Virus record (IMG/VR): IMGVR_UViG_3300046167_000292
Span: 1 to 28,546 of that record
DNA from: a virus
Length of the DNA: 28,546 nucleotides
Direction: 5' to 3' (one strand)
Shown: positions 1-28,546 of the stretch, in pieces
Position numbering within the stretch: the first letter of the stretch is position 1
Layout: the number at the start of each line of letters is the position of its first letter
The notes under the pieces: generated by a model
Database searches by the model: none
Seen by the model: only the letters and a program-made list of their open reading frames with translations
Told to the model about the DNA's origin: nothing
Translations under genes and position numbers: made by a program

Positions 1-1637
1 TAGCTAAAGGTAATAAGCAAACAGAAGAAGGCTTAAAGGGAGTTGAAAGCGCATCTAAAGACACAGCAAGAGGTGTAAGAGGTATTGGTAATGCTTTAAA
101 AGCAGCAGGTATTGGTTTGGCTATTGCTGCCTTTGCCAAGCTAAAAGAAATATTTGAACAAAACCAAGTAGTAGCAGATGCGTTTAATACAGCATTTGAG
201 TTTATATCTATTGCGTTTAATGACTTCGCCAATTTTGTTATAAATAATGCTAGTGTAGTAACAGATTTTTTTAAAGCTATATTTGAAGACCCTATTGGTT
301 CTCTTAAAACGTTTGGCAATTTAGTCAAGGAGAATATCATAGAAAGGTTTGAAAGTTTTTTAGATACTCTAGGATTTATTGCTAGTGCTGTTAAAAAAGT
401 ATTTGCAGGGGATTTTGCAGGTGCATTAGATGATGTAAAAAATGCAGGTAAGGAATATATCGAGATATACACAGGTGTAGAGGGTACTTTTGACAAGGTT
501 GCAGATGGTGTAACAAAGGCAGTAAAAGCAACTACTAAATATGTTAAAGAAACAGGCAAAGCTGCAGCAGCAAATGTAGAACTAGAAAAAACAGCTAGAC
601 TTGCAGAAGCAGCCAATCAGGGGTTAATTGAGAAATACGACAGACAAGCTGAACAATTGCGACAAACAAGAGATGACGAAAGCAAGAGTTTTGAGGAGCG
701 TATAAAAGCTAATGAGGAATTAGGGAAACTACTAGACGAACAAGAAAAGGCTATGATGGCTAATGCTAATGCTAGGGTATTACAAGCAGAAGCAGAACTA
801 GCTAAAAACAAAGAGAATATAGACTTACAAATAGCCTATCAAGAAGCCCTTAACGAACAGGCAGGTATTGAGGCGCAAATAACAGGCTTTAGAAGTGAGC
901 AACAAACAAACACTAACTCACTATTAAGAGAACAAACAGACTTACAAAATGAATTAGCACTTATAGGAAAGTCAGAACGTGAGATAGAAAGGCTAGAACT
1001 ACAACAAGACTATGACGCTAAAAAGCTACTTATAGAGCGTGAGATAACAGACGAAGCACAAAAGAATGAAATGCTTATTGCTCTTAAAAAAGACTTTGAT
1101 GGCAAAATAAATGGCTTAAACGAACAAGCTGCTGATAATGAGATTACGTGGGCTAAAATGACCCAAGACCAAAAACTCGCTTATGCTCAACAAGGATTAG
1201 CAGGTTTAGCAGCTAATTTAGGTAAAGAAACAGCAGCAGGTAAGGCAGCAGCAGTAGCACAGGCGTTAATTACTACTTATCAGGGCGCACAGCAAAGTTA
1301 TTCATCTTTGTCAATGATACCTATTGTAGGGCCTGCATTAGGTTTTGCAGCAGCAGCAGCAGCGACAGTAGCAGGTTTAGCAAACGTTAAAGCTATTACA
1401 TCTACCAAAACACCACAAGTAGCAGGTGGGGGGGGTACACCAAGCGTAAGCGCACCAAGTAGACCAAGCGCACCACAACCCCCTGCATTTAATTTAGTAG
1501 GAGCAGGAGCAGGAAACCAATTAGCAGAAACAATAGCAGGTCAAAACGAAAGACCTATTAAAGCGTTTGTAACATCACAAGATGTAACAACTGCACAAAG
1601 TTTAGAGCGTAATATAGTAGAGGGCGCATCAATATAG
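1..1637 (+). CDS. Tape measure protein (continues from 28447..28546)
   Basis: The frame is open from base 1 and joins the ORF that starts at ATG 28447 without a break, giving about 578 residues across the window ends. Long helical, Ala/Gln/Glu/Lys-rich coiled-coil stretches occupy the middle, two hydrophobic segments lie before them, and an Ala/Gly-rich hydrophobic segment (encoded near 1240..1400) is followed by a Pro/Ser/Ala-rich tail. This architecture is typical of siphovirus tape measure proteins, which set tail length and help DNA pass the membrane. It follows the tail chaperone and distal tail genes, the usual place. It is short for the family, suggesting a short tail (inference). TTG 117 is an internal codon, not a start. 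Confidence 0.85.
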   Translation, partial: AKGNKQTEEGLKGVESASKDTARGVRGIGNALKAAGIGLAIAAFAKLKEIFEQNQVVADAFNTAFEFISIAFNDFANFVINNASVVTDFFKAIFEDPIGSLKTFGNLVKENIIERFESFLDTLGFIASAVKKVFAGDFAGALDDVKNAGKEYIEIYTGVEGTFDKVADGVTKAVKATTKYVKETGKAAAANVELEKTARLAEAANQGLIEKYDRQAEQLRQTRDDESKSFEERIKANEELGKLLDEQEKAMMANANARVLQAEAELAKNKENIDLQIAYQEALNEQAGIEAQITGFRSEQQTNTNSLLREQTDLQNELALIGKSEREIERLELQQDYDAKKLLIEREITDEAQKNEMLIALKKDFDGKINGLNEQAADNEITWAKMTQDQKLAYAQQGLAGLAANLGKETAAGKAAAVAQALITTYQGAQQSYSSLSMIPIVGPALGFAAAAAATVAGLANVKAITSTKTPQVAGGGGTPSVSAPSRPSAPQPPAFNLVGAGAGNQLAETIAGQNERPIKAFVTSQDVTTAQSLERNIVEGASI

Positions 1638-1650
1638 TAAAATATAAAAA

Positions 1651-1670
1651 ATAAACGTTATAGTTATATG
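1651..1670 (+). promoter_or_regulatory. Candidate phage late promoter, copy 1
   Basis: The motif CGTTATAGTTATATG (1656..1670) is fused to the start codon of the protease gene. The same string with one variable base recurs before the genes at 6068 and 24272, and without the ATG before the terminase at 21717. An A-rich run precedes it. As a -10-like element it would give a nearly leaderless mRNA. The promoter role is inferred from recurrence and position. Confidence 0.55.
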
Positions 1671-2591
1671 AGGATAGTCGAACTTATTTTAGATGAAAAT
1701 AGTGTAGAGGGTATAGAGGCTATCTCTATTGTAGAAAACCCTGCCATTGAGGAGGACTTTGTTGCACTAAAAAATGAAGAAGTACAACTAGCAGAAGTTG
1801 ACAAACAACTATTAGTAGGTGCTTTGCTTATTCCTAATAAACCTATATACAGGCGTAAGGGAGAAGATGAGTATTATATTTACTTCTCTAAAGACACTAT
1901 CCGTAAGGCTGCTGAAATGTACCTTATGAAAGGCAATCAGAACAACAGCACACTAGAACACCAACACAGCCTAAATGGTTTAACGCTAGTAGAGAGTTGG
2001 TTAGTAGAAGATGAAACACACGATAAGTCTAGGAAGTATGGCTTAAACGTACCTGTGGGTACTTGGATGGGTGTAGTCAAAGTAAACAACGATGAGGTTT
2101 GGAATGACTATGTAAAAACAGGCAAAGTAAAAGGCTTCTCAATAGAGGGGTACTTCATTGACAAGATGGAAAGACCTAAAGAACCTATAAACGACTTTGA
2201 AGAAGAAGAAGCAGAGGAGATGCTATCTTATATACGTAGAATTGTAAGAGATGACAAACGTTATAAAGACGGTAAGAAAGAAGAACTAGAAAGCTATTCA
2301 GACTATCCTGATGCTGTAAAGAATAACGCACAAAGAGGCATAGACCTAAACAAAGAGGTAAACAACAAATGTGCAACTGATGTAGGTAAGATACGAGCGC
2401 AACAATTAGCACAAGGTAAACCTATTAGCGAAAACACTATTAAACGTATGTACTCTTATTTGTCAAGAGCAGAGGAGTATTACGATGAAGGAGATACTAA
2501 AGCTTGTGGTACTATATCCTACTTGTTGTGGGGTGGTAAAGCTGCAAAGAGATGGGCTGAAAGCAAACTAAAAGAATTAGACTTATTGTAA
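1668..2591 (+). CDS. Prohead protease, XkdF / peptidase S78_2-like, with extra C-terminal domain
   Basis: The N-terminal ~170 residues look like XkdF-type putative phage serine proteases, which mature the prohead. Conserved-looking points are an opening with SIVENPAI (residues 20-27), a His cluster LEHQHS (97-101) and KGFSIEG (155-161), whose Ser158 is the expected nucleophile. An acidic linker (~175-185) leads to a second domain (~205-305) with SDYPDAVKNNAQRG and a Cys/Trp-containing end (CGTISYLLWGG), seen in other phage structural proteins as far as I recall. It lies just upstream of scaffold and capsid, the normal order. Part of it (1945..2444) is duplicated at 3302..3801. ATG 1668 is fused to a candidate promoter. 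Confidence 0.75.
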   Translation: MRIVELILDENSVEGIEAISIVENPAIEEDFVALKNEEVQLAEVDKQLLVGALLIPNKPIYRRKGEDEYYIYFSKDTIRKAAEMYLMKGNQNNSTLEHQHSLNGLTLVESWLVEDETHDKSRKYGLNVPVGTWMGVVKVNNDEVWNDYVKTGKVKGFSIEGYFIDKMERPKEPINDFEEEEAEEMLSYIRRIVRDDKRYKDGKKEELESYSDYPDAVKNNAQRGIDLNKEVNNKCATDVGKIRAQQLAQGKPISENTIKRMYSYLSRAEEYYDEGDTKACGTISYLLWGGKAAKRWAESKLKELDLL

Positions 2592-2728
2592 TGCCTAGAA
2601 AATTAGACACAGCAAAGGTTATAAAACCTAAAGTAAGACGTAAGGGTGTACACGCTAAAACAAAAATGAGTAGCATAAAGGGCAGTAAGAACTATAAAAA
2701 AAAATATAAAGGACAAGGCAAATGTTAA
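2591..2728 (+). CDS. Small basic protein, 45 aa
   Basis: The ATG overlaps the last base of the protease stop codon. The 45-residue product is very basic (about 17 Lys/Arg) and ends in GQGKC. It could bind nucleic acid or be a small virion component; I do not recognise a family. Its stop overlaps the next small ORF, so the set looks translationally coupled. It would be missed by a 60-codon cut-off. Confidence 0.5.
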   Translation: MPRKLDTAKVIKPKVRRKGVHAKTKMSSIKGSKNYKKKYKGQGKC

Positions 2729-2859
2729 AGAGATTTTTGACACCATCACACACAAGCCCTAAAAGTAGTAAACGTGGATGTTTATGTGCTGACAAAGACA
2801 CTTACAGTACTAAATGCTGTAAAGGTAAATTAATCAATCAAGGAATAGGTAAAGTATAA
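2722..2859 (+). CDS. Small cysteine-motif protein, 45 aa
   Basis: The ORF overlaps the previous one by 7 bases. It carries four cysteines in a CxC-(x9)-CC pattern (C20, C22, C32, C33) with GCLCADKDTYSTKCCKG, then ends with a QGIGKV-like tail. The spacing could form a small zinc site or disulfides. I believe similar tiny proteins occur in head gene clusters of Bacteroidetes phages, but cannot verify it here. Position between protease and scaffold suggests a small head component. Confidence 0.5.
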   Translation: MLKRFLTPSHTSPKSSKRGCLCADKDTYSTKCCKGKLINQGIGKV

Positions 2860-2867
2860 TATATATT

Positions 2868-3281
2868 ATGAAAACAAATAAAAACACAATGAGCAAGATT
2901 GCTCAAATACATAAAGAAGAATTATCTGCTGAAAAGGTGGAGTTAAATATGCAGCAAGATATTGATAAGGTGTTGGATAGGTTAATATCTGAATTTCAAT
3001 CTTTACGAAGTATTGAGGGAGATATTGATGTGCAGTTTGAAAAAGTAAAAAGGGCAAAAGCAGATTTAGATGATTTTATCCGAGATGCTAAACAAGCACA
3101 AAAAGAAACTCAAAAAAGAGTACAAGAAGCAAATCAAGTTAAAGCTAAAGCAGAAAAAGCTGCAAAAGATTTAGGTGTAGATGCTAAAGCAATAAAAGGG
3201 TATAACGAAATAGATGACATTATATCCGAAGCTGAAGAAGAAATTAGGAATATAACTTCTTTTATTAAGCAGGTATCTTAA
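2868..3281 (+). CDS. Coiled-coil protein, possible head/assembly component
   Basis: 137 residues, almost entirely helical and charged (Lys/Glu/Ala/Gln heptad-like runs from about residue 15 to 105), with no signal peptide or membrane segment. It lies between the protease and a partial second copy of the protease. I do not recognise a family; a scaffold-like or other assembly role is possible from context only. Its base composition looks more A-rich than its neighbours. It sits inside the segment bounded by the two protease copies (2445..3301), so it may have arrived with the recombination that made the duplication. Confidence 0.55.
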   Translation: MKTNKNTMSKIAQIHKEELSAEKVELNMQQDIDKVLDRLISEFQSLRSIEGDIDVQFEKVKRAKADLDDFIRDAKQAQKETQKRVQEANQVKAKAEKAAKDLGVDAKAIKGYNEIDDIISEAEEEIRNITSFIKQVS

Positions 3282-3301
3282 AAATGTAAAATAAGTTAAA
3301 T

Positions 3302-3801
3302 ACAGCACACTAGAACACCAACACAGCCTAAATGGGCTTACGCTAGTAGAGAGTTGGCTAGTAGAAGATGAAACACACGATAAGTCTAGGAAGTATGGCT
3401 TAAACGTGCCTGTGGGTACTTGGATGGGTGTAGTCAAAGTAAACAATGACGAAGTTTGGAATGACTATGTAAAAACAGGTAAAGTAAAAGGTTTCTCAAT
3501 AGAGGGGTACTTCATAGACAAGATGGAAAGACCTAAAGAGCCTTTAAATGACTTTGAAGAAGAAGAAGCAGAGGAGATGCTATCTTATATACGTAGAATT
3601 GTAAGAGATGACAAACGCTATAAAGACGGCAAGAAAGAAGAATTGGAAAGCTACTCTGACTATCCTGATGCAGTAAAAAACAACGCACAAAGAGGCATAG
3701 ACCTAAACAAAGAAATAAACAACAAATGTGCAACTGATGTAGGTAAGATACGAGCGCAACAATTAGCACAAGGTAAACCTATTAGCGAAAACACTATTAA
3801 A
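3302..3801 (+). pseudogene. Partial second copy of the prohead protease gene
   Basis: These 500 bases align to 1945..2444 with no gaps (constant offset 1357). I count about 25 differences (~95% identity); about 23 are synonymous and the other two are I/L and V/I changes. The frame is intact but closed upstream by TAA at 3292..3294, with no ATG, so it lacks the N-terminal third and the C-terminal ~48 residues. It runs in frame into the scaffold gene, which makes an artificially long ORF (3406..4416). The pattern fits a recently captured allele of a sibling phage, or a strain chimera in the assembly, not a decaying duplicate. Confidence 0.85.
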
Positions 3802-3825
3802 AAAATAAATAGTTATAGTTATATG
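3801..3825 (+). promoter_or_regulatory. Degenerate late-promoter motif before the scaffold gene
   Basis: GTTATAGTTATATG (3812..3825) matches the CGTTATANTTATATG motif except for the leading C, and is fused to ATG 3823. The preceding A-rich run also resembles the stretch before 1656. This supports 3823 as the true scaffold start. Confidence 0.4.
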
Positions 3826-4416
3826 AAAGCAACCGAAATGTTAAATAAGATTAAAACCTATCTAGGCGAAGAAGCTACTGACATTGTGAATGATGTTGAG
3901 CAAAGCCAAGAAAAGGTTGAACTAGCAACTGCAAAGCTAGACAACGGTACTGTGTTAGAAGCAGAAGCGTTTGAAGCAGGAAAAGAAATATTTATAATTA
4001 CTGAAGATGACAAAGTAGCACTGCCTGTTGGCGATTATACTATGGAAGACGGTAAGATGCTAGTAGTAGCAGAAGAAGGCATTATTGCTGAAATCAAAGA
4101 CCTAGACGAACAAGCTGAAGTAGAGGCTGAAGAAGAAAAAGAAGAAATGGGTTATGTTACTAAAGAAGAACTAGCAGAAGCAGTATCTGAAATCAAAGCT
4201 ATGATTGAGGATATGAAGAAAGAAGAAATGAGCGAAGAAGCAGAAGTAGAATTATCAGAGGAATTACCGAAAGAAGTAAAAGAGGAATTGTCTGAACCTG
4301 CTGCCGAGCCTATTGCTCATAACCCTGAACAAAAAAATAACAATATTGGTGTAAAGTTTGCACAAAACAGAAAGCAAACAACACTCGATAAAGTAATGTC
4401 TAAAATTAACAATTAA
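3823..4416 (+). CDS. Capsid scaffold/assembly protein
   Basis: 197 residues from ATG 3823. The N-terminal part begins MKATEMLNKIKTYLGEE and holds a small beta-rich domain (about 35-95, with LDNGTVLEAEAFEAGKEIF). A strongly acidic, Glu-rich coiled coil (~95-160) follows, then a basic tail near the C terminus (QNRKQTTLDKVMSKINN). This acidic-helix/basic-tail layout directly before the major capsid gene is typical of scaffolding proteins, in which the basic tail contacts the capsid protein. A start at GTG 3406 is possible on paper but would fuse a protease fragment, so I reject it. Confidence 0.7.
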   Translation: MKATEMLNKIKTYLGEEATDIVNDVEQSQEKVELATAKLDNGTVLEAEAFEAGKEIFIITEDDKVALPVGDYTMEDGKMLVVAEEGIIAEIKDLDEQAEVEAEEEKEEMGYVTKEELAEAVSEIKAMIEDMKKEEMSEEAEVELSEELPKEVKEELSEPAAEPIAHNPEQKNNNIGVKFAQNRKQTTLDKVMSKINN

Positions 4417-4427
4417 AATTAAATAAA

Positions 4428-5348
4428 ATGCCAAACCCAACTATTACAAGTTCAAGTTACGCAGGAGAGTTTGCAGGAAAATATCTTGCTGCTGCACTTT
4501 TGTCTGCTGATACACTAGATAGCGGAACTGTTACTATTTTACCTAACGTAAAGTATAAAGCTGCTATGAAAGTAGGTTCTTTTGCAAATCTTGTCCGCTC
4601 TGCTGACTGTGATTTTGACGATAGCACCTCTACAATGACACTAACCGAGAAAGTACTTACTCCTGCTGAATTGCAAGTAAACTTACAAATCTGTAAGAAA
4701 GAATTACACGCAGATTGGGAAGCTGCTCAAATGGGCTTTAGTGCTTTTGATGAATTGCCACCTTTATTCTCTGACTTCGTTATCGCACAGGTAGCTGCTG
4801 AAGTTGCTAATGCAACTGAAACTTCTATTTGGTCAGGTAGCACAGGAGAAGGTTCTTTTGATGGTTTTGATACTCTATTAACTGCTGACGGTGGTGCTGA
4901 TGTAACTGCTGCTTCTGTTGATAGTACAAACGTAATTGCACAATTAGGTGCTATTGTAGATGCTATTCCTTCTACTGTTTACGGAAAAGAAGACCTAAAC
5001 CTTTATGTATCTTCAAACATTGCTAGAGCGTATGTACGTGCTTTAGGTGGATTTGTTGCTACTATTGGTGGTGCAGGTACAGATAACAAAGGTTCACAAT
5101 GGTACAACGGTGGTCAGCTTTCTTTTGAGGGTATCAACATTGTTGTAGCTAAAGGACTTGCTGATAACACAGCAATTGCAGCACAGAAATCTAACCTATT
5201 CTTTGGTACAGGTCTATTAGATGACCGTAACGAAGTTAAAGTTATTGATATGGCTGACCTAGATGGTTCACAAAACGTAAGAGTTGTGATGCGTTACACA
5301 GCAGGTGTACAATACGGAGTAAGAGGCGATATCGTTCTCTACTCATAA
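4428..5348 (+). CDS. Major capsid protein
   Basis: 306 residues, with low charge and many Ala/Gly/Thr/Ser residues, and no signal or membrane segment. It follows the scaffold and is followed by a strong terminator, as for a highly expressed gene. Two Cys residues are visible (in SADCDFDD and LQICKKEL). The middle contains LNLYVSSNIARAYVRALGG and the end GVQYGVRGDIVLYS, a finish resembling HK97-fold major capsid proteins of Bacteroidetes phages. The codon choice, with few rare-looking codons, agrees with high expression. Assignment rests on order, composition and remembered family resemblance. Confidence 0.8.
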   Translation: MPNPTITSSSYAGEFAGKYLAAALLSADTLDSGTVTILPNVKYKAAMKVGSFANLVRSADCDFDDSTSTMTLTEKVLTPAELQVNLQICKKELHADWEAAQMGFSAFDELPPLFSDFVIAQVAAEVANATETSIWSGSTGEGSFDGFDTLLTADGGADVTAASVDSTNVIAQLGAIVDAIPSTVYGKEDLNLYVSSNIARAYVRALGGFVATIGGAGTDNKGSQWYNGGQLSFEGINIVVAKGLADNTAIAAQKSNLFFGTGLLDDRNEVKVIDMADLDGSQNVRVVMRYTAGVQYGVRGDIVLYS

Positions 5349-5365
5349 TTTTAACTAACATAGAA

Positions 5366-5400
5366 AGGGTGGGTTAGGTATATCCTACCTGCCCTTTTTT
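5366..5400 (+). terminator. Rho-independent terminator after the capsid gene
   Basis: A long imperfect hairpin (AGGGTGGGTTAGG pairing with CCTACCTGCCCT around a TATAT loop, one bulge and two wobbles) is followed by six T. It lies 17 bases after the capsid stop and probably sets capsid mRNA level and stability. Confidence 0.8.
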
Positions 5401-5415
5401 AATAAATAAATAAAT

Positions 5416-5952
5416 ATGAGTTGTGCAATAACAAAAGGTAGAGGTATAGGCTGTAAGGCAGCTTATGCAGGTATCAAAAATGTATATATACTTGATTATA
5501 GCGCAGCGATTGCAGCGTTAAGCCCTTCATCAGGAACGGTAACATTACCATCAGATGGAAATACTGAATTTTTCAAGTTTGAAGTAAAAGGTGGTCAAAC
5601 ATCTTTAGAAACAAGCGTAACATCGAGCAGAGAAAATGGAACTACTTTTTATGAAAGTACTCTAAATATTACTTTTCAAAACCTAGATGTTGAAACACAA
5701 GAGGAGATAAAACTCTTAAACAGAGGTAGAGCGCACTATGTTGTTGAACTATATCCTGACGGTACAGGTACTACAAAGTACTTGCTAGTAGGAAAAGACA
5801 ACGGTGCAGAGGTTACAGGTGGTACTATTGTAACAGGAGCAGCAGCAGGGGATTTACAAGGGTTTACACTTACAGCGACAGCTAGTGAGGTTAATCCGCC
5901 ATTCTTCTCAACTGTGCCTGATGTAGATGCTACAACTATTACTCCTGCTTAA
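5416..5952 (+). CDS. Major tail tube-like protein
   Basis: 178 residues, beta-rich, opening MSCAITKGRGIGCKAAYAGI with a Cys pair, and containing SRENGTTFYESTLNITFQ and a region of hydrophobic/Thr alternation. The opening with a cysteine-containing start followed by a VYILDY-like strand resembles a virion protein family of Bacteroidetes phages generally taken as tail tube. It has its own unit: capsid terminator upstream, another terminator downstream. Alternative: a head decoration protein. No catalytic motif is visible. Confidence 0.55.
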   Translation: MSCAITKGRGIGCKAAYAGIKNVYILDYSAAIAALSPSSGTVTLPSDGNTEFFKFEVKGGQTSLETSVTSSRENGTTFYESTLNITFQNLDVETQEEIKLLNRGRAHYVVELYPDGTGTTKYLLVGKDNGAEVTGGTIVTGAAAGDLQGFTLTATASEVNPPFFSTVPDVDATTITPA

Positions 5953-5963
5953 TATATTTTTTA

Positions 5964-5971
5964 TATATTTG
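5964..5971 (+). promoter_or_regulatory. Host-type -7 box TATATTTG
   Basis: It fits the Bacteroidetes sigma-A -7 consensus TAnnTTTG, but no TTTG lies about 20 bases upstream. If active it would start RNA near 5975 and run into the terminator at 6002..6033, giving a transcript of roughly 60 bases. It could be chance in AT-rich DNA. Confidence 0.3.
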
Positions 5972-6001
5972 CGTAGAGTATAAGTTTTTTTTGATTATGA
6001 T

Positions 6002-6033
6002 AGAGGGGGGTGCATTAGCATCCCTCTTTTTTT
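6002..6033 (+). terminator. Rho-independent terminator after the tail tube gene
   Basis: GAGGG and CCCTC close a stem with TGC/GCA around ATTA, followed by a run of T. It insulates the tail tube unit from the portal operon, whose candidate late promoter starts 23 bases later. Confidence 0.75.
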
Positions 6034-6055
6034 ATTACAAATTCTCACTTTTTAT

Positions 6056-6070
6056 CGTTATACTTATATG
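6056..6070 (+). promoter_or_regulatory. Candidate phage late promoter, copy 2
   Basis: CGTTATACTTATATG is fused to the ATG at 6068. It differs from copy 1 only at the variable eighth base. It stands 23 bases after a terminator, the same arrangement as at 24260. Confidence 0.6.
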
Positions 6071-6433
6071 AAGATTGTATCAGTATCGCAAACACAAACA
6101 TTTAAGTATATACCAAGAGCAGAGTATGTTACTCAAACGCTTACATATACTGTTACTGATGAACAAACTAACAAGTCTGAAACAATTACAGCATCTACTA
6201 TTGTTGATAGCAATGAAAACTTTTTAACAGCTTCTATGACATTTGGCAGCAGCAACGCACCATTTAGAGAAGGACACTTTTACACACTAGAGGTTTTAAA
6301 TGGCAGCACATTAGTATATAGAGATAAATTGTTTTGTACAGCACAAGCACCTGTAACACAAAGCAGGTATAATGTAAATAAAGACGTTTACGATACAAAC
6401 GATACACACAATAACGATTATATAGTATTATGA
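6068..6433 (+). CDS. Small structural protein upstream of portal
   Basis: 121 residues, beta-rich, with no membrane segment. A central stretch NAPFREGHFYTLEV and a strand with YRDKLFCT look like a small immunoglobulin- or tail-type beta domain. It is the first gene of the portal operon, and its stop overlaps the portal ATG by 4 bases, so translation is probably coupled. I recognise it only as a conserved-looking virion gene of this phage type; exact role unknown. Confidence 0.6.
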   Translation: MKIVSVSQTQTFKYIPRAEYVTQTLTYTVTDEQTNKSETITASTIVDSNENFLTASMTFGSSNAPFREGHFYTLEVLNGSTLVYRDKLFCTAQAPVTQSRYNVNKDVYDTNDTHNNDYIVL

Positions 6434-7038
6434 TACACGCTTTAAGTTTATCGAATTATGTTAGCCCTACTATTGAAGAAAAAAAGGGTAAGGCATTTGT
6501 AACATACGGAGATAAAAACTCATACTTTCAGTACCTAATAGACCGTTACAATGGCAGCCCTACAAACAATGCTGTTATAAACGGTATTAGTGAAATGATA
6601 TACGGTAAAGGATTAGATGCTACTGACAGCAACAAAAAGCCTGATGCTTACGCACAAGCCATTACACTATTACATAAAGACTGTTTACGCAAACTATGTG
6701 CAGACCTTAAATTGTTTGGTCAATGTAGTATGCAGGTAATTTACAGTAAGGATAGAAAAAAGATAGCAAGGGTTGAGCATATACCTGTTGAACAACTAGC
6801 TGCTGAAAAGTGCAACGATAAAGGAGAAATAGAAGCATATTACTACTCTAATGATTGGGCTAAATACAACCGTATTAACCAAGTAAAGCGCATACCTGCT
6901 TTTGGTATGAGTAATGAAGCTATCGAAATTGTTTACGTTAAGCCTTACAGAGCAGGGTACAAGTACTATGCCACCCCTGACTATCAAGGTGGGTTGCAAT
7001 ATGCAGACCTTGAAGAAGAAATATCTAACTTCATATAA
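6430..7038 (+). CDS. Portal protein, N-terminal segment
   Basis: Residues 1-202 of a portal protein, the dodecameric ring through which DNA enters and leaves the head. Portal-like features: TYGDKNSYFQYLIDRY near the start, NAVINGISEMIYGKGL, and a Cys-containing helix before FGQCSMQVIY. Translation stops at TAA 7036, but the sequence resumes in another frame at CAT 7032 (one base appears to be missing in TTC at 7030..7032) and continues seamlessly into the next segment. The complete gene would be 6430..8221, about 596 residues, with three frame breaks. Confidence 0.8.
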   Translation: MIHALSLSNYVSPTIEEKKGKAFVTYGDKNSYFQYLIDRYNGSPTNNAVINGISEMIYGKGLDATDSNKKPDAYAQAITLLHKDCLRKLCADLKLFGQCSMQVIYSKDRKKIARVEHIPVEQLAAEKCNDKGEIEAYYYSNDWAKYNRINQVKRIPAFGMSNEAIEIVYVKPYRAGYKYYATPDYQGGLQYADLEEEISNFI

Positions 7039-7067
7039 ATAACATACAATCAGGATTAAGTCCTAGT

Positions 7068-7970
7068 ATGCTTATTAACTTTAATTCAGGTACTCCTAGT
7101 GCAGAAGAAAGAGAACAAATAGAAAGACGTATCTATGATAAGTTTTCAGGAAGTAGTAATGCAGGTAAGTTTATACTATCGTTTAACGACAGCCCTGAAA
7201 CAGCAGCTACAATAGACCCTGTACAATTAAGTGATGCACACAACCAATATCAGTTTTTAAGCGATGAGAGCAGCCGTAAGATACTTGTAGCGCACAGGGT
7301 AGTATCTCCTATGCTTTTGGGTATTAAAGACAATACAGGGCTTGGAAACAACGCAGAGGAGTTAGAAACAGCTACAAAGCTAATGATGAACTTGGTTATT
7401 AAACCTTTTCAGAACTTACTAATAGAAGCGTTTGATGAAATACTAGCTTATAATAATATATCTCTTAACCTATACTTCAAGACACTACAACCTTTAGAGT
7501 TTATAGAAATTGACAAAGAAATTGTTGATGATGAAACACAAGAAGAAGAAACAGGTGTAAAGTTAGCAAGTGATTTAGATAAATTTGTAGACACAGATAT
7601 TGCTGATGCTCTTATAGATTTAGGACAAGATGAAGAAGAACTACTAAAGGACTTTGAAGTTATAGACGAGCAAGAGGTAGACTACGACAATGACGATGAC
7701 CTAAACCAAAAGATTAAGGAGTTAAACGAGCAAACTAATCTAGCTAGTACAGGTAGTGCCAAGCCATATAGTGAAAGCAAACAAGATGGTAAGTCTAAAC
7801 AAAAAGGTCAAGAGGACAAAACATATTTAGTTAGATATATGTACAATCCTGCAAAGACTAAAGGCACATCTAGAGAGTTTTGCAAAAAAATGGTAAGTGC
7901 TAAAAAGGTATATCGTAAAGAAGATATAAACGCTATGACAAGTAAAGGTTGTAAATGCAGGTTTTGGTAA
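7068..7970 (+). CDS. Portal protein, central segment
   Basis: Continues the portal after the break near 7031; ATG 7068 is probably an internal Met, since coding sense extends back to 7032 (HINNIQSGLSPS). Portal-type features: NFNSGTPSAEEREQIE, then FDDSP-like FILSFNDSPETAATI, then AHRVVSPMLLGIKDNTGLGN, the usual wing/stem region where the polypeptide selects valid partner subunits. An acidic stretch follows. The frame breaks again at 7953..7955, where an extra A turns the expected AAT GCA into AAA TGC and leads to a premature TAA. Confidence 0.8.
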   Translation: MLINFNSGTPSAEEREQIERRIYDKFSGSSNAGKFILSFNDSPETAATIDPVQLSDAHNQYQFLSDESSRKILVAHRVVSPMLLGIKDNTGLGNNAEELETATKLMMNLVIKPFQNLLIEAFDEILAYNNISLNLYFKTLQPLEFIEIDKEIVDDETQEEETGVKLASDLDKFVDTDIADALIDLGQDEEELLKDFEVIDEQEVDYDNDDDLNQKIKELNEQTNLASTGSAKPYSESKQDGKSKQKGQEDKTYLVRYMYNPAKTKGTSREFCKKMVSAKKVYRKEDINAMTSKGCKCRFW

Positions 7971-8221
7971 GGGTGGTTCTGATACTTACTCTGTATGGTT
8001 ATACAAGGGCGGAGCGAGATGCAACCACAAATGGTTTCAGACGTATTTACGCACGTAAGGAAGGCTCTAAAAGTCTAGGTAGTGTAATTAGTACAACAGA
8101 AGCTAAAAGTCAAGGATTTAAGCCCGAAGCTAACGCACAAAAAGTACCTGTCGCACCTAAAGATATGAAGTATAAAGGTTATACTGCTGCTTATTGGAAT
8201 AAAATGGGATTTAAAAACTAG
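7955..8221 (+). CDS. Portal protein, C-terminal segment
   Basis: The last ~60 residues (RRIYARKEGSKSLG onward) complete the portal. Between 7954 and 8037 the coding sense lies in a third frame (NAGFGKGGSDTYSVWLYKGG, then CNHKWF). An extra C at 8038 then shifts into the frame of this ORF. The C-terminal module SVWLYKGG...CNHKWFRR...KYKGY is typical of portal proteins from Bacteroidetes phages, in my recollection. The first ~28 codons of this ORF as it stands are an out-of-frame artefact. Confidence 0.7.
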   Translation: MQVLVRVVLILTLYGYTRAERDATTNGFRRIYARKEGSKSLGSVISTTEAKSQGFKPEANAQKVPVAPKDMKYKGYTAAYWNKMGFKN

Positions 8222-8223
8222 AT

Positions 8224-8724
8224 ATGGCAACAGCATTATTTATAAACAGAACAGACCTTGTTAAGAATAGTATCATTGATGGTAGTGTAGACAGTAACAA
8301 GTTTATACAGTTTATCAAGATAGCACAGGAAATTCACGTAAGAAACTACACAGGTAGTAAGCTATACGATAAGTTACAAGCTGATATTATTGCGGACAAT
8401 CTAACAGGCGATTACCAAACACTTGTAGATGAATATCTTGCGCCAATGCTTATCCATTTTGCTATGGTAGAGTATTTGCCTTATTCAGCTTATCAGTTAA
8501 AGAATGGTGGGTTATTTAAGCACACAAGCGAGAACGGAGAAACACCTAGTAAAGATGAGGTGGACTTCCTAGTACAAAAAGAAAGAAACCTAGCGGAATA
8601 CTATACAACAAGATTTATAGACCATATGAGTTTTAATAGTAATTTATTCCCTGAATATAACAATAACTCTGATGACGATGTGTACCCTGACAAAGATAGT
8701 TTATTTAATGGGTGGGTTTTATGA
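8224..8724 (+). CDS. Head-tail connector / head completion protein
   Basis: 166 residues, mostly helical, starting two bases after the portal stop. It carries NSIIDGSVDSNKFIQFIKIA followed by YTGSKLYDKL and a conserved-looking Tyr/Pro helix EYLPYSAYQ, then an acidic, Asn-rich end. This matches a family (DUF6712-like, as I recall) found directly after portal in Bacteroidetes phages and thought to be a connector or adaptor. No enzyme motif. Confidence 0.6.
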   Translation: MATALFINRTDLVKNSIIDGSVDSNKFIQFIKIAQEIHVRNYTGSKLYDKLQADIIADNLTGDYQTLVDEYLAPMLIHFAMVEYLPYSAYQLKNGGLFKHTSENGETPSKDEVDFLVQKERNLAEYYTTRFIDHMSFNSNLFPEYNNNSDDDVYPDKDSLFNGWVL

Positions 8725-8819
8725 GAATGTACAAACCAAAAAGTAAGAATATAGTTAAACTAAAAAAGTATATAAATGCCAAACGAAATATATCACAAAA
8801 GCAATTGGGGAAACGCTAA
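8721..8819 (+). CDS. Very small basic protein, 32 aa
   Basis: The ATG overlaps the connector stop (ATGA). The product is strongly basic (about 11 Lys/Arg). It overlaps the next start at 8776 in another frame. No family recognised; it may be a coupling peptide only. Confidence 0.35.
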   Translation: MRMYKPKSKNIVKLKKYINAKRNISQKQLGKR

Positions 8820-8907
8820 CGCAGGGGAGTTTGGCGATGTGTACTTTGATGCAGCAGCAACAAACAAGCTGTACAATCAGCGGAAGTGCTACCACTCGCT
8901 CTGCTGA
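8776..8907 (+). CDS. N-terminal remnant of a virion (tail fibre-type) protein
   Basis: It opens MPNEIYHKSNWGN, with GDVYFDAAATNKLYNQ following. I associate this opening with small virion or fibre proteins in Bacteroidetes phages. The frame ends at TGA 8905. From about 8878 the coding sense moves to the +1 frame, where SGSATTRSADV starts; in the paralogues at 9409 and 10659 that stretch lies mid-protein after SYIPT. The junction near 8878 therefore looks like a deletion that removed the rest of this gene and the N-terminal half of a LamG-like gene. Confidence 0.5.
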   Translation: MPNEIYHKSNWGNANAGEFGDVYFDAAATNKLYNQRKCYHSLC

Positions 8908-9412
8908 CGTAGCAAACAATAGTGGTAATGCTGACTTGTTTAACGATAGTGAAGGAGTGTTGTATGTTGATAGCGCCGCTTTGGCGGATGATGGTGCTAA
9001 CAGACAAATGACAGTTTATGGAACAGGTGGAAATAGTGTTAGATTATATTATCATACAACTTCAAACACAATAAGATTACTGATACAAGGTGGTGGCACA
9101 ACAAAAGTTGATGAAATTTACACAACAGGTGATATTACTTTATTTCACAAAATTGCAGGTAAATACAAAGACGGTGATACAGCTTTATGGATAAATGGTT
9201 TTGAAGTAGAAACAAGTAATGCAACGCTTTCAATTAGCGGATTGTCTTCTTTAAATTTAGAAACCTCAAGCGGTGGTACAAATGTTTTTTTAAGTAAAAT
9301 AAAAGAACTTGCAGTATTTAAAGAAGCATTAACGGATGCAGAGTTGGAAAATTTAACAAGTTGGGTTAGCTTTACAGAAATGGCTACTGATTTAGAATAC
9401 ACATTAGAATGA
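8831..9412 (+). CDS. LamG-like receptor-binding protein 1 (N-terminally truncated)
   Basis: Real coding sense starts near 8879 with SGSATTRSADVANNSGNADL and is a concanavalin/LamG-type beta-sandwich, with the recurring NDSEGVLYVDSAAL, then YKDGDTALWINGFEV, ending with FKEALTDAELENLTS. It corresponds to the C-terminal halves of the two downstream paralogues; the ~250-residue N-terminal half is missing. Such domains bind surface glycans, suggesting host recognition. The first 16 codons of the open frame from TTG 8831 overlap the upstream remnant and are probably not coding. Confidence 0.6.
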   Translation: MAMCTLMQQQQTSCTISGSATTRSADVANNSGNADLFNDSEGVLYVDSAALADDGANRQMTVYGTGGNSVRLYYHTTSNTIRLLIQGGGTTKVDEIYTTGDITLFHKIAGKYKDGDTALWINGFEVETSNATLSISGLSSLNLETSSGGTNVFLSKIKELAVFKEALTDAELENLTSWVSFTEMATDLEYTLE

Positions 9413-10656
9413 TATACGACAAGGCATCTTTAGTACAAATACCTAGTGGCTACAAAAGTGGTACACTATACTCTGTTGTGCCTAATACTGCTGATGGAGA
9501 TTTTACAGTAACAGGAGACCCACAAGGCGAAGCTACAAGAGTAAACAAAGATGGTCTTATAGAAACCGTAGCGGCAGACGTACCTAGACTTAACTATGAC
9601 CCTTCTAACCCACAAGACCCACATTTACTTTTAGAGCCTACTAGAACTAATCAATTTACAAATAGTGAGGACTTGTCTTATATAGATTACAAAAACCCTT
9701 CGGGGATAATTACTGATGATATTATTTCGCCAAATGGTAGTTTAACCGCCGATAAAGCGTTACAATCAACAGGAGATTATTTTAGGGAAACAGTAAGCGT
9801 TACAAATGGCACTACTTATAGTTTTTCTGTATTTCTTAAAAAAGGAGATTTAAGATATGCGATAATACGTTCCTTATTTTCACAAAATGGTACAACACCT
9901 GCAAATTCAAATAATGTTTTTGATTTAGACAACGGAAGTGTAATATATACAGGAACTGATATTGTTAACGCAAGTATTGAGGCATATACAAATGATTGGT
10001 ATAGATGTTCTTTTGTTTCACTTGCTAGTGGCACAAGTTCAGCATCTTTTATAGATTTTTACTTTACATCTTCATCTTCTTCAACACAAGCATCGGGGAC
10101 AGCAGGTTCTGGCTACGCTTGGGGTATGCAATTAGAACAAGGAAGCTATCCAACAAGCTACATACCAACAACAGCAGCAGTTACAAGGACGCAAGACAGA
10201 TGTTTTAATGGTGGCGATGCCAATTTATTTAACGACAGCGAGGGTGTTTTGTTTGTTGATTTAGAAGCATTAGGCGAAGGAACAACAACTAGGAAAATAT
10301 CCCTTTCAAACGGAAACACAAGTTTTGTTAATTTTAATTTTAACGCAACTTCAGGTAAGGTTAGTTTTGAGTTTGGTAGCACACTTAATAGCTTTTACAT
10401 TTTAAATTCAACAGGACACACCTTAACTAATAGAAACAAAATAGCTATAAAATATAAGAGCGGAGATACAGATTGCTTTATAAATGGAACTAGAGTTACA
10501 GGCAATAATGGTACATTTTCTTTAAGCGGTTTAGATAGAGTTAATTTTGAAAATAGAGCAACAAATGGCTCACAGAATATGTTTGCTAAAATACATCAAC
10601 TAATGGTATTCAACGAAGTACTATCAGACAGCGAATTAGAAACACTTACAAGTTAA
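9409..10656 (+). CDS. LamG-like receptor-binding protein 2
   Basis: 415 residues. N-terminal part: PSGYKSGTLYSVVPNTADGD, then ATRVNKDGLIETV and LLLEPTRTNQFTNSEDL, then a carbohydrate-binding-type beta domain ending GMQLEQGSYPTSYIPT. C-terminal part: a LamG-like sandwich from about residue 275 with NDSEGVLFVDLEAL and FNEVLSDSELETLTS. The two-domain plan recurs in the next gene. The ATG overlaps the previous stop by 4 bases. Likely tail fibre or tip protein binding host surface glycans, inferred from fold and position after the head genes. Confidence 0.7.
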   Translation: MIYDKASLVQIPSGYKSGTLYSVVPNTADGDFTVTGDPQGEATRVNKDGLIETVAADVPRLNYDPSNPQDPHLLLEPTRTNQFTNSEDLSYIDYKNPSGIITDDIISPNGSLTADKALQSTGDYFRETVSVTNGTTYSFSVFLKKGDLRYAIIRSLFSQNGTTPANSNNVFDLDNGSVIYTGTDIVNASIEAYTNDWYRCSFVSLASGTSSASFIDFYFTSSSSSTQASGTAGSGYAWGMQLEQGSYPTSYIPTTAAVTRTQDRCFNGGDANLFNDSEGVLFVDLEALGEGTTTRKISLSNGNTSFVNFNFNATSGKVSFEFGSTLNSFYILNSTGHTLTNRNKIAIKYKSGDTDCFINGTRVTGNNGTFSLSGLDRVNFENRATNGSQNMFAKIHQLMVFNEVLSDSELETLTS

Positions 10657-10658
10657 TT

Positions 10659-12119
10659 ATGGCAAATACATTTAATTTAGGAAACGGTAATTGGGCAACA
10701 AAAGAGGAAGCACTACTTGCGTATAATGCCGAAAACGACAACTTTAAACCACTACCTTTTGACTTTGACAGGGGTTCAATAGCTACAAGGGTTAATAGAG
10801 ATGGTTTAATCGAAACAGTAGGCGTAGACGAGCCACGTATTGACTTTCTAAACAACACTAAAGGGCATTTGTTACTTGAACCGAGTAGAACGAATTTAAT
10901 TACTGATAGTGAGGATTTAAGCGAGTGGAATATTGCAAGAGCAACTTTAGAAGCTGATGCTATAACTTCGCCTGATGGTCGATTAACATACAAACTGAAA
11001 GAGAGTACAGATACAGGAAGCCACCCATTATATTTTCAAGGCATAACTGTTTCGGCTTCATTGTCGCATACAATGAGTATTTTTGTCAAAGCAGCAGGCA
11101 GAAGTATATTCAGAATTAACTTGACAAATGGTGGTTCTGCAACTTATTTTGATTTAAGTACTGAAGCTGTAACAAGCGGAACAGGAAATATTGAAAATTA
11201 TGGTAATGGTTGGTATAGGTGTTCAACTACTTTTACAACGTCGGGAACTAATCAAGAAGTTTATATTGAACCCGTTATTTCAGGAACAACACAATCATAT
11301 ACAGGAGATGGAACAAGTGGGATTTACTTATATGGCGCACAAATCGAACAAGGAAGCTACGCCACCTCGTATATACCAACATCAGGAAGTACTGTAACAA
11401 GGAGTGCGGAAACTACAAGTCAAACTGTACCAGACGGCGTTATAGGACAAACAGAGGGAACTATATTTGTTGATTTTAATCAAAAACTAATCAATCAAAA
11501 TACTACAAGAAGAATTATAGCTTTAACAGATGGAAGTTCTACTAATAGAATTGTTTTTTATATTACCGCACAAAATAAAATAGAATACTATATAAGAAAT
11601 TCAAGCGGAAATTTATTTTTAGGACAATCGACAACTGATTATGGTAATTCAGTTGGAAGCCATAAAATAGCTGCAACATATAAAGATGGGGATTACGCAT
11701 TATTTATGGATGGAAATTTAATAATAAGTGGTACTGGAACAAGTGGAACTATACCAGCTTGTAATAGAATTGATGTTGGAAATCAATTAGGTGCAAGTAA
11801 CTTATTTGAACCTATAAACGATGTTAAACTTTACAACACAAGATTATCAAATAGCGAATTAGCAGCATTAACAACGTATGCTTATGATGTTTTAGACTAT
11901 AATAAAATAGCGGTAGTGTATAAAGACAATGATTTTAGATTATTCGTAAATGGTACGCAAGTAGCTACCGATACAAGTGGTAGCGCACCAACAGGATTGA
12001 AAGAACTTGCGTTTGATTTAGGAGATGGCAGTAATGACTTCTACGGAAAAGTCAAAGACATAAAAGTTTACAACACAGCATTAAGCGATAGCGAATTACA
12101 AGCATTAACAACAATATAA
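10659..12119 (+). CDS. LamG-like receptor-binding protein 3, with partial internal duplication
   Basis: 486 residues, the same plan as the previous gene: ATRVNRDGLIETV, HLLLEPSRTNLITDSEDL and GAQIEQGSYATSYIPTSG, then a LamG-like domain (about residues 265-405). After the usual ending (YNTRLSNSELAALTTYA) a second, shorter half-domain follows, with VYKDNDFRLFVNGTQVA and another ending YNTALSDSELQALTT. The extra ~75 residues look like a duplicated LamG C-terminal half. Starts two bases after the preceding stop. Likely host-recognition protein. Confidence 0.7.
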   Translation: MANTFNLGNGNWATKEEALLAYNAENDNFKPLPFDFDRGSIATRVNRDGLIETVGVDEPRIDFLNNTKGHLLLEPSRTNLITDSEDLSEWNIARATLEADAITSPDGRLTYKLKESTDTGSHPLYFQGITVSASLSHTMSIFVKAAGRSIFRINLTNGGSATYFDLSTEAVTSGTGNIENYGNGWYRCSTTFTTSGTNQEVYIEPVISGTTQSYTGDGTSGIYLYGAQIEQGSYATSYIPTSGSTVTRSAETTSQTVPDGVIGQTEGTIFVDFNQKLINQNTTRRIIALTDGSSTNRIVFYITAQNKIEYYIRNSSGNLFLGQSTTDYGNSVGSHKIAATYKDGDYALFMDGNLIISGTGTSGTIPACNRIDVGNQLGASNLFEPINDVKLYNTRLSNSELAALTTYAYDVLDYNKIAVVYKDNDFRLFVNGTQVATDTSGSAPTGLKELAFDLGDGSNDFYGKVKDIKVYNTALSDSELQALTTI

Positions 12120-12131
12120 ATTATAAATACA

Positions 12132-12485
12132 ATGAAATATATATTTCGCAAATATGAATTTGAAAGCCAAGATTTGGCAGAAACAAGAATAGCTGCTTTA
12201 CCACATAGCGATATAGATGGAGAGAGCCACCCTTCGCACAGCCATACGGTTGTTAAATTGGGTTACATCTTTACAGAGCAACCTACATTTGATGAAGATG
12301 GAGAACTACTAACAGAGGGTGTACAATCAGATATGTATTCTGTTGATGTTCTATGGAGAGCATCAGAGATTACTGAAACTGATGAAGAAGGCAATCAAGA
12401 GATTGACTATCCTTATGGTTGGGTATCTAAAGAGATAGAAGTAGAAGGTAACGGTGTTCACACCTTTGCAGGTAGAAATTTTTAA
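12132..12485 (+). CDS. Conserved small protein after the fibre genes
   Basis: 117 residues with no membrane segment. It contains SHPSHSHTVVKLGYIFTEQP and YSVDVLWRASEI, ending HTFAGRNF. Similar proteins sit next to fibre and lysis genes in Bacteroidetes phages, in my recollection. The His-rich turn and the beta-pattern suggest a small fibre-associated or assembly protein. Function unknown. Confidence 0.55.
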   Translation: MKYIFRKYEFESQDLAETRIAALPHSDIDGESHPSHSHTVVKLGYIFTEQPTFDEDGELLTEGVQSDMYSVDVLWRASEITETDEEGNQEIDYPYGWVSKEIEVEGNGVHTFAGRNF

Positions 12486-12487
12486 TT

Positions 12488-12643
12488 ATGGACTTAAACT
12501 CGTTTAAACTTTACGTATTAAATTTGTCAGCTATTACAGTTAGTACAATGGATATATTAGAAGATAGCCTTAAAATACTTTTATTAGTAGTTACTATTGG
12601 TTATACTGTTCAAAAGTGGTACGAGTTAAAAAAGAAAAAGTGA
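12488..12643 (+). CDS. Small one-helix membrane protein, candidate holin/pinholin
   Basis: 51 residues, with a single hydrophobic helix around residues 24-42 (ILEDSLKILLLVVTIGYT) followed by a basic end WYELKKKK. Size, topology and position right before the M15 peptidase fit a small holin-type or accessory lysis protein. Its stop overlaps GTG 12640 of the peptidase. Confidence 0.55.
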   Translation: MDLNSFKLYVLNLSAITVSTMDILEDSLKILLLVVTIGYTVQKWYELKKKK

Positions 12644-13010
12644 AGTACTTTAATTATAGCGAGTTTGATAGCCCTGATGTTCAAGGTAGTGGTCAGCTTA
12701 TGGACAAGACTTTACTAGAGATGCTAGACGAAGTGAGAGATAAGTTCGACAAACCCATACACATAAATAGTGGATTTAGAACACCTGCACACAACGAAAA
12801 AGTAGGGGTAAAATGCCTGATGCTGAGAAATGGGAAGCAGCCATCTTAAAGGACTTGCAGTAGACATAGCTTGTAAAAAGAGTACAGATAGATTTGAATT
12901 TAATTAACTGCCTTTTAGATGTAGGTTTTAGCAGAATAGGAGTAGGAAATAGTTTTATACACGTTGATATAGACCCTGACAAAGCACAGGAAGTAATTTG
13001 GACATATTGA
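12640..13010 (+). pseudogene. M15 family peptidase (endolysin), frame-broken
   Basis: An M15 D-Ala-D-Ala carboxypeptidase-type cell-wall enzyme. The natural start is probably GTG 12640 (MKYFNYSEFDSPDVQGSG). Motifs: INSGFRTPAHNEKVG, then SSHLKGLAVDIA (zinc His and catalytic Asp region), then FIHVDID (HxD zinc motif). The parts lie in three frames. The first frame ends at TAA 12847..12849; the SSHLKG part is +1 from between about 12811 and 12835; and the RIGVGNSFIHVD part is +1 again after 12901 (GAATTT/AATTAA). All key residues survive in the shifted frames, so recent indels or sequencing errors are more likely than old decay. Confidence 0.7.
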
Positions 13011-13156
13011 GCATAGCAATCATATCTTTATTCCCTACTTCGTTTATAGGTGGTATATCTTACTATCCTAAAAATGCAGATTACCCATTTAATGAACTAA
13101 ACATATATTTGTTTTTGATACAGTTACAATTTAGAACTTATGAGCAAACCATTTAA
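13007..13156 (+). CDS. Small hydrophobic protein, 49 aa
   Basis: TTG start overlapping the peptidase stop; 49 residues with PTSFIGGISYYPKNADYPFN and a hydrophobic NELNIYLFLIQLQFRTYE end. The stop overlaps the holin start by 17 bases. Small proteins of this YYPK-(N)EL-hydrophobic type occur beside lysis genes in other phages, as I recall. No certain function. Confidence 0.4.
   Translation: MSIAIISLFPTSFIGGISYYPKNADYPFNELNIYLFLIQLQFRTYEQTI
13104..13111 (+). promoter_or_regulatory. Host-type -7 box TATATTTG upstream of the holin
   Basis: Fits TAnnTTTG, 28 bases before the holin ATG, but lies inside the small ORF at 13007 and lacks a TTTG -33 box. Low confidence. Confidence 0.25.
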
Positions 13157-13584
13157 AGATACTAAAGTAGGTAAGTTTCTAATAGGCGAGAAAGGTCTGT
13201 TTAAGAATTTAGCCCATACACTGCCCGACAAGGGCTTTTTAGGCGTTTTAAAGAACTTAATAGCTAAAGACAATAGTTTATCCCCATTTGAAAAAGAAAA
13301 GGCGTTAGAACTGCTTAAAATGGATATACTAGAAATGGAGCAGGTTACTGAAAGATGGGATAGCGATATGACATCTGATAGTTGGCTATCCAAAAACACT
13401 AGACCACTAACATTACTTTACTTAACATTTATGACTACTTTGTTTGTTATTTTAGATAGTAGTGATAGCCCTTTTAAAGTAGGAAGTGAATGGGTAGAAC
13501 TTCTTAAAACACTTCTTAGTTACTGTTTATGTTGCATATTTTGGCAGTAGAGGCTTTGAAAAATACAAAAAAATTACTAAATAA
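13140..13584 (+). CDS. Holin, 3TM type, with +1 frame break near the end
   Basis: 136 residues as the frame stands (ends 13550), 147 if a +1 shift after CTT CTT at 13512..13517 is allowed. Amphipathic N-terminal part, then WDSDMTSDSWLSKNTRPLTL, a hydrophobic helix (~89-106) and a second hydrophobic segment. In the +1 frame the second helix becomes VTVYVAYFGSRGFEKYKK, the typical end of the 3TM (GTA-type) holin family; in the zero frame it ends in a Cys-rich LCCIFWQ. The shifted ending is therefore the authentic one. It would permeabilise the inner membrane for the M15 enzyme. Confidence 0.7.
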
Positions 13585-13780
13585 TATATAGTTATATATA
13601 TATATATATAGTTATATATAATATTGATATATAGTATAACAAGTATATAACATATAACTACTATATAACACCTACTATATATAGCATATAACTATAAATA
13701 AAAACTACTATATAGCAGTTAGTATATATGTGTTCAAAACTATATTTTTAGATGTTTAGAAGTAGGCTTATCTTTGGCAT
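13585..13780 (+). other. AT-rich iterated region, candidate replication origin
   Basis: No gene. Extremely AT-rich. TATATAGTTATATATA occurs at 13585..13600 and 13605..13620; CTACTATATA at 13658..13667, 13672..13681 and 13705..13714; CATATAACTA at 13651..13660 and 13685..13694. It separates the late lysis genes from the first early gene. Clustered short repeats plus easily melted DNA fit an origin or a protein-binding regulatory region. No clear DnaA box seen. Confidence 0.45.
13769..13780 (+). promoter_or_regulatory. Early promoter, TATCTTTG box 4 bases before ATG
   Basis: TATCTTTG (13769..13776) matches the Bacteroidetes -7 consensus TAnnTTTG, and ATG 13781 follows after GCAT. The same layout occurs at 14469 and 14609. 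Expected transcription start is at or next to the ATG, so a leaderless mRNA is likely. The -33 position is only T-rich. Confidence 0.6.
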
Positions 13781-13993
13781 ATGATAGAAAACATATTAGC
13801 AGAACAACTAACAGACAATCAGAAGATAGACAAGCTACTAGAATTAGATTGCAACCTATATACAAATCTTGGGAGCGACAGTACAAAGACCGAGAAGCAA
13901 GAAGTAAAGCGTATGTCAAGAAAAATATATAAAGCAATACAGGGTATCAATGAGCCTATTGGTAAGTCTTTATTACAAGCTATGGATAAATGA
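13781..13993 (+). CDS. Early hypothetical protein, 70 aa
   Basis: First gene after the AT-rich block, directly under an early-type promoter. 70 residues, helical, charged, ending KIYKAIQGINEPIGKSLLQAMDK; no membrane segment or motif that I recognise. The stop overlaps the NinG-like start by 4 bases (ATGA), so the two are probably co-translated. Early position suggests a regulatory, takeover or replication-accessory role (inference). Confidence 0.6.
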   Translation: MIENILAEQLTDNQKIDKLLELDCNLYTNLGSDSTKTEKQEVKRMSRKIYKAIQGINEPIGKSLLQAMDK

Positions 13994-14352
13994 CTAGAAG
14001 CAAAATAGTTAAAAAGCTAGATAGTGTGTTCAGCCTATACATCCGCAATAGATTTGCAAACAATGGCAAAGCTGAATGTTTTACTTGTGGTAAAGTAGAT
14101 GATGTAAGTAGATTACACGCAGGACACTTTATGAGCCGTAAACACTATGCAACTAGATGGGATGAGGTAAACGTACAGGTACAATGTCCTAAATGCAATT
14201 TATTTGGTCAAGGAGAACAGTACACCTTTGGGCTTAATTTAGACAAAGAGTACGGAGAAGGTACAGCAGAAAAGTTACAACAAAAAGCTAGGGGTTTAGT
14301 TAAATTGTCAAATGATGACCTAAATGAGTTGATTGAAAAGTTTAAAGTATAA
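13990..14352 (+). CDS. ninG: NinG/Rap-like recombination protein
   Basis: 120 residues. Zinc-type motifs: C30xxC33 (FTCGK), H43xxH46 (RLHAGHF), then C66xxC69 (QCPKCN), with FMSRKHYATRWDEVNVQVQC between. This is the core of lambda NinG (Rap), a protein acting on Holliday junctions in recombination. It is shorter than lambda NinG and lacks its N-terminal part, as is common for the Bacteroidetes phage version. It may help resolve replication and packaging intermediates together with the nucleases at 17817..20267. Confidence 0.75.
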   Translation: MTRSKIVKKLDSVFSLYIRNRFANNGKAECFTCGKVDDVSRLHAGHFMSRKHYATRWDEVNVQVQCPKCNLFGQGEQYTFGLNLDKEYGEGTAEKLQQKARGLVKLSNDDLNELIEKFKV

Positions 14353-14368
14353 CCTGCGCTTGTAGGTT
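14351..14368. terminator. Short hairpin at the end of ninG
   Basis: AACCTGC and GTAGGTT pair (one wobble) around a GCTT loop, overlapping the ninG stop. There is no immediate T run on the + strand, so it is at best a weak terminator. A leftward RNA from the promoter at 14395..14425 would also meet it. Confidence 0.3.
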
Positions 14369-14394
14369 AGTCATAATCTTTGTTTTTGTTAGTA

Positions 14395-14425
14395 CAAATA
14401 TACAGCTTTTATTTTATTAACCAAA
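14395..14425 (-). promoter_or_regulatory. Leftward host-type promoter, TTTG-N19-TATATTTG
   Basis: On the minus strand TTTG (14425..14422), a 19-base spacer and TATATTTG (14402..14395) match both Bacteroidetes sigma-A elements with consensus spacing. It is the best complete promoter I find. Its upstream half, a 20-base string, is repeated at 23210..23229 on the + strand. Predicted start is near 14391, reading leftward across ninG. No minus-strand gene follows, only a 10-codon ORF (14382..14350). Confidence 0.55.
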
Positions 14426-14468
14426 TGTTTATAAAGTTTATTTATGTTTTTTATTAAAATATTTTTTG

Positions 14469-14480
14469 TAGCTTTGGCAT
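14469..14480 (+). promoter_or_regulatory. Early promoter, TAGCTTTG box 4 bases before ATG
   Basis: TAGCTTTG (14469..14476), then GCAT and ATG 14481. Same spacing as at 13769 and 14609. Drives the short terminated unit at 14481..14592. Confidence 0.6.
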
Positions 14481-14540
14481 ATGACATATAACGAGGATTT
14501 ATTACGGCTACGAGAAGCAGAAGCCGAAGCACTTCGTTAG
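14481..14540 (+). pseudogene. Truncated copy of the 14621 gene or leader peptide, 19 aa
   Basis: MTYNEDLLRLREAEAEALR, then TAG. The segment 14447..14531 repeats at 14587..14671 (85 bp, about five mismatches), promoter included. The ORF stops after 19 codons and the transcript would end at the terminator 14562..14592. It is either a decayed duplicate or a genuine short leader/small RNA of about 110 bases sharing its 5' part with the next mRNA. Confidence 0.55.
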
Positions 14541-14561
14541 TTCTCTATATGTTTGTTCGAA

Positions 14562-14592
14562 AAGGGGTTAGTTTTATTACTAGCCCTTTTTT
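14562..14592 (+). terminator. Rho-independent terminator between duplicated early promoters
   Basis: GGGTTAGT pairs with ACTAGCCC (one wobble) around TTTATT and is followed by six T. It ends the short unit that begins at 14480 and lies just before the second promoter copy. Confidence 0.8.
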
Positions 14593-14608
14593 ATTAAAAT
14601 ATTTTTTG

Positions 14609-14620
14609 TAAGTTTGCCTT
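14609..14620 (+). promoter_or_regulatory. Early promoter, TAAGTTTG box 4 bases before ATG
   Basis: TAAGTTTG (14609..14616), then CCTT and ATG 14621. Second copy of the duplicated promoter; bases around the TTTG differ from copy 1 but the consensus positions and spacing are kept. Likely drives the long early operon. Confidence 0.6.
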
Positions 14621-14752
14621 ATGACATATAATGAGGATTTATTACGGCTACGAGAAGCAGAAGCCGAAGCATTACGAAAAAAAGTAGAAATGCTTGAAGC
14701 AAAAATAGAGTTACTTACACAACAAATAATGACAAATGATATATACGAGTAA
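14621..14752 (+). CDS. Small coiled-coil early protein, 43 aa
   Basis: Leaderless-type start directly after an early promoter. 43 residues: an all-helical Leu/Glu/Arg/Lys heptad pattern across LLRLREAEAEALRKKVEMLE and the following KIELLTQQI, then a short TNDIYE end. Likely dimerises as a coiled coil. It overlaps the next ORF by 17 bases. First gene of the replication operon; function unknown. Confidence 0.5.
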   Translation: MTYNEDLLRLREAEAEALRKKVEMLEAKIELLTQQIMTNDIYE

Positions 14753-14891
14753 AGTAAAAACAGTAGTAAAAGGCGAAAGTTTCAGACTACCTGACGGAGT
14801 TACTATGAATAAATACACAGTAACATTCGCTAACGGACATAACCCTAATGTTTATTCTCCTAAAGAATTGACATTTAGTGAAGGGGGATGA
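14736..14891 (+). CDS. Small early protein, 51 aa
   Basis: 51 residues, with VKGESFRLPDGVTMNKYTVTF and VYSPKELTFSEGG, suggesting a small beta fold. It overlaps the genes on both sides (17 and 4 bases), as in a tightly coupled operon. No family recognised. Confidence 0.5.
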   Translation: MIYTSKVKTVVKGESFRLPDGVTMNKYTVTFANGHNPNVYSPKELTFSEGG

Positions 14892-15124
14892 AGGTTGAGT
14901 ATGATTTAGACCAAAATAAAAACAAGGCTAAAATACTAATGAAAAGCAGCGTAGCACCTGCTCCTAAAAACAACTATTCTAATCCTAAAGATGATGTACA
15001 ACGATACATTATAAGACAAAGCAGCTTAAATAGAGCAACTGACTTGTATGCAGGGAAAGAAATAAATACAACTGAAATAATAAATTTAGCACGTACATTT
15101 GAAAACTACGTGTTTAACGGATAA
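14888..15124 (+). CDS. Conserved replication-operon protein, 78 aa
   Basis: 78 residues. N-terminal charged stretch, then DDVQRYIIRQSSLNRATDLY and IINLARTFENYVFNG. The RQSSLxxA...A..FE pattern recurs, as I recall, in small proteins next to SSB/recombination genes of several phages. Its stop precedes the SSB-like gene by 11 bases. It may be part of the ssDNA-handling set; the biochemical role is unknown. Confidence 0.55.
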   Translation: MKVEYDLDQNKNKAKILMKSSVAPAPKNNYSNPKDDVQRYIIRQSSLNRATDLYAGKEINTTEIINLARTFENYVFNG

Positions 15125-15135
15125 AAATAAATATT

Positions 15136-15402
15136 ATGACTAAAACTTGGGTAGACGGATTGAGAATATTCGACAACAAACAGGAATGGATAGTTTGCGA
15201 CATTAAAATAAATGCAGACGAGATGATAAATTGGATTAACCAAAATAGAGCAAACGTAAATGAGCGTGGTTCTATTCCAATTACGATAGCTAAAAGTGAG
15301 AAAGGATTGTACTCAATGCTTAACACTTATGAAGTACAGAAGTCAAAGGAAGTAACAACAGCACAACATTCTCCTGACCGAGAAGCAGACTTGCCTTTCT
15401 AA
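15136..15402 (+). CDS. Putative single-stranded DNA-binding protein
   Basis: 88 residues. Beta-patterned core (WIVCDIKINADEMINWINQN, then GSIPITIAKSEKGLYSMLN) with aromatic residues suitable for DNA stacking, and a flexible tail ending in DREADLPF. An acidic tail ending in PF is the partner-binding tip of bacterial SSB proteins. It stops one base into the start of the replicative ATPase, fitting a replication role. No OB-fold signature can be confirmed by eye, so the assignment is inference from tail and context. Confidence 0.5.
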   Translation: MTKTWVDGLRIFDNKQEWIVCDIKINADEMINWINQNRANVNERGSIPITIAKSEKGLYSMLNTYEVQKSKEVTTAQHSPDREADLPF

Positions 15403-15614
15403 TGCTTATACAGCTAGACAATCACATAAAGAAGTTAGACGAATACCGAGCAGGGACTTTGAAAACAGGTCTCCGCTTGGGTATTCCTAGACTTGATGAA
15501 CACTTTAGGTTTAAGTATGGAGATTTTAATATCATACTAGGACACGCAAACGTAGGAAAAACATCTCTAGTCCTTATACCTAATGACACTATACGCTATG
15601 AAGCACGGCATTAA
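15402..15614 (+). CDS. RecA/DnaB-like replicative ATPase, N-terminal segment (frame-broken)
   Basis: Start of a RecA-fold ATPase of the phage helicase type: TLKTGLRLGIPRLDEHFRFK, then Walker A GHANVGKT (residues 47-54). After CTT 15573..15575 the coding sense moves +1 (skipping A15576), giving VLYLMTLYAMKHGIKWLVF. In the zero frame it ends after 12 further, non-conserved codons at TAA 15612. The full gene would run to 16140 and probably unwound DNA or loaded the host helicase. Confidence 0.7.
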   Translation: MLIQLDNHIKKLDEYRAGTLKTGLRLGIPRLDEHFRFKYGDFNIILGHANVGKTSLVLIPNDTIRYEARH

Positions 15615-15945
15615 ATGGCTTGTGTTTAGTAGTGAGAATGAGCCTTATTCTATTATAAGAAAAATAGTAGAATTTAGAGAGGGCAAACCAATAAACAAAA
15701 TAGAGGAAACACACTACAAGGAGCAAGTAAAGTGGATTAACGAACACTTTAAATTTATTGATGGTTCAAAGCTATACACTTACAAATCATTACTTGATTT
15801 AGCACAGCACGTAAAAAAGGCTTGGGATTATCAGGGTTTTTTATTAGACCCTTACAACTCACTAAACAAAGACAAAGATGTACTAAAAGGTATATCAGGA
15901 CACGAGTACGATTATCAAGCAACAAGCGAGATTAGAATATTCTGA
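15583..15945 (+). CDS. RecA/DnaB-like ATPase, central segment
   Basis: Continues the ATPase: KWLVFSSENEPYSIIRKIVE (the Walker-A-following strand with SSEN), then a helical region and a Walker B-like GFLLDPYNSL, as in phage DnaB-like proteins with DPYN. It stops at TGA 15943 directly after ATSEIRIF. The same frame continues behind the stop with the known C-terminal part. The catalytic middle expected after EIRIF (sensor strand with Asn-His and the ssDNA loop) is missing: an in-frame deletion whose junction codon became the stop. Confidence 0.7.
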   Translation: MTLYAMKHGIKWLVFSSENEPYSIIRKIVEFREGKPINKIEETHYKEQVKWINEHFKFIDGSKLYTYKSLLDLAQHVKKAWDYQGFLLDPYNSLNKDKDVLKGISGHEYDYQATSEIRIF

Positions 15946-16140
15946 TACATATACCATCCTGCTGATTGGATGTATTCACACTTGCATATTAAGAAGATTA
16001 AAGATGTAGACACAGGTGGCAGACCTACACCAATGGAAGACCCTATTAGACTAGAAAGCGTATTAAATAACGTAGGCTTTAACATAGAGGGTAAGAACCC
16101 TATACAATATCCTAAACGTGAGCAAACAGAACTGTTATGA
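15946..16140 (+). pseudogene. RecA/DnaB-like ATPase, C-terminal remnant
   Basis: Same frame as the previous segment, 64 codons then TGA: YHPADWMYSHLHIKKIKDVD, TGGRPTPMEDP and NVGFNIEGKNPIQYP. The HPxDWM...H(I/V)xKIKxxxTGG run is the usual end of this ATPase family, as I recall. No start codon of its own. Its stop overlaps the methyltransferase ATG by 4 bases, so it was once translated to the end. Confidence 0.6.
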
Positions 16141-16751
16141 TTACTTGTGAGGATAATATGGAACTAATGGCAAGGTATGAAGATAATTACTTTGACCTTG
16201 CTATTGTAGACCCACCTTATGGTATTGATAAATTACTATATAGGAGTAGTTATGGTGGTTGTGTTGGAGGATTGACTAAATACTCTAAAAATAGGTGGGA
16301 TAAAGAAACACCAACTGATAAATATTTTATAGAGTTGATTAGAGTTTCAAAAGAACAGATTGTTTGGGGTGGTAATTACTTTCCTATACTTTGGGAAAAA
16401 AGTTGCAGAGGTTTAATAACGTGGGATAAAATGGTTTATCTTCCTACAATGAGCCAAGTAGAATACGCTTGGTATTCAAAAGATAAATTACCACAACTTG
16501 TAAAAATAAATAACAATGATAGCAATAGGTTGCACCCAACGCAAAAACCGATAGCTTTATACGAATGGTTACTTACGAACTATGCAAAAGAGGGCGATAA
16601 GATTTTAGATACTCATTTAGGAAGTGGTTCAATAGCTATTGCCTGTCATAATTTAGGCTTTGACCTTACGGCTTGTGAACTTGATAAAGAGTATTACGAT
16701 GCAGCAATAAAACGAATAGACAACCACAAAAACCAACAAAGACTATTTTGA
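16137..16751 (+). CDS. DNA methyltransferase (N6-adenine or N4-cytosine, beta-type order)
   Basis: 204 residues. Catalytic motif IV DPPYG (25-29) comes first and the SAM-binding motif I DTHLGSGS (158-165) last, with HPTQKP (133-138) just before it: the beta-class order. DPPY favours N6-adenine methylation. The small target-recognition region (about 40-130) is short. It modifies phage DNA, probably to escape host restriction, or acts in regulation. No matching restriction endonuclease neighbour is obvious, although PD-(D/E)XK proteins lie at 17817 and 18544. Start overlaps the ATPase stop (ATGA). Confidence 0.85.
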   Translation: MITCEDNMELMARYEDNYFDLAIVDPPYGIDKLLYRSSYGGCVGGLTKYSKNRWDKETPTDKYFIELIRVSKEQIVWGGNYFPILWEKSCRGLITWDKMVYLPTMSQVEYAWYSKDKLPQLVKINNNDSNRLHPTQKPIALYEWLLTNYAKEGDKILDTHLGSGSIAIACHNLGFDLTACELDKEYYDAAIKRIDNHKNQQRLF

Positions 16752-17245
16752 TAACCGACATACTAACAAGCAAACATAATAAATGGATAAGTTATTGCCG
16801 TAGTTGGGGGTGTAATCCTGACACATCAGAGGACTTGGTACAAGAGATGTATCTTAAACTCCTAGTGCTTATACAGAACGGAATAGATATCTCGTATAAA
16901 GACGATATAAACGACTTTTATATTTATAAGGTGCTTCGTAGTATGTTTTTAGATTTATGTCGTAAGGAGCAACGTACACAAGTTGTAGACCTAACAGACG
17001 ATTACATAAAACACCTAATAGAAGAAAAGACAAAGGTAGAACTTGAAGATGAAAAGATATTTGAAGAAGCCTTTGACAAAGTAAACCAAGCATTAAATGA
17101 GATGCATTGGTACGACAAAAAGGTATTTGAACTTGTACAGGACACTAACAATATATCAGCACTATCTAGGGAAACTAACATAGAGTATAGAAGCCTTTAC
17201 AATACCTATCAGAAAGTTAAACGCAAAATAAAAGAGAAATTATGA
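16748..17245 (+). CDS. Sigma-70-like factor A
   Basis: 165 residues. Residues ~10-76 look like sigma region 2: NKWISYCRSWGCNPDTSEDL, then VQEMYLKLL, then YIYKVLRSMFLDLCRKEQR. Residues ~115-162 look like region 4: LNEMHWYDKKVFEL, then a helix-turn-helix ISALSRETNIEYRSLYNTYQ with basic KVKRKIKEKL. The size and two-domain layout are those of ECF-type sigma factors. It would redirect host RNA polymerase, plausibly to the CGTTATANTTATA late promoters. Overlaps its neighbours by 4 bases on both sides. Confidence 0.7.
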   Translation: MITDILTSKHNKWISYCRSWGCNPDTSEDLVQEMYLKLLVLIQNGIDISYKDDINDFYIYKVLRSMFLDLCRKEQRTQVVDLTDDYIKHLIEEKTKVELEDEKIFEEAFDKVNQALNEMHWYDKKVFELVQDTNNISALSRETNIEYRSLYNTYQKVKRKIKEKL

Positions 17246-17820
17246 TTGAACAAATATATAGAGATAGAAAAAAATGGTTAAGAATTGCAATGAGTTTTGG
17301 ATTAAACAAACAAGACGCTGAAGATGTATTAAGCCATATGTATTTAAAAATTTATCAAAAATTAAAAAAAGGTTATGATATATCTTACGAAGATGGTTAT
17401 AATCATATGTATGTATATAAAGTTATTAAGTCAAAGTATATAGATTTATATAGAAAAAAACGAAGAATAAAAACTATGCTTTCTATGCGATTTGACAATG
17501 ATGGGGATGTAGTTTTTTTACATAGTGATGGTCAAAGGCATATGAAAACAAAGCCTAAAAAAATTAGAGCAGAAAAAAATTTAGATTATGATTTATTTAG
17601 CAATGAATACAAAAAAATACTTAATAAATTAAAAAACAACAAAAACAGTAGTTTATACAAATTACAGCAACACGTACACTATTTTGAAGAAATAAACAAT
17701 ATGGAAAAACCAAGCTTTACAAATTATTGTAAATTAAATAATGTAAAATACAGGGAGGTATATAACGGTTACCATATAGTTAAAGATATTTTAAAAAATG
17801 AAATGTTAGAATTAATATGA
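17242..17820 (+). CDS. Sigma-70-like factor B, paralogue of A
   Basis: 192 residues, homologous to the previous gene. Region 2: KKWLRIAMSFGLNKQDAEDV, then HMYLKIYQKLKKGYDISYED and YVYKVIKSKYIDLYRKKRR. The shared pattern is ED...MYLK...G.DISY.D...YVYKV...DL.RK.R. A ~70-residue insertion with basic and His residues follows, then a region-4-like helix-turn-helix (SFTNYCKLNNVKYREVYNGY). It looks more AT-rich than factor A, so the pair may be an old duplication or a separate acquisition. It may recognise a different promoter class or antagonise A. Confidence 0.6.
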   Translation: MIEQIYRDRKKWLRIAMSFGLNKQDAEDVLSHMYLKIYQKLKKGYDISYEDGYNHMYVYKVIKSKYIDLYRKKRRIKTMLSMRFDNDGDVVFLHSDGQRHMKTKPKKIRAEKNLDYDLFSNEYKKILNKLKNNKNSSLYKLQQHVHYFEEINNMEKPSFTNYCKLNNVKYREVYNGYHIVKDILKNEMLELI

Positions 17821-18221
17821 CTAATAAATTTGAACAGGACTTAAAGAATGGTCAAGAGTATGAGAAGAAAGCCTTGTTGCTTATTCAGGAAAAATACCCT
17901 AATGCCTACATAATAGACGGTTACTGTTTAGATTGGGATATATATATTCCTGAATTAAAAATAGGTGTTGAAGTTAAAAGCGATGCGCAATATAAAGTAA
18001 CAGGTAATTTCTATGTAGAGTATTTTTGTAACGGTAAGCCAAGTGGTATCTCTACTACAAAGGCTGACATATATTATATATATTTAGATAAACTTTATAT
18101 AGTTAAAACAGAAGATTTAAAAGCAAAATGCAGAAAATACATAAACACAGATAGAGATAAAAAAGGTGGAGATAATATGGCTAGTAAAGGAATTATACTA
18201 CCAATAAATGAGTTATTATGA
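17817..18221 (+). CDS. PD-(D/E)XK nuclease-like protein
   Basis: 134 residues. Core LDWDIYIPELKIGVEVKSD gives D41, E52 and K54 in the D...ExK arrangement, with E14 in an upstream helix, followed by the strand NFYVEYFCNGKPSGISTTKA. Known as a phage-encoded nuclease-fold protein; possibly a junction- or branch-processing enzyme. Overlaps factor B by 4 bases and the next small gene by 4. Specific substrate unknown. Confidence 0.65.
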   Translation: MTNKFEQDLKNGQEYEKKALLLIQEKYPNAYIIDGYCLDWDIYIPELKIGVEVKSDAQYKVTGNFYVEYFCNGKPSGISTTKADIYYIYLDKLYIVKTEDLKAKCRKYINTDRDKKGGDNMASKGIILPINELL

Positions 18222-18343
18222 GATTAGGAGATTTAGTATATTACATTACAAAGTACACAGGTATAAGATATGTTTACAAAAAGATATATCCTGACTGTGG
18301 GTGTGATGACCGTAGAAAGAAGTGGAACGACATAGAACTATAA
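18218..18343 (+). CDS. Small Cys-containing protein, 41 aa
   Basis: 41 residues with GDLVYYITKYTGIRYVYKKI and PDCGCDDRRKKWN. A GD(L/V)xxxITxxTGIxxVxK...CGCDxRxxKxN pattern is frequent in small Bacteroidetes phage proteins in my recollection; role unknown. The CGC could be a metal site. Overlaps the previous stop by 4 bases. Confidence 0.5.
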   Translation: MRLGDLVYYITKYTGIRYVYKKIYPDCGCDDRRKKWNDIEL

Positions 18344-18344
18344 T

Positions 18345-18566
18345 ATGCCAAAAGGAAAAATGAGCCAACACCAAGTATCACAATGGCAGGTGTTTCTTGC
18401 TACACTTGGAAACAAACTAACAAACGAGCAGTATAAATTTGTATGTGAGGTACACGCTGATTTATTTGCACACCCTTACCACGAGCCTTGTACGTGCAGC
18501 CCAAAACGTATAAAAGAATGGATAGCACAAATAACAAGGATATATGAAACTGGACTTAATACATAG
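18345..18566 (+). CDS. Small protein with CTCSP motif, 73 aa
   Basis: 73 residues: QWQVFLATLGNKLTNEQYKF, then VCEVHADLFAHPYHEPCTCS with PKRIKEWIAQI. His and Cys residues (H48, H52, C55, C57) could form a metal site. The helical pattern with a C-terminal KxWI is conserved in small phage proteins I have seen, with no assigned function. Overlaps the next gene by 23 bases. Confidence 0.5.
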   Translation: MPKGKMSQHQVSQWQVFLATLGNKLTNEQYKFVCEVHADLFAHPYHEPCTCSPKRIKEWIAQITRIYETGLNT

Positions 18567-18957
18567 TTTTGAGAAAGCCCTAGTTACTGCACTTAACCTT
18601 GATGGTTGGAGGCTGGTACATACAGGAGAAACAAATTTACCATACGATGCACAGGGAATAAGTCCGAAAGGACACAAGGCTGTAATCGAAATGAAATTCC
18701 GAGATAAGTACTATGAAACCAAAATACTAGAGGTTGGTAAGTATAACAATCTTATGAAGATGGATAGCGATATTCAGAAGTTTTACTTTGTAAATGACCC
18801 TAAAGGAAACTATATGTTTTGGCTAAATGACTTAAAGGATTTAAAGAAGGAAGAACTGTATTGTCCTAAAACTACAATGTGGAACACCAACAAACAAAAT
18901 AAAAGTGTATATTTGTTACAAGAGAAACAAGCTATAATAACAAACATATATGAATAA
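18544..18957 (+). CDS. Second PD-(D/E)XK nuclease-like protein
   Basis: 137 residues. LPYDAQGISPKGHKAVIEMK gives D35, E49 and K51 in a D...ExK arrangement, after a helix containing HSFEKALVTAL. This is compatible with the restriction-endonuclease fold; the C-terminal half (FYFVNDPKGNYMFWLNDL) looks like the remaining core strands. A substrate cannot be deduced. ATG 18544 overlaps the preceding gene; no closer start keeps the first helix. Confidence 0.5.
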   Translation: MKLDLIHSFEKALVTALNLDGWRLVHTGETNLPYDAQGISPKGHKAVIEMKFRDKYYETKILEVGKYNNLMKMDSDIQKFYFVNDPKGNYMFWLNDLKDLKKEELYCPKTTMWNTNKQNKSVYLLQEKQAIITNIYE

Positions 18958-19102
18958 TAAAGATTTTATTGCTATGAGTTGGGAAGAACGCATAGACTAT
19001 TTTAGAGGTGTAGGGTTAAGAACTACATTTAATATTGCTATGGATGATGACCATCCCTTATGCATAGATGCAAACGATTACCTAGACGAAAAGAATGAAT
19101 AA
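18950..19102 (+). CDS. Small acidic protein, 50 aa
   Basis: 50 residues, acidic, with MSWEERIDYFRGVGLRTTFN and a C-terminal DDDHPLCIDANDYLDEKNE. Such a highly acidic end could mimic DNA or bind a basic partner; this is inference only. Overlaps both neighbours by 8 bases. Confidence 0.5.
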   Translation: MNNKDFIAMSWEERIDYFRGVGLRTTFNIAMDDDHPLCIDANDYLDEKNE

Positions 19103-19229
19103 GAAACGAGCAAGTCAATCAGCAAGAATACAAGAACTAGAACAGCATATAGTTAAAATATATATGATACTAGAACAAGTAGTAGAACAGCTAAAAAACA
19201 AGGATGAACAGGGAACTACTAAAACTTAA
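19095..19229 (+). CDS. Small coiled-coil protein, 44 aa
   Basis: 44 residues: basic start MNKKRASQSARIQELEQHIV, then a leucine/isoleucine heptad helix to EQLKNK. Probably dimeric. Overlaps the following gene by 26 bases. No family recognised. Confidence 0.4.
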   Translation: MNKKRASQSARIQELEQHIVKIYMILEQVVEQLKNKDEQGTTKT

Positions 19230-19479
19230 ATTTCAAGGAGATTTTACAGCAGCTTCACACATTATACAGAAGTGGTTAGAGAAAAGCCCTGACAACAAAG
19301 AACTGAAACACGTTACAGAGTATTTGACAAACTCCTATATTTATGCAACAGCTTGTGAGATGCAAATAAAAGAAGCCAATGCAATCATAAACAGATTAAG
19401 AGAGAAGCGAGATAAGTATAAAGACCTTGCAGACGATTACAAAGAACTATACGAGAAACTACAAGAGAAAACATTATAA
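19204..19479 (+). CDS. Coiled-coil protein, 91 aa
   Basis: 91 residues, helical throughout, with KFQGDFTAASHIIQKWLEKS followed by a long charged coiled coil (KEANAIINRLREKRDKYKDL to KLQEKTL). No membrane segment. Immediately before the exonuclease gene; could be a recombination partner, by position only. Confidence 0.5.
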   Translation: MNRELLKLKFQGDFTAASHIIQKWLEKSPDNKELKHVTEYLTNSYIYATACEMQIKEANAIINRLREKRDKYKDLADDYKELYEKLQEKTL

Positions 19480-19493
19480 CAAACATATAGATT

Positions 19494-20267
19494 ATGATAA
19501 CATTACTAAACGGAGAGAAGTGGGATAGGCAAGAGTTACTATCTAAAATGGATGATGATAGCTTTTACTATGGGCATTTAGGTAAACACGCATTAAGTAG
19601 CAGCAGCATTAAATTGTTACAGACAAGCCCAAAAAAATATCACTACATTACAAAGTACAGCAAGAACGAAACTTCACCTGCTTTACGTGCAGGGCATTTA
19701 TTCCACACAGCTATACTAGAGCCTGAAAAATACAGCGAGATAAAATTCATAGACGTACAAAGTAGAAACGCTAAAAAGTTTAAGGAAGCAGTAGAGGAGT
19801 ATGGAGAATGTTTTACAGCAAAAGAGCGTAGCGAAAACGAAAGGTTAATAGATGCTTTCTTTAAGAACGAACAAGCCTTACAACTTATTACTGATTGTCA
19901 AACAGAAGTACCTGCTATTGGTAATATAGATATGATGCCATTTAGAGGCAAAGCAGATGTATTGAGTAGCAGAGGTATCGTTGACCTTAAGACATCAACA
20001 GACGTGAAATCTTCATTCCCTTATTCAGCTCGAAAATACGGTTATGATATTCAAGTTTATATATACTGCCAACTATTCAACATACCTTACACAGAGTTTA
20101 CGTTTATAGCTTTAGACAAAGGCACACTAGACATAGCGATATACGATGTATCAGAGGACTTCTATTTAGAGGGAGAACGCAAAACACTAGAAGCAATAGA
20201 CAGATACAAGATGTTCTTTATAGAAGATGCAGACCTAGATAGTTACACATTAAGAGGTACGCTATGA
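19494..20267 (+). CDS. PDDEXK-type exonuclease (RecE/exodeoxyribonuclease VIII-like)
   Basis: 257 residues. SSSSIKLLQTSPKKYHY and AGHLFHTAILEPE (67-78), followed by RGKADVLSSRGIVDLKTS with D155, D164 and K166, then the helix YDIQVYIYCQLF. This is the layout of the RecE-like PDDEXK family: the conserved G(x)HxLxLEP helix, D...DxK active site and QxxxY motif. It would make 3' single strands for recombination with the SSB-like and NinG-like proteins. Its end overlaps the next small gene by 4 bases. Confidence 0.8.
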   Translation: MITLLNGEKWDRQELLSKMDDDSFYYGHLGKHALSSSSIKLLQTSPKKYHYITKYSKNETSPALRAGHLFHTAILEPEKYSEIKFIDVQSRNAKKFKEAVEEYGECFTAKERSENERLIDAFFKNEQALQLITDCQTEVPAIGNIDMMPFRGKADVLSSRGIVDLKTSTDVKSSFPYSARKYGYDIQVYIYCQLFNIPYTEFTFIALDKGTLDIAIYDVSEDFYLEGERKTLEAIDRYKMFFIEDADLDSYTLRGTL

Positions 20268-20395
20268 AACGATTTATAAGCGATATGGAAACCATACAAC
20301 TAGCCATCAAGCTAGGAGATTATGAAGATGCTTTAGAAATGCTACAAGAGGTTAAAGAAGAAATGATTATATTAGATGCTTTAAATTATGAATAA
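20264..20395 (+). CDS. Small helical protein, 43 aa
   Basis: 43 residues, helical, with LAIKLGDYEDALEMLQEVKE, a tetratricopeptide-like helix pair in appearance. Overlaps the exonuclease and HNH genes by 4 and 8 bases. Function unknown. Confidence 0.45.
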   Translation: MKRFISDMETIQLAIKLGDYEDALEMLQEVKEEMIILDALNYE

Positions 20396-20882
20396 AGAAC
20401 AACTAGCATACGAGAAAGGTTACAGGGTTACAAAAGACGGATGTTTAATTGGTTTAAGACGCAGAAGGATTGGTTCGATAAATAATGAAGGGTATGAAAG
20501 AACAACAATTTTAAATAATAATAATAAAAAACTTTATATTCAAACGCATAGATTACAAGCATATCAAAAATATGGAGATAAATTATTTCAAGATGGTATT
20601 GTAGTCAGACACTTAAACGGAAACGCTTTAGACAATTCTTGGAATAACATAGCCATAGGCACACAGAGAGATAATATAATGGACATACCTAAAGAAAAAC
20701 GTAAAAGAGATACATCAAAAGGTAATAAAGCATCTATAAAATATCCGAAAGAGTTTGTGTTAAAATTAAGAGAAGAATACAAAGTAATAAAAAATTATAA
20801 TGAATTAGGTAGAAAATATCATATGTATCCAACAGTGATATGGCAATTAATAAACAAACGCAAAGTATTTAAAGATGCGTAA
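20388..20882 (+). CDS. HNH endonuclease, free-standing homing type
   Basis: 164 residues. N-terminal NUMOD-like strand region (VTKDGCLIGLRRRRIGSINN), then HRLQAYQKYG and the HNH core VVRHLNGNALDNSWNNIAIG (H, then N with the typical LDN...NI), then a C-terminal helix-turn-helix (NYNELGRKYHMYPTVIWQLI) for DNA binding. Such enzymes move themselves between phages by cutting an unoccupied site. The gene appears more AT-rich than neighbours, which fits acquisition. It overlaps both adjacent ORFs by 8 bases, so insertion did not break them. Confidence 0.85.
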   Translation: MNKEQLAYEKGYRVTKDGCLIGLRRRRIGSINNEGYERTTILNNNNKKLYIQTHRLQAYQKYGDKLFQDGIVVRHLNGNALDNSWNNIAIGTQRDNIMDIPKEKRKRDTSKGNKASIKYPKEFVLKLREEYKVIKNYNELGRKYHMYPTVIWQLINKRKVFKDA

Positions 20883-21051
20883 GACTACACTAATAAAAAG
20901 TTATGCCTACTTTAAAGGCGAACTACAAAGAGCATACGAAAACACAAACGAGAAACTAATAAACTATTATACAGATGAAATACAAAAACTTCTTACTAAA
21001 TACTACACAAAGAAACAGGGAGAACATACAACACCTAAAAACTTTGATTGA
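20875..21051 (+). CDS. Small ORF, 58 aa, possibly the true N-terminus of the DnaA-C gene
   Basis: MRKTTLIKSYAYFKGELQRA and a helix to DEIQKLL. At CTT CTT (20989..20994) a +1 shift skipping A20995 would continue into LNTTQRNREN, the frame of the DnaA domain IV protein, giving one ~199-residue protein. The remaining zero-frame tail (TKYYTKKQGEHTTPKNFD) looks non-conserved. Either a separate overlapping gene or the first part of the next one. Confidence 0.45.
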   Translation: MRKTTLIKSYAYFKGELQRAYENTNEKLINYYTDEIQKLLTKYYTKKQGEHTTPKNFD

Positions 21052-21475
21052 GAAGCAAACAGGGAAAGACATAACAATAAACACTAGACACAGAGAAATA
21101 GTATTTGCAAGAAAGATATACTACAAGATACTTACCCTAACTACCAAGATGAGTTACAAGTCTATTGGGGATACACTAGGGCAGACACACGCAACTGTAA
21201 TACACGCACTAAACAACTTTGATTGGGATTACGACCATAACCCTGCATTTAAAGAGGCATACGATAGAGTATACAACTTGTACACTAAAAAGGGTACTGT
21301 CGCTACTGTTGAGACAATGGTGTACGAAAACAGGGTACTAGAAGAAAAGATAGTTGAACTAAAAGGTCAGATAGACGAATTGAGAAACGAGTTAAAAGAA
21401 ACACGTAGAAACAATATAAGACCTAGAAACCAACAAGCAACTATATACAATGCTTCTGAAACAGTAATACTGTGA
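20975..21475 (+). CDS. DnaA domain IV-like DNA-binding protein
   Basis: 166 residues. RHREIVFARKIYYKILTLTT, then MSYKSIGDTLGQTHATVIHA with LNNF, matches the C-terminal DNA-binding domain of DnaA (basic R...IVxARxI helix, the (S)xxxIGxxxGxxHxTVxHA signature). No AAA+ ATPase domain. A C-terminal coiled coil (VLEEKIVELKGQIDELRNEL) suggests oligomerisation. It may bind the phage origin (see 13585..13780) or host DnaA boxes. The ATG 20975 start is uncertain because of the possible +1 link to the upstream ORF. Confidence 0.75.
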   Translation: MKYKNFLLNTTQRNRENIQHLKTLIEKQTGKDITINTRHREIVFARKIYYKILTLTTKMSYKSIGDTLGQTHATVIHALNNFDWDYDHNPAFKEAYDRVYNLYTKKGTVATVETMVYENRVLEEKIVELKGQIDELRNELKETRRNNIRPRNQQATIYNASETVIL

Positions 21476-21567
21476 AAAAAGCTATATACATAATAGTAAT
21501 TATATGGGCTGCCTTTCTAACAATAGGAGCAATAGGTGGAGCGATTGAAATAATAATAAACTTATGA
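21472..21567 (+). CDS. Small membrane protein, 31 aa
   Basis: GTG start inside the previous stop (GTGA). Basic MKK, then one hydrophobic helix (AIYIIVIIWAAFLTIGAIGG). Overlaps the next ORF by 4 bases. Function unknown; possibly membrane modulation of the host. Confidence 0.45.
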   Translation: MKKAIYIIVIIWAAFLTIGAIGGAIEIIINL

Positions 21568-21656
21568 AAATAAACCACACAAAAATATTAGCTTGGATAG
21601 TAATAGGAATTATGACAATAGCTATTTGGAATAGCATATATAATTTAGTGTTTTAA
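21564..21656 (+). CDS. Small membrane protein, 30 aa
   Basis: MKINHTK followed by one hydrophobic helix (ILAWIVIGIMTIAIW). Start overlaps the preceding stop (ATGA). Together with the previous ORF it forms a two-gene membrane peptide cassette at the end of the early operon. Confidence 0.45.
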   Translation: MKINHTKILAWIVIGIMTIAIWNSIYNLVF

Positions 21657-21672
21657 AAAAGTAAACTAATTA

Positions 21673-21685
21673 CGTTATACTTATA
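21673..21685 (+). promoter_or_regulatory. Candidate phage late promoter, copy 3 (terminase)
   Basis: CGTTATACTTATA matches the first 13 bases of the motif at 6056, but here the ATG lies 32 bases downstream (21717). It shows that conservation of the motif is independent of start codon overlap. Confidence 0.55.
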
Positions 21686-21716
21686 AGCGGTTTACAATAA
21701 CTTAATACGCTTAACT

Positions 21717-22079
21717 ATGTACGACACTAAAGAACTAGAAAGAAAATCACTAGAAGCCATTAAAGAGCATAAGCTGATGTTTATAGAACACGTAGTTGCT
21801 TATTTACCCTGTTCAAAGCCTACTTTTTATGAGCATAAACTTAACGAACTTAACAGCATAAAAAAGGCAATAGAAGAAAATAGAACTGTTAAGAAAGTAG
21901 CGTTACTTAATAATTGGATTACAACTGAAGCTGCACCTGTATTGCAAATAGCAGCTATGAAGATGATTAGTAGTGATGAAGAAGCGCACAGGCTAAATGG
22001 TACAAAGCGTGAGATAAAGCACGACACAAAACAAAAGAGTTTTAAGGTAGAAGTGATTGACCACAATACAAGTAAATAA
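21717..22079 (+). CDS. Terminase small subunit
   Basis: 120 residues. Helix-turn-helix-like start: LEAIKEHKLMFIEHVVAYLP followed by CSKPTFYEHKLNELNSIKKA, a central helix and a Lys-rich end. The Bacteroidetes-phage type of small terminase, which recognises phage DNA for packaging. It immediately precedes and overlaps (23 bases) the large subunit. It has the candidate late promoter 32 bases upstream. Confidence 0.7.
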   Translation: MYDTKELERKSLEAIKEHKLMFIEHVVAYLPCSKPTFYEHKLNELNSIKKAIEENRTVKKVALLNNWITTEAAPVLQIAAMKMISSDEEAHRLNGTKREIKHDTKQKSFKVEVIDHNTSK

Positions 22080-23208
22080 AGTATACAACCATCTAACCAA
22101 CTCTAATAAGAAGATAACATTAGAAGTAGGTGGAACTAGGAGCGGTAAGACATACAATGTTCTACTGTGGATTATTCTACACTATTGCCAACACAACGAA
22201 AACAAAACGATTACTATATGCCGTAAGACATTCCCTGCTGTACGTGCTACTGTAATGCGAGACTTCCTAGAGATACTCAAACGTATGGACTTATACGATG
22301 AACAGCACCACAATAAGAGCAACCACGAGTATAAGCTAGACAGTAACCTCATAGAGTTTATATCATTAGACCAACCACAAAAGGTAAGAGGACGTAAAAG
22401 AGATTTACTTTTCGCCAATGAGATGAATGAACTGACATTTGAAGATTGGCAGCAGTTGGTATTTAGAACAACAGACAAGATAGTAGGAGACCTTAACCCT
22501 TCTGATGAGTACCATTGGATATGGGAGAAGCTAGAGCAAAGGGAAGATGTAGAAATATACAACACTACCTACCTAGACAATCCATTCCTAGACGATAGCA
22601 TAAGAAGCGAGATAGAACTACTAAAAGACACAGATGAGAACTATTGGAGAATATATGGACTTGGACAAAGAGCAATATCTAAAGCAACTATATTCAAATA
22701 CACGGAGATTGATAGCATACCTGACGATGCACAGCTTGTGGCTTATGGGATGGACTTTGGATTTAACGACCCTACTACACTTGTTGCAACATACAAGAAA
22801 GACCACAACCTATACTTTAAAGAAATGCTATACAGGTCAAAGATGACAACAGAGGACATACACCAATATCTAAAAGGAGTAGAGGTATTAGGTATGACTT
22901 ATGCAGATAGCGCAAGACCTGAAATAATAGAACAGTTGCGTAGATACGGACACAAAGTAATGAAGTCTTATAAAGGTGCTAATTCTGTACTAGCAGGGAT
23001 AGACCTACTTAAAAGGTATAAACTCCACGTAACAAAGGATAGCGAGAATATGATAAAAGAATTCAGAAGCTATAAGTGGAAAGAAGATAGAGCAGGTAGA
23101 ATAACTAACGTACCTGAAGATTTACACAACCACACACTTGATGCAGCTAGGTACTCCTGCTACTCTATATTAAGTAAACCTAACTTTGGTAAGTATTACA
23201 TACATTAG
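22057..23208 (+). CDS. Terminase large subunit
   Basis: 383 residues. Walker A GGTRSGKT (25-32), Walker B LLFANE (117-122), then the RNase H-like nuclease with MDFGFNDP (232-239), ADSARPE (D284) and HTLDAARY (D362). ATPase and nuclease domains of the packaging motor are both complete. TTG 22057 is the only suitable start ahead of Walker A (the previous frame codon is a stop). Somewhat short compared with lambda-type terminases but normal for this group. Ends at a possible promoter region (23210..23251). Confidence 0.9.
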   Translation: MTTIQVNKVYNHLTNSNKKITLEVGGTRSGKTYNVLLWIILHYCQHNENKTITICRKTFPAVRATVMRDFLEILKRMDLYDEQHHNKSNHEYKLDSNLIEFISLDQPQKVRGRKRDLLFANEMNELTFEDWQQLVFRTTDKIVGDLNPSDEYHWIWEKLEQREDVEIYNTTYLDNPFLDDSIRSEIELLKDTDENYWRIYGLGQRAISKATIFKYTEIDSIPDDAQLVAYGMDFGFNDPTTLVATYKKDHNLYFKEMLYRSKMTTEDIHQYLKGVEVLGMTYADSARPEIIEQLRRYGHKVMKSYKGANSVLAGIDLLKRYKLHVTKDSENMIKEFRSYKWKEDRAGRITNVPEDLHNHTLDAARYSCYSILSKPNFGKYYIH

Positions 23209-23219
23209 TTTTATAAACA

Positions 23220-23251
23220 TTTGGTTAATTAAAATATAGTTTATATATTAG
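23220..23251 (+). promoter_or_regulatory. Host-type promoter, TTTG-N20-TATATTAG
   Basis: TTTG (23220..23223), 20 bases, then TATATTAG (one mismatch from TAnnTTTG). The enclosing 20-mer 23210..23229 is the exact reverse complement of 14416..14435. It precedes the small membrane gene cassette by 19 bases. Confidence 0.5.
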
Positions 23252-23253
23252 CA

Positions 23254-23453
23254 CTTTAAAACAAACATTATGAAACGTAAGATAGAAAACTTTATATTTG
23301 ACACAATTATATACGTAGCTGCTTTTGGACTAGTATGCACGTTTTGCCAACTATGCGCACACGCTGATAAATGGATGGGGTTATGAAAGATTTAAAACTT
23401 TTTATAGTGGTTATTCTGACACTAACATTTTTAGTTTGGTCTAAACATTACTT
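23254..23453 (+). repeat. 200-bp direct repeat, copy 1
   Basis: Identical to 23622..23821 apart from three substitutions (ATT/ATA, CTA/TTA, GCA/GCT), all synonymous in the small membrane gene. Spans the leader, the complete 38-aa gene and the first 23 codons of the next gene. Confidence 0.9.
23270..23386 (+). CDS. Small membrane protein, copy 1, 38 aa
   Basis: MKRKIENFIFDTIIYVAAFG followed by LVCTFCQLCAHADKWMGL: basic N-terminus, one hydrophobic helix, three Cys near its end. An almost identical copy lies at 23638..23754 (all three differences silent or outside codon meaning). Stop overlaps the next start (ATGA). Unknown function. Confidence 0.55.
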   Translation: MKRKIENFIFDTIIYVAAFGLVCTFCQLCAHADKWMGL

Positions 23454-23559
23454 TGAAAGCTTACAAGGCAAAGGATTAACAGGAAGACAAATACTTGATG
23501 AAACTGCATTGTTTAGAGAAAGATGGGAAGAAACCAATTACCTAAGGAATAAAAAATAA
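23383..23559 (+). CDS. Small membrane-anchored protein, 58 aa
   Basis: ATG 23383 overlaps the previous stop, a better start than the in-frame ATG at 23371. Residues 4-20 form a hydrophobic helix (LKLFIVVILTLTFLVW), followed by a charged soluble tail with GLTGRQILDETALFRERWEE. Type II anchor topology likely. Its first 23 codons are repeated at 23751. Function unknown. Confidence 0.55.
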   Translation: MKDLKLFIVVILTLTFLVWSKHYFESLQGKGLTGRQILDETALFRERWEETNYLRNKK

Positions 23560-23607
23560 CCACTAACACTTATGGTTTACCTGAAATAAAAACTACATAA
23601 AAAAACA

Positions 23608-23621
23608 GGGGAGCAATCCCC
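23608..23621 (+). terminator. Hairpin before the second repeat copy
   Basis: GGGGA pairs with TCCCC around a GCAA tetraloop (GNRA type). Only three T follow, so it is a weak terminator or an mRNA-stabilising hairpin. It ends the first copy of the cassette. Confidence 0.45.
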
Positions 23622-23821
23622 CTTTAAAACAAACATTATGAAACGTAAGATAGAAAACTTTATATTTGACACAATAATATACGTAGCTGCTTTTGGATTA
23701 GTATGCACGTTTTGCCAACTATGCGCTCACGCTGATAAATGGATGGGGTTATGAAAGATTTAAAACTTTTTATAGTGGTTATTCTGACACTAACATTTTT
23801 AGTTTGGTCTAAACATTACTT
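23622..23821 (+). repeat. 200-bp direct repeat, copy 2
   Basis: Offset 368 from copy 1. Breaks off inside the second gene, where unrelated sequence begins after TTACTT. Confidence 0.9.
23638..23754 (+). CDS. Small membrane protein, copy 2, 38 aa
   Basis: Same protein as at 23270 (differences are synonymous). The retained coding sense suggests either recent duplication or selection on both copies. Stop overlaps the next start as in copy 1. Confidence 0.55.
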   Translation: MKRKIENFIFDTIIYVAAFGLVCTFCQLCAHADKWMGL

Positions 23822-23831
23822 GGGGATATGA
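23751..23831 (+). pseudogene. Truncated copy of the 23383 membrane gene, 26 aa
   Basis: Shares the first 23 codons (through KHY) with 23383, then ends LGI and TGA after the repeat boundary. It keeps the membrane helix but loses the soluble tail. Overlaps the next ORF by 4 bases. Confidence 0.6.
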
Positions 23832-23950
23832 TAGTAGAAATAGGAAACAAACACTTTAGAGATACAGGGGAAACTATGCAAGAGGTATATTGGAATGAAA
23901 CCTTTGAGGAGTGGACACCTGTACTATGGGAGCAAAAGATGGAGATATGA
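23828..23950 (+). CDS. Small acidic protein, 40 aa
   Basis: 40 residues, rich in Glu/Trp (YWNETFEEWTPVLWEQKMEI), soluble. ATG overlaps the previous stop (ATGA) and its stop overlaps the next ATG. Function unknown. Confidence 0.45.
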   Translation: MIVEIGNKHFRDTGETMQEVYWNETFEEWTPVLWEQKMEI

Positions 23951-24075
23951 AAAAGACCAAGAAACAAATAGACGAGAATGTTAGGTTTATACCTTTAGCT
24001 GAATGGCAAGAAACGTATCAATACCACAGAACAAACAAGCGCAGCAGACAGGTAGATGAAAACGGTAAGAGATGA
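23947..24075 (+). CDS. Small basic protein, 42 aa
   Basis: 42 residues, Lys/Arg-rich at both ends with VRFIPLAEWQETYQYH between. May bind nucleic acid (inference). Coupled to neighbours through 4-base overlaps. Confidence 0.45.
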   Translation: MKKTKKQIDENVRFIPLAEWQETYQYHRTNKRSRQVDENGKR

Positions 24076-24224
24076 AACTACATAAACTACACACAGGGGT
24101 TATAATAACCCACATACACACAGACATAGGGATAAGCGTAAAGGCTAGACATCCTAAAGACAAGGACTATATAGTGTGGGAATTACTACACAAAACACAA
24201 CAATTTTATAGAGGGCTTTTATAG
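24072..24224 (+). CDS. Small His-rich protein, 50 aa
   Basis: 50 residues: MKLHKLHTGVIITHIHTDIG then beta-type strands and EYIVWELL-like end (KDYIVWELLHKTQQF). Several His at the N-terminus. Its stop lies inside the terminator hairpin. Last gene of the small-ORF cassette; no family recognised. Confidence 0.45.
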   Translation: MKLHKLHTGVIITHIHTDIGISVKARHPKDKDYIVWELLHKTQQFYRGLL

Positions 24225-24236
24225 CCCTTTTTTTTA
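24212..24236 (+). terminator. Rho-independent terminator before the tail operon
   Basis: AGGGCT pairs with AGCCCT around TTTAT, followed by a run of eight or more T. Ends the small-ORF cassette, 24 bases before the candidate late promoter at 24260. Confidence 0.85.
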
Positions 24237-24259
24237 TTCCTAAAAACCTGCTTTATATA

Positions 24260-24274
24260 CGTTATATTTATATG
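24260..24274 (+). promoter_or_regulatory. Candidate phage late promoter, copy 4 (tail operon)
   Basis: CGTTATATTTATATG is fused to ATG 24272. The gap from the upstream terminator nearly equals that at 6033..6056, suggesting a standard terminator/late-promoter joint. Confidence 0.6.
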
Positions 24275-24916
24275 AAGTATGAATTAAACGTACCTACAAG
24301 CCTAAACGAGATTACTCTTGGTCAATACCAACAGTATCTTAAACTACCTGAAGGCTTAACTGAAAACCAAGTAGCACTTAAAATGGTGGGTATCTTCTGC
24401 CAAGTGCCTGACACAGTTGTAAGAAACATCAAAGCTGCCGACATACAAACAATAGTAGCAACCCTTACAAAGATGTTCGAGGACACTCCTGCACTAACAA
24501 GAGAGTTTAAGCTAAACGGCAAACGATACGGCTTTATACCTAACCTAGACGATATGTCTTTTGGGGAATACATAGACATAGACACATACTTGGGGGATTG
24601 GGATAACATAGAGAAAGCTATGGCAGTCCTTTATAGACCCGTACAGGGCAGTTATGACAAATTATACAACATAGAGCCATACGAAGCTAAAGATGCCCTA
24701 GAGTACAAGCATATGCCTTTAGGAGTTGTATTAGGTTCTATTGTTTTTTTTTACAATTTAGGGAGCGAATTGTGTCAGGTTATGATGGATTATTCACTCA
24801 ATCAGGAAATGACCTATCAACAGAAGCAAACTTTGGAGCAAAGTGGGGTTGGTATCAATCAATATACGGATTGGCTCAAGGAGACGTTACAAGATTTGAA
24901 AATATCACTAAACTAA
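24272..24916 (+). CDS. Tail assembly chaperone (gpG-like)
   Basis: 214 residues, soluble. LNVPTSLNEITLGQYQQYLK, then a helical domain with GDWDNIEKAMAVLYRP, and an end NQYTDWLKETLQDLKISLN. This is the usual first tail gene before the tape measure, coating it during assembly. A run of nine T at 24744..24752 reads GTT TTT TTT TAC in frame, a T TTT TTT slippery site; a -1 slip yields a 242-residue fusion with the next ORF, as in lambda G/GT. Both frames downstream look coding. Confidence 0.7.
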   Translation: MKYELNVPTSLNEITLGQYQQYLKLPEGLTENQVALKMVGIFCQVPDTVVRNIKAADIQTIVATLTKMFEDTPALTREFKLNGKRYGFIPNLDDMSFGEYIDIDTYLGDWDNIEKAMAVLYRPVQGSYDKLYNIEPYEAKDALEYKHMPLGVVLGSIVFFYNLGSELCQVMMDYSLNQEMTYQQKQTLEQSGVGINQYTDWLKETLQDLKISLN

Positions 24917-24999
24917 ATATGCACGAATGTTTATATGCATTAGAGTTTATGAAAGAGAAAAACGAATTAGAAGCAAAAAGAATTAAACGAAATGGCTAA
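24772..24999 (+). CDS. Frameshift extension of the tail chaperone (T-like part)
   Basis: The -1 frame is open from upstream of the slippery site to TAA 24997. Its conserved-looking core is FGAKWGWYQSIYGLAQGD, then VTRFENITKLNMHECLYALE and FMKEKNELEAKRIKR. KWGWYxSIYxLAxGDxxRFxxIT is typical of tail chaperone extensions in Bacteroidetes phages, in my recollection. No ATG starts this frame; GTG 24772 is possible, but expression as a -1 fusion is more likely. It overlaps the main gene for ~145 bases, so that stretch is dual-coding. Confidence 0.7.
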   Translation: MSGYDGLFTQSGNDLSTEANFGAKWGWYQSIYGLAQGDVTRFENITKLNMHECLYALEFMKEKNELEAKRIKRNG

Positions 25000-25459
25000 T
25001 ACAGCAGTAAGAGGTTTTTACCTAATCACGCAAACTATAAAAGACCAACTACTATTGGATGAAAATGTCAATACGGTTACAACAGGAGATTTAACAGAGA
25101 TAGACTTATCCAAGCAAACTATATTCCCATTGTCGCACGTTATCATAAACAGCGCAACCATACAAGAACAAGTAATTAGATTTAACATCACAGTCCTAGC
25201 TATGGATGTTGTAGACTTTAGTAAAGAAGAAACAACAGATATATTTATAGGCAACAACAACGAGCAAGATGTACTTAACACACAACTAGCAGTTTTAAAT
25301 AGATTGTTTGGATTGTTAAGACAAGCAGACGTTAGCGATGTGTACTCACTTGATAGCGACCCTAGCTGTGAGCCGTTCTATGACAGATTTGAGAACGAAC
25401 TAGCAGGGTGGAGTACAACCTTTGACATAACTATTCCTAATGACATATACCTATGCTAG
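24992..25459 (+). CDS. Tail completion / minor tail protein
   Basis: 155 residues. RGFYLITQTIKDQLLLDENV, then TTGDLTEIDLSKQTIFPLSH and strand patterns, with a final FENELAGWSTTFDITIPND. Small alpha/beta tail-terminator or completion type, in a conserved spot between chaperone and gp10-like protein. Overlaps the preceding frame by 8 bases and the next ATG by 7. Confidence 0.6.
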   Translation: MANTAVRGFYLITQTIKDQLLLDENVNTVTTGDLTEIDLSKQTIFPLSHVIINSATIQEQVIRFNITVLAMDVVDFSKEETTDIFIGNNNEQDVLNTQLAVLNRLFGLLRQADVSDVYSLDSDPSCEPFYDRFENELAGWSTTFDITIPNDIYLC

Positions 25460-25960
25460 ACAATACAGAGGATATATTAAGAGGGCTTTGCCAAGAGGGT
25501 TATACAGCAATCTAGGACACGACTAACTAAAGGCAAAAAGAATAGTAGTAAGGAATTATACAACAGCCTTAAATACGACCTTAAAACCTCTGCGAATGCA
25601 TTTATACTAAACTTCTTTATGGAAGAATATGGTATTTATCAGGACAAGGGTGTAAGTGGTACTAAAAAGAAATACAACACACCATTTAGTTATAAGGATA
25701 AGATGCCTCCACCACAAGCATTAGACAAGTGGTTAGTGAGAAAAGGTATTAAAGGAGTAAGAAACGAACAAGGGCAATTTATAAAGAGAAAGAGTTTACA
25801 GTATCTAATGGCTAGAAGTATATTTAGAAAGGGTATTAAGCCAAGCAATTTCTTTACAAAGAGTTTTGAACAAGCATTTGACAAACTACCAAAAGAGTTA
25901 GTAGATGCATACAAATTAGATTTAGAAGAATTTTTAACATCAGCGACAAGTGGCAACTAA
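25453..25960 (+). CDS. HK97 gp10-like tail/head-tail joining protein (frame-broken)
   Basis: ATG 25453 gives MLDNTEDILRGL, then an extra T (25489, after CTT 25486..25488) shifts the frame; in +1 it continues AKRVIQQSRTRLTKGKKNSS and into EEYGIYQDKGVSGTKKKYN, ARSIFRKGIKPSNFFTK. About 168 residues when repaired. The YGxYxDxGVxG...IKPSNFFT pattern is that of gp10-like neck/tail completion proteins. The portion 25619..25960 is open as it stands. Confidence 0.65.
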
Positions 25961-27122
25961 AATAAACGTAAGAAGTCCATATTATGTAAAAGCAAGTAAT
26001 GCTAGTTTGGCATCAGCTACTTTAAGCCTGTATATATACACAGGTACATTTACAACGGATAAGGGAACAGCTAAATACACAATAACTAAAAACGAGATAA
26101 GCAGTAACAACTATGTTGTTTTTGAAATTGCAGAACTTGTAAGGGATTACCTAGATATAGAGTTTGATGGAGAGTACGACAGTCAAACCGTATGGGTTGA
26201 AGCTGATATAGAGATGTTTGATGCTATCAATGGTGGTGGTTCTAGTTTAGGCACAACAAGCACAGACTATATAGCTTTTGACGGTTACGGATATTTTGAA
26301 GATGCTATCAATCCTGAATTAAGTAGAACGTACCTACAAAGTAATTACAAAATATTCAGACCTAGTGACCAAAATGTTAGAGTACCTGTATTCACAGAGG
26401 ACACAGATAGCGTTTCTTTTCTATACAAAGGAGAGGTAAAACGAGTACAAAGCATAAGCAGTAGCACAAACACTAACGGACAAATAGACTACATCACAGT
26501 ATCAGGTGCTGACAATACAGACAATTACAAAGAACGTGTATTAGCAGACGGTGGTGTACTTGAAGACAATAGCCTTTTAGATGCGTTTTTAGACAGCGTA
26601 GACATAGGCTTGGTAGATGAACTATATATCAATTCAGATAGTGGCACAGAAGCCGTTAAAATAAGCACAGAGCCTTGTTCAAAGTATGAGCCTTACAAAG
26701 TTACGTTTATTAACAAGTTTGGTGCATTACAGGATATGTACTTTAGCCTTAAAAGCACATCGAGCCTAAACACAAAAGGCGAAACCTACAAATCAAATGT
26801 AGTAGACTTTGGCACACTAACATACGACACTTACAAACCACAAGTAAGCCAATATAACAAAATGGGTAAGGAAAGTATTTCACTAAACACTAACTACCTA
26901 TCAGAAGAATATAACGAAGTAATAAAACAGCTTATGATGTCAGAGCAAGTATGGCTTACTAGACTAGACAATCCTGCACCTGATAGCAACAACCTAGAAA
27001 CCGTATTAGCTGTAATACCCAAGACACAAAGTGTAACATACAAAACAAGCCTTAATGATAGACTTGTACAATATACAGTAGACTTTGATTATGCTTTTGA
27101 TAAAATAAACACAGTAAGATAG
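25950..27122 (+). CDS. Distal tail / baseplate protein
   Basis: 390 residues, beta-rich, from GTG 25950. NVRSPYYVKASNASLASATL at the start, ELVRDYLDIEFDG, then a middle with FRPSDQNVRVPVF, and DMYFSLKSTSSLNTKGETYK followed by a compact C-terminal strand region. No enzyme motif. Position just before the next tail gene and the tape measure suggests a distal tail or hub component. Stop overlaps the next GTG. Confidence 0.55.
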   Translation: MATKINVRSPYYVKASNASLASATLSLYIYTGTFTTDKGTAKYTITKNEISSNNYVVFEIAELVRDYLDIEFDGEYDSQTVWVEADIEMFDAINGGGSSLGTTSTDYIAFDGYGYFEDAINPELSRTYLQSNYKIFRPSDQNVRVPVFTEDTDSVSFLYKGEVKRVQSISSSTNTNGQIDYITVSGADNTDNYKERVLADGGVLEDNSLLDAFLDSVDIGLVDELYINSDSGTEAVKISTEPCSKYEPYKVTFINKFGALQDMYFSLKSTSSLNTKGETYKSNVVDFGTLTYDTYKPQVSQYNKMGKESISLNTNYLSEEYNEVIKQLMMSEQVWLTRLDNPAPDSNNLETVLAVIPKTQSVTYKTSLNDRLVQYTVDFDYAFDKINTVR

Positions 27123-27769
27123 TGGTTATACAATTATACATAGAAGGGCAAAGGGTTGAGTTATTTAAAGACGAAAGTGTTACTATAACTGACAGTATCC
27201 AAAACGTAAAGGATATAGGTTCTATATTTACAGCCTTTAGTCAATCTTTTAATGTACCTGCAAGTAAGACTAATAATAAAATATTTAAGCACTATTATAA
27301 TTATGATATTGATTTAGCATATTCTTTCAATGCTAATGATTTAGTTTCAGGGATTATAGAACTAAACAACCTGCCATTTAGGAAAGGTTTTATAGGGCTT
27401 GATGGTGTTACATTAAAAAACAACAAAGCACACTCGTACAAAATTACATTCTTTGGAGAAACAGTAGATTTAAAAACAAAACTAAAAGAGACTAAATTAA
27501 GTACAGTGTTTCAGGGAGTTACTACTTATGACCACGAGTACGGAGTATCAACTGTAAAAACAGGATTAGAAAGTAGTTTAGCAAGTGGAGCAATAAGATA
27601 CCCTTTAATATCACACACAGAAAGATTATTCTTTGATAGTGGTACGCATATTGCTAATGACCGTAATTTACATTATGATACAGGGGGTGGCGGTGGTGGT
27701 TCACATAATCACGGTATAAGATACAATGACTTAAAACCTGCTATAAAATTAAGTACCTATTGTAGATGA
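27122..27769 (+). CDS. Distal tail/baseplate hub-like protein, N-terminal segment
   Basis: 215 residues as it stands. IQLYIEGQRVELFKDESVTI, then IFTAFSQSFNVPASKTNNKI and KHYYNYDI; beta-rich, virion-type. A Gly run (GGGGGGSHNHG) precedes NDLKPAIKLST. An extra T at 27758 (ACC T ATT) breaks the frame; the +1 continuation IVDEIENFTGLTFTSGASDD joins the next segment. Full gene 27122..28319, about 399 residues when repaired. Confidence 0.6.
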   Translation: MVIQLYIEGQRVELFKDESVTITDSIQNVKDIGSIFTAFSQSFNVPASKTNNKIFKHYYNYDIDLAYSFNANDLVSGIIELNNLPFRKGFIGLDGVTLKNNKAHSYKITFFGETVDLKTKLKETKLSTVFQGVTTYDHEYGVSTVKTGLESSLASGAIRYPLISHTERLFFDSGTHIANDRNLHYDTGGGGGGSHNHGIRYNDLKPAIKLSTYCR

Positions 27770-27788
27770 GATAGAAAACTTTACAGGA

Positions 27789-28319
27789 TTGACTTTTACA
27801 AGTGGAGCAAGTGATGACTTTTTTGACGAAACTAATAATCCTTTGTGGGGTACTTTATATTTATGGTTAAGCGGCTACTGTACTGACAAAGACCAAAACC
27901 CTATTAACATAGACCCTCTTATTTTAAATATAACAAACGAAACTTTAACAGCAGGGCATTATTTAAGTTTTTACAATGGTACAAGTACAGGCACAGCAGC
28001 AGGTTTAACTACATATAATAGACCATCTAATACATACGGCACAAGTCAATCTTTAAGTTTTGGCACAGAGATAGACGAGTACACAGGACTAGCAGAAGAT
28101 GATAGCTTATTTGAGAACTACTATAAGAATTATATTGTAGATACTTTCAATGCTAAAAGAAGATTAGTAAAAGTAAAAGCATTTTTGCCATTAAGGATAT
28201 TGTTAAACTATCAGCTTAATGATGTATTTATTATAAATGGTAGGGAGTATATTATAAACAGCGTAAACACAAACCTGCTAACAGGCAAAAGTGATTTAGA
28301 ACTATTAAACAAGCTATGA
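27789..28319 (+). CDS. Distal tail/baseplate hub-like protein, C-terminal segment
   Basis: Continues from the break at 27758; real coding starts at 27759, upstream of TTG 27789. It contains SGASDDFFDETNNPLWGTLY, LSGYCTDKD and an end RILLNYQLNDVFIINGREYI followed by NSVNTNLLTGKSDLELLNKL. The last part resembles a DUF-type strand found at the end of baseplate hub proteins. Overlaps the next small ORF by 4 bases. Confidence 0.6.
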   Translation: MTFTSGASDDFFDETNNPLWGTLYLWLSGYCTDKDQNPINIDPLILNITNETLTAGHYLSFYNGTSTGTAAGLTTYNRPSNTYGTSQSLSFGTEIDEYTGLAEDDSLFENYYKNYIVDTFNAKRRLVKVKAFLPLRILLNYQLNDVFIINGREYIINSVNTNLLTGKSDLELLNKL

Positions 28320-28462
28320 TAAAAAATATACTAGATTTATTAGAATTAGCAAAAGGAGAAACAGAGAACATCCGTATAGCACAAGGTAAGTATCATTTGC
28401 CTAGTGGGTTAATGGGTGCAGGTAAAAAAATTAAAAGAGAAGCGAAATGGCAGAAAAAATAA
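28316..28462 (+). CDS. Small protein before the tape measure, 48 aa
   Basis: 48 residues: MIKNILDLLELAKGETENIR, then GKYHLPSGLMGAGKKIKREA and a basic end. Helical and basic; starts in the previous stop (ATGA) and overlaps the tape measure start by 16 bases. Possibly a minor tail or chaperone-type peptide; not recognised. Confidence 0.5.
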   Translation: MIKNILDLLELAKGETENIRIAQGKYHLPSGLMGAGKKIKREAKWQKK

Positions 28463-28546
28463 TTATAGACCTAGAAGCAAAAACTGACAAAGCCTTAAAA
28501 GGCATACAGGATTTATCGCAAGAGGTTGGAGATTTAAATAAAGAAG
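28447..28546 (+). CDS. Tape measure protein, N-terminal part (continues at base 1)
   Basis: ATG 28447 opens MAEKIIIDLEAKTDKALKGI then QDLSQEVGDLNKE and reaches the last base in mid-codon (G). Adding bases 1-2 (TA) completes Val, and the sequence goes on AKGNKQTEEGLKGVESASK in frame into 3..1637. It is a continuous coiled coil, as expected for a tape measure N-terminus. Confidence 0.85.
   Translation, partial: MAEKIIIDLEAKTDKALKGIQDLSQEVGDLNKE

Follow-up and report, generated by a model that had tools for sequence, protein, structure and literature searches.

In T4 (gp55) and SPO1 (gp28), both of which are large myophages, a phage sigma factor replaces the host one and thereby activates late or middle genes. 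The late system of T4 needs a clamp co-activator and uses a -10 element only. The locus described here is likened to these switches by description. Comparable too are phiEco32 gp36 and 7-11 gp47, where, according to the accessible parts of the published account, a phage sigma factor brings the host polymerase to a few late promoters, transcription begins several bases past the -10 element and the consensus varies with the sigma factor: the eight late promoters of gp47 are bipartite with the consensus GTAAtg-16-aCTA, and gp36 recognizes tAATGTAtA with no -35 element (PMC8948821). This likeness is again one of descriptions. Both phages differ from ours in having enterobacterial hosts, and those parts of the account describe no fusion of promoter and start codon (PMC8948821). 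On the host side, the available part of a study of Flavobacterium psychrophilum attributes a CGT -10 box to ECF sigma factors and reports that 5.5% of the mRNAs are leaderless; the ECF-type promoters of its strain SM6 belong to host genes, and no AAA-14-CGTTATA-ATG layout is described there (PMC9723704). In Flavobacterium johnsoniae, the host -7 box is placed 4-5 nt before the transcription start in the section available to us (PMC6847099).

The sequence studied here, referred to as the window, is the whole 28,546-base virus record IMGVR_UViG_3300046167_000292. It contains four exact copies of the 13-mer CGTTATANTTATA (1656-1668, 6056-6068, 21673-21685 and 24260-24272) and a fifth copy with one mismatch (3811-3823), all on the plus strand. 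They are all in the coding orientation, and each stands at the head of one unit: protease, scaffold, portal, terminase or tail (Table 1). The original prediction of a recurring promoter-like motif was thereby confirmed, with the sites essentially where it had placed them. At up to one mismatch, neither the minus strand nor a reversed control pattern of the 13-mer gave a single occurrence. The four exact copies are far above chance, as first-order Markov shuffles contained 0.015 copies on average (maximum 1 in 1000). With two mismatches allowed the excess was modest (18 observed vs. 8.9 expected), so that the weight is carried by the exact copies and their positions. A held-out matrix, trained solely on sites of relatives less than 75% identical to those of the window, put the four exact sites on top with 21.2-28.3 bits, followed by the next match with 13.7 bits; the best score in 30 shuffles was 17.3 bits. 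The motif had been described as fused to the start codon at three sites. The fusion itself stood and the count did not: it is found at four of the five sites, including the scaffold site (ATG 3823), and the terS site (21673) is unfused, with AAG in place of the ATG and the gene start another 32 nt downstream. The terminators predicted to precede two of the sites were found upstream of the portal and tail promoters, at 6002-6029 and 24210-24230, each with a T tail; both are strong and are the first two listed by the terminator scan.

Table 1 Features of the proposed late-promoter system in the window.
Feature	Position	Strand	Elements	Evidence or remark
Candidate protease-unit late promoter	1639..1670	+	AAA 1639-1641, CGTTATA 1656-1662, ATG 1668-1670	Held-out score 21.2; same site in relatives
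Candidate scaffold promoter, -10 half	3811..3825	+	AGTTATAGTTAT fused to ATG 3823	Intact, uninterrupted promoter in 23 relatives' sequences
Candidate scaffold promoter, upstream half, displaced	3284..3302	+	ATGTAAAATAAGTTAAATA	Separated from the -10 half by an insertion
Insertion in candidate scaffold promoter	3303..3800 (right end approximate)	+		Diverged partial copy of the protease gene
Candidate portal-operon late promoter	6038..6070	+	CAAA 6038-6041, CGTTATA 6056-6062, ATG 6068	Held-out score 21.8; relatives
Candidate terminase-unit late promoter	21656..21685	+	AAA about 21656-21658, CGTTATA 21673-21679; decoupled from terS ATG 21717	Held-out score 28.3, highest in the window
Candidate tail-operon late promoter	24243..24274	+	AAA 24243-24245, CGTTATA 24260-24266, ATG 24272	Held-out score 25.6; relatives
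Intrinsic terminator upstream of portal promoter	6002..6033	+		Terminator scan
Intrinsic terminator upstream of tail promoter	24210..24237	+		Terminator scan
sig1, ECF-type sigma-70 factor, 165 aa, proposed late-promoter reader	16748..17245	+		TIGR02937, PDB profile, fold match
sig2, diverged sig1-like paralogue, 192 aa, accessory	17242..17820	+		29% identity to sig1

The conserved unit is bipartite and has a fixed geometry, with (c)AAA at -30 to -27 and ACGTTATA at -13 to -6 relative to the ATG and a T at -1. CGTTATA itself occupies -12 to -6, and the upstream AAA box at -29 to -27, a short element in an AT-rich genome, lies 14-15 nt before it. The element of the window thus shows the CGT at -10 and the paired -35/-10 arrangement of ECF-type promoters; the CGT is missing from two promoter classes of the relatives (B and C, see below). 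Relatives were collected via the major capsid protein and the sigma-like protein, and orthologous gene starts were compared. GTTATA at -11 was present at 52 of 88 non-redundant late-unit heads vs. none of the 95 other gene starts compared, most of which are operon-internal. Complete relatives typically have four or five coding-strand sites by the held-out matrix, and the sites of the relatives are mostly those at the protease, scaffold, portal operon, terS and tail. The predicted position at the heads of structural and packaging units, as expected of a phage late promoter, is therefore shared across the relatives. Genomes of other motif classes gave none or one weak match with this matrix, and a few genomes had extra matches inside genes. 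An unrestricted motif scan returned many chance matches; of those that had an AAA box and were followed by an ORF of 90 or more codons, all (42 of 42) were in contigs of this phage family and 0 elsewhere. In several genomes, the window among them, the terS element keeps its sequence and stands 10-32 nt ahead of the ATG; in other terS alleles of the relatives it is fused to the ATG. In one genome it is decoupled from the ATG at the tail gene as well.

In the window contig, an insertion of ~500 bp cuts off the upstream box of the scaffold promoter. It is absent from all 23 relatives' sequences compared and may be either a recent rearrangement that damaged the promoter or, due to several apparently broken genes in the contig, an assembly fault. 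An ATPase-like gene (15402-16140) and the portal gene (6430-7970) are seemingly split by frameshifts or stops, which suggests sequence errors or decay. The window is apparently a near-complete phage, because its two ends join in frame inside the tape-measure gene; direct terminal repeats of 82-127 bp were found in three relatives of 29.7-32.3 kb. Small genes at 23270-23386 and 23638-23754 are repeated and encode the same 38-aa protein. A host-type TATATTTG box stands ~30-40 bp upstream of a strong terminator (5964-6033), an arrangement also present in a relative (G003, position 4117), and the two together possibly specify a small RNA. Rfam and tRNA scans of the window gave no matches.

The original prediction had connected the motif with a sigma-like gene pair. 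One member, sig1, proved to be conserved and is encoded in 27 of the 28 promoter-bearing genomes, the sole exception being an incomplete contig of 23.6 kb. The other, sig2, is accessory, with a second sigma copy found in the window and one close relative only. sig1 matches TIGR02937 (sigma70-ECF) over residues 13-165 with 43.1 bits against a cut-off of 42.9, and all 24 members of its alignment match the same model at E up to 0.01. For Pfam Sigma70_r2 it reaches 22.5 bits, where the curated cut-off is 24, and E values of up to 0.01 were obtained for 14 of 16 relatives. The PDB profile matches of sig1 at E < 0.2 are all sigma factors and nearly all named ECF. Its AlphaFold model has a mean pLDDT of 83.6 and a pTM of 0.45, and the domain placement is therefore unsure. 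Like ECF factors, the model consists of regions 2 and 4 only in an ECF fold; region 4 aligns to region 4 of sigmaE with -35 DNA at 1.6 Å and region 2 at 2.7 Å, and the best full-length fold match is a chain named ECF SigE (E 7.9e-4). Across 84,980 bacterial and archaeal genomes, a scan that reaches only relatives with shared sig1 peptide patterns found one, in a MAG contig.

Among the relatives, the promoter sites co-occur with the conserved sig1 gene; the refuting pattern named with the original prediction, in which phages lacking the sigma factor would carry the motif and those having it would not, was sought and did not turn up. The same pairing extends to isolated phages. Nonlabens phages P12024L and P12024S have a capsid protein 30% identical to that of the window, encode a Sigma-70 region 2 protein and carry six ATG-fused sites, in which CAAA lies at about -30 and CGTTAA at about -12. 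They thus resemble the window in their capsid and sigma homologues and in promoter layout and spacing, and differ in the -10 element, which is CGTTAAT rather than CGTTATA, and in the larger number of sites. Three Bacteroidota phages without a sig1-family gene had 0 such sites on the coding strand.

The promoters of the relatives were sorted into classes A (CGTTATA), B (TTTATATATTA), C (AGTTATATATAT), D (CGTTAAT) and E ((C/T)GATATA) with hand-written patterns, which left some sites unclassified. Classifiable protease, scaffold and portal sites of one contig always share their class, with 0 mixed cases among the 56 contigs that have at least two classifiable sites. On the sigma tree, in which the class A branch has low SH-aLRT support, classes A-D need three changes, the minimum. 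On the capsid tree, classes A, B, C and E need six, and B, C and E are scattered. As judged from these trees, promoter class follows the sigma factor and not the capsid gene. Class C is instructive here: contigs with a class C sigma carry class C promoters, and the capsid genes of class C phages belong to both the A lineage (L135, 89% identical to that of the window) and the B lineage (L161 and L162), so that class C promoters occur with either; L162 shares 97% identity over 2.8 kb with a contig coding for the class C sigma. The co-variation could partly reflect shared descent of whole genomes, against which the capsid tree argues. Of 41 conserved sigma columns, just 7 differ between classes A and B, and four of these are in region 2.4, at residues 67-72 (hypergeometric P 0.0016, in a small test on a single A/B split with six B sequences). 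The region-4 helix columns 139-154 remain unchanged, and so does the AAA box. This pattern would be expected if region 2.4 reads the -10 element and region 4 the constant AAA box.

These results also bear on the question of whether the host could read the sites itself, through its primary or an ECF sigma factor. A CGT -10 box is indeed reported for a host ECF-type class in the available part of the F. psychrophilum study (PMC9723704). Nevertheless, we regard a host sigma factor as improbable, because the motif differs from the TAnnTTTG box of the host primary sigma factor, as had been noted originally, follows the phage sigma clade instead of the capsid gene and is absent from the three Bacteroidota phages that lack the sigma factor, and because the bacterial relatives of sig1 within reach of the peptide-pattern scan come down to the one MAG contig. 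The TAnnTTTG box was rejected as a promoter marker by itself, being equally common on both strands of the window (27 and 26), and a generic sigma-70 promoter scan of the window gave matches no more numerous than in shuffles. In the early region, TAnnTTTG boxes at 13769, 14469 and 14609 end 4 nt before an ATG; with the spacing known from F. johnsoniae, early mRNAs from these boxes would be leaderless too.

A different phage regulator that binds the site and activates the host polymerase, e.g. the DnaA-type HTH protein (20975-21475), is just as poor a prospect. This family has matches in 27 of the 28 genomes, so that sig1 is not the sole conserved candidate regulator, and TTATA is repeated within the motif. 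However, the spacing and content of the element suit a -35/-10 pair, an ECF sigma factor is present and the class-specific sigma changes fall in region 2.4. Still harder to sustain is the reading of the motif as a translation-initiation signal of late genes, which would account for the fusion to ATG at four of the five sites and at most sites of the relatives. This reading was rejected, since in several genomes the full-strength motif precedes the terS ATG by 10-32 nt, with a like separation from the start codon at one tail gene, and since it occurs at none of the 95 starts of other genes; in addition, a second box lies 14 nt upstream, and the window has T at -3, where A favours initiation in F. 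johnsoniae according to the available part of that work (PMC6847099). That sig2, or sig1 and sig2 jointly, acts as the late factor hardly deserves credence although both are sigma-like and adjacent, and the two-sigma model was rejected because the second copy is not conserved, occurring in two of the 28 promoter-bearing genomes.

The motif is therefore very probably, on sequence grounds, the -10 half of a bipartite late promoter that is read by the phage-encoded sig1 and mostly gives leaderless starts. The bipartite architecture, the shared late units, the co-occurrence with sig1, the tracking of the sigma clade and the absence from the sigma-less phages support the late promoter for a phage sigma factor that was originally proposed. 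It looks like the late-gene on-switch of a marine phage family infecting Bacteroidota-type bacteria, and its reader is probably the small phage-encoded sigma factor, whose binding we infer. We propose that sig1 would be made from the early operon and ride the host RNA polymerase to a late promoter of the form (c)AAA - 14 nt - aCGTTATA - about 5 nt - start, used ~5 times per genome, with sigma region 4 reading the AAA box and region 2 reading CGTTATA. Transcription would start on the A of the ATG or no more than about 2 nt away from it, presumably late in infection. As a consequence, the protease, scaffold, portal and tail mRNAs would be leaderless or nearly so, and the terS mRNA would have a leader of about 32 nt; from the spacing, a leaderless start is thus predicted for four of the five units and not for terS.

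No account of these late promoters, including those of P12024L and P12024S, was found in the openly available literature at the level of titles and abstracts. The proposal offers a testable late-transcription mechanism for a widespread ocean phage group for whose control logic we found no description. A phage sigma factor is thereby connected with its own promoters in five natural sequence classes, and the residues that determine promoter specificity are therefore directly testable. On balance, we favour the view that in this large family of marine Bacteroidota phages the entire structural programme depends on some five promoters that are specific to the phage, mostly leaderless and recognized by an ECF sigma factor confined to phages, that the promoters of acquired capsid modules were all converted to the class of the new sigma factor and that specificity resides largely in region 2.4. 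If the proposed mechanism is true, these phages would systematically produce late mRNAs without leaders in hosts that are reported to have few of them.

Follow-up and report, generated by a model that had tools for sequence, protein, structure and literature searches.

A minus-strand promoter beside ninG in a phage contig is very probably that of a moron whose gene is missing

Our analysis suggests that the lone minus-strand promoter between ninG and the next early gene in the window (the whole stretch of 28,546 nucleotides that was analysed, an IMG/VR virus record) very probably belongs to a moron, i.e. an optional cassette that brings a gene together with its promoter, and that this gene is absent here. 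We base this assignment on the slot being empty in most relatives, on the turnover of the cargo, on the identity of the promoter core, and on the intact cargo found in relatives. What looked like a puzzle, a solitary antisense promoter, would then be an ordinary and testable thing: the promoter left by a swappable accessory gene. The features of the region are the following.

13990..14352, plus strand: ninG/Rap endonuclease gene, upstream neighbour of the slot (phrog_5034, 1.9e-28)
14342..14374, minus strand: residual 10-codon ORF MTNLQAQVIL, standing where relatives have the cargo gene; it shares no more than the initial ATGA with the cargo
14351..14368, plus strand: hairpin at the ninG 3' end, conserved whether or not the minus promoter is there
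14370..14371: junction 1, where the ninG 3' region GGTTAGT is joined directly to the cargo start CATAAT; the cargo body and terminator of relatives are absent
14371..14476, minus strand: segment that aligns collinearly with gene-bearing relatives (identity 99% with L013, 97% with L009)
14375..14390, minus strand: A-rich leader of the cargo gene, a variant of the cassette leader ACAAACATT
14390, minus strand: predicted transcription start, from a -7 box at -12..-5 (PMC9723704, PMC6847099)
14395..14402, minus strand: -7 element TATATTTG, 19 nt from the -33 TTTG (consensus per PMC6847099, PMC9723704)
14422..14425, minus strand: -33 element TTTG (motif scan and alignment with relatives)
14481..14540, plus strand: truncated copy of the coiled-coil gene, 19 codons long, behind a promoter of its own (TAGCTTTG, 14469-14476)
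14536..14537: junction 2, where the first copy of the coiled-coil gene is joined, at codon 18/19, to the simple-allele sequence TTAGTTCTCTATATGTTTGT
14564..14592, plus strand: rho-independent terminator, GGGGTTAGT..ACTAGCCC plus T-run, typical of the allele without minus gene
14621..14752, plus strand: full 43-aa coiled-coil-like gene, with promoter TAAGTTTG at 14609-14616

The original prediction of TTTG-N19-TATATTTG on the minus strand at 14425..14395 corresponds to an exact match in the window. The host promoter elements that it named are also there, i.e. the -33 TTTG and the -7 box TAHHTTTG of the Bacteroidota sigma-A/ABfr type, both invariant in six sequences. In primary promoters of Flavobacterium the -7 box spans -12 to -5 and TTTG lies at -33 (PMC9723704, PMC6847099); the refined -7 consensus of Flavobacterium johnsoniae is TAHHTTTG (PMC6847099), which TATATTTG at 14402-14395 fits. 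The spacing from the -7 box places the expected start at about 14390; the original prediction had 14391. Compared with the primary sigma-A promoters of Flavobacterium (PMC6847099, PMC9723704), the window promoter has the same TTTG and TAHHTTTG elements and an A-rich leader, and the sole difference is the missing gene behind it.

Taken alone, the motif is unremarkable for such AT-rich DNA, and the pattern is not beyond chance. It is the sole TTTG-N17..23-TAnnTTTG when both strands of the 28.5 kb window are scanned, and at least one TTTG-N19-TAnnTTTG occurs in 24% of the dinucleotide shuffles of the window, a fraction that reaches 82% for TTTG-N17-21-TAnnTTTG; the exact TATATTTG form is present in 2% of them. 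A scan for sigma-70-type promoters gave no excess over shuffles. Because shuffles yield the pattern often, motif statistics were rejected as proof of a promoter.

We judge the promoter real because its core is conserved in relatives, not because of the motif pattern. The 41-bp core TATAAACATTTGGTTAATAAAATAAAAGCTGTATATTTGTAC is identical in six aligned sequences (the window, L009, L013, L021, L022 and L035), and the leader just 3' of it varies among them by substitutions and indels. Over the longer interval 14371-14480, the window is 92-99% identical to the five relatives across 105-109 bp. The collinear part of this interval comprises the cargo start codon, the leader, the minus promoter and the back-to-back plus promoter. 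A pattern scan with the core motif found six other IMG/VR contigs, the same five and L118, all with an intact cargo gene. This conservation makes it highly probable that 14425..14395 is a genuine minus-strand promoter of host (Bacteroidota) type, and we infer from the alignments that it is active.

The organization of the slot was studied in 80 fetched loci with a NinG relative, among the closest of which the region immediately after ninG was sorted into alleles. The slot is empty in 27 relatives, which have neither minus promoter nor minus gene and show the order ninG, hairpin, TTAGTTTCTCTATATGTTTGT, rho-independent terminator and then the promoter of the coiled-coil gene. In L009, L013, L021, L022 and L035 it contains a minus-strand terminator, one or two small genes and then the window's promoter, back to back with the plus promoter of the coiled-coil gene. 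The cargo encodes a protein of 89 aa, one of 49 aa, or one of 55 aa and then one of 89 aa, and the terminator GAGCCACC...GGTGGC closes these minus genes before ninG. Close relatives thus carry minus-strand genes at the very spot of the window's minus promoter. The claim that the genome has only plus-strand genes agrees with this contig, in which ten of the longer minus-strand ORFs gave no PHROG match. The companion claim, that no minus-strand gene follows the promoter, holds solely for this contig, which lacks the gene body found intact in relatives.

Two side observations concern the same region. TTAGTTTCTCTATATGTTTGT after the ninG hairpin (window 14537-14557) is letter-identical in 31 of 36 relatives, across both alleles, and the window copy has one T missing. 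In a more distant clade (L039, L041, L042), the slot just after ninG holds a different minus-strand ORF of 24 aa, MNEEQYWENLSTHYERFSDYGEDD, with its own promoter and terminator, both differing from those of the window-type cassette.

These loci resemble known morons. The pid moron of P22 is a small opposite-strand gene with its own terminator, at a site that is empty or otherwise occupied in relatives (PMC3573128). The related loci share with pid-type loci an opposite-strand small ORFan, a 3' rho-independent terminator and a variable insertion site, and differ from them in being of Bacteroidota host type, with -33/-7 promoters. Among the ninG relatives the site is empty in 27, occupied by this cassette in five (with three cargo sets) and by another cassette in three. 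From its sequence, the cassette would be transcribed independently of, and opposite to, its neighbours. An intrinsic terminator lies 3' of the cargo in five of the five gene-bearing relatives and is absent from the minus strand of the window. The window thereby departs from pid-type morons, since it keeps only the promoter, the leader and the start codon, the gene body and terminator being gone; with just a 10-codon ORF left, it holds a remnant and not a complete moron.

We propose that the moron is a small optional cassette with a host-type promoter, an A-rich leader and a terminator, inserted between ninG and the next early gene in the orientation opposite to theirs. From the cassette promoter of related phages, the host vegetative RNA polymerase would transcribe the cassette independently of the phage operon, as far as the terminator before ninG, for the production of one or two small, interchangeable proteins. 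With the cargo gene and terminator missing, the promoter of the window would be an orphan, followed by a start codon and an ORF of 10 codons, and its RNA, if made, would continue into ninG in antisense as a by-product. A deletion, or a switch of template, from the leader (plus-strand sequence ATAATGTTTGT) to the boundary CTATATGTTTGT, which resembles it, could account for the loss of the cargo, and we infer that recombination between such short similar sequences was responsible.

Could the promoter have another role, or none? The original prediction had as candidates an antisense regulator of the first early genes, i.e. a dedicated promoter controlling ninG and the first early gene, or a primer or activating transcript for an origin in the AT-rich block. 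The promoter does face this block and, since the cargo terminator is missing, leftward RNA would meet no recognisable stop as far as 12500: a scan of the minus strand from 12500 to 14395 found no terminator. The hairpin at 14368..14351, suggested as a possible end of a ~40-nt RNA, is a poor candidate, because its stem is weak (5 bp, z = -0.93), no T-run follows it, and it is kept in relatives without the minus promoter; we rejected it as a minus-strand terminator. Leftward read-through into ninG is a plausible side effect in the window, where the cargo terminator is missing, but nothing seems to point to a selected role for it. In the 27 relatives that lack the promoter, the AT-rich block (about 80-86% A+T) is retained together with p70, ninG and the plus-strand promoters, so early regulation or replication is unlikely to need a leftward transcript. 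In promoter-bearing relatives, moreover, a gene and its terminator stand between the promoter and ninG, which argues against an antisense regulator of early genes, and no other cargo-less copy was found in related IMG/VR contigs. A regulatory or priming role thus appears very unlikely, and the link to the origin was rejected because the block is retained without the promoter. It is even harder to believe that the motif is a chance AT-rich match devoid of promoter activity. Shuffles often give such a match at the level of the pattern, but the core is identical in six sequences, the cargo gene of gene-bearing relatives starts 19-23 nt after the -7 box, and a sister cassette lies upstream of 15 gene families.

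A different matter is whether the orphan arrangement exists in the phage, or is an artefact of metagenome assembly or sequencing that hides an intact minus gene or an empty slot. This explanation concerns the missing gene only, and is compatible with the promoter being that of a moron. At the slot, the window combines pieces of the gene-bearing allele with pieces of the empty allele in one tandem duplication, where the coiled-coil gene starts twice: a 19-codon copy, then the simple-allele sequence with its terminator, then the full gene. At junction 1, CATAAT read on the minus strand gives the last letters of the leader and the cargo ATG, and the sequence after the retained ATG is that of ninG, giving MTNLQAQVIL. 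This junction has no genuine match elsewhere in viral_contigs (the one match, in the 61-kb contig L114, is unrelated sequence), and junction 2 has none in other related IMG/VR contigs. The mixture of both alleles, the lack of either junction in related contigs, and window-only frameshifts plus a 174-bp deletion within 1.6 kb fit an artefact. Yet the junctions share only ~5 bp (TTAGT), below what an assembler jump usually requires, and real mosaics of phage recombination look alike. We therefore regard an artefact as possible, if somewhat improbable. The joint was found in a single contig, and several window-only indels lie within the same 1.6 kb of sequence. The orphan may be a real, degenerate variant, or the loss of its gene may be a product of assembly or sequencing.

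Relative to L092, L105 and L113, the window has single-base insertions at ~14886, ~14892 and ~15575 and the 174-bp deletion at 15944. They break the gene at 14736-15124 and a DnaB-like helicase gene, the latter being one open frame of 311 codons in L013.

The exchangeable cassette behind the promoter is a more interesting object than the orphan promoter itself. A 78% copy of the minus promoter region directly follows the terminase gene, on the plus strand at 23198-23273, and lies upstream of a plus-strand gene.

23217..23272, plus strand: sister promoter-leader cassette downstream of the terminase gene, TTTG N20 TATATTAG with leader AAAACAAACATT
23270..23386, plus strand: 38-aa cargo gene (MKRKIENFIFDT...) behind the sister cassette

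A pattern scan found the sister version in many contigs, at the matching place after terminase, where it fronts 15 different families of small genes across relatives; the conserved A-rich leader ACAAACATTATG precedes the cargo. Taking both slots together, 24 proteins fall into 17 clusters, one of which is a 15-residue fragment cut by a contig end. The 55-aa cargo family stands behind the cassettes of both the ninG slot and the terminase slot. We consider it an evenly balanced proposition that, in this group of flavophages, the shared promoter-leader cassette is a plug for the exchange of small accessory genes at two or more slots, including the one after terminase (plus strand) and the one between ninG and the coiled-coil gene (minus strand). 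Short homology, in the leader and in the similar boundary after ninG, would serve the swap or loss of cargo, and the window would show the cassette after cargo loss.

The terminase slot itself (23208-24070) is hypervariable: related contigs have the same promoter-leader cassette there, but the small genes that follow it differ. A 200-bp repeat, 99% identical, occupies 23254-23453 and 23622-23821, 368 bp apart; it contains the 38-aa cargo gene twice, the second copy without a promoter.

Conserved sequences in front of unrelated small genes have precedents. PeSLs of T4-type phages were reportedly described by Arbiol in 2010 and by Comeau in 2014. According to PMC4503421, they are conserved promoter cassettes that front small genes in shuffling regions, much as here, and the 17 cargo clusters over two slots likewise put the same cassette before many unrelated genes. 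PeSLs are, however, described as composite motifs of promoter and terminator, whereas the promoter of the present cassette is not fused to a stem-loop terminator, which lies beyond the cargo gene; moreover, they belong to T4-type phages, and the present phage is not T4-like and has a promoter of Bacteroidota type. The SAS of cluster K mycobacteriophages (PMC3203893) is likewise conserved and immediately precedes the start codons of genes from different families, in the non-structural half of the genome. It is a 13-mer with a Shine-Dalgarno-like core 3-7 bp from the start, while the present leader ACAAACATT lacks AGGAG and the conserved unit includes the whole promoter.

The 89-aa cargo family has 29 relatives in IMG/VR, many of them at other places. 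Some members occupy the minus strand of the ninG slot (L119-L122), and others follow ninG and point the same way as it does (L135, L136). Further ones lie near or after the terminase gene (e.g. L129-L131, L138-L141), or between structural genes, at a position equivalent to 5.9-6.05 kb of the window (L125, L142). In the window, the corresponding gap at 5953-6067 contains a terminator and a TATATTTG box; in L125 and L142 it is occupied by the 89-aa cargo gene with its own promoter. AlphaFold predicts one member (L120:2501-2767) to be a small alpha/beta protein (pLDDT 90). The model had no significant match in the PDB, and its sole strong match in BFVD was the viral protein A0A1B1IQJ4, at 38% identity. 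Comparison with isolate phages gave no match for the 89-aa cargo, and no Pfam or PHROG family was assigned to the cargo at a trustworthy score. In this way, one promoter-leader sequence gives access, through a promoter search, to small proteins of uncultured Bacteroidota phages that lack annotation, about 17 families in all. Their genes are natural candidates for a part in host takeover or counter-defence.

As for the host, the terminase and NinG proteins share 35-36% identity with their counterparts in phages of Bacteroides/Phocaeicola, Riemerella and Flavobacterium. When the DNA of the window was compared with isolate phages, the only match was a 71-bp piece of the methyltransferase gene, 94% identical to a Nonlabens phage. 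These sequence matches fit a Bacteroidota host. A search of genome_contigs for a host, with the cassette pattern and the terminase protein, gave no match.

Finally, two observations concern other parts of the window. A 300-bp direct repeat, 95% identical, lies in the structural region (1945-2244 and 3302-3601, 1357 bp apart). In the early genes p70 and coiled-coil (13769-13781, 14469-14481, 14609-14621), exactly 4 nt separate the -7 box from the ATG; this holds for the window and, without exception, for the ~30 relatives in which the promoters are retained. If the -7 box lies at -12..-5, transcription would begin at the A of the ATG, so these early mRNAs are predicted to be leaderless. Leaderless mRNAs are rare in Flavobacterium, at 5.5% in F. 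psychrophilum (PMC9723704).

Follow-up and report, generated by a model that had tools for sequence, protein, structure and literature searches.

Virus record IMGVR_UViG_3300046167_000292, analyzed here in its entirety over 28,546 bases (the window), ends within a tape-measure open reading frame (ORF) that seems to continue at its first base. The question was whether the whole of a circular or permuted phage genome is contained in the window, as an earlier note made from the letters alone had proposed, or a piece of a larger genome with two ends that happen to share a reading frame.

Tape-measure gene at the record ends

On the + strand, the ORF starting with ATG at 28447 runs for 33 codons plus one base up to 28546. 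Joining 28546 to base 1 completes a Val codon, with G from 28546 and TA from bases 1 and 2, and creates a single tape-measure ORF of 578 amino acids with a stop codon ending at 1637. The 5′ part of the gene (28447 to 28546) and the 3′ part up to the stop (1 to 1637) behave as the earlier note had described, with the frame running off the end, base 1 continuing the codon, and the frame remaining open to 1637. The joined protein of 578 residues gave PHROG tape-measure matches, and neither of the remaining two + strand frames was open across the 28546/1 join.

The weight that such an open frame deserves was estimated from the cut points of the window, with the right-hand side of the join held fixed. 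Of same-strand cut points, 22% gave an in-frame join preceded by an ATG at a distance of at least 33 codons, as did 12% of all cut points. With nearly all coding sequence of this phage on the same strand, the open frame by itself counts as modest evidence, and the statement that an in-frame join would be unlikely by chance was too strong. No exact end repeat was found in the window, including one of the identical kind, at least 20 bases long, by which CheckV judges a record (PMC8116208). Closure was therefore assessed from relatives instead of reads.

Continuity of the join in related viruses

An IMG/VR scan with the joined protein yielded 107 encoding loci from viral contigs. Locus L002 encodes residues 1 to 578 with 100% identity, and five further loci cover the same residues at 93 to 97% identity, each of these loci, L002 included, having one open frame of 582 codons. 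Nucleotide alignments to relatives' loci crossed the join in 44 cases, and a 65-base sequence built from both window ends had an exact copy in L002. Homologues with the two parts of the gene apart, which the earlier note had named as evidence against its own proposal, were also looked for, and the parts adjoined without a gap in all relatives covering the join.

The relative used as the reference map was G002 (IMGVR_UViG_3300046733_000124; loci L003, L082, and L083), a record of 29,651 bases with an exact 127-base end repeat and hence a closed circle with a unit of 29,524 bases. The length of this repeat suggests an assembler k-mer; the CheckV authors considered k-mers on circular or concatemeric genomes the likely source of end repeats with specific odd lengths, among them 55, 77, and 99 (PMC8116208). 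The window was fully colinear with G002 around the whole circle, with 92 to 98% nucleotide identity over most of the genome, and window positions 28546 and 1 corresponded to G002 positions 27965 and 27966. As the window ends fall on neighboring G002 bases, no sequence is missing or doubled at the join. Judged by these alignments, homology, unlike the frame alone, lifts the join far above chance, with 44 alignments running through it and complete identity in L002.

Contig ends and packaging

In near-full-length relatives, the start and end of the contig coincided on the G002 map, at a different site in each of them. The start and end positions were 6513 and 6512 for G011, and 14765 and 14871 for G007, which has a 105-base end overlap at 99%. 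Approximate positions, extrapolated from translated hits and matching to within 100 to 260 bases, were 24813 and 24562 for G009, 17423 and 17160 for G014, 1662 and 1772 for G015, and 959 and 1121 for G019. Joined ends lacking any overlap were continuous with relatives in the window (52 relatives), G011 (40 relatives), G014, and G009. The core of the earlier proposal, a complete circular or permuted genome, is thus borne out by ends that are adjacent in relatives and by colinearity with G002 all around. On this comparative evidence, closure is real, and the window is complete in extent, going once around a circular map.

One relative, G017 (loci L102 to L103; 36,293 bases), overruns a single turn, its final 6.1 kb matching its start at 92 to 96% identity with an offset of 29,336 bases. 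It is probably an over-long assembly that went once around and then into another strain.

The large terminase subunit, TerL, belongs to Terminase_3 (PF04466/PF17288), a family that includes headful terminases, and the solved sequences nearest to it include 5oe8/5oea and 2wbn. Headful cutting is described for T4, SPP1, and P22, and the G20c nuclease has been likened to those of headful phages (PMC5389553). The TerL matches, together with the scattered contig ends, make headful packaging of permuted DNA likely. A headful terminase would then cut concatemers into linear virion DNA with terminal redundancy and circular permutation; reads from such permuted DNA would tile around the circle with no unique end. 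The assembler probably closed the circle, trimmed the overlap, and placed the opening at an arbitrary site within the tape-measure gene.

Two other explanations of the record ends were weighed against this one. The window might be a linear fragment, its ends in the same frame by accident, with more genome between them, and the missing end repeat, the chance of about 0.12 to 0.22 for an in-frame join, and the length of G002, a complete relative about 1 kb longer than the window, would all agree with that. In relatives, however, nothing additional lies at the join, G002 places both end bases side by side, and its extra kilobase sits elsewhere, chiefly at window 27871/27872, which brings a linear fragment close to refuted and leaves it exceedingly unlikely. 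Alternatively, the genome could be linear with fixed direct terminal repeats or cohesive ends, the circle being an assembly artifact. Linear genomes with end repeats, or concatemer intermediates, can indeed yield circular contigs (PMC8116208; PMC8862349), and the genome of the Nonlabens (Persicivirga) phage P12024L was deposited as linear with its start just 5′ of the protease gene. Against fixed ends stand the TerL matches to headful-type terminases and the absence of a common end, as the well-placed contig ends of relatives all differ and the closed ones open at different points, weak evidence though the ends of metagenome contigs are. Fixed ends were considered unlikely.

The explanation that best covers the whole, and that we regard as very probably correct, is that the window represents one turn of the circular map of a tailed marine Flavobacteriaceae phage, opened by the assembler; the virion DNA is likely permuted and packaged by the headful mechanism. 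A record lacking end repeats, and otherwise liable to be filed as linear and possibly partial, thereby turns out to be a full genome turn, and comparison with relatives can prove closure without reads. As G011, G014, and G009 look alike in this respect, such records may be more complete than they are taken to be.

Gene content and relationship to known phages

The earlier note had also stated that the full gene set appears once around the circle with nothing obvious missing. The core modules were indeed all present, namely, terminase, portal, protease, capsid, tail, tape measure, lysis, and DNA genes; the statement did not hold for gene integrity, as five genes are frame-broken, 319 codons are gone, and 500 bases of the protease gene are doubled.

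Following the tape-measure gene on the + strand are the prohead protease (1668 to 2591; PF14550, Peptidase_S78_2), the major capsid protein (4428 to 5348), assigned from its position and from a P12024L homologue that adjoins the portal gene of that phage, and the portal gene (6430 to 8221), which lies in four pieces over three frames and is a single intact frame in most relatives. Variable tail fiber or lectin-like genes (8831 to 12119, +; Laminin_G_3) share 32 to 46% amino acid identity with the fiber genes of G002. This region, with two to four mutually similar genes, is the most variable part of the genome, and contigs of relatives often break there. The lysis genes comprise a frame-broken endolysin (M15 peptidase) and a holin (12616 to 13550, +), and the replication and DNA genes NinG, helicase, methyltransferase, and exonuclease lie at 13990 to 20267 (+). 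TerL (22057 to 23208, +; PF04466 and PF17288) matches solved terminases including 5oe8 and 2wbn. A 120-amino-acid ORF just 5′ of it (21717 to 22079, +) had no family match in searches and is a small-terminase candidate by its position. Between TerL and the tape measure, the tail module (24272 to 28319, +; genes at 24272, 24992, 25619, 25950, 27122, and 27789) follows the order found in P12024L.

P12024L and P12024S, of the genus Inhavirus, have the same circular gene order as the window: protease, capsid, portal, fiber, endolysin, holin, DNA genes, TerL, tail, and tape measure. In the P12024L record, protease, capsid, and portal stand at the left, and TerL, tail, and the tape-measure homologue at the right. 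In contrast to the window, P12024L measures 35.7 kb, its proteins are 28 to 49% identical to those of the window, and its replication genes are different ones (primase, ERF, and glucosyltransferase). In a nearest-phage DNA search with window positions 1 to 20000, only 71 bases of the methyltransferase gene aligned to P12024L, at 94%. With so short a nucleotide alignment and such protein identities, the window is too distant to be placed in Inhavirus.

Homologues of the capsid and tail genes in cultured phages occurred in P12024L/S, and those of part of the tape measure in Cellulophaga and Tenacibaculum phages, which points to a marine flavobacterial host. The joined tape-measure protein found nothing in 84,980 species genomes, and no prophage form. 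Group 1 of Nishimura et al. 2017 (PMC5332604), putative Flavobacteriaceae phages, unites the two Persicivirga phages with about 150 environmental circular genomes, and its members carry portal and prohead protease homologues, as does the window. The window adds a new member to the P12024L-like marine flavobacterial phage group. Its biology is ordinary and of a known kind, that of a tailed phage of marine Flavobacteriaceae with a genome of roughly 29 kb.

G002 differs from the window in having other fiber genes and no methyltransferase at the place corresponding to 16137 to 16751, and in G003 the methyltransferase is located 3′ of the exonuclease gene. This distribution marks the methyltransferase as a mobile or exchanged gene. 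Adjacent to it, two neighboring genes at 16748 to 17245 and 17242 to 17820 resemble sigma-70 region 2, with weak sub-cut-off Pfam matches. The latter lies in a stretch missing from G002, G003, G005, and G007; a translated match between the two showed 29% identity. A Bacteroidetes-type promoter motif (TANNTTTG) considered at the 14447 to 14676 repeat was dropped, as it showed no clear enrichment in the window, with 53 occurrences observed versus 44 expected, and one versus 1.9 for the two-box version.

Frame breaks and rearrangements

Compared to G002, in which the genes are intact, the portal, helicase, holin, endolysin, and 27122 tail genes are frame-broken in the window. The portal gene is broken three times, with pieces whose protein sequences still match G002 at 97 to 100% identity. 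Eleven core genes were compared across 18 genomes, and the window, G009, G011, and G014 had frame breaks, whereas G002 and the others had none. These are the same records whose ends join cleanly without overlap.

In addition, the tail gene has a sharp junction at 27871/27872 (+), where the window is 957 bases (319 codons) shorter than G002; additional sequence at this site also occurs in other relatives, in lengths divisible by three (975 and 981). A 500-base extra copy of 1945 to 2444 from the protease gene, 95% identical, occupies 3302 to 3801 (+). This insert is absent from relatives, G002 among them, and separates two bases that adjoin each other in L039.

Taken at face value, all of these changes, the frame breaks, the 957-base deletion, and the 500-base duplication, would be real features of a truly defective or rearranged genome, with no assembly errors. 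In its favor, sharp edges without clear microhomology bound both the deletion and the duplication. This explanation nevertheless appears quite unlikely, since the pieces of a portal gene broken three times remain almost identical to the G002 protein, the edges of the deletion and of the insertion were found in no other viral contig searched, and the pattern of frame breaks is common to other overlap-free closed records. That the rearrangements are real and mark a still-packaged defective or recombinant genome, in which the protease gene is duplicated in part and a tail gene shortened, was judged very unlikely. The preferred explanation is that the window is complete in extent, yet not a gene-perfect sequence, with breaks that are apparent errors or gaps. 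Long-read assembly would give both frame-breaking single-base indels and overlap-free closed ends, and we infer such an origin for the window. Homopolymer errors as the sole cause of the frame breaks were rejected, since runs of at least four identical bases contain few of the short indels. A closed circle is not equal to a correct sequence, which should serve as a warning for records of this type.

Further minor differences were observed. At 15944/15945, 174 bases of the helicase gene are lost compared to G002 and G003. The short tandem duplications at 14447 to 14676 and 23254 to 23821 were considered as a fixed terminus and dismissed, as relatives have one copy of each and contig ends do not cluster at these sites. 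The second of them consists of a 200-base direct repeat (23254 to 23453 and 23622 to 23821) at 99% identity with two small ORFs.
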